From the NCBI GenBank assembly GCA_012845835.1, contig JABAKD010000005.1, positions 1,399,075-1,463,074 on the forward strand: a DNA stretch of 64,000 nucleotides. The letters run 5' to 3'. Positions within the stretch are counted from its first letter, which is position 1. The number at the start of each line of letters is the position of its first letter. Source of the stretch: Undaria pinnatifida. Its lineage: Eukaryota; Sar; Phaeophyceae; Laminariales; Alariaceae. The notes beneath the pieces are model-generated. The model was not told the DNA's origin and did no database searches. It was given only the letters and a program-made list of their open reading frames with translations. Both the position numbers and the translations under genes were made by a program. Of the stretch, positions 1 through 64,000 are shown one piece after another.

Positions 1-169
1 GCGTAGTTATCATGGTCATATCGTCTCTGAGGACGGACGCAAGCAAGTATTGGCTTCTTCCGGCAGAACATCGCTATATTTGGGGAGTACCAACCGAACA
101 TGGCAATGAATGAATGAATGTTCTTGTGGTGTGTGGGCTGCAGAATAAAAATATTCCACTAGACAGTAG

Positions 170-870
170 ACTAGTATAGCCCTCCTCTCGGGAGTGATCC
201 GGGAGGAAGTGTATCGTAACAATAATAGTAGCGATGTCTGCAGTAGCTAGCTACAGTAGCTACAATAGTCTCAGTAGCAACAGCAGGCGGTCGAAGCAGC
301 CTCAGTGCAGGCAGTAGTGGTAGAGGAGTAGTGGTAGCAGTGGTGGTAGTAGTAATAGCTATATTGATATCGATAGGGGTACCTTTGTAAGGACCCCTGT
401 GGGGTTTCCGTGCTGACTATTTTGCCGGGGGCGCTTGGGCACGCTCTTCTACTAGCCCCTCTCTTGGTCTGAGAGAAACCTCTGAGTTTTATCGTAACAA
501 TAAGAAGAGTAGTAGTAGCAGTTGTAGCTGCAGTAGCTGCAGTAGCTTTATCGTAACAATAAGAAGAGTAGTAGTAGCAGTTGTAGCTGCAGTAGCTGCA
601 GTAGCTTCGGTGGAAGTAACAACAGCAGTAGCAAGACGCATACGTAATCTTCTACTAGCCCCGTTCTTGGGAGTGATCCGGGAATTGTATCGTGACAATA
701 ATAATAGCAGTGCCTGCAGTGGCTACAGTAGCCTGCCTCAGTAGCAACAGCAGCAGCGGAAGCAGCCGCAGCAGCAGTAGTATCGCGCAGGAGTAGCGGT
801 AGTAGTATAGCAATAACAATAACCTTTGTATAGAAGTATAGTGGCGTTGCCTCTGCATGTCTTTTCTTGT
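170..870. repeat. Degenerate trinucleotide-rich repeat block
   Basis: GTA/GCA/CAG-type triplets fill this stretch. Three diverged copies of a longer unit (a 'ctactagcccc...ttgggagtgatccggg' segment followed by 'tatcgtaacaata') lie near 170, 445 and 640. A 60-bp segment is also duplicated almost perfectly at 487-547 and 548-607. Reading frames crossing it are long only because triplet repeats lack stops. I see no gene here. Confidence 0.75.
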
Positions 871-1086
871 AGCTGGTAAATTGAATACGGCCAGTATATA
901 CTTCGTGTCGGGGTGTTGTTATGCGGTGATCTATTAGTCTAATCTTATTTAATAATAATAATAACACAATTATTATACTTCGTGTTCTCACCTTGTGGAA
1001 ATATTTTGAAGGCACAATGCGTGCAATGTCGGACGTCAAGAACGAAAAAATATACCTGGTGGTGATAAAATTATTTATATTTATTT

Positions 1087-1495
1087 GATAAAATTGTGAA
1101 AAGAGCGATGCAATTGTTCTCCTGGATGCAAAGATTGGCGCTGTGGCAGTTGTTAAACTGACTGAGCAGACACGCTGTGTGTCGATAACTCTCGAAAAAG
1201 GCCGCTTAAAGGCAACAAAGACTTCTAGGACGATGCACTGTGATGAGTTCAGATGCGGTTCGACGAGTGAACGTGGGGTGTATGTGCAAACACTCCAGTT
1301 CCTCAATCTTGATGGCCTCTTACAGCAACGTTTATCGACGGCTTGTCGCTGCAACTCATCGACTACAAAAACTGCTGAAAGGCTGAAATGTCTCCTAAAT
1401 ATATTGTTACTCATAATGAGCGGTGTAGTGAGTTGAACCACAACTTATGAAACATTGACTCAATAGGCTATGTACATACTGCCTATTTCTTAACA
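1087..1495 (-). repeat. Copia 3' LTR
   Basis: This aligns along its length with 7928-8359, including the shared blocks 'gactgagcag', 'ggttcgacgagtgaa', 'acactccagtt' and 'tcaataggcta'. On the minus strand it begins TGTTAAGA, a typical LTR start. The left end is placed by where the alignment fades. Confidence 0.82.
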
Positions 1496-1509
1496 CTCCC
1501 CCTTAATGC
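1496..1509 (-). other. Polypurine tract of the copia element
   Basis: On the minus strand the bases directly upstream of the TGTTAAGA LTR start read AAGGGGGAG. This is where plus-strand DNA synthesis would be primed in an LTR retrotransposon. Confidence 0.6.
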
Positions 1510-1577
1510 AACTCGCTATGCATAAACGACGAGTGTCCCAGGGCGATACAAGTAGAACATTACTAAAAAGTCCTGAT

Positions 1578-1750
1578 CATGACTGAGGATCATCAAAAGC
1601 ACTTGTTGGAAGCAATAGAACCATTACTAAAGCACTGTTCATGGCTAACGATCATCAGCACTTGCTTGTTGGAAGCGATGGAAACATCACTGAAGTGTCA
1701 ATCATGTCTAACGATCACCAGCACTTGTTGGACGCAACGCTACTTCACTA
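1578..1750. repeat. Three diverged ~65-bp tandem units in the copia 3' region
   Basis: Units share 'aacgatcaycagcacttgttgga' style text and follow one another between the RNase H remnant and the 3' LTR. This is probably non-coding tail sequence of the retrotransposon. Confidence 0.6.
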
Positions 1751-2056
1751 GAACACGGAGAATGTAAACAAAACCATATAGCCTGTGCAGTGCAACTTGT
1801 AACTCCCCCCATTCCCGCGAAACAGTTCGAGTAAAAGACAATCAGCAATGAAGGAACCCCTGCGTTTTGATCGTCTAAAAACTTACCAATTTCAGGCAAA
1901 ATTTGCTGATCATCTTGAAGAAATAGCGCAACCTTTGCTTGCTGAGATACTTGGTGCCAATGTCAGCAAGCTGGTCCTCTTTCTTAACACATTTGACGTG
2001 ATTATGTCCTCCTCCTTGACTAGCTCTTGAAGGAAGAAGTACCGTAGAGCCACGTG

Positions 2057-2643
2057 CTAAACTCGCGAACTGTAGGTCTGATCTCCGGCGACGTGCAGAG
2101 CCGAGGTGTTGCCGATATAGAGTGGTAAGCTGTCGAAGCGCGTGCCGAACCCCAATTCCTTCATCATGTTAGAGTGGAACACCGCCGCCTTCATCGCTAG
2201 CGCCGCGGCCACACGTTCTACCTCCATAATGGATTGTGCTGTCAGCCCCTGTAGCCCCACCTTGAAGCTAACCGGGGGCGTTCGCAAGGAAGACAATATA
2301 TGAAGAATGACATCGACTTGCCGTTGTCCGGGTTGTTGCCTCAGTCTGCATCCGAAAATGTAGTCATCATTTTGAAGCCACCTTGCTTCTATGTGATGAC
2401 GAAATCCACCGTACCGGCCAGGTAGCGAAACAGATGTTCAGCTGCCGACATGGGAACTTTCGACGGTTTAGACACCGCCCTTGCCAGTTGGTTGACGGCG
2501 AATAGGATGTCATAGCGAGTCACCTGTCCAAGGTACATTACGCTGCCCGTGATGGCTTGGGAACGCTGCTTTTCCTCCTTACTTAGATGCCTCTCGTCCG
2601 GCTGGTCCAGCGACAGCTCTTTTCTCACACCAGTCGTGTACAC
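2057..2643 (-). pseudogene. Copia RNase H domain, broken
   Basis: Two minus-strand frames carry the copia RNase H region. The upper one (2389-2643) has the conserved connection segment with 'GSVMYLGQVTRYDILFAVNQ' and 'AEHLFRYLAGT'. The lower one (2057-2296) has the C-terminal part with 'LYIGNTSAL' in place of the usual Asp-containing 'DN.SA'. Frameshifts separate them. The product would degrade RNA in the RNA/DNA hybrid during reverse transcription, but this copy cannot. Confidence 0.8.
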
Positions 2644-3674
2644 GTTGAATTGCAGCTTGCCATGCCGTACCGCTCCAGCAGGGACTTGGTGTGTTTCTCC
2701 GGGGTGATGGTCACCGTCCCCTTCTCGCGGTCGCGGGTAACACCCACATCCCGAGCACGAGTGGCACTTCGCCCATGTCTGTTATTGAGAAACGACTCAT
2801 GGGCTTCTGCTTGATCCGCGTTAGCATCAAGACGACGTTTCCGAGCGAGCGAACGTCGTCGACATACAGGGCCAGGATATAAATGGCGCCACACTCCGAG
2901 TAGGTGTAGACGCACGGGTCCGACTTGAGACTTTTGAAGCCAATGTCCACCCGATGTTTGTCGATCGTGTTCCACCAGTTGGTCGGGCTCTGGCGGAAGC
3001 CAGAAAGGCTTTTCGAAAGCCTCATTACCAGTGAGACTCCGTTTTCGTCGAATTTCTCGTATTCGGGCGCCATCTTGACATAAACTTCGTCTGTGACATC
3101 GGCGTTCAGAAACGCGGTGTTGTAGTCTAGCTGCCAGCACTCCAGATTGAGCTCCGCCGCTATTGTCAGCACCATTCGGGTGCTCGGGAGCCCGCAGACG
3201 GGAGCAAACGTGCTGCCGCAATCAATGCCCGGTAATTGGCCCCATCCTTTAGTACAACAACGCGTCCCTTGCGCGAGTTGTCCTCCTTGACCTTGTAAAC
3301 CCATCTATTGCCGATAATCTTGTGTCCCGCGGGGACAGAGGTCGCCGCCAGGAGGGTTTGGTACATTGTTATTTTTCAGGCTTGGCATTTTCGTGCCCGA
3401 GGCCGCTTTCCACTGCGCCTTGGCCGGTAGAAATCATGGCCTATGTAGAGGTGCTTGGATTTATTTCCGCATTCTCCCTGGCCGAACAGCTTTGAATGGT
3501 CGTCCCGGCGTAGGGGTATTCAACGGTAGAGTCTGCTCTGTACGTCTCATGCACAATATCCGGCAGGGTTTCCTTGGTATAGAGCCTTAGCCCTCGGAGC
3601 TCATAGAGCGCGGGCCCGGTGGCGATCGCCGTTGGGTGAGCAGAATTTGAACGGCTGTGAGCGTTACGCGTCAC
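2625..3674 (-). pseudogene. Copia reverse transcriptase (RVT_2), broken
   Basis: Minus-strand pieces show RVT_2 landmarks in order: 'GNRWVYKVK' near 3330, 'TFAPVCGLPSTRMVL' near 3190, 'LDYNTAFLNADV' near 3120, 'GFRQSPTNWWN' near 2990 and the catalytic 'YVDDV' near 2860. The reading frame shifts at about 3170-3300 and again near 2720, so no full enzyme can be made. The 5' part is separated from the integrase-linker region by the MITE at 3718-3969. Confidence 0.88.
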
Positions 3675-3717
3675 AAACGATTTTGCTGCGGTGCCGGCAC
3701 GCGTAAGGCGAGGACTG

Positions 3718-3969
3718 ACGCGTGCTACGATAGAGGTGCACCGCTTTTTTTTTGATACTACCCCTCAATCATGGAAGCTTAAGACCTCCCCCAAAAACTG
3801 ACTTGGAGAGAAATCAAATCTGCTACACCGGAGAAAACATGCCACGGCCTATGTACAAAACCAAAACCACGCCCAAAAAATTGCCTTACCACGACGACTT
3901 TCGGTTAAGGGGCCCCGTCAATCAGAAACCATTTTAGACGAAAACTGCTGCCTCTATCGTAGCACGCGT
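3718..3969. mobile_element. 252-bp MITE inside the copia element
   Basis: Perfect 19-bp terminal inverted repeats, ACGCGTGCTACGATAGAGG, bound this segment at 3718-3736 and 3951-3969. It lies between the integrase-RT linker and the RT coding segment. The linker frame runs into it and becomes nonsense. Its right part resembles 47620-47705 in an intron of SGNH-B. The 'cgtagcacgcgt' end motif also recurs singly near 7312, 29895 and 53300. I could not identify a clear target duplication or superfamily. Confidence 0.65.
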
Positions 3970-4474
3970 CTAGCACTACTGCCTCTAGACGCGAATGTCC
4001 TCGATATTGAAGCGGCTGTGATCCAGTCAGTGGTGTTCCCAAGGACGCTCCCGTGGTTGACACCGCCTGCTCCTGTGGTCCGAGAACAATTTCCTGCGAA
4101 ACTCCGTCCGTAGGCTCTCCCCCGGGAATCGCCCCTCCTTGCGGTGGTCCTGCAGCTCCTGCGTCCAGTGTGTCCCTCCTAGTGATCTCGCTGATCCGCT
4201 CCAAGAGTTCAGCCACCGGTAGATTGTCTGAGAGCCCACCCACAGCGATGTGGTCAGCAGACGCACCGGGAATCGGCTCCAACACGGAAGTGCAATCGCG
4301 AAGAACGCGCAGAAAGTCGCCGTTTACGATGTAGTTGTGGTCGTTCATGCCGCTGCTTGGCGGGTTAACCTGCTGCGAAGTTTCTTCCAACGGTGGCGGG
4401 AATGGGCGCGGTGGTGTCTCGATGAAGATGACGTTCCGGATCTCCACAATTGGCCGGGTAGCAGAATTGTACAC
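3970..4474 (-). pseudogene. Copia integrase-RT linker region
   Basis: An open minus-strand stretch starts near 4474 with 'YNSATRPIVEIRNVIFIETP'. This is the usual end of the copia integrase C-terminal region ('GYRVYNP.TRK...RNVIFIET' in related elements). A proline- and glycine-rich linker without domain features follows. The frame ends in the inserted MITE. Confidence 0.75.
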
Positions 4475-4489
4475 TCGATACCTCTTTAG

Positions 4490-5494
4490 CTGTTGTTATT
4501 GTACCCAACCAGTTGTCCTTCTACCGCCTTGAGGTCAAGCGTTTTGGAGTACGTCTCAATATATGCACGAAGGCCCGTGCAACGGTGACTCGAACAAGTC
4601 TCAGATCCGGCTCCGACCCGTGTAGCATTTATACGGAGACTGCATGCCGATCGCAGAGGGCGGTGCCTTGTTGCCCAAAAACGCCGCCGTGGGCATCAAT
4701 TATCCCCATAGAAACTTTAGCAGTCCGCTGTCGGCAAAGCATAAACCGCACCATAGCTGCAAGAGTTCTTCCAACGCGTTCGGACATGCCGATTTGCTGC
4801 GGCGTGTTGGTGATGGTGTACGAGCGACACCCACGTTTGAAGCCAGTAGTCCTGAAACTTGTTGGGTTATGAATTCACCTCCTTTATCCACCCTCAACCG
4901 CTCGACGCGGAAACCACTTGGAATCACCACAGATTGTGCGAATACCTGAAATTAGTTGAGAGTGTCGTGCTTACACTTCAGCAAACAAAGCTCCGTCCAC
5001 GTGGTGTACTCGTCGGAAATCTTTGTGATGTACGTATAGCCCCCGAGGGCCTCTGGGGTTAAAGGTCACATGAGATCTGCGAAAACGAGTTGGAAAGGGA
5101 GTTTAATTTTGTGATTGGCGGTCATGGGATGAGCCAGCTGGTGACTCTTGCCCACGTCGCGCACATCGCGCAGTCTGGCACAGACCCGTCGAAAAGCATG
5201 CCGTTGTTATCAAGGTTTTTAAGAAGGCTTAAGCTCTTGTGGTTGAGATGTCCTGGTCGCCGATGCCACAGGTTGGTGTTTGTCGCAGCCGGCATTGCCA
5301 GCTCCGGCCCGTTGCCACCGCTGGCGAGGTCCAGCTCGAGAAAAAATATATCGTGCCCCGGCTCTGTGCGCGGAAGCGTTTGGTTGTGTCTTTCCAGCCT
5401 TGGGTTGGTCATGGTTGGTCATGCCAAAGATAGGCACCACATCGTTACGCGCAGCTTTCTTGACATAGAACAGGTTACGCCCAAGGCCAGGCAC
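4490..5494 (-). pseudogene. Copia integrase, broken
   Basis: The GAG-pre-integrase/zinc-binding module is visible around 5120-5490: 'NLFYVKK', then 'HRRPGHLNH' and 'CAMC', giving the HHCC pattern. Part of the catalytic core appears around 4800-4930: 'LRVDKGGEF' with the second core Asp. Several frameshifts separate them. The protein would insert element DNA into the host genome. It is non-functional here. Confidence 0.8.
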
Positions 5495-5509
5495 AATCAG
5501 ACACGAAAG

Positions 5510-5931
5510 TTAAATTAACCGTCGCACTTCTTTGTCGTCGACGACGTGGCCCCGGAACAACGAACCCCCCCCCCCCCCGGCGGTTGAGATTATTCGTGGC
5601 ATGTCCAAGACCTTGTACTCTTCCAGTCTGCCCCAAAATCTGGGGATGATGGCGTCGTCAAAATAGTGTCGCGACGCGCCAGTGTCCACCAGCACATCAA
5701 CGGAGTCGTTGCTGCAGCAGCCTGTCGACAGCCTTGCGGTGGGACCGATCGTGAGAGTCGAGCCGTCTTCCGTACTGGTGATGCCCCCAAAGACTTCGGG
5801 CTGTCCATAGGTGTTCCTGACCATTCGGGTACAAAAGCGAGATGCCAAACGAGAGCCACAGATAGTGGAGAATAGCCACCACCATCAGAGCACGGGTAAT
5901 AGCCGTCAACTCCTCGACAATGTGCTCTCAA
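5510..5931 (-). pseudogene. Copia aspartic protease, broken
   Basis: The retroviral-type active-site motif 'VLVDTGASRHYF' is read near 5690 on the minus strand. The flanking sequence is in shifted frames. A poly-C run at 5568-5578 adds a length-variable tract. The protease would process the element polyprotein. Confidence 0.78.
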
Positions 5932-6208
5932 AATCCCAGCTGCTTGGTCGGTTTTTCCTCGACCATGAGGAGCGAGTCATCAGCCTCTTCTCCCCTGACG
6001 CCGCCAAAAAATCCGATCAGCCCGCTGGTGTCGACTGGTTCATCCGTGGGGCCGAATGGCCAAAATGCTTCCTCCTCCGTCGGCGCTTCCACTGCGGTGA
6101 ACGAGACCGGGTGCTCGATGTAGATAGCGGCATAGTTGGCGTTACCGGCATTTGCACTGCCGAACAACATGCCCGGGGCGGCTGTCCGCATCGCTACGCG
6201 TAGTGCTC

Positions 6209-7427
6209 TTATGGAAAAGAGCGCCGCTGATTTCTGTCTCCTCCTGTCCTCGCGTCTCCTGATTCTGCTCTTCCGTGGCGCTTGTCAAGCGCTGTTTTCG
6301 CCGATGTTGCTGACTCCCCCGGGTTGGGCCGATGTATGTCGATGCCCCTTAAAGATGGCGCAGTCGTGCGTAACGTGTCCGAATACTTTACAGTAGTTGC
6401 ACCGCACGTCACTGCTGGTGTGCCCCATCACCTGCATGGCAATGCCGAGGCCGCGTTGACAGAGCACGAAAGGTCGTCGACGTAAAAATAGTGTGTACCA
6501 TGTGCCGAATGTCGTCCAGCCAAAAATACCGCCTCTCGTAGCTGGCGGTTCGGACCCTCTCGTAGTTGAGCGAAAGGCCTTGGAGAATGATGTCCTCGTA
6601 CCTCTCGTCGCGTGCTGTCTGTCGCAGTTCCTCGAAGAGGTTACGGCATTCGTCCAGAACGAAAAATAAGTCGCCCGAATCCTGGCCGGGCTCCGTCTTC
6701 GTGTTGACGAGTTTCTTGTGGCATGCCCTTCTGGCCTCCTTAGTGTGGCCGTTGTACTTCTCAATCAGAGCGTTCCACGCCAGCTGTCCATGTCCCGGCT
6801 CCAATCGTCTGGCCGCTTCACCTCGAACTTCTTGACGGCACTGTTGGCGGAGCCAGACGTGGTGAGAAGAAGAACACCCCAGAGATCTTGGTTCGCCTGT
6901 AATCATTTGTGCTCAGCGACAGCTTTATTAGGCGTCGCGGTGTCGGTGCTGCCCGGAGTAGATGATGATGGCTCGTCGTTGCCGTGGAACACATCGAATA
7001 CGGCGCTGCTGTAGGCTGTAGAGAGAGACAGAAATACGCATTCTGCGATAGAAGGTTGCACGTTTCTTCTTGAACGATTTTTCGAATGACGACGGTAGTC
7101 CTTAACCAAAAATCGTGGAAAAGGCGCCATTTTTTTGCATGATTCTCGCTGTGTGTACCTAGAGGGATACGTACCTAGAGGGATACGTTTGATGCTTTCA
7201 TCCGGGGTATAGGAGTTATATTTTTCTCCAAGTCAATGTGTGGGAGAGCTCTTAAGTTCCCAAATCGAGGAGTAGTATTGGAAATAAAAAGTGATGCACC
7301 TGTATATCGTAGCACGCGTCGACTGGTAGATCCGCAGCTTGCTCTTGTATTCTTGAAACGACTCCTTGTTCCTGCTGGCAAATACGGGGCAGTTTTCGAT
7401 GACCGCCGGGGTGTTGTTGGACGCCAC
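6209..7427 (-). pseudogene. Copia gag with zinc knuckle, broken
   Basis: The N-terminal gag piece begins near 7427 ('MASNNTPAVIENCPVF'). The central UBN2-like part ('WNALIEKYNGHTKEAR', 'FFVLDECRNLFEELR') lies at 6530-6800. A CCHC zinc knuckle 'CNYCKVFGHVTHDC' is at about 6345-6400. These fall in at least three frames. Gag would form the particle that packages element RNA. Confidence 0.8.
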
Positions 7428-7927
7428 GCTCTCTCTATGGCGACCACTCGACGGTAAATGCTATCTGTCCCAGCAGCGGGCATTATATAATAATATAGTA
7501 AATAAAAGAACCTGAGTCCCGGTCGTTGTACTAAAAAAAAACAAAGAAACAAGGAAACAAACAGGAGACCTGAACAAGCAGACCAACAAACAAAACGAAC
7601 AGGCAAACCAACAGACAGACAAACAGACAAACTTGCCCGCCGAGTCCGTTGGAATATAGTCTATAGTATTAACACTAGTAGGTGAAAAGACGATCCCGAG
7701 TCTCGGTCGCGGTGCTAAAAGACAAACAAACACCCGTGCGAGTCTGTGTTGGGACCCTGAATCGCGGAACCGAACTGTGTCGTCCGATCGCTGAAAAAAT
7801 CGAACTAAAGCTGAGGAACTTCGTGTAAAATCAAATTAAAGCTGAGGAGCTTTGTGCAAAAATCCCAAGCCGCTGCTCCTGCTCGGGGTCCACGAAGGTT
7901 CTTGATGCACGCGACGCGCTGAGTAAA

Positions 7928-8359
7928 TGATGGCTCAAAAACCTATTGAGAATAGTCGATGATACTCCTGCATTAGGCTGCAAACATTGGCACGGTCAGC
8001 TGTGAAAGGGACTGAGCAGAAACGCTGTGTGTCGACGGTGTGGAGAATGGCTGACTCTTGAAAGAGGCCGCTTGAGGGCAACAAGGGCTTAGGACGATGA
8101 CCGGCGACAATTTCAGATACGGTTCGACGAGTGAATGTGAGGTGTATGCAAACACTCCAGTTTCCCAATCTTGATGACCTCTTGCAGCAACGGCTATCGA
8201 TGGCTTGTCGCTGACAACTCGTCGACCACAACAAACTGCTGAAAGGCTGAAAGGCCTCCTAAAATATCCCGATACTCCTAATGCGGTGTAATTAGTTGAA
8301 CCGCAACTTACGAAGCATTGGCTCAATAGGCTAATGTACATACTACTTATCTCTTAATA
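7928..8359 (-). repeat. Copia 5' LTR
   Basis: Direct-repeat partner of 1087-1495. On the minus strand its start reads TATTAAGAGATAAG against TGTTAAGAAATAGG in the other LTR. It contains an extra ~18-bp insertion near 8038. The low identity to its partner indicates an old insertion. Confidence 0.82.
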
Positions 8360-9914
8360 GTAATATGTACATACATCAATTGAGTTTAATTGACACACGC
8401 GCGTATGAAAATACGTGGAAGTGTATATTGTAAGCTTAAGCTTTATTTTTCCCCATCCGCGCGGGAGGAGACATCGATATTTTTAGTGTGACATCGTCTA
8501 TTTCTTACTGCAAAATGGATATTGTAGTCTAACACGCTAATATCATCATGGTTTGTTGCAGGCTTAATGAAAAACATGAATAACAGCACAAAATACAGTG
8601 CCTGATACACTTGCCGGTTGCGTCTTCAGTTTTCTTCCTCCGCGTGGCACACGGGATAATAAGGGTGCAAAGTTGACAGCTAAAATACCCGCCACGAACG
8701 AGAATGCCCGTGTGATCAAGCAAAACTATGACGCCCTTGAGGGGAATAATCGATGTATGGCGCTGATCGATGACGCTGAAGCTCATGCTGCGCACTAACA
8801 AACTGTCGCATGTTAAACAGAAAAATAAAGCGATGGACAAGGAGGCACAACCTGCATCACGTCATTGGGTCCATCCCACATATACACTTCCCAATCAATC
8901 ATACTACAGGCCCTCGGCAGGAGACAGACGTCGTCAAACGTCAAACCGTATTATGGTGGTATCGGATTGAAGCAGGCGCCACACACAGTTAGTTGGTTAG
9001 TTAGTTCCCGCGGTGGCAAGTGACGTATTGTTTTTCGTAGTTATAGTGTTCATGGTTCGCAATCGTGGTGTACCTTATAATGCTGGCGTCGTCGGCATGA
9101 CAATTTCGGTGGCGTCGTCGGCAGGACCGTTCTTCTGGTCAGAAATTTCTTTGCCCGATCTCGGTCGTATTATTTTTTGTTCATCATGAATCCCGGTCGG
9201 GCTGTTGTGCCTTATTCCGATGCATTGGTTGATCAACCATGTCTTCTCGAGCTAGTGCGGGAGTGACGAGCGGCCCGGGATGTTACTATGCGTGTGCTCC
9301 ACTTCACGGCCTTCACCCACTGCTACTACTACTGCGTTTCCACTGCTTCCCAGCGCGAGATTTGATCATTGAGTACTGGTTGTCTTGCGCGCTAAATACG
9401 ACCACTGAGTAATGTCGTCTTGCGCGCTAAATATCGCGGTGCCACTCTCACTGCTGCTGTTGCACCATTGTTCACGTCCCCGCTCGAGATGACTGTCCGC
9501 GCGCCGCCGAAGATGCCCGTCGTCTCCTTCTACACGATTACGCATTCGGGGCCATTACGGAGTCGAGGTCGCTTCTACTGTTGCTGCCACCTGGTTGCCG
9601 CTGGTGCCTCGCGCGAGATGTGGTTGTCCGCACTTCAAACTCAAGTCAATTGAAAAAACAGAAAAGAAAAGATAAGAGGTAGAAAATAAAGTATCATATA
9701 TATAAGAAAATAAAGCGAAACGGAAAAGGAAAAGAAAAGATAAGTAGAGGAAGCAAGGAAATGAAAGAAAAAGAAACAAAAAACAGCACAATACTATTAA
9801 TGGCAGACCCTAGGAACTGACTAAATTCGGCATTGGGTTCATAGAGGGTATCAAGTGCATCAATGGCACAGGGAGGGAAACGCAACAAGGCGAACAAGTC
9901 AGACTGGCGTTACG
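8360..9914. other. Intergenic, no gene seen
   Basis: No coding segment recognised. The segment 8395-8490 ('gtatgaaaatacgtggaag...ctttatttttccccatccg') recurs at 62320-62400, so it is a dispersed repeat. Around 9350, 9485 and 9610 a 'cgcgagat...gtccgc' motif is repeated. Positions 9650-9790 are a purine-rich low-complexity run. Confidence 0.6.
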
Positions 9915-9949
9915 ATAACTTGTGACGGCCACTGGAAGGCCTACAAGCT

Positions 9950-12004
9950 TCAGGACGATGATGGCCAGACCCAGACTTTCAGTCTCTTGGGCAGGACGCC
10001 CCCCCCTTCCCCCCTCTCCTGTTTCTCCCTCCCCCCCTCCCCCCCGTCACCCCCCCCACGCGCGCCCCTCTCCCCCCGGCCGCTTAGAGATGCCGACGGT
10101 GGATGCCGCTGCCGCGGCCTTTGCGTGTCGCTCAGCAGCTTTGCATCTCTCCGCGTCATGCCATTTCCGCATGAATGTCTCTGCTCCCTCCTCTACCGCC
10201 GAAACCATCTGTCGGCCTTCTTTGCAGTATTTCGTCACCCTTCGAACTTCATTCCAAAGACCGACATATCCTCCTCCAGGTGCACCATGCAGTCCCCTTC
10301 TTGCCCCTCTGATTTGCCTCTCTGAGTTCCCCAAATATCACCCTCTGTGGCAGACGCTTCCCCCCCATAGGTGCTACGAATCCCGCAAACAATATCCTCT
10401 GTTTGCGCCTTATCGCCTCTACGCTCGCGGAAGCTGTCTGGGCAAGCGCGTCAGCGTACGATAGGGTGTGGCTGTCACGCTTTCGTTTCCGACATCTGAG
10501 GCATCGGAGGAGCATGAAGTGGTGGGCCTGTCGTAGCCTGTCATAGTCAGGCTTGTTCGGGCTCCACGTCGTGCAACCGTAAAGTAGAGTCTTGATCACC
10601 TCGGCTTTCAGCAACCGCACCTTCAACCGTACGCGCACAATATTTTTTCATCTTGTACTGCTGGAAGCACGCCCAGGCTCTCTGAAGACGCCACGCGATC
10701 TCGATGCTGAGGTCTCTGTGTGCGCTGATGGCCCCGCCCAAGTACACAAACTCGACCGTTTGTTTGTATTTATGGCCGGCTGTATTGATGGCAAACGATA
10801 CTTGCCCGCCACCTTTAGTCTGCAGGCACATGATCTCCGTTTTGGCCTCGGCGACCATACGCCCGAACGCCGAGCACTCAGTCACGATCACCGTCATCAT
10901 CCTCTCCGCCCCTTCTGATGATCACGATATGATGCCCGCATCGTCAGCGTACAGCATACCCCACAACTTCTGCACCTCCTCCTCCCGCCCCCCCCCCCCC
11001 CCCCGGCTGTCGACTTTGCTTGTGCGTGGTGTGCCCCTCTTCTCCCTTTTCTCCTTCTTTCGTTGGAGCCACACCATGTTGTCCGTGATGGCTGCATCAG
11101 AGAGGAAGCGTTTCTCGGCCACACGCAGTACCGCCGGAAAAATATGTTGAACAGCAGTGAGGCGAGCACGCCGCCTTGCCTGAGACCTTGCCCCACGACG
11201 AAGGCTTTCAAAACACTCTCCATCATCCAACCGCACGCATGCTTGCATGCCGTCGTGGAATTGGCGGATGACGGCGAGCATTCTCGGTGGCACGCCAAAA
11301 CGAGCAAGGACACCCCACAGAAGGTTTCGGTCGACGAAGTCACATGGATCGGTGAGGTCGATAAAGCATAAGTGCGAGGGGGTTTCCTTCTTCCGCGCCA
11401 GTTCCTGCAGTCGTCGTACTACGAACGTCATGTCAACCGTCGAGCGTTGGGGTCTGAACCTCACACTGTTCCTCCGGCAGAATGTTTTCGCGTTCGCAGT
11501 AGTCACTCAGGCGACCCGCGATGACTTTGAGGAGTACTTTGCCGGCGCGTGAGCCACGAGGGAGATGCCGCGATAGTTGTCACACTCACTCCGATATTTC
11601 TTATTGTGCAGCGCCTTAATCGTTGCATCTTTCGATTGTTGCGGCACGCCACCTCCCCTCAACACAGCGACGATGATATCGTGGAACTTTGCGAGCGCGT
11701 CCAATTATGATTCGTCGGCCAAGACCTCCAGGAGCTCGGCCGGGAGGCCATCGGGCCGTACCGCCTTTCGGTTCGCTAACGCACGGATCGCCCCCCCTAC
11801 TTCGTACCTAGACGGGACATCGTCCAGTGGTCTGCACGGGGGCCACTGCTTAAGCTCGTCCACAATGAAAGGATCAAGGACCGGCGACTTCGTGTTACCA
11901 TATTTTTGAAACCGCGGAAAGTATCCCACGCCAACTCTAGGCAAATGTTGCCCCAAAAAACGTGGCTGCAGTTTAAAGGAATTGTGGGTACACACTGACT
12001 TCAT
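9950..12004 (-). mobile_element. Degenerate LINE (non-LTR retrotransposon)
   Basis: Minus-strand fragments encode a LINE-type reverse transcriptase followed by a C-terminal region with a Cys-containing tail. Fragments run from about 12004 down to about 9950 in several frames. The 5' and 3' ends are not defined. Poly-C/poly-G tracts have expanded inside it at 10000-10080 and 10988-11005. No target duplication or poly-A tail was found. Confidence 0.8.
10547..11909 (-). pseudogene. LINE reverse transcriptase domain, broken
   Basis: Ordered non-LTR RT motifs are visible on the minus strand: 'AIRALANRKAVRPDGLPAEL' (about 11740-11800), '[17 protein letters not shown]' (11540-11590), '[11 protein letters not shown]' type text (11425-11460), '[14 protein letters not shown]' (11335-11375), '[16 protein letters not shown]' in a shifted frame (11150-11200), and the catalytic 'LYADDAGI' (10925-10955). 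'VEFVYLGGAIS' follows near 10730. The frame changes at about 11705, 11506, 11200 and 10900, so the copy is dead. Order and spacing fit the CRE/RTE/jockey-like RT layout, but I cannot assign a clade. Confidence 0.85.
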
Positions 12005-13430
12005 ACGCTAGCAACTTAAACCCTAACCCCTAACCTCTACGGCGTACGGCAGTAAATTTATTCGAGAAACAAAATTAACGACGGGTTATTTTTACGACGG
12101 TATTGTCAGAACACAACGAATTCGCGGCATTTCTTCCCCTCGGTCTTGACTGAAGCACCGAGCACCGTGGGCTCACCGGTTAGGATATCCGCGTGACTGG
12201 CCATGGCTGGTCCACCAGCTACGAGGGATGTTACGACGGTGGTTTCAGTTGAGTAAATCCGTGAAGATTTCAGAAAAAAGGACACGAAAAGGAGTCAATC
12301 GGGGGGGAATACGAGTTATAACCTCTGAGAGATACGCCTTCTTATATAGATAGGTAGGCCGTACGCGGCGTGTGACCCCCACACCCCCCCCCTGCATCTT
12401 CTTGGAAATACCGTTTCGTTTTTTCGGTGTTTCACCACGAAAGAAGAGCACCAACAGAGGCAGACGCAGGAGATGGCTCAGGCGGACAAACACCAGGCTG
12501 CCACGGGAGCTCAGGTGGCAGGCTTTGCACTAGTCTCGGGCGACATTTAGCGTGCCTAGTAGGAATAGGTTGGAGTGCCGCGCTTGAAAAAAAAAACTTG
12601 TGACCACGATTGCTTATCTGGAAATAAATGCACCGATAAGAGTGTGCTTTGAATCTTCCATGTTGCACTCAAACCTCTTCAGTCACCACAATACATATAC
12701 TTGGCTTTTAGAGAGTTTTGGTTGTTGTGGTGGCGGTCGACGAAGGTAGGGAGGTGATGTATCGCAAGAAACAGTGGACGGCGACGGTAACTCAAAACAA
12801 TGCATAGTGTATTTGATTTTAGCGCGAAACAAAAATCAGGCAATCGCAGGACAGACACGAAGAATGACGATAGCAAAGCCCCGGCGACACAAAACGGCAA
12901 GCGCGAACAATTGTGGGTGTACTAGATTTGAAATGGCGAACCTGGCATGTTGAATTAGACGCGCATCGGGCACAATGCATGCCAGCTGGTCGATGTCCGG
13001 TTGAAAAAAATGTTCACGAATCAAGCCTCCAAGAAATCCAACATGCATAGGAAACACTCTTAAGGCAGACGGAAAACAAAATGCGCTCCACATCCATCTC
13101 GCCCAAAATAAACGACTTGGCGAAAAAACGTGTGGGTAACCCGATAAACGGCACCATGGAATAGTAATCCATGGATTGGTAAAACGCCACGAGGACTCCC
13201 AATTTGTATTGGGTGATTCTTAGCTGAGGAGTTGAACCAGTCAGAATCGATTTATGGTCTTCGATGAATGGACACGCAGTCCATGTTGAGCATCGCTCGA
13301 GCACCCGAGCCAGAAGTGCTCATTCACTTGATACACTCATGAGAGAGAAGATAACTGTGTTCGAGCGCGTCGGGACATAGTCCCGCCGTCAGGCTCAACC
13401 CCGTGAAATAGAAGAGCAGGGTGAAGGCTG
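12005..13430. other. Intergenic, no gene seen
   Basis: Begins with a short telomere-like 'accctaacccctaacc' at 12020-12035. Otherwise unremarkable, moderately AT-rich sequence without recognisable coding or repeat structure. Confidence 0.5.
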
Positions 13431-13630
13431 ATCGCTGGGTGCCACGACTAAGCAGCACCAGTAATTTTATTGTTCTTATTTTTTGCCCTCCGATGATGTA
13501 GCGTAGATGCCGTTCGGATAGAAATCGAATACGACCCTTCCGTACAGCAATGGCATAATACCTCCTTTATTAACCTCCAACAACCATTTCCCAATTTTTC
13601 ACTCCCCGTACAACCTTTTGTGTATAGCTT

Positions 13631-13842
13631 ATAGTTGATCCTGTTTCTCATCAACGTTCCAGTGATCTTTTCGGTTCCTCAAGACCCATATGTCCATTTG
13701 CCTAGGAAATCCGGGAATGAACCCAGGATGTCCCCTTATAGTTGATCCTGTTTCTCATCAACGTTCCAGTGATCTTTTCGGTTCCTCAAGACCCATATGT
13801 CCATTTGCCTAGGAAATCCGGGAATGAACCCAGGATGTCCCC
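13631..13842. repeat. Tandem duplication, period 107 bp
   Basis: The segment starting 'atagttgatcctgtttctc' and ending 'ccaggatgtcccc' occurs at 13631-13735 and again at 13738-13842, essentially unchanged, so the duplication is recent. It overlaps the 3' end of the Cys-rich ORF below and provides its last residues. Confidence 0.9.
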
Positions 13843-14604
13843 TGGCCACCATGGGTAGAGGGTTCAAAATTACACCCTCTTCTTGCCGTAGCATGGCTTT
13901 TTTACCACAACATACGTGCATTATATGCGCACTGATTTCTCTACGCAGCACGTTGCATCGGATCAGGCACCTCTTACATTCCGCGCAACTTCTATGGTTC
14001 ATTTTCCCGTCCGATTTATGTTCAGCATAAGCTCTGAACATCGGTAGCGCTTTATTAGGAATGCCCACACAATCGACGAAAGCCAAAGGGAAGCAAAACA
14101 GCCAGTTAAACCGTAAGCCTTCCTATCTATGCACATAATAGATAGGTTGGCTACCTCCATTTTGTACCTAATTGCTGACTTTACGCGGCTCGACATAACG
14201 TTCCCTAATATGCCACTCCTTTTGAGCAGGCTAGACATACTACACATTTCACATTTAACCACAACACCCTCTTTGTTAAGGTATGTGTCACCCAACAAAA
14301 TACAGCAATGAGATTCCATTTCACTCACACCATTCCCATAAGAAGAGCGCCAAAGTAAACCACCATTTGGTTTTAAACGCGTGCCCTATACAGCACATTG
14401 TGGACATACTTCAATCCAGGACAGACAACATCTACAGCTCGAGTGGTAAATCATCGTACCTTGTAGCCCACATCCCTCTCCGAAACGCCTTTTTATCTGT
14501 TTCTGGTACATTACACACATCTCCGAAACGAAACGGCACGCGAACCAGAACGCGTATTTGCAAAAACAACCCAATGGATTAGAGCACGACACACATATTT
14601 CCAA
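13736..14604 (-). pseudogene. Broken Cys-rich hypothetical ORF
   Basis: Three consecutive minus-strand frames (14386-14604, 13999-14328, 13736-14086) share a style unlike the flanking sequence. They are rich in Cys pairs ('CRCC', 'CPQC', 'CEMC', 'CAECKRC', 'HVCCGKK') and hydrophobic stretches. The last two overlap and could be one ORF split by a single frameshift near 14040. Cys-x2-Cys pairs suggest zinc binding, but I recognise no family. It may be a decayed gene of a virus or mobile element, or simply chance. The end of the last frame lies in the tandem duplication at 13631-13842. Confidence 0.3.
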
Positions 14605-15117
14605 ATATCCGAATAACGCATTCCTGAGCTTCTCTATGTCGCACGCCCCTCTTTCCTGCTCTCTGCATATTTATAGCTCTCGAAGGGTTTACGTGCCTCC
14701 ACCAATTTGTGTTGAAAGCACAATCACCCTTCTCCCCCCCCCCCCGAAGATCATGTATTTTGCACCGGCGGCTTGGCGTTTACACACACGTTAACCCGGT
14801 TAACCGAAACCAAATCCGACGGCAGACATTGCGACGAACAGCCGCCCGCCGCGTTATAAAGGTATAACTGGCAACACCAGCCCCCCTGTGTGTGGCGAGT
14901 AATGTTTCTTACACAACAGCAGGGAAAAACACACCCACCCCCGTGCGAACGTGCTTCGCATGATCTTTGGATGGCTGCCCCACAGCGACGGCCAGAATGT
15001 GGTTGCCATACAAATTTTATGGGGTTAACCCGCCGCGTTGTTAGCTTTATCGGCAAGAGCACACGCCTTACCCGCGGTTGCCCCCGTTCCCCCCACGCGT
15101 TAATGCGAATCATCATC

Positions 15118-18100
15118 TCAAGGGCAGAGCTGCTCCACCCACGCGCGACCATAGTTCGGAGAAGATTTGGAGCACTGCCTGATAGCCTCTGCCAGGATGT
15201 GGTGAACCTCGGTTGTGAAGTGCCGCGGGTCCCAGAAGATCCGCCTGTCCGGGTCCTCGCAGACCGTAGCGGACGGGTAGCCCTTCAAGCAATTCTGGCA
15301 AGGGGAGGAGCCGTCGGCGCAGAAGGCACACTCGTCCCGGCATCCGGCGGCCCTATCCCCCTGGAATATTAACACGATTTATTTTTGAGGTGCACACCGC
15401 AAGAAGGGGGAAGGGTAATGTCATCAATTGGAACATTTTTTTCTGCAATTGGATAAGGGTGCGCGGCGTGAGCTGGAACATCGGTCACTAACTAATTGTA
15501 GTAAACGTTTCCAGGAATCAGAAAGCACACCGGAGGAGGAGGGAAGGGTAGCGTCATCAGTTGAATTGTGTTGTTTCTGCCGTTGGACAAGGTGCGGCGT
15601 GAGCTTCGACATAAGGCACTACTGCTAGTAGAGCATTCCCAGAACTCAGTGTACAACGAAGGGAAACTCAGCAGGACTCTTATGCACGACGTCTACTTAC
15701 CTTCTTCCCCTTACCCCCGGCTTAAAAATATGTATCTATAATCCATCTGTGATGCGCCTCGATTCCACCTTCTGCATTTATGATTATGTACCTTGATATA
15801 TATTTTATCCGTACATCGTTTCTTTTAAACTGTGGCTTTTGTTGTATTCTTTGGATTCTGCTTGTTTGGAGGAATGCTGGTGGGTGGTCAACATTGAAGC
15901 TCATGCTGCACCTTCTCTCATGGCAAACGCACGGATGTAAAAAATCAAACGTATTGCGGCATGAAATTCACCTGGGTCCACCCACGATCTCTGTTGGCGT
16001 GCATTTATAGTCGACTTTGAAACGCGTGCCAAGGCATGGGGGGGGGTAACCAAAGAGGTCCCCGAGGAAGGAAATTGATACGACCAGAGTAATAGACACT
16101 TCTGCGCAATTGATATCACGTCATTATCTTTCTCGCCATCCATGACGTAGCTTTCATTCATCCCCCCCCCCCCCCATCCAACGCCCCGTCCTTCCCCACC
16201 ACCCGCACGGTTGCCTAGACCTAGCGCCACGCGTATAGCAAGCCCCTACATACATATGTATGATTAATACGCGCGATCAGACTATCACACACAATCTTGC
16301 AAAGATGAGTTTCGATCAAATCTTTTGATTTCACAGCTGGAGTGTATTTTAATATGATGTGTGACCTCAACCTCTAAAGAACCCTTCCCCCCCCACCCCC
16401 CCCCCTTTTTTTTTTCCCCAGCTCTCTCTTGCTCAAACGCCCGAACCTAATATCGAAATCCGCCAGAGTAGTAAACACCTCCGCGCCCTAGATATCACCT
16501 CATTATCTTTCCAGAGTCATCCATGCCGCTGCTGCAATTCCCACCCCCACCCCGGCCCCCAACGCCCCCTCCTTCCCCATCACCCGCACCATCGCCTAGA
16601 CCTTGCACCACGCGTATAGCAAACCCCTACATCTATGCGACCTAAAGCCCTTTCGCCCCCCCCCTCCCACCACCCCCCGCCTCCCCAACCCCCCCACCTC
16701 CTCGAACACTCCGCCCTCTACTCACTGGTTGTACGACTTACAGGACATACATGATACACTGGTGCATTTTTTCCAAAACTGTCAGATTTGTCCCCTCGGA
16801 GGTCAGATTGACACATATTGAACTGCCCCACCCGTCCCCCCCCCCACCCCCACTTCCCTCTTGATCGAAACCAGGCCCCCACGTCCTTAAACACTCCGCC
16901 GTCTCCTCACCGATCATTATTCGACTTACAGGATTCACTTGATAAACTGATGCATTTGCTTCCACAGCTGTCAGATTTTGTCTCCCTCAGAAACGGGTTA
17001 TATAGTTTCCGCGCACAGACTGACTAACATCACCCTGTTGGCCCTGATAGCTACACTGTAGTTCCAAGGGCAGTCGGCGACCTATATCCTTAATGAGGAC
17101 ACACAACCCGTAAAACGCGCGATCGGAGTATCACGCACAGCTTGCAAAGATGAGCTTCGACAACATGTTCGATCTTTCACAGCTGGAGTGTATAAATATT
17201 TTATTATGACATCTTATGTGAAGGAATTACCTATTATTGAACGCGTACTGCCGACGGCGCTATATGTGAAGCGGCTACCTAGTATGCTGCCGACGGCGCC
17301 ATTGTAAAAGAGTATTACATTAATAGTGTCTTGTCGACGACGCCATATGTTAAAATGTACCAGGTATTGTTTAGGGTCGAGGCGACGATGTCACATGTGC
17401 GATCGCGGTAAAATGCCGATTGATTACCAAGTAATGAGTCCAGGATAGCAAGCTTTAAAAACCGCCCGACCTATGTTTGCACGTATCAAAGGCGTAAGGT
17501 TTTTCAGATGTGCAAGTCAAGTTCATCAACGGTGTATGTATGGCAGCACTGGCCACGCCGACCTCGAGCCGACCTCGAGCCACCCAAAGGGTTGGGATTG
17601 GGGTATAAAGGCAAGGGTCAGGGCTAGGGTTAGGGTTAGGTGCGGGGTAAGGTTGGTCCAGGCACCACACACGTTTTGTGCTGACTTGCATCAGCGAGCC
17701 GCCACAAACATAGTCCATGTCGCTGATGCTTTGACGTGCAAATCTGAAAGTCTTGAACGTACGTGCGACTACACGACAACTTGCCTTGCAACACGTAGCT
17801 TACACATACGGTATCAGGTTACCTGTGCGTCCCCGTGATATCTGACGTGTAGTCCACAGGGGAACGCAGGTTCAGACAGGGAGTACCCAAGAATGATTCC
17901 AGCGAAAAATTCATATAGATATATGTATGTGGAGCAGTTGCCCACCCTACAGGTCGGTGTTGGTCACCCCCGAACGTTCAATTTAACGCCCCTGGGGCAT
18001 ACCAAACCGAGTGATGAAGGTTTTTAGAGATCGAGCAGTAGTCAATGGTGGTTTGATATGCACTGTCGTATACGGTAAAGTGTCTTACCGGCGACGGTGC

Positions 18101-21100
18101 TACTTTTCTTCTACTGAGCTGACGGCGTAATAGCACCGATCGACGTTCCCAGCCCGGGGGGAGCCTTGGAATATAATAACTGACACAATACGGTATCAGC
18201 TTACCCGAGTTCCCATGATCTCCGACTGTTCGTCTATCGTGAAGTGGAAATCGAGGCAGGGGGTACCCAGCGATCCTCCCGGGCTGGCGGTAAAACCTAG
18301 ATCCTCGAATATTTCAGGCTTGTCGACCAAGGCCTGACGGCAACACGACACAAAGTATGGGGATGGAGGAAGATTAGCGAGAGTAGGAGGAGAGGCAGGC
18401 GGTACACCCGGTACGAATAAGGCGATAAAAACTCGTGCGAGCGGAGCGGTAAATCGCAGACGGTAAAGAGAGTTCGCACCCTCACGATGGGGACAGGATG
18501 GGGACAGCATCATCAGTTGGGACTGGTCGACCAAGGTTCCGAGGGGGGTTGTCGAACGCAACAAGAGGAGAGGCAAGTGCTCCGAGCGATATGCACAGCG
18601 TGAGCAAACTTCAAGCAAGACAAGCAGGAAACCTCAGAGGGCTATACGGTAGAGCTCGCCCTTGGTTCAAGCACAACTTTCACGTCGTATATCTGGGATA
18701 CTTTTTCAAGCTGACCGGCGAAGGCCTGACAGAAGGTTGGCAAAAGCGAAAGGCGATGCATGGGGCTGGAAGGTGTACGAGGGTGGTAAGAGGATGGAGA
18801 CGCGTTTGAAGACAGGAGGAGGGGATTGTTTCCCTTGTTTTTTTTTCTTTTGGGAACGTTTTTTGGGAATTATCGACGTCGGGGCTCGCGTCTTGCACGT
18901 TGTCGGATATCCCCCCTTTTTTTTAAGCAAGAAGAGAAGGAGATTGGCAAGAGTAACGGGAAAGAAAGAAGAAGACTAGAGAAGGGCAGCAGTCTTAAAT
19001 CAGGACGCTACAAGGGTCGGACTATATCAGGTAAATGACAACAGAAACAAGAGATACAGGCGGTACAGGCGATATACGTCGGGCGTTGAAAAGTCATGCA
19101 AGAGGGGCAGGAAAGATCGGGGGTTTGCTCGTCTCTCTCTTTCGTTCTTGTCTCTTTGTTGTTGTAATTTTTGCCAGCCTTCAACGTAGAACATGGGCAT
19201 CAATGTCGATCGTTCAAAACCAAGGGAAACTCACAAAAAAAGAACAAAACCTATGCACGAAATCTACTTCCCTTACACTCAAACAATTTTTGTTTTGGGA
19301 GTCTGAGTACGGATCCCGCAATTAAATAAGGCTTCGCTTGACTTTCAAAGCAAGAAAACAATCTTGGTCGCTTGGCTCCCAAGCTCTCTCTTGCCTCATT
19401 GTTAGGCTGATGCCTCATTGTTAGGCTGACTCTACAACGGTTGTGATAACTTACCGCACTCAAGGCGTACATGTCCAGAACCCGCACTTGACGGTTAGCT
19501 TGAGCTATCTCCGCTGCAGCAGCCCGCAATTGGAGGGATACGAGGTCCAAAGTGTCGGCGAGCCCGGTGTCGATCACATCCTGACAAAACAGCGGCATCA
19601 TTGGAACGGAAGGTGTTTGTGCAACTAATCCTTCAACTACGTACGTCAGATTTAAAAAAACAAATAAACAGCGTTGTCATTCAAAACCGGAGGCGATTGT
19701 ATATTTCGCATGAGTTTAAACTACCTCAGCTTGAGTTTGATTAATTGAGGTGTGCTTGACACTCAGCGTTGAATCGGGTACCATAATCGGGACGGCATCT
19801 ACGCCACATTGTCGGGGGACAACACACGAATGAGACTGTGTACTCATATCACAGCATGCATGGGACACCGTAGATGGGATGCCGCGGTAGGGAAGGGTCT
19901 ACTCACCGCATGCATACCCAGTAGACACTACGAGACGCTGCATTATTATCTGCGAAGATGAAGTACAAGTATGGGAATCGGCTAGTATTTGATAAGTGTG
20001 TTTAATGTCGAAAAAATTATCAGCACAAGAAAAAAGCGTCGTTTTTTTTCTTGGGGTGTCCACAATTTCTATGGGTAGCGTTGGGGTAGGGGTGGTTTGG
20101 GTCAGCGTTAGGGTGAGGGTTGGGTTTAGGGTCTAAAGTGTGTTCCCGGCAGTTTTAGGTTTTTCTTACTCCTAATACTGGAAGCACACGTGGGCCAAGC
20201 CAACTTCCCCGATTTTTTTTTCCATTCTGTATCCTAAATACTAATTCAGAAGTGCGGTAAAGGGGGCTCTGCATACCCGTATAGAAGTCGCATGCTCCGA
20301 CAAGGCCGGGACGGAGCACGGCCACTTTTCACCGACCAGGTAGACGTCGGGTGCACCTCTAGCACGAAGCGCCGTGATGTGATCGGTGGGTCACACAAAC
20401 GGTGAGGGTGTATCCACTTGCGAGGCGGACTTCGGCACCTTCTGCGAAGTTTTCTTGCATAATAAGCTCGCACGGTTGTTGGGGTACGATTGAGCAGAAA
20501 ATGTTTCGACTGACCCCGCTCCTCAGCTCAGGAGGTACGGAATACATTCATTTTTGGCATATTGTCAAAATATTACAGTATTACTATGGTGTTTGGCGCT
20601 TGCGTTCTGCCATGAGGGTAGCACTTTTTCGTTGAAATGCTTTCGGAGTGACGGTGTATTTTAACCCGATATCACGATAGGACGATATCACGATACCACG
20701 ATATGACGATATGACGACATGACGATTGGACGATTGGACGATATGACGATGTGACGAAATAAATGACGATATGACGATTGGACGACATATATGACGATTG
20801 GACGATATACATGGCGATATGACGATATAACGAAATAAATGACGATATCACGATTGGACGATATATATGACGATTGGACGATATGACGAAATGACGATAT
20901 GACGAAATGACGATATGACGAAATGACGATATCACGAAATGACGAAATGACGATATCACGATATATATATGACGAAATGACGATATGTATGACGATTTAT
21001 ATGACGATATTTTGAAATGACACATGCAACGGTAGATGTGCGCCGGTTCATTTCTGCGGCTCTCCTCGCTCGAACTTCTCTTTACCCGACCGAAAATCTG

Positions 21101-24100
21101 ATTGTTGGAAAAAAATGAAAGCGCTACCCGACGGAAAATAAATCCCATTGCCTAGGTATACGACAAAAAATAATGTAGCGAAACAAGGACGACATTCCGA
21201 CGATTGTGTTCAAAGTATTTATTTGTAGTATTTGTAGTAATTGTAGTATTTTATATTTGTAGTATTTGTACCATTTGTACCATTTGTACCATTTGTAGTA
21301 CTTTATTATTAGTAGATACAGATTAAGGAGCCTCGTCTTTTCGAATATAAAATAGCCAAAAAGTGGTGAAACTTATCACCTATTATTATAAAAAATGAAA
21401 ATACACTCCAGCTGTGAGATCGAAGATTTCGTCGAAACTCATCTTTGCAAGCTGTGTGTGATACTCCGATCGCGCGTATTACGAGTTGTGTGTCCTCATT
21501 AAGGATATAGGTCGGCGACTCCCCTTACAACTACAGTGTAGCTATCAGGGTCAACAGGATGATTTTAGTCAGTCTGTGCGCGGAAACTATAAAACCCGTT
21601 TCTGAGGGGGACAAAATCTGACAGCTGTGAAGGGAAATGTAACCTTTGATCAAGTGAATCTTGTAAGTCGAACAACCGGTGAGGGGGGTGGGGCGGAGTT
21701 TTGAAGGACGTGGGGGCCTGGTTTTGATCAAAAGCGAGCGGGTTTGGAGGGGGGGGGGGGGGGGGGGGGGGGAGGAAGGGGGCAATTTGTGCATGTAAGC
21801 TATAAATCTTTTCGAGGGGATAAATCTGACGGTTTTGACATCAGTATATTATTGGGGGCGGGGGGGGGGGGTTGGGGCGGGGGGGGTTATATACCTATAT
21901 CGTAGCACTTGTCATATCGTCGAAAATTTGTCCTTGTTTAGCAACATTATTCGCTGGACTGTATGTCTAGGCCGTGGGATGGGTCATCGCGGTTAAATAC
22001 CAGCTGCACCCCGGTCGAAGTAGGCGTGGTTTGATTATCATCAAATCAACATCCACCACAGCTTCTTCGCTAACAACAACAGCCGTTTTTCGAACATCTC
22101 TTTGTGTTAGCTAGATATTAATATACTACAGTGACATATACCACTGGTGACCATACCCACCAGGCAGAAGTCAGCCTTGCCTGCTAGCTCAGCGAATACG
22201 CTGTATCTTACCAAGGCTGCGGGATTATCGTGATGTACCCCGCCCAGTTCTCACTATCGAGTATAGTCCACTCGCGCGCGAACGTGGACCTCTGCATCTC
22301 GCTCAAAATGGGCTAACACAGGTTTTGATAACGCAGCTTTCAACAAATATTGCTTGACGGTGGTGCGTATTGTGAAAACGAAACGCATGGTATGTTACGG
22401 TTGGATAAAAACGGCGCAACCATCACCATTGCGGGCCACAAAAATGACACGTGCCAAACCAGAGTAGCCGTGGCTATCTCTAAGATAGACACGGTCTGGA
22501 GTCCGTTTGGCTGTCGTTGACCCTGGGCGTCAGCTTTACTTCAACTGTAGTATTCGATGTAATATACCTCGAGCTTTCTTGCCCATGAAATTGTTCAAAT
22601 GATTTGGTAATCGTCGCAATGGTCGACAACAGAGGGCGCCCGCTCCTGAGAAATGCGCCCTAAATAAAATGAGGCTTGTTATTTTTCTTTCGACAAATGA
22701 GAAACTTGAGCCGAAGACGGGGCTCGGGGTATGGCGCCGTACTAAACACCGTATCACTCCTCGTAGACAGCACCTCGATTTTTTTTCGTCACTTCACGTT
22801 TTCGGGTGACAATAGGAATAACAATGATAGTAGCCTGTGCGAAATGCTTGCCACAGAATAACCAATTCGATATCGACGGCAAATCGCAGGTTTCTCCAGG
22901 CTAAACAATTTATGCACACTCACGGGTATCCCCCTGGCGGATGGCAAGCTGGCGAGAAGAATCCTCCCAGTCACCCCGCGCTTAATTAGCCTTGCGATCG
23001 CTGCTTTCCAAGCGCCGATGATTTCCTGCGACATCCGGGGGAGGGCACATTCGTCGTGGGGCTGTGGTGAAATCTTTCGTTGTGTCAATCTATCCATCTG
23101 TGTCTTGTCTATATAATATCCGTCAGACTGAGTAAGCCTGACGATCGCTGCATCCTAAGCGCCGACGATTTCTTGCGGCATCAACCAAATAGAGCCCCCT
23201 CTCCCTGATCATCGGCCCAAAGGACGTTGCCGGAGCTCCGTCGGTGAATTTCACGACGTTCAAAACAAACGGGTCCTCTCATCCATCCCTTCCAACATTT
23301 TAGCGAGTAATCCGCAAAGCAATGGCCATGAACCAGGCTAATTACCCCATCGAATCCTCACAATCAACCAATCAATCTATAAAATCCGCTCAATCAATCA
23401 ACTAATCAGCCAACCGACCAACCGTTCAACCAACCAATGAATCAATCAACCAACCAACCAAGCAATAAACCGGTCAAGCCCAACCAATCACAATCAACCA
23501 ACTAATGAACTCATCATACCCACACGATCAACCTCACCATCAATCAAGCAACCCATCAACCAAGCAATCCTCACCCTGACCATCGGCTCGAAGGTAATTT
23601 CCGGTTTGCCGTCGACGGTTTTGAAGACCATATCAAAATCAACCGGGTCTTGGTAGCCATCCCCTCCGACAGAATAGCGAGTAAATGCATCAAACAACCG
23701 AAACGGCTCGTTGCTGCCAATCAGAATGATGTGCGTGTGATCTGTATACCAGGGAAGGTACGACGGGATTACGGAGGAACGGACAAGCGCACCGTGCGAT
23801 GTTGGTGGGGTGTACTGTACGGATGTGTTGCTACAGAAGCAACAGCATAGTAGGGTAACCACCCCCCTCCCATCGTGTAGCGAGTAACTACTGAATCTCA
23901 ACAACGCGCCCGACTCGTTGACATCGATGGCGATGATGGCTGTGTGGTCAGTACACTAGATATAGGATGAAATCACGGAGGAGTGAGCAAAAACACGGTC
24001 TGATATGGTCCTGCCCTATCGTAGTATTGCCCATCTTACTGCACCGCCGTCGTTGAAAAGGATACGCCAGATGAGAGGTTTGCGAAAGACATGCAGATGG

Positions 24101-25325
24101 TGCCTTGCCCGTGTAGGCACAATTCGGCGCGGGTCGAAGATGGAAGGAAACGTTATGAGTCTCTCCCACGAACAAGTATGTGACCCCGGATACATCTATG
24201 TTATAAAAATCAGAATACACTACTCCTGCTGTGAGATCGAAGATTTTGTCAAAACTCATTTTTCCAAGCTGTGTGTGATGCTCCGATCGCGAGTATTACT
24301 GGGTGTGTGCCCTCATTAAGTATAGACTATAGGTCGACAACTTCTATTAAAACTACTCACCACACGAAAAAAGAGGGGGCAGGAGAAAACGTGCAAATAT
24401 TCGTAATGGAGTTGGGACGAAAAAAACTAGTGGTGGTATGGTTTCCGCTTGGTTTTTCTCTGCTTTCTCGATTGTTCTATGGGGGTGGTCGACAATGAAG
24501 CTCATTCATGTCAATACCCAGTTTTGTCCACTTTTCATGATTTTAACCCTATCTATCAAAACGAGTAACAACAGAAATAGTTGCAACAAATTTACCATTA
24601 TAATGCCCCAAACAATGACAACATACATGACAACAGCAACGAGATATGATCGCATGGCAAACATATTTAAAGCAAAAAAAAACATATCGAAGTCAGGATA
24701 GTGGCTTACCAAGAGTTGCGTCCGTGACTTCGAGGACATCCTTTTCGTACCGGAAGACCTGTTCACGCAGCGTCTGCGGAGACATTGCGGAATACCAGTA
24801 GCGCCGATAGCAGGGGACAGAGGGCAACACAAACCCAGAAACGCAAGGAGCAAGGGACGGGGGTCAATGCAAAAGCCGCCTCACCGACAGCAGGGTGTGG
24901 GCGTGGCATATAACCCAGTAACGCTAAGAGGAGGGGATGGGGGCCGAACCAAAACACGTAGTAGTGCCAAATTACAAAGGGGATGAGGGGCAAAACTAGG
25001 GACAGGTTAGGTTATTATATAATAGCTTCAATCGTCAGGTTTGTCCCCTTTGAGAATTTATAGTTTCCGCGCACATATTGAAATGTCCCGCCCCCCGCCC
25101 CCCCCCCCCCCCCCTCCCCTCCCCCTCCACTGACCTCTTTTTCATAACAAACCCCAACCCTTTCCCCCCGCCGCCCCTCCGTCCCCCGATCCCCCCCCCC
25201 CCTTCCGCCTAGTCTGTCCAAACGCCCCACTCACAATCAAAATCGGCCTGAGTAATAAACACCTATACGCAGTTGATACCACGTCATTATCTTTCTGACC
25301 ATCCATGACGAAGGTTTCAATTATT

Positions 25326-25356
<31 letters not shown>

Positions 25357-28300
25357 AACGCCCCCTCTTTTCCGACCACCTACACGATCGCCTAGACCTA
25401 GCACCACGCGTATAACAAGCTGATACATATCTTTGATCTCACAGCCGAAGTGTATTCGAATATTATTTGTGACCTAAACCTCCTAAAAAATCTCCCCCCC
25501 CCCCCCCCCCCTCTTGCTCTCCCTTACTCAAACGCCCCACCAAATATCAAAATCCGCCACATTAATAAACACTTCACGCACAGGATATCACCTCATTATC
25601 TTTCGAGAGCCATCCATGCCGCTGTGTTCCCCCCCCCCCCCCCCCCCCCCCCTCCAACGCCCCCTCTTTCCCGACCACCTGCACGATCGCCTAGACCTAG
25701 CACCACGCGTATAACAAGCTGATACATATCTTTGATCTCACAGCCGAAGTGTATTTGAATATTATTTGTGACCTAAACCTCCTAAAAAATCTCCCCCCCC
25801 CCCCCCCCCCTCTTGCTCTCCCTTACTCAAACGCCCCACCAAATATCGAAATCCGCCACATTAATAAACACTTCACGCACAGGATATCACCTCATTATCT
25901 TTCGAGAGCCATCCATGCCGCTGTGTTTCCCCCCCCCCCCCCCGCCTCGAACGCCCTTTCTTCCCCATCACCCGCACCTTCGCCTAGACCTAGCACCACA
26001 CGTATAACAAACCCCTCACCTAAAGCCCTTCCCCCCCCCCCACCCCCCACCCCCGCCCCCCGCCCCCGCCCCCACCCCCCACCCTCCCCCCCCAACCCAT
26101 CCCAACCCCACCCCCTCGAACACTCCACCCTCTCTTTACTCACTGATTGTACGACTTACCCCAGGATATACACGATAAACTGATGTATTATTTCCAAAAA
26201 AGTCACATTTATCCCCTCGAAATAATGTATAGTTTCCAGGCACATATCGAGCTGCCCCCCCCCCCCCCCCCCCCCCCGCCCCCAATAATATACTGGTGCC
26301 AAAACCGTCAGATTTATCCCCTCGAAAGGATTTATAGCTTACATGCACAAATTGCCCCTTCCCCCCCCCCCCCCCCCCCCTGCCCCCCTCCAAACCCTCT
26401 CGCTTTTGATCAAAACCAGGCCCCCCCTTTCCCTTCACAGCTGTCAGATTTTGTCCCCCTCAGTAACGGGTTTTATAGTTTCCGCGCACAGACTGACTAA
26501 AATCATCCTGTTGACCCTGATAGCTACACTGTAGCTGTAAGGGGAGTCGCCGACCTATATCCTTAATGAGGACACACAACTCGTAATGCGCGCGATCGGA
26601 GTATCACACACAGCTTGCAAAGATGAGTTTCGACGAAATCTTCGATCTCACAGCTGGAGTGTATTTTAATTTTTATAATAATAGTTCATTCGTTTAGTTG
26701 ATGTCATAATGAATGTTGGAACCGAACGGTCTTGTCATCCAGCGCCAGAAAAAAACGGAATTGGGATAACGCCAAGAAAAAGCAGGAGATAGGAGTCAAA
26801 GCCCCGCTAAATCAAGCGACGCACGCCACGGTCGGGGTACACCGAAATATCACTATTTATTACTCCGTATTCTCCTTGCTCGAGGATATATATATATATT
26901 TATTATAAAATCTATTAACATACATCACCCAGAACAGAGTGTTGTAAGGTGCAATCCGATACACGAGACCCGACGGGCTGGGTATGTAACGATATTAATA
27001 TTGAAAAACGCAAACCAGATTCTATCGATGTCGATGCTGTCGATATCGTGATGCCGGTGGCTAGTCTAGTTTTTTAGTTCAGGGTCCCCGCAAAAGTCAC
27101 AACTTTCTTGGCGAAAATATTTTAGGAATGGCGGGGAGCCTCCTTAAATGCCATTCATGCCATTCTTAACCAAAAATCGTGGGAATGTCAATCTTGTTTT
27201 GCACTACTGTACTCGTACGTTTCGTTGTTGTTGTTGTTGTGCGCCTAACCTACGGGTTTGGTCATTGGGTTGAACTTTTAATTTACTCAAAACAAGTATT
27301 TTTGGTGTATGTAGCCGTTAAGGTATAGCAAGGTACAAATAAGGTATAATAAGGTATAATAAGGTGAACGAAATAAGGCATAATAAGGTATACTAATGTA
27401 TAGACTAGTAATGAGGAACTTGGTATAATATAATAAGCTATAAAATAAGGCACAAAATAAGATACAAAACAAGGTATGAAATAAGGAACTAGAGCTCCTC
27501 ACCCGAGAGCCTCGCAACACACACGTATAGTCTATATATCCGGTGCATCTCTACGGTAGCAACACTATATGTAGGGTTTGCGATTACTGTTCCTATTCAA
27601 CGGCCATGGCTACAGGAGGGGGGTCACTTTGAGGGCCTCTTTATTAGCGGCCGAGAGCGACTCACGAGAGGGTGTGGCTGCCCTATTTCGCTGTGCATTT
27701 CGATTTCACGGTAAGCATGACACCATGACATGTTTTCGTTGCGTTCTTCCTACTACACGCGTTTAGTCCGGTCTTGATTGACGCACATAATAACCTAACG
27801 TAGGTGGTGGAAGCGGGGAAGCCCCCCTCCCCCTAACGAAGCATTTTTTCCTTGAAGGCGTCAGCTACTCTTTCACCAAGCAGCTCCGACCAAATGCCAA
27901 CATCAATAACTTTTCGATGACGACAGTGGATCTTAGTGGAGAGCATCCATCGCCATGAAAAGCTGTGACCGCGGGCCTCCCAATATGACTACGAAACCCC
28001 TGATGGTGAATCAACCCCCATCTCCCTTAAGCAGAAGTCATTCAGTCACGCCTATGGAACCAGTTCACAAGGCAATCAGAACTTCCACAAGGTCTTTCAT
28101 AACACCCGTACGTAGCACTCACGCCGGTAGGAAGATTTTCGTATTCACCCGTGTACCCCGTGCACCTCTCGCGAGAGCGAAATGCGTCTGAAGCGGACGC
28201 CGAGCTCGTGGCGAAGTTGAGTTCCTATTTCGTGACGTGGCGTATGATCGGTAGAACAACAGCGGCAATCGCGTCAGACATAACCGACAAAATAATGGCG

Positions 28301-31300
28301 AAAGCGTTGGCAATGCATGATGTTGAGCGTAGGATGCTGCACGATAAATTACGGCTTCGTTGGGCGCAGGTAGAGATGGAAGCTTCCACGGATGGAAGCT
28401 GCGGGAGTGGTAAGCTTCCGCCACTTCTACGGAAAACAAACAAAAATGTGGAAGACTGTGAACGTATCACCAACACACCACCACTACCCGTAGCAGAAAC
28501 AACAACTAGAGTCCGAACAAGAACGATGAGTTGTGGTAATTCTATTGTGTTCTTTGAGACAAAGTGCAAGGAAAAAGAAGTTCGAAGCCCCATTGGGTTG
28601 ATTTCTCTTCGTTGTCCTGTTTCTATCAATATACGCCTTCAATCACGTGATAGGGTATTGGACACACCACCGAAAATATGACCACCAGCGATTGGCGCGC
28701 CGAGGACAGCGAAATGCGGAACTTGTGGAACGGGACAAATCAGGCAACGGCCGGGCACCATTGTCGTTCGGACCTACCGGCCGAGCACTGCCGTCAGGAT
28801 ACATTTATGCCAGCAATGGCGGCGGTTATAGACTACAACCACATGGAGCGGAAACAGGCGGGTAAATGGTACTGTCGAATTTCTGCTACTCGGCTAATAC
28901 TGTTGTTTGCATCTCGCATCTACCACCGATGGCGACCACGACCTACAAACACATGGAGCGAAAACTGGAAGGAGGCGGGTACTACTATCGTTCGGATCTA
29001 CCAACTCGGTTCCACTCTTGGTTGGGTCTACCAGCACGGGGGTACTCTCGTTTGGGGCCACCAGCTGGATACTGGCGTTTGAATCCACCAGCAGTGGCAA
29101 CAAAGGCTACAATGGGGACGGGGGGGACCAAGGCTACGGTAAGGGGGTACCCCCATTTTCACTGGTGTGTTAGAGCCACTCGCACGAGTAGCTCTGTACC
29201 CTACGGATGGAGATGGTTTAGGCACTTGGTTTGGCGCAGCTTAGATCACCTTTGCGTTGCGGATTGATTTCGTCAATGTAAAACATAAAGAAAACGTAAG
29301 ATTGCATAGGAACAAAGGGGTCACTCGCGCGAGTGACCCCTAGCCACTGAAATAAAAAGCCCAAAAGGGGACCCCCCTACCGTAGCCGGGGTCGGGGTAC
29401 CTATAGTCTCACTACCGAGCATCGGCCACGTACGTGAGTGGCTCTACCAGCCGGGCGGTACTGCTACTAGCGGAGTACTGGCGTTTGGATCCACCAGCAG
29501 TGGCGACAAAGGCGACAATGGGGGACGGGGGGTACCTAAAGTCTCACTGCCGAGCATCGGCCACGCGCGCGAGTGGCTCTGCGCCTTGCTCAAAACCGGG
29601 ACAAATATATTTCGTTGGGCGCAAGGCAATGCCGCAGAGAGGGGTGGACGCATGCTATGGTATGGGTGCGCCTCGTCCTTTCTGGGGCTTCTCATTTTAG
29701 AAGCTCCCGTGGCTCGACCAGCCCAGGAACTGCATACGTACGTTTATCCGATGCCACATTCCCATGGCCTAGGCGCACAACCCAAAAAAATAGTACGCCG
29801 TAAAAAAACACAGAAACAGGCAGGATCCTATTGATTTTTGAATTTTACCTCTCTCAGCTGAGGAGTGCCATCAATCGCCTGCTACTGCCCCTACTAAAAT
29901 AGCACGCGTCGGTGAACGACGACCAATTTTCTGCAGCCCCTTACGTACCAGAAGCCCTTTTGAGGACCTTGTACAGCGGTAAAACAAACAAGATGAGCTA
30001 AGGCGTCCCCTTATCATGGTGCGAGAATGCAAAACAACACACGGCAGCGCAAGCTGCTCGCGTGTCTTTCCAGAGGAGTTGGACTGGAAAATCGTCGTAA
30101 CCTCTGGGGGTCTAATACCACCCCGGGTTGCTTCGTGTGACGGATGCTGCAAAATCTTCAGTTTTCTTCGTCATTTTTCCCTATACTGTAATCAAGATAT
30201 ATTCAAGTCTCAGGAGGGTTAAATGAAGAGCCTTGTACTTCACTCAAGACACTCAACTTGCCAACAACCGAAGGTGCATTCTCGTGGCCTATTGATAACA
30301 GTAGGTGTATTTAGTCCATATATTGATATTTATTTTTTCATCTTTATAGACTAGATTATACACGAATACAATGAATGTTGCTAAACAATAGTCTACTGCT
30401 CCGTGCGGCATTCCGACGATGCTGGGGTTGCGTTGATAACAGTAGGTGTATTTAGTCCATATATTGATATTTATTTTTTCATTTTTATAGACTAGATTAT
30501 ACACCGAATACAATTAATGTTGCTAAACAATAGTCTACTGCTCCGTGCGGCATTCCGACGATGCTGGGGTTGCGGAGCCCCGGCCATTCTCTTCATCCTC
30601 TAACTAACTACTTTCCGCCAAACGTGTGCTGCTAATAATGATACAGCATTTTATCGTATGTATGCCGAATAAATACTACGCTTCGTCGGCGCAGCGCAGC
30701 AAAAAAGGTGGCGTTGTGCATGTCGTCTTTTGCTATCGCGATGCCGCGAAGCACAACACCGTCTCAGTAGCACTGCGAAGAAACATGGTGGCCGTTACTA
30801 TAATAATAGCGCGAGGGCGGTAAGAAAGTGCTCCCCCTGCTGTGGCCTCACGGTCTCGCTGTTGTAGCATACATACAGCTTACAAGCAGGTTAGGTGCAG
30901 AGCAGCATCTCACATCGGGAACGAGGAGGTAGGTTGGCCACACCCTGCCGTTCGTCACCGATCCACGGGATGGGAGATACGCCTTGAATTCTGACTGACA
31001 AAAAGCAAAACAGAAAAGGGAAAGAAAATTGGAAAGTTGTCAGTGGGAGGAGAGGGTGTTGTGGTCATCAAACTCAAAACTCAACTTTTTTTCCTGGTTG
31101 TAGTGTGTCACACTTCCTGTTTGGTGCAAGACGAAACGATCAATGTTCTCTATGGGCACACACATGCATGGAGAGTCAATACGGAGACTCTTTCCCAGTG
31201 GCGGCGGATCCAGAGGGTGAGAGATACGCCTTGAACTCTGGCTGACTGAAGACACAACGCGGCAATCCAGAACTGAACATGTTCAAAATAACCATCAGCT

Positions 31301-34300
31301 TTAGCCTTCGAAGGACAATACGGCAAGCGTAAAGGACATATAGACTACTCCTCCTGGAGAGGGGTTTTGATGTTGCGGTTACGCACATAGTCTAGACTAA
31401 TGGTTTAGGCGGGGATCATTTGGCAATCGCCTCCATCAGTACAACAGCTGTATTGTCCTGTTGACCCTGGAGAAAGCATTCAGGGGAGTCATCGGCGTTT
31501 GTTTATCGTTCGCGTGAAATGCCTCTATTAATAATAGACGAGACGCGCGACTGATGTGTCACGCGGACAGCCTGCAAAGTTGAGTATTGACCTTGTAGTC
31601 CCAAATAACTTGGACTACAGCTCACGCGCCGGGTTCTTATTTATCACAAAATTGCAAATGGAACATAGGACAGAGCACGCCCAATGAATGTGTCTGACGT
31701 ATCACGCAGCCTGCAAAGTTGAGTTTCAATCATCCATCGGTCGTACTCACAGCTATATTATTTATTTTTTTTTCTAAGAAAGAGATACCACAGGATACCG
31801 GCGTACCCTGTGCACCTAGGTACTGTATACCTGGTATGATTTTCTTTTTGTGGCGGACGTACGGCCTGCTTCAGCTATGGTATGCACCTATATCACTTTC
31901 GGTTTGTTTGTGTCTTTTCCCTGGGGTATTCCTCAGCTCCAGAGTGACTGGAGCCTGTCCTTCGACCATGGACTTGATTATGCGTGATAATGCGAGAACA
32001 ACAAACAACATAACACAACAACAATCAAATATGACAGAACAAGAGCAAACACGACAAGAACGAACATGACAACAAGAACGAACACGACAACAACAATCAA
32101 GCACAACAACAGCAGACAAACATAAAACAGCCGAGAAAAAAGGTATATACTTCGCTCTTTTGCTGAAAGACAAAACTCAGCGCGAGCGAAGGGCCGAACC
32201 TGGTCGACTTCCTGGCCCACTTCGCACTCTAGCACTAGCACTAATCCCAGAACGAGACCGTTGATCACAGGGTAGGCCAAACTTAAGCCAACAACACGCT
32301 GGGCGGCTTGCTTCAAATGCGACCCAACAGCTTGCAGCAGCTGCATCTCTGCAGGTATCTTATTTCCATTTCCATGCCGATGTTTTCGGTTTATCCTATT
32401 CTGTCAGTGCTGGTATCATTTCTCCGGCTAACAAGATCATCAGCAGAGATCAGCCAGGTTGGATCAGCTACAATTAATTATCATACATGCTCGGTTATTA
32501 TGCCGACGGCTGTCCTACGGCAGAAGAACGATTGACTCCGCCAGAGGGTCACACGGCATGTATCCAACATACAGGGACAGTCCTCGACTGCCCAGATATA
32601 GATGCTACTGTTCAGAGCATCCGCCAATCGGAGGTGTGGCTTCTCTGCGGTTGGCTCTTGGCTACAAAAGTAATGTACCGGTAGCTCTCGAACGAATTCA
32701 TGGTTTCGTTATTTTCCCACCCAACCTGCCCCTTGCGCGACAAAAAATTCTGGCGTAAATATAAGCATTAGTTTGTACAACGTATATACTTCGAAGTATG
32801 TACTGATGAGATTAAGTTTATTATTTTTACGTCCAGATTTGTATCTGCTCGCACTGCAATTTCGTACAGCAATGCTCCCCCTATCGTTTAGCCGGTATCT
32901 GCCAGCCGGAAACGCCAGCACAATAGCGGCCACCGGTACTACTCTGACACTACTGGTGCTTCCGATATGCGCGAAGAACACAGGCACTATAGCGGGCAAC
33001 CAGCACTACTCAACCGGCACTATAGAGGTAACTCTACTGGATGGAGAAGCACGTCCAGCAAAGAAACGCTGACTGAGAATTCTGGGCTCGTACTCGAGGC
33101 ACACGGAGGCGACTCTCTCCAGCCTAAAGAGTAGGAGTACTAGTCTACACCTGCTGCTGCTGGACACAGCATATCCTTCCGTACAGTCAGTTGTTGCGAA
33201 GATATGAGCTCAACGTTGGCAGGGGGGGCGCCAAGGCTTGAATCACATAGTGCTCACACCAACGCGGTCGAATTCGACGAAGAGATTTCCCAAGGAGTGC
33301 GTATCCCTATAAATATGTCAGCGATCCCATCAGATCCCATCAGATCCTACAAGCACGTAGGACTAAATAATTTATGAACCAGGGCAACTACACGGAGGAA
33401 GGCGATATGGGTTTTCACTCTGTCTCAAGGAGGGTCGCCGAACACCCTCGTGGGGGTACGGGTGTACAATCGCACATGGGCATGTTGGGCTTCGGTGAGT
33501 ATCCCGCTCGCTCGTGCGGTACAGCAGCAGTTAGTGTTGCTACGCACAGCAGTAGACGGTGGAAAACAAGAAAGCTCACATCAGAGTCGTCGGATTCAGC
33601 GAAGAGATTTGTCCAGGGAAAAGGACCGATATCCTCGTAGTCGAAGCTCGCTGGGGCATTAAACCTCCTGCCGACGTCGGAGATGGAGTCGCCGAACACC
33701 ACCATCTGCGGCGACGACGGAACGCAAAGGGTTGTTGGACAGGTTTATCGGAGCTATTATTGTCATCTGCGTGTGCCTCTGCACCCCTAAGGCACGACTT
33801 TCATGCTTCTTGACATCGCAGAAACTGGACACTCCACCCAACTTTATGTACTTGTAGTGCATAGTAAAAATGGTTGAACTACAGTAGTCTCACCGGCACA
33901 TACATGCCAGGGTATCATGCGACGATTACTACAAGTAGAGCGCTGGGCTAGAGTACAACTCGCGAGATATCACGTTCCTTGCTACGAACTTCAGAATCGA
34001 TGTTCTCCCAACCCAGCGGGGTTCCACAAAACGGCGGCGGCGACCGCGGAAAGCTCTCGTCGAGGTATATCCATGGATGCGTGGCTCGTCGCTTGCACCC
34101 TCTCCGTTGTCGAGGAAAAACACCTTTCGCGCTATCGTGTACATCAAGTAGAACATAAAAGTTGTACATACTGCTGTGATCAATAAAATTTTACTTGAGA
34201 GTAGTGCGCGATATCTATTCAGGCGATACACGGCACCTGTAGTTATCATGCTCGTACCTTGGGATCGCGGCGCCATTTCTTGTAGTACGGTGGGCTCACC

Positions 34301-34377
34301 GCCGCCGCCTGTTGTTCTCGTTCACGCGAGCCGGACGCGGCGCCGAGAATGAACCAGATTGCCACGAGCATAGCCAT
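15118..34377 (-). CDS. SGNH-A: secreted GDSL/SGNH esterase-lipase-like, 10 exons
   Basis: Exons on the minus strand: 34377-34258, 33705-33580, 30994-30914, 28224-28123, 24773-24710, 23741-23575, 23025-22924, 19580-19455, 18333-18205, 15360-15118. Joined they give 419 codons plus TGA with no stop. Every junction has a GT donor (mostly GTGAGT/GTAAGC) and an AG acceptor. All introns are phase 0 except intron 5 (phase 1). Exon 1 encodes a hydrophobic N-terminus (signal peptide) and 'YYKKWR.DPK'. Exon 2 has block I 'FGDSISD' with the nucleophile Ser, exon 3 'TNGRVWPTYL', exon 4 a block II-like '[10 protein letters not shown]', exon 6 block III 'IGSNEP', and exon 10 a Cys cluster and block V 'FWDPRHFT' (Asp-His). 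Family knowledge predicts ester or acetyl hydrolysis outside the cell; the substrate is unknown. Canonical block II has Gly-Gly where this has Ser-Ser, so activity needs testing. SGNH-B is its paralogue. Confidence 0.86.
15405..15625. repeat. Diverged ~130-bp tandem repeat in SGNH-A intron 9
   Basis: The text 'gggaagggtar.gtcatcarttg...ttctgc.rttgga.aaggtgcg.cgtgagct' occurs at 15410-15475 and 15540-15607, next to the acceptor of exon 10. It contains no exon-like sequence. Confidence 0.65.
15960..17195 (-). repeat. RepA copy a (modular poly-C/G repeat)
   Basis: Two partial units, inverted relative to the copy at 21390. Both end in the conserved 'cacagctggagtgta' (16342 and 17175), preceded by 'cttgcaaagatgag'. 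Between them are modules of about 100-200 bp separated by poly-C runs, with 'cctcattatctttc', 'cgcctagacctagcaccacgcgtat' and 'tgtcagatttgtcccctcg' text. The copy lies in intron 9 of SGNH-A. Confidence 0.8.
17600..17645. repeat. Short interstitial telomere-like run
   Basis: Contains 'gggctagggttagggttagg'. This is only two to three units, inside an intron. Confidence 0.5.
17818..17910 (-). pseudogene. Decayed copy of SGNH-A exon 9
   Basis: Reads 'SLESFLGTPCLNLRSPVDY' and 'DITGTHR', aligned with 'GGSLGTPCLDFHFTIDE' and 'EIMGTR' of exon 9. A GT donor is still present after it (GTAACC against GTAAGC). The 5' third is absent. It lies in intron 9, downstream of the intact exon. Confidence 0.75.
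20075..20135. repeat. Degenerate TTAGGG/TTTAGGG-like run
   Basis: Shows 'gcgttagggtgagggttgggtttaggg'. It is imperfect and short and lies in intron 7 of SGNH-A. Confidence 0.4.
20665..21010. repeat. GACGATAT-type minisatellite
   Basis: About 345 bp built from 7-12-bp variants of 'gacgatatgacgaaat', 'gacgattg' and 'gacgatatcac'. One frame stays open across it as a Ser/His/Ile repeat, which I take as an artefact. It lies in intron 7 of SGNH-A. Confidence 0.92.
21385..21895 (+). repeat. RepA copy b
   Basis: Reference copy: starts 'aaaatgaaaatacactccag', then 'gatcgaagatttcgtcg', 'tcctcattaaggatatagg', 'actacagtgtagctatcagg' and 'aaactataaaacccgtttc'. Modules ending in poly-G runs follow (21749-21773, 21857-21890). 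It lies in intron 7 of SGNH-A. Confidence 0.88.
23125..23190 (-). pseudogene. Decayed copy of SGNH-A exon 7
   Basis: Reads 'QEIVGA*DAAIVRL' against 'QEIIGAWKAAIARL' in the intact exon 7 about 150 bases downstream. The Trp codon is a stop here. The acceptor CAG has changed to CAA. Confidence 0.75.
23205..23330 (-). pseudogene. Decayed copy of SGNH-A exon 6 (downstream)
   Basis: The 3' half reads 'EDPFVLNVVKFTDGAPATSF' followed by 'GPMIR', matching 'QDPVDFDMVFKTVDGKPEIT' and 'EPMVR' of exon 6. The 5' half keeps GATTACTCGCTA but has shifts and stops. It lies in intron 6, directly upstream of a decayed exon 7. Confidence 0.7.
23355..23540. repeat. AACCAATC low-complexity run
   Basis: Irregular 'aatcaaccaaccaatc' repeats in intron 6 of SGNH-A, adjoining the end of exon 6. 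Confidence 0.85.
23870..23950 (-). pseudogene. Decayed copy of SGNH-A exon 6 (upstream)
   Basis: Translates 'DHTAIIAIDVNESGALL' and 'YSLHDG', aligned with 'DHTHIILIGSNEPFRLF' and 'YSVGGDG' of the intact exon 6. The acceptor AG has become TG and the 3' half is missing. It lies in intron 5. Confidence 0.72.
24205..24345 (+). repeat. RepA copy c, truncated
   Basis: Carries only the first module ('ctgtgagatcgaagattttg', 'agctgtgtgtgatgctccg', 'ccctcattaag'), with about 15% divergence. It lies in intron 5 of SGNH-A. Confidence 0.8.
25020..26690 (-). repeat. RepA copy d, longest and internally duplicated
   Basis: An array of modules divided by poly-C runs of 10-30 bases, ending at 26665 in the conserved 'acagctggagtgtatttt'. 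It contains a ~299-bp internal tandem duplication (25440-26040). It occupies most of the lower part of intron 4 of SGNH-A. Proline-rich frames across it derive from the poly-C tracts. Confidence 0.88.
25440..26040. repeat. ~299-bp tandem duplication inside RepA copy d
   Basis: The block 'cacagccgaagtgtat' to 'taacaa' (through 'cctcctaaaaaatct', the poly-C run, 'catccatgccgctgtgtt' and 'cgcctagacctagcaccac') appears twice at a spacing of about 299 bp. Differences are mainly in poly-C length. The duplication is recent. Confidence 0.88.
27305..27480. repeat. AAGGTATAAT-type repeat
   Basis: Irregular iterations of 'aaggtataat', 'aaggcataat' and 'aggtacaaaat' in intron 4 of SGNH-A. Confidence 0.85.
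29060..29600. repeat. Internally repeated element hosting MITE-B copy 1
   Basis: The text 'tactggcgtttgratccaccagcagtggc' with its downstream 'acaatgggg.acgggggg' occurs at 29070-29125 and 29470-29530. 'gtctcactrccgagcatcggccac' occurs at 29405-29440 and 29537-29570. The first copy is split by the MITE at 29126-29393 and the second is uninterrupted. Confidence 0.8.
29126..29393. mobile_element. MITE-B copy 1
   Basis: Begins GACCAAGGCTACGGTA and ends TACCGTAGCCGGGGTC, inverted termini with G-rich inner parts. It contains a 24-bp perfect palindrome at 29317-29340 with core CACTCGCGCGAGTG. GGGG is duplicated on both sides, and the uninterrupted sister sequence at 29515-29530 shows the empty site. 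No ORF. It lies in intron 3 of SGNH-A. Confidence 0.85.
30292..30573. repeat. Tandem duplication, period 141 bp
   Basis: The segment 'ttgataacagtaggtg' to 'gacgatgctggggttgcg' occurs twice head to tail with very few differences. It lies in intron 3 of SGNH-A. Confidence 0.92.
31185..31250 (-). pseudogene. Decayed copy of SGNH-A exon 3
   Basis: Reads 'EFKAYLSPSGSAATGKES' then a stop, against 'EFKAYLPSRGSVTNGRVWP' in the intact exon 250 bases away. The bases before it (CAGTCAGCCAG) resemble the real acceptor (GTCAG). The donor is gone. Confidence 0.72.
31440..31760 (-). repeat. Diverged RepA-related fragments (h)
   Basis: Two pieces, 'gtcacgcggacagcctgcaa' followed by 'agttgag' and 'tatcacgcagcctgcaaagt' followed by 'tgag', resemble the RepA text 'gtatcacacacagcttgcaa'. 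The first also has 'cctgttgaccctg'. They look like older relatives. They lie in intron 2 of SGNH-A. Confidence 0.5.
31830..32010. repeat. Dispersed repeat, pair with 36010-36200
   Basis: Shared text in order: 'tttttgtggcggacgtac', 'gcttcagct', 'cccctggggtattcctc', 'agagtgactgga', 'gacttgatta', 'gatgcgagaacaacaa'. The block is followed by an ACAAC/ACGAAC low-complexity tract to about 32130. Confidence 0.75.
33258..33455 (-). pseudogene. Decayed copy of SGNH-A exon 2
   Basis: On the minus strand GTGTTCGGCGAC, identical to the block I coding bases of exon 2, is found at about 33450. The 3' part of the exon is recognisable at about 33295-33260 ('AAATCTCTTCG', then 'GAA' and 'TCGAC'). About 100 bases of foreign sequence separate them and the frame is lost. 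It lies in intron 2 just downstream of the intact exon. Confidence 0.5.
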
Positions 34378-35565
34378 GTTCTTCCTTCCGGTTAGCCAAG
34401 CGACACGAGCGACACGGCAGCAGTAGCAGCAGAATAGGGCACCACCAGCAGGAGTGGCAGCTACCGGGTTTGGTATATGGCCGTACTCTGCTGTTGTTGT
34501 TGAAGCGAAAGTTTGAACGAACAGAAAAGAAAAAAAAGCAGGACAAGGAGCTTTCCGCAAGAAAAGGAAGAAATCCTCTCACACACGAGGATTACTACGC
34601 TTCAGTGTAGAAAGAAGAAGCGCGACTCCGAGCACGACGATCCTGTGAGATAGATACAGCTACTGTGTAGATGCGGGGTGTACGAATGTCTGAACTGGCC
34701 TTTGCACGTAGTGGTGGTGGTGGTGGTGGTGGTGTGGATAGTTTCGAACTCTGGCGTGGTGCGAAGTGCGGGGCATCCTTTTGTTCTTTTCCTCGCTTGA
34801 ACCAAAATCGGCTCTTTAGGTGTAGTCTAGACTAGACTAAGACTAGTCTATAAAATTGCGGACCAATTGACCACATAAATGTGCATTAATAAATGCGCTT
34901 TAATTAAAACTTTTTCGAAAACACCGGAGTGCTGTAATTTTACTTTCTTTTCCTTGCTATTCTTCTTCCAATAATCGACTTTGCTGGTGTTTAGTACGTA
35001 TGTATGGGTATTTTGATAGCATTGCTTGGCTGGTGGACTGGTTGATACCTTTTAGCCACCCTTCCCCCGGCAGGCGAGCTCGCACGTATATTTTTAGCAT
35101 GACATATGTACAGTATACTGATGAGATGTATGGTCACATTCTACGTGTAATATCGTCTACCGGGTATGGACTACTACGTGGTTGTGCCGTATTTCATTTT
35201 TTGCTATTATTGATAGATCGGATGCGTGTTTTTTTTGTTTTTCCGAAGCGCTGTGTGAAGCTTTTTTTGCCTTTTACCTAGCGCTATACTACCAGGTACA
35301 CCGCCCCTGCTGGCGAGTTGACGTAACCTATTATTATTAATCTAGTACGTACCTAATGCTTTCATTGCCCTCGTTTTCTATTATTGCTCTCGTTTTTCTC
35401 TTCCTTGTTGTTCCTTTTAATTACCAGGTAGTATTTGTTTTATTTTTTTCCTCGGAGTGGTGTAAAGGTTTGTTTTCCTGGGTGGCATGCGGTGGTGAAA
35501 TCGGTTTCAACTGGGAGTCTTAAAACGTTTAGACTAGACTATATATGTAGACTATATACTTGCAA
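34378..35565. other. 5' flank of SGNH-A; no gene seen
   Basis: Presumed promoter side of SGNH-A. No TATA or initiator is clear. Contains a GGT/GTG triplet run at 34710-34735 and a nested TAGTCTAGACTAGACTAAG palindrome-rich patch at 34820-34850. Confidence 0.5.
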
Positions 35566-35566
35566 G

Positions 35567-35882
35567 ACCAACGCTACGGTAGGGGGCTTATGCTGTTTTT
35601 TACCCCCTTTCGGCCTCTTTTGGGCACTATTTTTTTTTCAGTGGCTCGGTGTCACTCGCGCGAGTGACCCCCCTATTCCTTGCGGTCACAGGCTTTCGCT
35701 ATGCTGTTTAACATTCTCGATACTAATGCCAAAAGGGATAGTCTAGTTAGCTACGCTGCAACAAAAAAATTCGCCGAACGTGCTTTTTTTGTCAGTGAGC
35801 CAGGTACATACAGAGTCACTCGCGAGACTGGCTCAGACGCGGTAGTGAAATTTGGGGGTAGCCCCCTACTGTTGTATCCTTA
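35567..35882. mobile_element. MITE-like element B2, uninterrupted copy
   Basis: Starts GACCAACGCTACGGTAGGGG and ends near 'gggggtagccccctactgttg'. It contains 'gtcactcgcgcgagtgac' and 'cattctcgatactaatgcc'. It is colinear with 48044-48705 once the inserts there are removed. Its ends resemble MITE-B, so the two are probably related families. Confidence 0.6.
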
Positions 35883-35924
35883 ATCATAATCATCACAACC
35901 ACGGACGGACCCCCGTTACTTACC

Positions 35925-36200
35925 TGGTACGTACGCTGACTTCCGAATACACTTCATTTTTGTGGCGACGTACCTGGTACGTGCGCTGACTTTCGAATAC
36001 TACACTTCATTTTTGTGGCGGATGCACGACTTTTGCTTCAGCTTCGTAAGATATGTGTACGTGTACAGCAGTAGTATCACTTTTTTATTGAGTATTTTTC
36101 CCCTCTGGCTGGGGCACTCTCCCGCTCTAGAGTGACTGGACTCTGCCCTGTAATCACTGACTTGATTACGCGAGTTCTTGATGCGAGAACAACAACAACT
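35925..36200. repeat. Local ~55-bp duplication plus dispersed repeat
   Basis: 'cctggtacgtrcgctgact...cacttcatttttgtggcg' appears twice (35922-35962 and 35970-36020). It is followed by the partner of the 31830-32010 repeat. Confidence 0.75.
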
Positions 36201-36729
36201 AACTCCGCTCACAAGGAAGTAACTCACAAGAAATTCTGCCTCCAACATAAATGAGGAAGCCTAGCCACTGCCGCCCACAAGTATTAAGAGTATGCGACCT
36301 CTCTCTCTGTGTCGCTGGCCTTGACCCAAGTATAGAGACACAAGCGCTGCCACCACATGGCTTGACAGCAGGCGCTTTTAACACGCAGGCAGGGTGAGGC
36401 TAAGCTAATATCCCGGGGGCGTCGCACAAGTGGCAATGGAAGAACATAGCCTTTCACTCATAGTGTGGGGAGCGAGCGCAAATCTCGAGAGCATATTTTT
36501 TCTTGGTTTTCGAAGGAAAGAAAACCTCTTCAAAGAGGATCGGACACAAGAGTCCTGCGTATCATCGGGTGGTGCATGATCAATTTCTCAACACATTTGA
36601 CAACCAAGCAAGGTTACCAATCAATCAACCCCCACCCTGTTCTCATACACTTTTGTCCACTACTCTCAGCGCACGTGGGACCAATGAGCAGTGCCTTACA
36701 CATTTTCTGAATAGGTCAGGGGGCGTGCC

Positions 36730-37430
36730 ACGTCATGCCCGTGCGTTGTCATGAGACTGCCATGGTTCATGTGTCATGGCATCTTCATGGCAATGCCAAT
36801 GGGTCATTCGCCATTGGGGCATATCTGGAATGTTCATGGCACATCCCATCATTTCATGCTTATTGTATGTCCGTAGCATTACCACGCCATGGTATTGTGC
36901 ATGGCATTGCCGCGACATGTTCATGGAATATTAACCATACAACGTGCCATGCAGACCATGGGTGGATGCACCCTGGTCATTGAAGTCATCGTCCAACCAT
37001 GGTTGTGCATGGTAATGCCATGGAGATGTCCATGGTGGTGCCATGACAATGCGTGGTGCATCCATGCTTCACCATGAGTTGCGTCATGGTTCGTCCTTGG
37101 TGCATGAGTAGTACGCCATGGGATGTGCCATGACACGTTCATGGCACGTGTTCTACGTGACAAGTCATGGCACATGCCACGAACTAGCTGTGAACATACC
37201 ATCCACATGCCATGACATGGCATGCCATGAACATGCCATGACATGTCCATTACGATGGGGTCATGGTGCATCCATGGCATGCCTACGGGAATATGCCATG
37301 GCTGATCATGGCATGCCATCGCCATGGCTATGGCCTTGGCCTCGCATGTCCATGGCCCAAACACCATGGCACGTGCCATGGACACCACCATGGTTGTTCA
37401 TCCATGGACCAACCACGGATAGGTCGTGCA
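36730..37430. repeat. CATG-rich palindromic tract
   Basis: About 700 bp in which CATG, CCATGG, GCATGC and GGCATGCC recur every 10-20 bases on no fixed period. Because CATG is its own complement, both strands look alike and frames on both stay open as Met/His/Trp-rich text. I regard those frames as non-coding. Confidence 0.85.
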
Positions 37431-37439
37431 CCATCTACG

Positions 37440-37580
37440 GACATCTCGAGTCGTTCTAGCCCCCCCATTTTTTCTTCAACGAAATCGTCTGCTTCGAAAC
37501 CACCTCCCGGTCCTAACTCCTGAAAAATGCGGTGCCCTCGCGACCCCGACGTCGTCGTTCGACGGTCGTTTGTTTCCAAT
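37440..37580 (-). repeat. R3 repeat copy 1
   Basis: Shares 'ttcttcaacgaaatcg', 'cgaaaccacctcccg' and 'ctcgcgaccccgacgtcgtcg' with three other sites (38178-38300, 40315-40455, 62150-62270). Read on the minus strand it gives 'GHRIFQELGPGGGFEADDF'. Origin unknown. Confidence 0.65.
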
Positions 37581-38177
37581 GAAGAAAATCAGTGTAACCG
37601 CAGTTTTCCCAGGAAATCCCAAACTAGACTACGTTGCTATTTCCGCTCTGAAGAAGGGGCACCATCCATTGCCTAATCAGCGCATGGCAGGCACGACTGA
37701 GAAGGAATGCTTTCATCCGTTGCCTGATAGCCCTCGTTGATTCCCTCGAGTTTGAAATAAAACTTTCGATGAAGACTATGTATATTGTACTCACTTGTTT
37801 CAGCGGCTCATAGAGGCACTCACCGCGCGAGTGGCCTTCGGGGCGCTCCGGCCTCACGATGCGCGCCGCTATATTGGCCGGGCCTTGCTAACATTTAGGC
37901 TGCGCGAACGTAATATGTTCTTGTTGAAGATGATCTTTATTGAGATGCGCCTAGCTACGCGCGAGAGAGTCACCTCACAACTGAAAGATGACGGTCAAAA
38001 TAGAGGTGGCGCGACGATGGCAGCCTTAGTATTTTGCGCAGATACGAATGATTCTACGGTACCCCCCGCTCCAGAACCAGCGATATTCCTTAACGAACGT
38101 TTCATGGCTGCTTGAAACGAGGAAGGATGCTGTGAAAAAAACGATATCTTCATACTTCGAAGTACATTTTAATGTTT

Positions 38178-38310
38178 GCAAGAGACTACTGAACGACTAC
38201 GCCGGGGTGGCAAGGGGCATCGTATTTCAGGAGACACGGTCGGGAGCTGGTTTCAAGACCGGTGATTTCGCTAAAGAAAGTCGGGGGCGGGGGGGGGGGG
38301 GGGGGGGGGA
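38178..38310 (+). repeat. R3 repeat copy 2 (inverted)
   Basis: Reads 'VARGIVFQETRSGAGFKT' then 'GDFAKES' on the plus strand, matching copy 1 in frame. Ends in a poly-G run at 38288-38309. Confidence 0.65.
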
Positions 38311-38759
38311 GAGGGGCTACTACCGCAGAACGATATAGAACGACTGATATGTTGCTGATGATGTGATGCACTGATGGTGCGCGTTTTGTTTATGTTGAAG
38401 CAGTTCTTTCTACCCAACCACAGCGGCAGCGCACCCGGTATCCGTACCGACGGTGTACCCCCCAGATATACTGTACCAATAATGCGATGACAGTTCTATT
38501 GACTGTATACATACGCATTATTTGAATATTTGTCTACACTCTACTTATCATAAGAGGAGCAACTCGCGCCCCTCTCACACAACTTAAGTACGACTCGCCC
38601 CCCCTGACCCCTTCCCGCCCAAGGCCCGCTTCAGCATAGAAACAACGTTGACCTACGTTAGGGTACGGGTCAGCCCACCGTCGCCTTTGCTGCAGTTGAG
38701 TGCCGCAAAAATCGCTTCCGGAAGGAACAATCTCTTTTAACGCTCCCCCGGCATGGGTC

Positions 38760-39240
38760 ATATTTTCCACATCACATACAAAACATCCAACTTATAGCCG
38801 ATGCTTGGTCTTCCCGTGTGGGGAAAACAATACATCATGCAAAACGAAAATAGGAGAAAAACCCAACAAACACCTAACACAACGTTAAATAAATGAAGTT
38901 GATGACAAATCCACCGATGCAAAGCTCTACGGAAAACAGCTGCTGGTACGTGCCCCACACGCACCGTGAACAAAACATCCAACAGACATCTAATACAACG
39001 AAGCTTAGAGCAACGGACAACCAAACATCCCTCTCCGACGCATAGCCACTGTTTCTTGCTGTGTGAGGAGGACATACATCGTTCCATCGGAAACGGAAGA
39101 AAACCAGAGAAACGTTCAGCATGCATATTTAAACTCTTAAACCAAACAAAGGGCAACCAAACCGTCCGCCCCGGCATCTAGCCGATGCTTTTTTCTGTGT
39201 GGTGAGGGGATACATTGTACCATGGGCGTTGCGAGAAAAA
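38760..39240. repeat. Three diverged tandem units
   Basis: 'tagccgatgcttg', 'tagccactgtttc' and 'tagccgatgctttt', each followed by a 'gtgtgg.gagg..atacat' segment and 'aaaacc..gaaa' text, start near 38797, 39043 and 39180. The long Cys-rich minus frame across them is probably a by-product. Confidence 0.55.
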
Positions 39241-40314
39241 TGCAAGAAACACCCAATAGCACACGAAGGCTACAATAGTGCACGTGTTGAAGGAAGGAGC
39301 ATTAACTATCTCCCTCTGCGAAGAGCCCAGCACAGCTGCTCTAGGGTGGGAAACAGAAGAAAAAACACAGGAAACACGACGGCAAAGAAGCTCGCAACAA
39401 CACAGCAGAACCAAGCAATCCCTCCAGAAAAAACCCAGACAGATGTGCCTACGCGCGCTCAATAATGGAAACTACAACAGAGCCTCGTCCTCAAAACCCT
39501 TAGCAGCTGCTCCTATGTATGTTGCGCGGTGTCCCCCCAAGCGCACGCAATTCTTCTTCAAGGCGGGTACAATACACCTGATACGCAATCGCGCCACAAG
39601 GCTTGTCGCGAAAACCGCAAGCTGACTTGGACATAACAAGTCGTGTTTCACTACCAAACAATGTATAACGCCACCAATCGTCGGGTGTGTTGTCGGTTAC
39701 GTTATAGTACTAAAGAGAGGAAAGAGGAAGGGGAATTCGCTGTAACCCCCCCACTTAGCGCACATATACCCCCATGACACAACCGCTACACGTTTCTAAC
39801 AGTGATGGAACTCCCACGGCTAACCGTTTCCACTCCCTTCCTATCGAGATGACCCTCGCACCTTCATTGTAAGAGCCTCCCTAAAGACTACAGACGAGTT
39901 CGCCCCATATCCTCATGTCGAAAACACATGCACAGGTCCTCCGTTACTCTCTACGAAAAACGCCCCAACAACACGGTACAAAACCCATACTTCTACCTAC
40001 CTTGGCGCGCGTGCGCGCGACGTGCTCTGCAGTAGCCGCGATAGTTACCACCGTAGGGGGACGTAGACGGCTGAGCTTATACCCTACGCAGGTTTGTCGA
40101 TAAACTTCTGCACAGTATTTCCATAGGACAGAGAGTGTCGACGCACTCTGCTGATCCAATTTGTGGGAGCCTCTGGATCACACTGCCTTACAGCACATCT
40201 GTCACCGTTTTACGAAATCTGTCGGTGAAGGGAAGCGTGAATCTCGGACAAAAATATTTATCCGGTACCTCCCAGATAACGCTGGACTATTGAACACCAT
40301 AAAATCAGTTGCTA

Positions 40315-40455
40315 CGACCCGGAGGCGTTCTGCGGTAGCCCCCCCAACTTTTCTTTAACGAAATCGGCGGTTTCAAAACCAGCTACCGTGTCGTATCTCC
40401 TGCAATACGGTGGGTGTCCCTCGACACCCTCCCCGACGTCATCGACCGACAGACC
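40315..40455 (-). repeat. R3 repeat copy 3
   Basis: Shares 'tttctttaacgaaatcgg', 'ttcaaaaccagctaccg' and 'cctgcaatacggtg' with the other R3 copies. The reading frame is interrupted here. A following segment (40490-40590, 'agaagccatgaaacgttcgtt') also recurs at 62460-62540. Confidence 0.6.
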
Positions 40456-40659
40456 TTTTGCACACAACAAACTATATTGATACTATGTTTTCAATTGTAT
40501 CCTTCCTTGTGTCGAGAAGCCATGAAACGTTCGTTCAAACAAAATTGCTTGTTTTGGGGGGGGCTATCGCGGTAAGAATCAGTCACCGGTAACGCTAAAC
40601 AGAAGCACACTCTTGGGCCTGTCTGGTGGCTAAGCCTGGGCCTCATATGCACTCCAGAG

Positions 40660-40930
40660 TGGTTCTGACGAAGGCTACGGTACGGAGGGTACCCCCATTT
40701 TCCATGCCGAGTGTAAACCTCGAGTAGCTTTAAACCACTCGCACGTGTGGCGTTAAACCGCTCACGCGAGTCACTCTGTGCTAAGCGAAAAAAGCGACAT
40801 CACGTATGTATATAGGCATACTTTGTTGGCACAGCGTAGCAAACGTTTTCGCCGCGCGGTGTTGCCTGCTACCGCGAAGTCGAAACGCGCCAAAGCGCCT
40901 GAAAAGATTGCCAAAAGCAACGGAGGGTAG
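40660..40930. repeat. Diverged MITE-B/B2-like element
   Basis: Begins 'gacgaaggctacggtacggagggtacccccat', the MITE-B terminus, and carries 'ccactcgcac' and 'ctcacgcgagtcactctg'. Its second half ('ggcacagcgtagcaaacg...gctaccgcgaag') resembles 30680-30760. Confidence 0.55.
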
Positions 40931-41254
40931 CTACTCGCTCGCGGCCTAACAGTGCCCCCCTCCATCGTACCCTTGGCCTTCCCGCCCCCTCCGTCCATTC
41001 ACCTTCAAGTTAGAAGGTAGCAGGGACTGCTAGCTCAGCCTTTATAGTACACCACTAAAATAACAGCTCGCCACCCTAAGGGTTCGTCTGGCGGGCAACC
41101 CTTCTTCCACTTGAAAAAAAGCTTATTCAACATTGATTCGAAGTAGCCTGTCCCCCGAAAGCGAGGAAGAACTGGTAGAGAGGTTAGTACTGAACCTACG
41201 ACTTTCCCGACGGGCTGTTACCGCTCCCGTCTTACACGTTTGCAGGGGAAATGC

Positions 41255-41365
41255 TTTTCACCCTCGGCTGATCATGATTCGGATCGTCTTTGGTGCACTA
41301 CCATGTAGCATCTGCCAGGTCTTGGCGAATGCTGGTGGCCAAGAGAAAAGTGTCTCGTCAGCCAC
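41255..41365 (-). pseudogene. Decayed copy of SGNH-B exon 10
   Basis: About 60 bases downstream of the SGNH-B stop codon. The minus strand keeps TTCGCCAAGACCTGGCAGATG, then 'GTGCACCAAAGACGA', aligned with the 'H-Q-V-L-A-D-A' and 'QCSKDE' coding bases of exon 10. Frame and the catalytic Asp-His are lost. Confidence 0.65.
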
Positions 41366-41428
41366 GGTGTCGTTGCGGTGGGAGGTGGGCTGGGGTGCTG
41401 CATGACGTCGGTCGGAGATTGCTCTGAC

Positions 41429-44400
41429 CTACACGTCCATGGGGCAAAGTATCTCCGCCCACGGCGTATCGTAGTTGGGCTCGTCTTTAGAGCACTGCCT
41501 AATAGCATCGGCAAGGACTTGGTGAACGCCGGTGGTGAAGTGAAGCGAGTCCCAGAATATGTACTTCTCCGGGTCCTCGCAAGCCGTAGCGGACGGGTTA
41601 CCCTCGTAGCAGTTCTGGCAAGGCGAAGTCGAGTCTGCGCAAAGGTCACACTCCCCCTGACAACCTTCGGCACGCTCCGCCTGAGAAAAAATGGGCAAAC
41701 GTGTGATCTTGTTGTCGTTGTCGTTTACTCCGAAGTAGATTCTTGAGACACGGCAGGGGAAAATCTGGACGAAAAGTACGTTATTAGCGGGTCTCCGAAC
41801 CCCCAAACGCTACGGCGGGTATTGTACAGTGCTGCAGGACAGTACTTATGTTCGCCCTCGTATCATATCCGCTCTCTCGAAAGGTGAAGTGGAACCTGCA
41901 CAGACGTCACGCCCCCTCCCTCCCGGCCGCGATTAGCACTGCCTCCAAACACGCCTGCGAAGGTGTGTGCCACCTGCTACACCTTGTACACGTCATCGCT
42001 GCTTAGCCTTGTTTCGATTACGATATTATTGTTTGCATTTACTTGGGGCATAATTGGGCCTTTTGAAACAGCACAAAAAATGTAGCATCCTTTTTTGTTG
42101 AATACGTTTTGTTTTGCGTCAATTCTGTTTATTCTTAGGAACACCTTAACAGACAAAACTGAGCTAAATTCAACTAAAAAGCACGTACGGCATAAAAAAA
42201 CTAAAAACACACCTACGTCCTAAAAGTATAGAAAACTTATCACCGTTTAGGCCGAAAGGAGAAACATGAGTCACCTGGATTCCCATGACCTCAGCGGCTG
42301 TGTCGATAGCAAAATCGTACAGCAGACATGAGTCACTCAAGGATGCTCCGGAGCCACCAGTGATGCCCACATCGAAGAACACTTCGGGATAGTCAATGAT
42401 GGCCTGGCAGACGGTTTCAACAAAGGGAGAACAAGGCCAGCAGGCGAATCAGTCGCCACTCACCAATTGGATGCTTGGTACGATACCAATAAGCTATCAT
42501 GTTTAAACAATTTCAGTGGTCTTGCTACCATACGAATACAGGAACTGACTGGGAGTGGAGCAGTAAACTATTTAAAACATGTAACACTGCAGTCCATTAT
42601 AATACTTTTTGTGTTCCAGAAGTGGATGAAAGTATGCCCCGAATCAAGCACCGATGCCCACGTCGGAGAAAACACCAAGGCCTGGTAAACAATGGCCTCG
42701 CCGAAGGTCATCAAGGGGAAGATATTAAGGAAATCTGGCGGGTCATTCAAAACTCAACAACAGGATACATTAGCAATAAGCGAGCAATGCACATCATACC
42801 AGGAACACCCGATACCATAATTATTACGTTATTAAGTGAAACATCCAGCGATACCAGTATTATGGTGTAAGAACCAGCTTTCGCTTAACGTGGGAGAGGG
42901 TGGTCGACGTAAATTAATTCGCGCTGGTTAAACCCATAAATCTACTCCCACGATGAAGGAAGAACGCATACATACACGCAGCATAAGTCTCAGATCGGAT
43001 CACTCATAGATGTCTTAAGCCGTTGCCAAGTAGGCCCGCTCGTCCAAGCTGTCCCCGGTGAGGACGTGGATTAGATGCCTGTCGTCCACACTTGAGGCAA
43101 GGCGTGGACAGCCTGCTGATGGCTTATGCTCTCTTGGATTGTAGGACTGTGAATGTCTCTTTAAAACCACAGCCATGCACGGTAAGGGACGCACTCTTGC
43201 TCTACCGTGTGGCATGATGCGCAGCTGCTGATGAAACACGCCTCTTTGCGGTTTTGGGACGCGCGGGTCAATGCTCTCAAGATTACCGGCCATTCATGGC
43301 AGTGATTTCACCCCCAACTTACCGTAGCATGCTGTGTAACTGCCGATGAAAATTATGCTTTGCGTGTAGGGATGCGAGGGCGTCTAGAAGATTTTTACAC
43401 GACAACGACTACCCCCTCCCCTCCTCCCTGGATAAGGCATGCACCATCGACATAACTCCCGGCGGTGAGGCTGCAGATGTCTGTATGGTTAGCATTTGAG
43501 GGGTAGCGCCGACTAACAGCTGATGAAAGATGCTGACCGATAGCTCAAACGTTTTCTTTGCAGGAAAGCATTGAACGGTAGCACAGCAGTTGCGTTATAC
43601 CTTTATCAATCGCACATTCTCCAACCCGGCCCCTGGGGTATCTATCCTATAAATATGCCGCTGTCAGTTGCCAGATAGGCTGGGGTTCCAACCTCACCGC
43701 GGTGTGGCTGTACTTGTCTATGTTCCACACATTTGCGGGTGGTGTCGACCAACGCCTGATGAGTCATATCCTCTTTTGTATTGCAGGGATGAGAAGGTAT
43801 ATTGTCTCAAGCGAGGCTAGTTGAACACGAAAAAATAATACCCCCTCCCGCTCGGATAAACTGCCTCCGCTATCTCCTAAACTCACCGCGGTGAGGTTGT
43901 AGAAGTCGATGGCCCGCACTTGGGGGTAGGCGTCGACCAACTCCTGATGAAAGATGTTCCCTGCGATGGCCACCTGATCCAATAAATCACCCAGTCCGCT
44001 CTCCGCGGCACCCTGCAAAAATGGTATCACGGTGCAAGCAACGGAAGCATGGAAACACGCGTTGCGCTGAGGCATTTACGCTAGGGGGAGGCACGCCCAC
44101 GTTTGCTGAGGGGGACACATGCTGATAATAGTACCAATAGCGCGCTATTCATACACAAGCTTGGGTAGTGTGCGCAGTCCTTCATGGCTATCCGCTAGGG
44201 CAAAAACAGTGCCATCGGGGTAGACCAACACCGACGTGAACTCTCTAGCGATACACCGTGATACACACTCCACTCACGGGAAAGCCTTTGGGCGATGCCG
44301 AATTGGCGAGTAGGATCCTGCCCGTCACTCCGCGTGCAAGTAGCCTTTCGATCCCCTCCTGCCAAGCGGCGACGACTTCCTGCACCATAGAACACGGGTA

Positions 44401-47400
44401 TTCGGGGGATATGTAGCGTAAGCGGGCAGTGAGGGACACATGCCACTAGTAGTGCGATGATACAAGTGCACTCGATCGTTCTGAAGACCCTTTGTTAATC
44501 GTTCATTCAAAGAAACGCTACCACCAACGGTATGGGTGGCGGGACATCCCTCTATAGTGCGGTAGGGGTTGAACGCACTTTTTGGGCCCAACGTTTGTGA
44601 GCAGTTGAGCTCCTCAAGCGTGGAGCTAAGGGTTGGCATGTAAAAATTACGCGTAGGTTATGTTTAATAGGACCAGCGCGGAGAAATGCGGGTCGAGCTT
44701 CATGAACGAGTTATTTTCTTCGAAGTCTTGGCGCGAAATATCGGAATATTTTACGTTACGAGCTCAGAATGCAACCCAAGCGTGGGATGACCCAGAGATT
44801 TTGGGGCAGCAGTATATGGCGAAGCCAGTTTCCAATTTCGTCGGAATTCCTTCCATTTTTTGGTTGTGTAGGGACACTGGTTGTGCTGGATGTAGATGGC
44901 TGGAAATGGAAATGTCAGTTTATTAATGTGAAGGGTACAACCATTCTGTATGATCGGAGAGTCGATGCTTGAATTCAAGATGTAGATGAATGGATGAGAG
45001 GATGGATGAATGGATGGATAGATGGATATGTGGATGGGTGGATGAATGGATGGATGATTGGATGAATGGACCAATGGATGAATTGATGAATGATGACTAA
45101 ACGACTGAAACGAACGAACGAACGAGCGAACGAACGAGCGAACGAACGAACGAAGAAACGAATGCATCTACATAACTGCATGAATGAACGAATGGACGAG
45201 CGAAATAGTCAAGGGAAATATGAATGAAGAATACATGAATGAGTTTGTCAACGATCAACCCTCACCCTGATCATGGGCTCGAAAGTAAGCGACGGGACCC
45301 CATCCACAATTTCGAAGACGTTTTCGAATGCAACCGGGTCGACGTATCCATCTCCCCCAAGCCCGTACCGGTTCAACGCGGCCAGCACCCTGCCCGGCTC
45401 GTTGTTACCTATCACGATGACGTGCGTGTAATCTGTCCACCACACAAGGCATATCCAGGACATGCAACGACGAGTGGGATATAGCGGGTGCTTGCAAAGA
45501 CGGGCGAGCACGGGTAGTCACTGACAAAAGCCCGTGAGCTCGCTGGACACCATGGTTAGCGAATAATCGGATGGCGGAGCAATGGCTAATTCACTGCCGT
45601 GCTACGTACGATAGATGTCGCACGTTTCCGGCTAAACATTTTCGTTATCGACGAGGCTCCTTAGCCAAAAATGGTTGAAAGCAAAAATTGGCATTAGTTT
45701 GTGTGTTGCATTACGTTTTTTTGTATACCCAGGCTGTAGGCCGTATACTTGTTTGGGCATCGGGTTGCGCATCCGTTTTTACCAAACCCGAGGTTTTAGA
45801 CGGGGTATTGGGCTTCTCATGCGCGCGGAGCCTCAAAAAAGGAAAGGGTTCAAGTGTGCCGTACCATGTGTCCGCTGTTGCCTTTGGCGCGTTTGTAGCG
45901 GCAAGGTCATTCCAAACAAAAAAAATGCGCAAACTTGGCTGGTGGTGTAGTTTTTTAAAGGTAAAACTAGCAAATATAAAACATTGTCTGAATTTCGGGA
46001 CTCCTTAGCCCTCCATCGCTGGAACGTCACTTTTTTTTTTTCATTTTTTTTGTTTTGATTCACACCTAGGCCCCCTGAGATTATTTATATCGGGTCGCAC
46101 TTTCATCTTTACCGAAACGACATCTTCAGGGTGGTACAGAGCTCGTCATCAAGTGATCAACGGCAGAGAAAAGATGTCGCACATCCACACCGCAGCTTGC
46201 GTCGGATGCCGCTAATGTTAGCCCAATATTAGAACATTTTGGGGAGCCCTACGTCTGGGCCATGGGGTTCTGTTCATCGGGTTTCCTTCTCAAATTTGTC
46301 CCAAAACAAGGTTTTGGGGGGAGACATAAGAGCTCCCGTTCGGGGAGGACCGATAGAAAGGCGAGTGCACCGTGTTATCAAGGCGATGCATTCACCCAGG
46401 ACAACAGGTTGTACAATGTCCTGTACTGTAGTGACGGTGTGTACCAGTCAATATTCCCGGCAGTTTAGCGGACACCGCCACTACTGTTGTTGTACAATAT
46501 ATTTTTCACTACAGCGGGTGCGCCCCGATTTGAGAGCTTCCAGGATCAAAGCATTCGGGACTTAAGACGGGTCAAATCGGCATCTATGTCCCGCCTAATA
46601 CCAAAAACTACGTATTTTCCATTACAGATGAGATCAAGGTGTATTTAAGAGCGCTTGTTTTGGCTTGTCTTGTCACGAGGCGCTCTTGAATTGGGATGCC
46701 CACTGACCCGCTGCAATGAGAATCGCGGGTTGCAGTCGTGCCCAGTGAATTCGCTGTCACCATTCAGGCAATAGGCACCTAGCAACGCGATATAGGGGAT
46801 ACGCCCACCGTACTGCTCTAAAGGTAGCTCACCGAGGGTTTCGTCCGTGTGGTCGAGGACATCGCTGATGTACCGAGTGATTTGATCGCTCAAAAACTGC
46901 GGAGAGATATGGTGGCAAGCGGCAAGCGTCAACACGGGGGGGGGGGGAGGGGGGGGAGGGTCACAAAGAGAGGCGTAAACGGTAGTTATGGTTTCATCCG
47001 GGCTATCGAGCGCATCGCGGAAATACCGAGGGATTTAGTTACAAATCATCACTTTTGCGAAATAAGAATATGCCGAATCCGACGGTTTGGGTTCTCTTTG
47101 AGGTCCACTTACATAGACCAAAAACGAGAGATTTTTCGATAGGACATCCGCTGTCCAGGAAACGCCTGCAGCAAGTACGAGCACTAGAACGCGATGCGTG
47201 TGGTCGTGCAGCTTCCACCTTCGCACTTTGAGCACACCCCCTTGCCGGCGTTCCGGGCTGCTCCGTGTGACCGATTCTGGAATCGCCATTTTGTTTCCGT
47301 CTTTTTGATCCCTCTAAATTCCAAAAAAAAGGGGCTAAATAGTGCCCGTCATTCAATAAACCTTTTGACCAAAAAGCGCTACCTCTCTAGATATCGTTGC

Positions 47401-50400
47401 ACGGGTGTATGGGTGTATGGGGTGAGGCCGCGTGATACAATAGAGGAACGCCCCTTTCTTTCTGAGGCTCTTCGATTTGCGAGCGCTAAAGAGCTCTCCC
47501 AAAAACTGATCTCGCGAATCACTAAACCGCTACAGGATGACAACTCCCATATGGCCGAAGTCTACAACGATAATCATGCATTAAAAATGGCCTACGAGTA
47601 TTATTTATTTTTTTTCCGACGATTTTGGGATAAGGAGCCCCGTCATTCACAAAACATTTCACACCAAAACTGCCACTACCTCCATCGTAGCAAGCGCCAG
47701 GCCGAGGGTAACACCACCCTCGTTTTTATTTCCGAGATGAGGTCACCCGCGCGACCGGCGATTTGCCTCACTCAACACCTGAGTGCAGACAACATACCAT
47801 TTCTTCGCGCAGCGCGACAAGCATTCACACCACGCGGTGGAATTGGCAAAACCGAAAAGCGCAAAAAAGAGGCCCGAAAAGTGCCCAGACCCCCCTGCAC
47901 TACGTTTAGTGAATGAACGCCTCACATAGTGGCAATATCGTACGGCACCCACGAGGCCGTTGCTTAGTGATACCCATTACTGTTTTTGGAGCGGCCACAT
48001 CAGAAAACAAACTAACTCATTTTCGCTGTGATCCTCAATCAGGGACCGCTGCTACGGTGGGGGGGTACCCCCTTTCGGGCACTCTTGGTTTCGGTCGCTC
48101 GGTGTCGCTCGCGCGAGTGACCCCCCTGTTCATTGCGGCTTTCGTGCTCTTTTGACCAAGGCTACGTTAGGGGGGGTACCCCCATTTTCACTGGTGCGTT
48201 TAAAAATGGTTTAAACACTTGTTTTGGCGCAGCTTAGATCACCTTTGCATTGCGGATTGATTTCGTCAATGTAAAACTTGAAAAAAACGCAAGATCCCAT
48301 AGGAACGAAGGGGTTACTCGCACGAGTGACCCCTAGCCACTGAAACAAGAGGCCCAAAAGGGGACCCCCCTACCGTAGCCTGGGTCTTTTTTAAAATTCT
48401 CGATAGTTATACGAAAAGGGATGGTTACGTAGCTACGCTACACCAAAAACATCACCGAGCGTGTTTTCATCAGAGGTACAGAGTCACTGGCGAGAGTATG
48501 ATAGGATGATGGTGTGATAGCATGATAGCATGTTAGCATGATATCATGATAGCATGATAGTACGATAGCATGATATGATATGATATGATATGATGTGATA
48601 TGATATGATATGATATGATATGGTATGATATGATATGATACGATATGATAGTATCATAGCTCAGGCCCAGTGGTGAAAGTTGGGGGTAGCTGCCTACCGT
48701 TGGTCCAATATAGTACTAGGCATAAGGTGCTGAAGTCCGTCTTACGAGCGGTTCTTGGAAGGATGCAGTTCACCCCTCATGCGACTCGCCGAACACCTCA
48801 CGGTGCTTCGCGCTTGGTGCAAGAAATGTCTGCCTAGTTGGTGAAACCCGACGTGCTCCGTCCCGGCATAGCAGGGATGCGAGGGTCTATGGTCATACGA
48901 CCACGGCCACTCCAAAACTGAGTACACCCCCCCCACCCCCTCCTACGTTTTTTCGGGGAGGGCGTACTCAGATTGTGCAAGGCCGTAGACGTGAGACCAT
49001 ATTGAGTAGCCCCCAACGTGTTTAGCCCTGTAGGCCTGTAGGTGTAATGAGTCGTCGTACACTAGGGGTGCATCGGATTCTATGCTAGCATGAGGGGTCA
49101 ACATCACCATCGTCATCATCATCACCACCCCAAAACAATGACTTCGAAGACAGCATTCGCTCGGGCAACCCGACCAGCTTTTCTGTGCGCGCTAGTCCGA
49201 TGAATGCTAATAATATACCATACTAATGCTAGGAGAACGTTGACCAAGGCTACGGTAGGGGGGGTACCCCCATTTTCACTGGTGTGTTTGAGCCACTCGC
49301 ACGAGTAGCTCTGTACCCTAAGGATGAAGATGGTTTAGGTACTTGGTTCGGCGCAGCTTAGATCACCTTAAACATTGCGGATTGATTTCGTCAATGTGAA
49401 ACATAAAGAATACGTAAGATCGCATAGGAACAAAGGGGTTACTCGCGCGAGTGACCCCTAGCCACTGAAATAAAAGGCCCAAAAGGGGACCCCCCTACCG
49501 TAGCCTGGGTCCGTTGTCACACACTGACCCGAATGTATACACACTTGAGGAGAGCACAACCGATAACAGGAACATACCAGTTAAACTACCTACCAGGGTA
49601 ACAGGGTAACAGGGTAGCAGGGTAACAATACTTGACAACCAACAGGGTAACAACGTAACAAACGTCACAGACGTCAGAAACGTTTGGCCCAAAAAATACG
49701 AAAAAAAGCCCCACCGTGGCATGACTCTAAGCGAAAATGATGCCCCTGGCGTGTGTTATCTCACCCCGGTGGGTAATTTCTCTCCTTCCCCGGTGTACCC
49801 CCCGCAAGTGTCGAGGTCGCGAAATGTCTCCGATGCCGAGGCTGAGCTCGTCGCGAAGTTGTACTCCTGTGCACCGTGATATCATCAGGCGGAACAGAAC
49901 GACAACATCAGACATGGCACTACAGTCATCTATAGTGCCGGTTGCCCGCTATAGTGCCTGTGAAACCTCCTGAAACAGAGTAGAGTATGTGTACGTTCAG
50001 TACTGCGGGTTGCCGCTATAATAATGATTGCCGGCATAGTGCCGGTCTTTAAGGCTGGCATATATCGGCACTATGGAGAGATCACTGCCACACAAGAACA
50101 TCAGACACGACGCCACCCCAGAAGGACAGATGAGCAGAGTGAGTAGTATATGTACGCTCAGTACTGCCGGTTGCCGCTACAGTGCCGATTGCCGGTATAG
50201 TGCCGGTCTTTAAGGCTGGCATATGTCGGCACTATGGAGGGATCACCGCCACACAAGGACATCAGACACGACGCCAACCCGTAAGGAGTCAAGGACGGCA
50301 CAACAACATTAGACACGGCCAGCCATGTGGACTGAAGATCCAAACCGGGTTAAACAAGTTGGAGTTGTCGATGATATATGCTTGTCGCGAAGTGGTACCG

Positions 50401-53178
50401 CTGTCCACGACAACAATACAACGTAATACACGAAGGACACAGCAACATTATTCGCCACGCCTTAGCGCCACTAGACGCGATCGGCACACAACACGGCAGA
50501 CAAGGTACTGCCCGACTACCAGGCACGGCCCTTATGACAACAGCACCGGCGAGGGAGGGAAGGTCTGGCATGATGGACACATTGGACTAGCACTCTGGGA
50601 TATGCTTGTCGCGAAGTTGTGCTCCAATATCACATGCTGATAACATCATAGATGACCGTCATGCATGACCGGGAATAGCAAGAACATCAGGGACGTCCCA
50701 CCATAACAACGCGACTATATACGATCGACAGAAAAACGACCATGCAGAGGATATATAGCAACTTCATCAGGTTATAACACATGCATGACCCGTACAACAC
50801 TACAGTGGCGAGGAGGAGGTGTCTCACATCACCGGCATGTCAGGTTATACTTTGGGAAGTTCTTTGACGATTTTCGCACCCACTACGGCATGCGGAAAAA
50901 CCAGAAATAATGAAAGCATAGCCACAGGTGGAATTACACGTCTAAGCCCTACGTAAACCCTACTCTATAGCGGCACTTAACCATTTTGGTTGGATAGCCG
51001 TGGACGTGCAACTCACCTCGGGCACGCGGAGCCAGGAGGGCCAAACCTTTCCGTTGGTGGGGGAGCCAGTCTCCGGAAGATACGCTCGGAACATAGACTG
51101 TCGCAAATTAAACCGAAGGCCAGATAGTTAGCTATGCGCGGATGCTACCTCGTGCGGTATTTTCGGACTACCGCTATTCAGCAACACGGCCAGAAAACCG
51201 AAATTTACGTACGTTATGGTACACAGGACCGATCTTTGAGGACAAAACTTTTTGCGAGTTGAGCTGGAAAGCAAAAAAAAAATGATTGGACATGAATGCA
51301 AAAAACGATAGGTGATCGGTAAATGAACTTGAAGAAATTAGCCGTGTAACCCCATGGACACCCAAACAAGTTAGGTATTTATTAAAGAAATAATAGTGTG
51401 AAGACACACGTCGTATTCTAACGATATCGAGTAATACCTCCTCGTCAAGCAGAGAAAACACACGCCCTTTACCATTGCTCCCTTTATCGTCTCACGCCTC
51501 CGTTGCGGAGACCACTGTCTGTCGGAAACGCCTTGGCCAAAACGTGCTACATCCATCTTGGCGTGCCGTAACAGTGCAGCGAAACCCCTATTGGGTGTAC
51601 ATAGCTCTCAGCCAGCCGCGTCGAACAGTCTCGTGAAGCCGTAATAAATAACACTGTGCCATCAATAGCTGCTGCTCGAACACTTGTGGTTGGCGAACAT
51701 TTTTTTTAATAGGACAATACAAAGACTCCATCGTAGCAAAGTAAACGAATGCTTGTTGCGCCGAACTACACATACATCGTATATCGCTCACATCGCTGTC
51801 CGCATCTTCGAATAGTCTCTCGAACGGAAACTTCCCGATGCCCGGGTAGTCGAAGCTCGCGGGGGCGTTGAACCTTCTGCCCGCGTCGGAGATGGAGTCG
51901 CCGAACACGATCATCTATGAGAAAAGGGGACACCAAGAAAGTACTTTGGGGTTAGCCTTGGTCTACGGCTAAAGTCGTGTACACGAAGCGATCGATCGAT
52001 CTGATCTCGAGATGCATCCCGCGGGAAGGGTGTGGCTATAGTAGACAGACTATGTTTCCGACGCTCCCCACTCACTCTAAAGTGGGCTATTTTTTACCCC
52101 GCCCGTACGAAAAATATTCGAGGTAACGCTTACGAATCACTAAGCACTCTTAGTAACCATTTTGCGATTGAGTACTGACGAATGCTTTCTACCATGTTTA
52201 CTTTTGTTGGTACTTTTGTTGCTGTTGCTGATGTTCACCACATGTGACAGCAGCATCCATAGTAGAAGTCATACACTTATTTAAATAATAATTCGTTTTT
52301 GTCAAAACGAGCGTCCGGCGTATCAACGCTCGGCTTGTATATAATATGAGCATCGACTCCAAATTTATCCAACTCACGGCAAAAGCACTTCAAAAACAAC
52401 TTTACATATATATGTGCATTTTTATTTTTATAATATAACAGAAGAATGCAAAACATTCATGCAACCCGACGTACGATTCTACGGCCTTTTTTAATTTTTA
52501 ATAGCTACGTCACCAGTAGGACAGTAGTGAGGGTGTCGCACAACTCGATAAAGAAAATATCAGGTATCGCATTGATTGGCCAAACGGAAACGTCATCCCG
52601 GCGATAATTCGACCCCTTCCTTGAGAAACTATTTTGGCTCTTGGATGCTACCCCTACGGTAAGACGGTTCTAACATCGTCACATCATCTGCGAGAACCCG
52701 GGTTGGAACGTCTGAGCTGTGCGGAACGTCCATTCTCGAGACGACAGTTGCTCTGCAGCAAAACGAAAAAAAAAGTACGCTCTGTCTAAACCGTCTGCCC
52801 ACGTCGAAGGTGGAGACGCCCCAAACACAATCATCTGCGGATAAAAAGAAAAAGGGGGGGTGATTTGTTTGAGCTAGACGGCCCGAAATTTCACGCTATA
52901 CGTCGCGCACACGACGTTCGCTGTTGACATTTGTATCGTATGTTTAGCATCGGGGCTATCACGGAGTTCGGTCATTTAGAAACCTTTTCAGGCAAAGCGT
53001 GCTACATACTACTAATAGTACCGCTATCATCAACTAACTACGAGCTAAAACCGAATTCATCAGTGCAACGCACCTTGGGGTTCACGCGCCATTTCTTGTA
53101 GTTAACCGGCAGCTCCCCGTCCTGGGCTGATACAACGCCAAGGGCAAGGCCAGCGGTAGCCGCCAAAGACAAATGCAT
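41429..53178 (-). CDS. SGNH-B: secreted GDSL/SGNH esterase-lipase-like, 10 exons
   Basis: Exons on the minus strand: 53178-53074, 51914-51792, 51097-51017, 49866-49765, 46896-46833, 45432-45266, 44379-44278, 44012-43887, 42403-42275, 41680-41429. They join to 416 codons plus TAG, fully open. Exons 3-9 have exactly the same lengths as in SGNH-A, with the same intron phases. The start ATG precedes a classic signal peptide ('[18 protein letters not shown]'). Features in order: '[10 protein letters not shown]', block I 'FGDSISD', '[10 protein letters not shown]', block II-like '[10 protein letters not shown]', block III 'IGNNEP', an exon 10 Cys cluster (Cys spacing 3-2-6-2-9, identical to SGNH-A), and block V 'FWDSLHFT'. 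A secreted ester hydrolase of unknown substrate is inferred. The Gly-Gly of canonical block II is replaced by Ser-Ser. Roughly half of residues are shared with SGNH-A, so the duplication is old. Confidence 0.87.
42640..42725 (-). pseudogene. Decayed copy of SGNH-B exon 9
   Basis: The minus strand reads GGCGAGGCCATTGTTTACC, then 'GTGTTTTCTCCGACGTGGG' and 'CATCGGTG'. This aligns with the '[13 protein letters not shown]' coding bases of exon 9. The frame is shifted and the 3' half is weak. It lies in intron 8. Confidence 0.6.
43160..43290 (-). pseudogene. Exon 8 relic 4 (SGNH-B)
   Basis: Reads '[18 protein letters not shown]' then 'PLPCMAVV', against '[18 protein letters not shown]' and 'FYNLTAV' of intact exon 8. 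It lacks the first ~18 codons. It lies in intron 8. Confidence 0.65.
43310..43390 (-). pseudogene. Exon 8 relic 3 (SGNH-B)
   Basis: Minus strand 'CGCAAAGCATAATTTTCATC' then 'GGCAGTTACACAGCATGC' and GGTAAG. This is the weakest member of the array, recognised by its phase with the neighbours and the retained donor-like end. Confidence 0.45.
43450..43575 (-). pseudogene. Exon 8 relic 2 (SGNH-B)
   Basis: Reads '[19 protein letters not shown]' then 'SAASPPG', parallel to '[19 protein letters not shown]'. The exon is 2 bp longer, so out of frame, and the donor GT has become GG. The first half of the exon is deleted. Confidence 0.72.
43698..43787 (-). pseudogene. Exon 8 relic 1 (SGNH-B)
   Basis: CATCAGGCGTTGGTCGAC and the end CACCGCGGTGAGG are nearly identical to exon 8 (CATCAGGAGTTGGTCGAC, CACCGCGGTGAGT). 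One extra base breaks the frame. The same 5' deletion as in the other relics is present ('TGCAATACAAAAGAGGATATG' replaces the first half). Confidence 0.78.
44560..44640 (-). repeat. Short dispersed repeat shared with 63160-63250
   Basis: The minus strand reads '[17 protein letters not shown]', and 63160-63250 (plus) reads 'LTLEELNPPETLGPKSA'. The conserved frame suggests a fragment of some coding element, origin unknown. It lies upstream of exon 7 in intron 6 of SGNH-B. Confidence 0.5.
44985..45165. repeat. GGATGAAT and GAACGAAC microsatellites
   Basis: 'ggatggatgaat' iterations to about 45085, then 'cgaacgaacgagc' to about 45160. They lie in intron 6 of SGNH-B. Confidence 0.93.
45551..45597 (-). 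pseudogene. Possible decayed fragment of SGNH exon 6
   Basis: 'tagcgaataatcgg...gcaatggctaatt' resembles the decayed exon 6 of SGNH-A at 23290-23330 ('tagcgagtaatccgcaaagc', 'aatggcc', 'gctaatta'). It is short and not conclusive. It lies in intron 5 of SGNH-B, just upstream of intact exon 6. Confidence 0.4.
46980..47040 (-). pseudogene. Decayed copy of SGNH-B exon 5
   Basis: Reads '[15 protein letters not shown]' against '[15 protein letters not shown]' in the intact exon about 90 bases downstream. The acceptor and donor are gone. A poly-G tract (46937-46959) lies between the two. Confidence 0.75.
48154..48386. mobile_element. MITE-B copy 2
   Basis: Starts GACCAAGGCTACGTTAGGGG and ends CCCCTACCGTAGCCTGGGTC, with TTTT on both sides. 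It is shorter than the other copies by an internal deletion near 48200 and inserted in the B2 element. Confidence 0.87.
48495..48655. repeat. GATATGAT/GATAGCAT microsatellite
   Basis: Tandem 'gatagcat' passing into 'gatatgat' units. It sits inside the B2 element. Confidence 0.95.
49242..49511. mobile_element. MITE-B copy 3
   Basis: Starts GACCAAGGCTACGGTAGGGG and ends CCCCTACCGTAGCCTGGGTC, flanked by a CGTT duplication (49238-49241 and 49512-49515). It is near-identical to copy 1 and includes the palindrome with core ACTCGCGCGAGT. It lies in intron 4 of SGNH-B. Confidence 0.88.
49595..49660. repeat. GGTAACA-type short tandem run
   Basis: 'cagggtaacagggtaacagggtagc' and related text close to MITE-B copy 3. 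Confidence 0.8.
49984..50290. repeat. ~155-bp tandem duplication in SGNH-B intron 3
   Basis: The unit 'tgtacgytcagtactgc' to 'acatcagacacgacgcc' occurs twice. Within it the words 'ccggttgccgctat' and 'tagtgccggt' repeat. The same words are seen near 32940-33030 and 59020-59070. Confidence 0.82.
50375..50405 (-). pseudogene. Exon 4 relic 2 (SGNH-B)
   Basis: The minus strand reads TACCACTTCGCGACAAGCAT ('YHFATSI') against TACAACTTCGCGACGAGCTC ('YNFATSS') of intact exon 4. Only the block II core is preserved. It lies in intron 3. Confidence 0.6.
50597..50640 (-). pseudogene. Exon 4 relic 1 (SGNH-B)
   Basis: Reads '[14 protein letters not shown]' against '[13 protein letters not shown]' of exon 4. 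The bases upstream also resemble the intron next to the real exon. The acceptor AG has become TG, so it cannot splice normally. Confidence 0.68.
52780..52834 (-). pseudogene. Decayed copy of SGNH-B exon 2
   Basis: Keeps the acceptor (TCCGCAG) and ATGATTGTGTTTGGGGCGTC, then 'CGACGTGGGCAGACGGTTT', parallel to exon 2. A small deletion in the block I bases destroys GDS and the frame. It lies in intron 1, upstream of the intact exon. Confidence 0.75.
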
Positions 53179-55054
53179 CCTTCCCACTTTTAGTAAGGAT
53201 AATGAAGAGCTGCTTCACCGCTCTGATGCAGACACCGAAAACGTGGGCGGCAAGGGGAGGGAGACAAGATGTCGCCACCAGTAAGTTCCATCATATAGAC
53301 GCGTGCTACGAGTACCATAGAGGTAGCAGCCCCTTTTGGCGTTTTCGTTTCTGAACGACGGTGATCATTTACCTAAACCCCTCAGGGATGTTAGTCTTGT
53401 GATGCTGCAGTATGGACTTTTGATATGCCTACTCGTAGCGGCAACAGGCTTGCCCATCGAGTTGCATCTTTCATTTATTCAAAATCAGTTTTGTGGGTGG
53501 GACATGGCGCCGCTCAGCCAAGGATCGTTGGAATAAACTGGTCACCCGATCTCTCGTGCTGTGAGTGTCTTCGTTCAAGAACGAAGAGAGGGTGGTAAGA
53601 TGGACACACTTTTTGAGCCCGAACAGAGCCGACATAGAGGCCACATAAAGAAACAGATACGGTAATAAGTACCGAGAAATGAATGCGGGTAGGTACGTAC
53701 GGCGTATATGGTTCGAGCGTTACGAGACAGGATTTTGGACGAAACCCCTTTAACCTCGACCCCATAGCCATAGCCATAGCCATAGCAATAGCCATAGCCA
53801 TAGCCATCGCCATCGCCATAGCCATAGCCATAACCGTAATCCCAGCCGCAACCCTTGGTCGACCTATGCACTATACACTATACATACCTGTAGTCTAGAC
53901 TATACAAGTTTCCCGAAACAATCCGGCAAAAACGTGTATTTTCGGACATACATGCCGAGATCATAGAATATATCGTATGTACTGGCACATACATGAACTT
54001 TGGGCCTTTTCCTGACGAATTACCGTACGTAGAGCATGATACCAGGTACACTTTTTTACGTGCTCCGCACATACATGGTAACTACCAGTTTTTACTGGCG
54101 GGGGTCCTCGAGCGATGAGCTGTACTGCAATACAGTATTATTACTTATTATTTCCAGGGTACGCGCGATACGATTGGGCTAGCATGTTCGGTACAGCTGG
54201 GGGTCGGCACGACTTTAGCCACCAACTAGTTGCTAGCTGGACTAATACAATAACCAATCGGTTTCTGCAGGTGCCGACTATCCGACATATTCTGGGTTTC
54301 CGTCCTTGTAGGAAGACACTTTAATGCGGGGAGGGCATTTTTTCTATACCGCTTTTGTTATGGGAGGGGCTCGGCCGGGCGAAACTGATTTGGCCCGCTT
54401 CACTCGCCTGACTTACATCGGCAAGTCGGCCGACTATCTGCTGGTGTAGCCAGCCGACTTACCCACCAAAGTCACTTGCACAGTAGGTGGCTACCGATAT
54501 CTGCCGAAAAAATTTTAGTCGTGAAATCGTGCCGACTCACCGGTCCAATGTTTGGGCCCCTAGAGATGAGTTAAAGTCACCACACAATACGGTAGATAGA
54601 TGGTGCAACTTTTTTTTTCCCCAAGGCTCCTGATTTGAGAAGCTCTAGTCTATACCTTTTATTAACTAAGGTCCCCTTATTAGGGTTCTGATAAAGGTTC
54701 CCTTATTAAGGTTCCCTTCTTAACCCTTCTCAACCCAAAAAAAACATTTATTTTGACAAAAAAAACTGACGTGAAACCCGATGAACAGAAATCCCATTAA
54801 TTGCCTCTTACAATTATGCATAATACTTTCAATTTTCGCAAAAAACTTTCAAATTCGAACGATTTCGGGTTCATTCAGGGAAAAAAAAAGAGTCCTGTCT
54901 GTCGTGCATAAAATACTTTTTTTTGCAAAAAAGTGTTGAAACAAAGTTTCCTCTATCGTTGCATTCCATGGTTATATTTTACCCATGGTTGCATTCTATC
55001 TATGGTTGGTTGCATTCTGTCCCGGCAGTACCTTAGGGAATCGAAATAAATGTA
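53179..55054. other. 5' flank of SGNH-B; no gene seen
   Basis: Contains a MITE-end-like 'agacgcgtgctacgagtaccatagagg' near 53297, a CCATAG hexamer repeat at 53761-53838, a TAGTCTAGACTA palindrome at 53892, and short 'aaggttcccttatt' iterations at 54650-54720. No clear promoter motif. Confidence 0.5.
53761..53838. repeat. CCATAG hexanucleotide microsatellite
   Basis: About 13 units of 'atagcc' with a few changes ('atcgcc', 'atagca'). Frames across it read Ala-Ile or Ala-Met repeats and are not genes. Confidence 0.96.
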
Positions 55055-55630
55055 CAGTCAAACCCCGCTTAAAGACGCATATCGGTACTTTTTTTCAAGG
55101 CGTCTTTAACGCGGGGAATCGTCTTTAAGATTCCGGGGACGATAACGCACCATCCCCGGGGCCGATGGAGGCATAACATACATCAAAAGACGCGCCGTTG
55201 CAGCAGGTATACTATAACGAAACGAGAATCCACAAATCTGACCGTCACAACGTTGCCGTGGTTGAAAGTGGAATGTACTTAAAAACCAAGTTTATACAGT
55301 AGTTGCCGCACCCCACCGCCCGAGATAAAATGCTCCGAGAAGTGGGTTCAATGTTGCAGGATGAAGGTTATTATGACTGCAGTGAACTCTCTCTCTCGGT
55401 TGGTGTCGACTGTGTTTTTCTCATTATCTTCTCGTCCTCATGTTGGAAACCTCGCCGATATATCATTCACCACCTCTGTTCCAACTTTGACATGTCAAAT
55501 CCTACCTGATAAGGACACAGATGGACATCAACTCAGAAAAACGGTGAAGATAAACAACGCTAGACAACAACAAGAGAACCGTACATCACAAACAGGCCCA
55601 TTGCTATATGCCCTCCACAAAAAAAAAAAA

Positions 55631-56143
55631 CTACCGCCCCCACATGTCGCCAAGAGTGGCCTGCACCTCGCCCCCCTGCTTCGCTCTTCGGTTGACTTGA
55701 GTTTCACGAGTGAACGAATGCACAGTCCTCGAAAGAAGGTACAGGGTTTCGCTGTACTCGCCGTTCTTCCCTTTCGCGTTGAAAAAGGAGCGGCACTCCT
55801 CGAGGCGAGAGCGGACGTCGGCCTCTGTAAGCGACGTTGTCATGCACGACTCTGGCCTACCGTCGCCTTCCTCTTCGCTGGACACATCGTCATCGTCACT
55901 GAGGGTCACGTTGGCAAGGTGCTCGTCTACAGCCTGCAGTTCCATTGCGATTTCTTCCTCCAACACCTCTGGGTCGTCCTCTACACTAAGCCACGTCTTC
56001 ACTGCCTCACGCACTTCAGCCTCCGTGAGGCCAGGGGCTTCCTCGACGAACAAGTTGTCCGTCAACACTCGCGCCATGGACCTATGGCTCGCCCGCAAGG
56101 GCACTGGTGAATCGCTGAGACCGGGACAGATTTCATCTTGCAT
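55631..56143 (-). pseudogene. Transposase C-terminal fragment (pogo-like)
   Basis: An open frame of 170 codons. It has an acidic stretch ('DDDDVSSEEEGD'), two similar 'LTEAEVREAV'/'LTEADVRSRL' segments, and ends 'QATLGDMWGR', like the 'QTTL.DFF' tails of pogo/jerky-type transposases. The DDE catalytic core is absent. Its position inside the TIRs above supports the call. The frame on the other strand across the same bases is a shadow. Confidence 0.6.
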
Positions 56144-56217
56144 GTTGGTTCACCACACGCTTTCGTGTGGGAGGCAGACGGACCGTCAGCAGACTAAAGG
56201 AATCTATCCATGTCCAC

Positions 56218-56252
<35 letters not shown>
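56218..56252. repeat. GCA trinucleotide repeat
   Basis: About eleven uninterrupted GCA units inside the pogo-like element, upstream of its transposase fragment. Confidence 0.97.
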
Positions 56253-56429
56253 CCGCTCTCTGGCAGTCTACAGGTGTGCTGCACCATTTTTTGGGGGGCC
56301 CCGCAGCGTAAACAATACACCCCCCCTTAAACTTGTACATCTGCGGGGCACCCTGGTTCAGATTTCTTTTTCGTCTTTATAGCGGGGAGTTGACTTAAGA
56401 AGTGCGTCTTTAAGCGGGGTTTGACTGTA

Positions 56430-58430
56430 ACCCTAGGCCATGATATCATGGAAGAAAGAGTGTTCCTCAGGTTGCACTTTCATATCATTTCAAGGTCGGT
56501 CGTTTGCGTCAGGCGTTTAGAGGTCCCCAACTCAGGAGCCCCATGCAAACTAGTTGCTGTCTCTATATCGTGTAACAGCAGTATGCTTCCCATTTTACAT
56601 GTAGCCGTTGTGCGGTTTTGCCGTACCGGTGTTTGAAATGTCTTCTAGTAGTACGGTTGGTAGCTATTAATAGTTGTGCTTTTTTTTTGTTTTCTGATAA
56701 ATGTCCACACTTGCGGGGTTTGACGTTTGGCAGAAAAAAAAAGATGCTTGCTACGAATGAGGTGATCATGTACTAACGGCCGCACACTCGACACTGTACT
56801 CAGTACAAAAACTATCAAAAATAGCACATTTATTTGTTCTTCTGAAACAATTTCTGTATTATTTCTACAATCGTACGGAGTTCAATTTGGAAAATAACAC
56901 AACATCGTTGTTTGTCTAGGCCGTGGGCTTAGCCATCGCCTTGCACTCCCATTTTTCGCACAATCGGTTTGTGGGAGAGGTATACGATGTGTAACATGGA
57001 GTAATATACCTGTCAACTGGTTAGGAGAGTCAGAAGGCAATCGATGCGATGGTCATGTCACCTCTATCGTACTACTAATAAAATAATCCCATGTGTCACA
57101 CACAACACCCCGGTCACTAACCCTGTGGCAGCCTAGGGGCGTATATAGCAAAAAGAACAGGGTATGGTGAATGGTGGTACTGGATAGTTCCTCTGTTCAC
57201 GAGCACCGTCACAAAATAAACAAAATGTGGCCGAGTTTCGATACCCCTACGTGTCACAGCACGCGACATTCGTGAGGTACCCCGCCCATGCAACTGTCCG
57301 AATCGTATCGCGGGCTAAGGTTCTCTTCGTTTCGGTGCAGGCATAGATAGGGTATAATAGGGTATACAGAGCGACGCAAGTGGGGATCTTCGGGCAGTGT
57401 TGGTTGTCATCCCTGCCGCGGCACGCGTCGGGATACTGGGTGTGTGTGGTGGGGCGGTGAGTTGCATGGCTATGATATATCTCGCGAAGAGCGACGGGGC
57501 AGAGTGTGTGTGGGGTAAGATTTGGCTGTGTCACCCACTATTATTAGACTATAATATAGTCTACCTGGTATTAATAGTTGGTTGCGGTAGTGTACTACAT
57601 ACTATATAGTGTTTGCGAAACTGTTATACCACCTCTGGTTGGGTTGGACGCCAGATGCTAGTGGTAGTATTAACACTACTAACTAGTAGTAGTACCAGTA
57701 GTAGTACTAATACGGTGGCATGGTAAATGTTCACCATGTCATGTGTGTGTTCTGGGGCTCTTAACGTCCTGAGGACCTCTATACCCACCCAAAAGGTCAT
57801 CGACATTTTTTTTAATTAAACCGAAAGCGCAATCTGACGCCCAAGCCGATGACCTGTAGGTACGATAAAAAGAAGCAGTTTGCGAAAAAAGCATACGTAA
57901 CGATCCAAGGATTTGGCGTTAGGGCGTCCCGTCATCCAGCTACACAATTATTGCTAAAAAGGGGTACTAACACACACCCCTTTCGCAACACGCGCCTGAT
58001 TTCACACATAATATTTATATTATATTTATAGACTATTACATTAGTATTGACATTATATTTATGTTATATTTATATTATTATGCATAGATGGAAAGTTTGG
58101 TAGGAAACTATATTATACTATTGTTAGTATTGAAACCGTCGAATGTCACAATCCAAGGCCAACCCAACCAACGATAAATAAGCCGAAAACATATTTTTCG
58201 TACGACTGTATATATTTAATAAAACGGACACAACAAACTAAAACCTAGAAAAAAAAAACACGTCTACGTTCACTCTTTAGTACGTGGCAACGAATGGGCA
58301 GGCCCCTGGTCCGGCCCGCCAATCCAAGAGCCGGCCCACACCAAACGGCGGGCCGGTCAATATAGAGTCCGGGTCGCCATAAAGGGCCCTCTAAAGCGTC
58401 TGCTGAGTAGTGTCGGTTGCCCCAATAATT
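56430..58430. other. Intergenic, no gene seen
   Basis: Contains short palindromic patches ('tagtagtaccagtagtagtacta' near 57685; 'agactataatatagtct' near 57547), an AT-rich ATATTTAT run at 58010-58085 and a GGCCGG-rich patch at 58300-58370. No coding sequence recognised. Confidence 0.5.
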
Positions 58431-58431
58431 A

Positions 58432-58935
58432 TTATTAAAAATGAAAATACACTCCAGCTGTGAGATCGAAGATTTCGTCGAAACTCATCTTTGCAAGCTG
58501 TGTGTGATACTCCGATCGCGCGCATTACGAGTTGCGTGTCCTCATTAAGGATATAGGTCGGCGACTCCCCTTACAACTACAGTGTAGCTATCAGGGTCAA
58601 CAGGGTGATTTTAGTGAGTCTGTGCGCGGAAACTATAAACCCGTTTCTGAGGGGGACAAAATCTGACAGCTGTGGAGGGAAATGTATCCTTTTATCAAGT
58701 GAATCTTGTAAGTCGAATAACCGGTGAGGGGGGGGGGGGGGGGAGTTTTCAAGGACGTGGGGGCCTGGTTTTGATCAAAAGCGAGCGGGTTTGGAGGGGG
58801 GGGGGGAGGGGGGGGCAATTTGTTCATGGAAGCTATAAATCATTTCAAGGGGATAAATCTGACGGTTTTGGCACCAGTTTCTTATTGGGGGGGGGGGGCG
58901 GGGGGGGGGCGGGGGGGGGGCGTGTGGGGCAGCTC
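58432..58935 (+). repeat. RepA copy e
   Basis: Close match to copies b and g over all modules, with poly-G runs at 58728-58742, 58795-58815 and 58885-58920, continuing into the next module ('gcagctcaatatgtgc'). Confidence 0.88.
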
Positions 58936-59439
58936 AATATGTGCTATAGTGCCTGAGATTTCGCCAGGGTGAAATGAAAACAACAGGTGCTGGCAGCATT
59001 CGATGCAGGGCCGGTTTCCGCTACTGTGACTGCTGTATTCGTAGCTGGCTCGTACCGGCACTACAGAGGAACCGCTACTACTGTCTATGCTGCATGGAGC
59101 AGTAGGCGCTCGGATATAGAGGCTTCCACCAAAACCCTTTCCAGCTGAGTCTCCCTTTGCCATCTCTGTTTTGCTATGTAACAGCTGGGTCACCTATCTA
59201 TTGAGAATAAGGAAGACCATGTGTATTTGCGGGTCGGTAACGTCTGTATAGCACTGGCTTCTATAGAGTAGTATATTACTGTGTTTCAGACGCTTCGGCA
59301 ACTACAACGTCGCAACATGTGCTGCGAAGGCCTTCCGACACACAACATATACCCTCACATACAATACACAGGGTGTCGATGTCCATGCATGACCAGGAAC
59401 ACATATCTATATGAAATAACACATACCACGTATACCGAC

Positions 59440-59845
59440 AACTTTGTATTTCGAGCACAGATTGAGTTGCCCCGCCCGTTTTCCCCCTCCGCTCCCTCTT
59501 GTTCAAACCCAGGCCCACACGCCCTTGAAAACTCCGCCCTCCCCTCACCGGTTATACGACTTACAGGATACACTTGATAAACTGATGCATTTCCTTTCAC
59601 AGCGGCTGCTGTCAGATTTTGTCCCCGTCCAAAACAGGTTTTACAGTTTCCGCGCAGACTGACTAACATTACCCTGTTGACCTCCTGGTACAAGCTACAC
59701 TGTAGTTCCAAGAGGAGTCGCCGACCTATATCCTTAACAAGGACACACACCCAGTGATACGCGCGATCGGAGTATCACACACAGCTTGCAAACATGAGTT
59801 TCGACAAATCTTTGATCTCACAGCTGGAGTGTATTTTATTTTATA
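59440..59845 (-). repeat. RepA copy f, inverted
   Basis: Reads in reverse order: 'gcgcccctcaccggttat' style text, 'cttacaggatacacttgata', 'agatttgtccc', 'cctatatccttaa', 'cttgcaaacatgag', 'cacagctggagtgtatttt'. With copy e it forms a large inverted repeat around a 500-bp spacer. Confidence 0.85.
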
Positions 59846-59862
59846 GACTAGACTAATAGACT

Positions 59863-61430
59863 TAAGGCCTTACCCGATAAGCTTTTTTTTCTGAATATAA
59901 GCTTTTTTTTTTAGCGAGCATAGGCTTTAAAACTGGAAATAAGCTCGCGATTTATGCCAGTTTTGCACGGATAAGCTCGACTTATGCTCGCTCTTTGTTG
60001 CATCTCTTGCTTGATTTTTGTTCGATGAAAGCGTGTTTGCTCGTCTAACACTCGTTGGGCATCCCTGCTTGTCGTCGATATGCTCGTGAAACGCGGGTTC
60101 TTAGGCTCTTTGTTTTTTTTTCTACAAGCCACATGGCAGGTGCAGGTGTGTCAGTGCTGAAAAAGTAAAATATAGACTAAACGATTCCTATAGTCTATAT
60201 TATAAAAAATGAAAATACACTCCAGCTGTGAGATCGAAGATTTCGTCGAAACTCATCTTTGCAAGCTGTGTGTGATACTCCGATCGCGCGCATTACGAGT
60301 TGTGTGTCCTCATTAAGGATATAGGTCGGCGACTCCCCTTACAACTACAGTGTAGCTATCAGGGTCAACAGGATGATTTTAATCAGTCTGTGCGCGGAAA
60401 CTATAAAACCCGTTTCTGAGGGGGACAAAATCTGACAGCTGTGAAGGGAAATGTATCCTTTTATCAAGTGAATCTTGTAAGTCGAATAACCGGTGAGGGG
60501 GGGGGGCGGAGTTTTGAAGGACGTGGGGGCCTGGTTTTGATCAAAATCGAGCGGGTTTGGAGGGGGGGGGGGGGAAGCGGGGGCAATTTGTGCATGTAAG
60601 CTATAAATCCTTTCGAGGGGATAAATCTGACGGTTTTGGCACCAGTTTATTATTGGGGGGGGGGGGTGTATAATCTGTAGTCTATGCTCCTATATACTTC
60701 GAAAGTGTATACTCGTATGTATACGTACATCATACTACTTCCGATTGATGTTGTCGTGTGTTATTGTGTTGTGTTCATATACAGCACCGTGCGCACATCA
60801 GTGCCTTGCTGCCTTTTCCATACCACCGCCCACCATGAACTGCCCACCATGTCAATTGAAAAACTTGCTTGAACTCTCTACTCTAAACTCGACAGCAAAA
60901 ACAGAGCTAGCGAGCTAGCCAAACACAGCCGACTACCCAGTACCCCCGCACCCCGCACGACGCAATGCTACTTTCCCCGCCCCCTGTTGTACTTGAGAAG
61001 AGCGGTTGCCATCGCTGCAAGATCGGAAGATCGGAAGATCGGCTGCGTCCCTTGCGCTCTCCGCATTTTTTGTGCTCGCGTGGGCGCGTGGGCGCGCGCG
61101 CGTGTGTGTGCGTGTTTAAGTGTTCTTGTGTAGAACCGTCCAATATCGCGATAAACAGAGCCGACAAAGGGGGTAATTAAGCCTCGTGAATTGCATTATT
61201 ACCGCGCGGCCACCCATTTGGCGTCTCCACCGTGCTGCCAGACAACCATTCGAACATATACACCTGAAATGGAGGCGGGCATAACCACCTTTTATGCTCG
61301 ATTTCCCTTGTTATGCTCCCACATAAGCTATTTGGCATGGTGGCTATGCTCGGTCGGGCATAAGCTTTTCCATAAGCTTACAATGCCAATATAAGCTAAA
61401 AGATATGCTAGCTTATTGGGTAAGGCCCTA
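59863..61430. mobile_element. hAT-like non-autonomous element
   Basis: Ends are inverted: TAAGGCCTTACCCGATAAGC on the left, and the complement TAGGGCCTTACCCAATAAGC on the right. An 8-bp duplication, AATAGACT, flanks it (59855-59862 and 61431-61438), the length typical of hAT elements. Subterminal regions are rich in 'ataagct' and 'tatgctcg' in both orientations. No transposase recognised. RepA copy g lies inside it. Confidence 0.8.
60208..60670 (+). repeat. RepA copy g, nested in the hAT-like element
   Basis: Begins 'aaaatgaaaatacactccag' and ends in a poly-G run at 60656-60667. Nearly identical to copies b and e. Flanking text 'tatagtctatattata' on the left and 'tataatctgtagtctat' on the right is inverted, which may mark its ends. 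Confidence 0.88.
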
Positions 61431-62149
61431 AATAGACTAGTCTAGGTCTATATAAAAAACCTTCAAATCAACTTCAAATCACCCTTGCAACGGCACTACG
61501 AAGCGTGCAGGGGCGTATGGAAATATATTTCGCGTGCTATCATTGGTTGTATCATCGACCTGCTGCAATGATGCCAGTCTGCACCGCCCATTTCCACAAA
61601 CTCAGCTTCAACCCGCCCAGAGATCTGACACTCACGCCCACAGAGAAGTATTATGTAGAAGTATTATGAAGAATCGCGGGCCACAAGTAAGTGACACGCA
61701 GGGTCCGCCGTTCTCTACCCGGGCTCTAATTCCACAACCATTCATTGGGTTAGGGTTCGACCATTGCAGTTGTCTGTCTATTCTTACCCCGTTCTTCGCC
61801 AACCCCGTACTCTGTTCGTTCTTTTGTCGACCTCCCGCCAGCACAAGTAACACTTTACCGTCTTCACAATTGTAAGGATACCACCAAGTCCAAGTGTCAA
61901 TAATACCACCAGTGAAAACCAGACATTCAAGCGACCAAAAATTAGCTTTAAAAGTGGTTAAATGACACACCCATCCCCCGATCGCGGAGTGCTGCTCGCA
62001 TATTGAATTGGTAAATATGCCCTCCGTGTTTTTCACATTCCCAAACAACGGCAGTGTGTGGTGGATGGCGCCGTTATCGTCTGTACTCTACTGTACTGCG
62101 ACAACGCCGACAACAAGATCTGTCGCACGGAATCAATCCTATCTTTCCT

Positions 62150-62270
62150 TCCTTGGAGTCGTTCTAAGGTGGTAGCCCACCCAACATTCCTCAACGAAAC
62201 CGCCCACCGAAGTTCCTGAAATAAAAGTCCCTTGCCACCCCGACGTAATCGTTTGATATCAATAGTACTT
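62150..62270 (-). repeat. R3 repeat copy 4
   Basis: Minus-strand reading 'GKGLLFQELRWAVSLRNVGW' parallels the other R3 copies; 'cctcaacgaaaccg' and 'ccttgccaccccgacgtaatcg' are shared bases. Followed by the 62460-62540 segment, also found after R3 copy 3. Confidence 0.6.
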
Positions 62271-62319
62271 CCTTTGCGCCAGCTAGCGTTGGGCTGCGAA
62301 AGCAAATGAGTTAAATCGA

Positions 62320-62400
62320 CGCACGACGCGTATGAAAATACGTGGAAGTGTGGTGAGCTAAAGCTTTATTTTTCCCCATCCGCCGGAGGATTAAAAAAAA
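62320..62400. repeat. Dispersed repeat shared with 8395-8490
   Basis: Both have 'cgtatgaaaatacgtggaag', then 'aagctttatttttccccatc' and 'cgc', followed by GG-rich text. Here it ends in a poly-A run. Confidence 0.75.
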
Positions 62401-64000
62401 AAAAAAAATACTACTTCCTTTGCAAACCAAAACGTACACAAGGACATTTTGTTCATAGAATCCTTCCCCATGTTGAGCAGCCATGACACGTTCGTTAGAA
62501 AATGTCACTGGTTTCTGTGGGGTGCTATTACCGTAGAATCAATGCTTGCTCGTATTAATAGTACTGAACGCCCTCGATCTCTTGCGCAGAAGGGTTTACA
62601 GGGAGGTACGTACGGGCTGTGCAACCCCTGGGACCGAGCACGCAGGAATGAGCAGAAGACGGTGCGGATGTAGGCGCCGCTGGCCATACGGTTGCAAGCA
62701 ACTTGTATACAAATAGGGGACGCAGCAGCTGTTTAGTAAGTTGTTCCTGAGAGTTCGATGTACCCACCCACCCCCCCCAGAGGGAGCTGCGGCCATGCGT
62801 GATATGACCTATGCCCATCGTAACAAAAAGGGAACTACTGAGTACGGCTAACACACGAAGCGCAGCATGTTTGGGTCCAGTCTGCGTGCATGCAATGGTG
62901 CGAGATTAGAGATATCCCACGCTACGCGCAGGAAGTAGAATTTTCTGAGCCCCCAACACATGAGCTTCCCCGAAAACACGCCTTCGAGAAGGCATTCGTT
63001 CGCGCAACCGGACCAATATTTCTATACGTGACACAGCAGTGTATTAGTCCTAAAACAAAATATATACTCGTAAACGTATCGTATACTTAACGTCTATGTA
63101 ACTGGAAACCCTTCATTTTTTACTAACTTACTTGACGTTAGTATAGGTGGGAGGGATGTGGGGGCTCCAAAGGCAGCTCACACTTGAGGAGCTCAACCCG
63201 CCAGAAACCCTTGGTCCAAAAAGCGCGAGAGCCCTGCCGTGGGATGGCTCGACAAATATGATCATCATACCACATGCGGCAATTTTTTTGCTACCCAACA
63301 GCACCATCATCACCAGCACACTCCTCCTCTGTTGTTATTGTTGTTGTTGTCCACCCTTTCCTGGCCTGCAATCGCTGGCTTGAGATGCAAAAACATGGCA
63401 AGCGGATCGAGGTTCGGACGCTACCGAAATCCCAACGGTCCGCTGCAACAACAAGAAGAGCAGATACCTCGAAACAAGAGAATGAGAGTAAGGTCTAGAA
63501 TATCTTGGTCAATAAAGAACACAAAACGGGCAGTTTTTATTTTCATCTTCAAAAACAAACCTTAATCTTTCAATGTCGAAGTTGGTTAATCAAATGATGG
63601 TGCTGTGTCTTCCAGAAGAGGGCAACCCCCGTATTAAAGTGGGACCCCGCACTATCTCAGCATGGTGCCAATATTGGTGCTTCGTAAAAAACGAGACAGG
63701 TCGTGGGAGAAAGCACTGAAGGACACACCACACCAATGCGGGACCGCCACGACATTTTTTGTTGTTGTCAGACACCGTCTTCAGAGCTGAAACTACTCAT
63801 GTAGTACAAATTCAGAACCAATACGTACGCAAACGCCAAACTTTTATAGCTCGTCGCCGTAACACGGGTGACCCGGTGCATTCCTAATACGCATGGTATC
63901 AGAATGAGTGACAAGCGCTTGAAATCAACGCACGTTCGTTGGGTTTTGTTGTAATATCTAGAACACTTTAGCACGCGCTCTGCCCGCCAACCGGTAGAGT

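Follow-up and report, generated by a model that had tools for sequence, protein, structure and literature searches.

Exon duplications within genes are said to have been catalogued by Letunic in 2002 and by Gao and Lynch in 2009. For the RdRp gene of potato, a tandem duplication over an intron-exon border has been described (Ma et al., 2016; PMC4974935). The Exonize study reported within-gene duplications of full exons in about 4-7% of vertebrate genes (PMC12343006), and the ROCO genes of brown algae are described as a case of LRR exon shuffling, in which whole exons were multiplied (Teng et al., 2024; PMC11378527). Here we analyzed a window of 64,000 nucleotides from the kelp Undaria pinnatifida, which contains two neighbouring genes, SGNH-A and SGNH-B, both on the minus strand, and many fragments of their exons. 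These relics are very probably the remains of many separate small tandem duplications, the breakpoints of which ignored exon borders.

The two SGNH genes

The spliced SGNH-B protein is identical to the annotated Undaria pinnatifida protein g01829 (HiC_scaffold_5) at 412/412 aligned residues, and our model has four extra residues at the start of exon 7. The signal-peptide exon (53178-53074) is followed by nine core exons (51914-41429), the first of which carries what we take to be the GDS motif. SGNH-A begins with a signal-peptide exon at 34377-34258 and continues from 33705 to 15118, with a frame that is open to one terminal stop. None of the 24 proteins found for SGNH-A is a close match, the closest having 63-64% identity, and therefore this gene may be unannotated in Undaria. 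Three further annotated relatives in Undaria, g01831, g01833, and g01839, are located on the scaffold of g01829. The cut-off of Pfam PF00657 (Lipase_GDSL, 23.6 bits) is passed by SGNH-A with 35.5 bits and, narrowly, by g01829, i.e., SGNH-B, with 24.0 bits. Core exons 2-8 have equal lengths in both genes, and in each gene seven of the eight introns separating core exons are in phase 0. Within 60 bases of the exons, the similarity between A and B introns reached raw local scores of just 5-11. The exons are as follows.

53074-53178, minus strand: SGNH-B signal-peptide exon; translation matches the g01829 N-terminus
51792-51914, minus strand: SGNH-B exon 1
51017-51097, minus strand: SGNH-B exon 2
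49765-49866, minus strand: SGNH-B exon 3
46833-46896, minus strand: SGNH-B exon 4
45266-45432, minus strand: SGNH-B exon 5
44278-44379, minus strand: SGNH-B exon 6
43887-44012, minus strand: SGNH-B exon 7; first four residues absent from the annotated protein
42275-42403, minus strand: SGNH-B exon 8
41429-41680, minus strand: SGNH-B exon 9, including the stop
34258-34377, minus strand: SGNH-A signal-peptide exon
33580-33705, minus strand: SGNH-A exon 1
30914-30994, minus strand: SGNH-A exon 2
28123-28224, minus strand: SGNH-A exon 3
24710-24773, minus strand: SGNH-A exon 4
23575-23741, minus strand: SGNH-A exon 5
22924-23025, minus strand: SGNH-A exon 6
19455-19580, minus strand: SGNH-A exon 7
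18205-18333, minus strand: SGNH-A exon 8
15118-15360, minus strand: SGNH-A exon 9, including the stop

Dispersed repeats are also found in the introns. A family of about 270 bases, with up to 94% identity, is present in both genes (29126-29393, 48152-48386, and 49242-49511); one copy has 22-base inverted ends, and the family looks like a MITE. The introns of SGNH-A additionally contain dispersed copies of a G-rich family that has long runs of G (16081-17193, 21369-21884, 24201-24356, and 25182-26695), which occurs in both orientations and has internal tandem units of 299 bases.

Identification of exon relics

The 18 core exons, nine per gene and with the B exon 9 query shortened so as to begin at the annotated start, were compared with both strands of the whole window by alignment, with the coding-strand exons masked. 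DNA alignment was used because per-exon protein profiles against the six frames were too weak: they were clear only for the best-kept relics, A5 downstream, A8, and B9 (relics are abbreviated by gene and core exon; E < 0.002), and gave E values of 0.05-3 for the remaining relics, amid unrelated matches with E values of 0.9-3 that included one on the plus strand. Each row of the result represents one exon query, and a single relic may yield two rows, for the A and the B version of the exon.

The relics are real. At a score of at least 18, the coding strand gave 18 rows and the opposite strand none, compared to an average of 0.34 rows (maximum 3) for 100 dinucleotide shuffles, and at a score of at least 17 the respective values were 23, none, and 0.89 (maximum 5). 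These rows represent 17 distinct relics with a score of at least 17, and a further relic in B intron 2/3 with a score of 15, which is weak by itself, as the shuffles average 6.4 rows at that level, brings the total to 18. Three relics have a score of exactly 17 (at 50624, 33295, and 17889), about one of which might be a chance match by score alone. Every relic is on the coding strand of the same gene, either in an intron adjoining its own exon or beyond its own stop. A direct copy within 1.5 kb (score at least 17) was found for 12/18 exons, an inverted copy for 0/18. The signal-peptide exons yielded no relic above background, that of SGNH-A having been searched over the last 90 of its 120 bases. 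The relics are listed below, with positions within the parental exon.

52789-52834, minus strand: B exon 1, bases 1-44, upstream; acceptor AG kept; flank p 0.09
50604-50624, minus strand: upstream relic of B exon 3 (bases 1-21) with score 17; flank p 0.055
50380-50398, minus strand: another upstream relic of B exon 3 (bases 3-21), weak with a score of 15; AG retained
46990-47036, minus strand: upstream relic with bases 14-60 of the 64 of B exon 4; exception to the half-exon pattern or nearly whole copy
43698-43762, minus strand: downstream relic of B exon 7, bases 63-126 and the donor
43462-43532, minus strand: downstream relic of B exon 7, bases 57-125 and intron flank
43072-43139, minus strand: B exon 7 (third copy), bases 46-113, downstream
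42630-42696, minus strand: B exon 8, bases 1-65, upstream; similarity runs on to 42786
41875-41916, minus strand: possible upstream relic, in B intron 8/9, with bases 26-67 of B exon 9; score 20, no flank support
41233-41354, minus strand: relic beyond the stop with bases 130-251 of B exon 9; offset of 197 bases
40120-40274, minus strand: second relic of B exon 9, bases 100-245, farther downstream; no flank support
33267-33295, minus strand: A exon 1, bases 89-117; score 17; similarity crosses the donor, to 33252
31207-31240, minus strand: A exon 2, bases 2-35, upstream; copy may be longer
23854-23946, minus strand: upstream relic with bases 3-90 of A exon 5; offset of 202 bases; similarity to 24009
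23204-23310, minus strand: A exon 5, bases 58-167, downstream
23128-23172, minus strand: A exon 6, bases 1-45, upstream; 147-base offset
17829-17889, minus strand: A exon 8, bases 65-125; in-exon score 17; similarity crosses the donor, to 17783
14935-15003, minus strand: relic beyond the stop with bases 158-226 of A exon 9; offset of 200 bases; flank unsupported

A sequence-only reading of this DNA had claimed that exon-like fragments are abundant beside their own intact exons; this is borne out by these direct and local relics, whose similarity exceeds that of shuffled sequence. Its list of 17 fragments was recovered for 6/6 items in A and for 9/11 in B, including the one with score 15. Two items in B were not recovered by exon alignment, namely, a "weak" relic of exon 6 (core exon 5) and one of four relics of exon 8 (core exon 7). 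These correspondences presume that its exon numbers are, as it appears, the core numbers plus one, on account of the signal-peptide exon; the list gave no coordinates for single relics. Three relics are additional, i.e., that past A exon 9 (15003-14935), the second of B exon 9 (40274-40120), and that in B intron 8/9 (41916-41875).

Relics are truncated exons

The side of a relic predicts which part of the exon it contains. Upstream relics correspond to the 5' part of the parent in 8/9 cases and downstream relics to the 3' part in 9/9 cases (Fisher p 4e-4), when assigned by the midpoint of the matched part and with the relics of B exon 7 and B exon 3 entered singly, some of which may derive from one another. 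The sole exception is the B4 relic with bases 14-60 of a 64-base exon.

Similarity continued past the exon end in 11/18 relics (p<=0.025) and was not significant in the remaining seven, as judged by anchored extension with 200 random non-exon positions as null. In three of the 11 (the third copy of B7, A1, and A8) the extension starts within the last 4-13 bases of the exon, and for A1 it comprises just about six intron bases. Longer alignments were obtained for B8 (42499-42339 versus 42786-42630), for B9 (41551-41406 versus 41354-41208, spanning the stop), for A5 upstream (23806-23652 versus 24009-23854), and for A8 (18269-18163 versus 17889-17783, spanning the donor). The stop of the anchored extension inside the exon is partly built in, because a local alignment ends where extension fails, and the missing exon part was therefore tested separately. 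Beside the 17 testable relics it was not found with own-gene DNA (p>=0.24 in 17/17). In total, three of 51 tests (own DNA, paralogue DNA, and protein for each of the 17 relics) reached p<=0.05, i.e., B7 with 0.050, B8 with 0.020, and A5 with 0.040. The exon part that is present in the relic had a protein-level match with p<=0.045 in 15/17 cases.

Among the 18 relics there is no certain copy of a whole exon with both splice sites, and two are ambiguous, B4 and A2. The A2 relic could be aligned with B exon 2 over bases 6-76 (43/71) and is possibly longer than half an exon, and its missing part was not significant (p>=0.17). In a rough calculation, which assumes that the offset equals the duplicated unit, no whole-exon copy was observed versus 4.9 of 11 expected (p 5e-4, or p 0.03 minus three long offsets). 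The A5 downstream relic and all exon 9 events were omitted from this test, the exon 7 relics were treated as one, and B4 and A2 were treated as not whole. The depletion is no more than suggestive of selection against whole-exon copies.

Age and decay of the relics

Own/paralogue and codon comparisons were performed with 17 relics, the one at 50398 being left out. At sites where the A and B exons differ, the relics match their own exon 204 times, the paralogue 62 times, and neither 76 times, and most relics are thus younger than the split of A and B. Where the A and B exons agree, so do the relics at 596/762 sites. The differences between relics and exons are distributed almost evenly over the three codon positions (27/24/31%, p 0.086), whereas the control, i.e., the A versus B exons, exhibits a strong bias (26/25/50%, p 1e-14); hence, no coding constraint is detectable in the decay of the relics. 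Splice dinucleotides have been retained at 7/12 relic ends, which were placed by hand; this is near the about six expected from a per-base identity of 72% and approximates neutral decay. A common origin of the exon 9 relics of A and B, which was also considered, found no support, as four sites are changed in both, one of them to the same base, compared to 2.3 expected. The annotated g01829 includes none of the relics, and a duplicated exon was found in none of 27 homologous proteins.

Local tandem duplications in the window

Within 800 bases, 49 direct and seven inverted local repeats with a score of at least 20 were found, low-complexity families included. Thirteen of the direct repeats join an SGNH exon to a relic, 12/13 of them at a distance of 147-380 bases. 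Intron pieces of 120 bases, with exons masked, had a direct neighbour copy in 26/148 cases and an inverted one in four, a count in which both members of a pair are included as well as relic-relic pairs, at least those of the exon 7 relics (offset 237). For intron pieces with a score of at least 18, 20/25 offsets were 110-240. The counts exclude any control piece with an overlap to an exon, a listed dispersed repeat, or a low-complexity sequence. Several duplications lie outside of exons.

30292-30574: young non-exonic tandem duplication, unit 141 bases, 97% identical
49976-50287: non-exonic tandem duplication, unit 161 bases, 88% identical
13628-13843: non-exonic tandem duplication, unit 107 bases, 100% identical, exceeding two units by 2 bases

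A further young non-exonic duplicate has a unit of 59 bases and is 100% identical, and two perfect ones extend 2 bases beyond two units. In the young non-exonic duplicates the copies clearly abut at a defined junction; for the relics, the junctions are putative and derive from the offsets. The offsets of B1 and B3 (920, 758, and 534) are above the usual range, and the A5 downstream unit would overlap exon 6 unless the intervening tandem array grew later. No new intron was observed; the introns already in place became longer. Orthologous DNA of relatives could not be confirmed in the viral or genome contigs searched.

Unlike the gene region, the stretch from 53.2 to 64 kb has direct copies in 0/77 pieces and ten inverted copies, and therefore the duplication process is not uniform along the window. 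The transposon-like stretch from 2 to 12 kb exhibited neither direct nor inverted copies in 78 pieces, and a differently masked repeat scan detected one direct pair there (7498/7682). It contains open frames on the minus strand that, by their motifs, look like those of a copia-type retrotransposon (2057-6912) and, at 10249-11909, also on the minus strand, open frames presumably of a LINE reverse transcriptase. Local copies were found in 0/42 pieces of the 2-7 kb part.

Alternative explanations

The sequence-only reading had left the choice between a repeated local process that copies small exon-bearing segments and an ancestral set of alternative cassette exons that decayed in both genes. Once functional alternative or mutually exclusive exons would explain why the relics adjoin their exons and why some still have a splice dinucleotide, and with seven of eight core introns in phase 0 most whole-exon copies would have preserved the frame. 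However, the relics are half exons without one of the splice sides (apart from the two ambiguous cases), their differences from the parents are almost flat across codon positions, and they occupy different places in A and in B; a similar pair exists only past exon 9, and it has no clear excess of common changes. In addition, they are nearer to their own exon than to that of the paralogue, and the homologous proteins are devoid of duplicated exons. We consider decayed cassette exons very improbable, and this part of the proposal is not supported. The preference for the own exon, based on the DNA of A and B only, and the ordered location of each relic beside its own exon argue against fragments that originated from other paralogues of the SGNH cluster by gene conversion or from broken gene copies, a source to which we give hardly any credence in spite of the three additional relatives on the g01829 scaffold. 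Even less credible is an assembly artefact, in which haplotypes were joined head to tail: a few young non-exonic duplicates are indeed 97-100% identical, but the relic cores are 64-90% identical to their parents, far below allelic identity.

A different question is whether tandem duplication in this genome truly favours exons, or GC-rich coding segments, as hotspots beyond their role as better tracers. At a score of at least 17, a direct local copy exists for 12/18 exons versus 26/148 intron pieces (p 3e-5), and this excess is larger than the approximately twofold one predicted from longer visibility. By reasoning, an exon copy should remain visible about twice as long because only one of the two copies decays; moreover, the introns also hold younger insertions without an old history, and the sample is restricted to 18 exons. 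We regard true hotspots as unlikely. The proposed repeated local process is supported, and acted mostly after the separation of A and B; a single gene duplication would not give the order of the relics, as had been argued. As a refinement of the proposal, the copied segments do not respect exon borders, and the relics, being truncated exon ends, have the form expected of ordinary small tandem duplication.

A model of small tandem duplications and its meaning

We propose small head-to-tail duplications whose two breakpoints fell, respectively, within an exon and within an intron or the sequence beyond the stop. Each would necessarily result in one complete exon with both splice sites and one truncated exon end with a single splice site. 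A unit composed of an intron and the 5' part of an exon would leave the fragment upstream of the parent, and a unit composed of the 3' part of an exon and an intron would leave it downstream. Such insertions need not change the mRNA and could thus drift to fixation and then decay; whole-exon and within-exon duplications would have been purged by selection because they alter the protein. Old duplications, which escape notice when two intron copies decay together, would be revealed by conserved exons. The mutational step may be replication slippage or end joining, and special copying machinery is unneeded for the half-exon pattern.

The contribution of small tandem duplications to intron growth is difficult to see because both copies decay beyond recognition. 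An event in which a conserved exon serves as one of the copies stays legible for longer. Given the side rule and the apparent scarcity of whole-exon copies, it also becomes measurable: the mixture of half-exon and whole-exon copies is a readout of mutation versus selection. If this holds genome-wide, it would offer a simple test for the origin of the long introns of brown algae, as well as a source of the mutations behind the exon shuffling known from this group. Tentatively, and as a possibility that we would not yet call probable, kelp genes may experience a high and lasting rate of small tandem duplications, with conserved exons as recorders. Half-exon relics, with their side set by the surviving class of breakpoints, might then allow counting past duplications, measuring the filter against whole exons, and estimating the intron length built in this way, and the exon arrays in the immune-receptor genes of brown algae may have the same origin.

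Comparison with known systems

A rule relating half or partial exons in introns to one side of the parent was not found among the matches listed from the open-licence literature, as far as titles and the beginnings of abstracts go. The geometry of the duplication described for potato RdRp, a single tandem duplication, is the same as that proposed for each kelp relic (PMC4974935). However, in potato one event is reported to have created a new spliced intron, and the exon piece was kept in the mRNA, whereas the kelp relics represent many events, are decayed, and, judged by the annotated SGNH-B, are outside of the mRNA. The Exonize results resemble the kelp locus in that exon copies, including degenerate ones, lie in introns of the same gene, but full exons are described there (PMC12343006), in contrast to the half exons of kelp without a certain full copy. 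The ROCO genes share the lineage and the recurrent intragenic duplication of small exon-bearing segments; according to the description, whole phase-2 exons were retained and are alternatively spliced (PMC11378527), whereas the kelp relics are half exons in a mostly phase-0 context and were apparently pseudo from birth. Whole exons multiplied and retained in the protein, as in ROCO, were found in none of the 27 homologous proteins. The kind of mutation is ordinary and already known; the density of the relics and their consistent half-exon pattern are what is unusual here.
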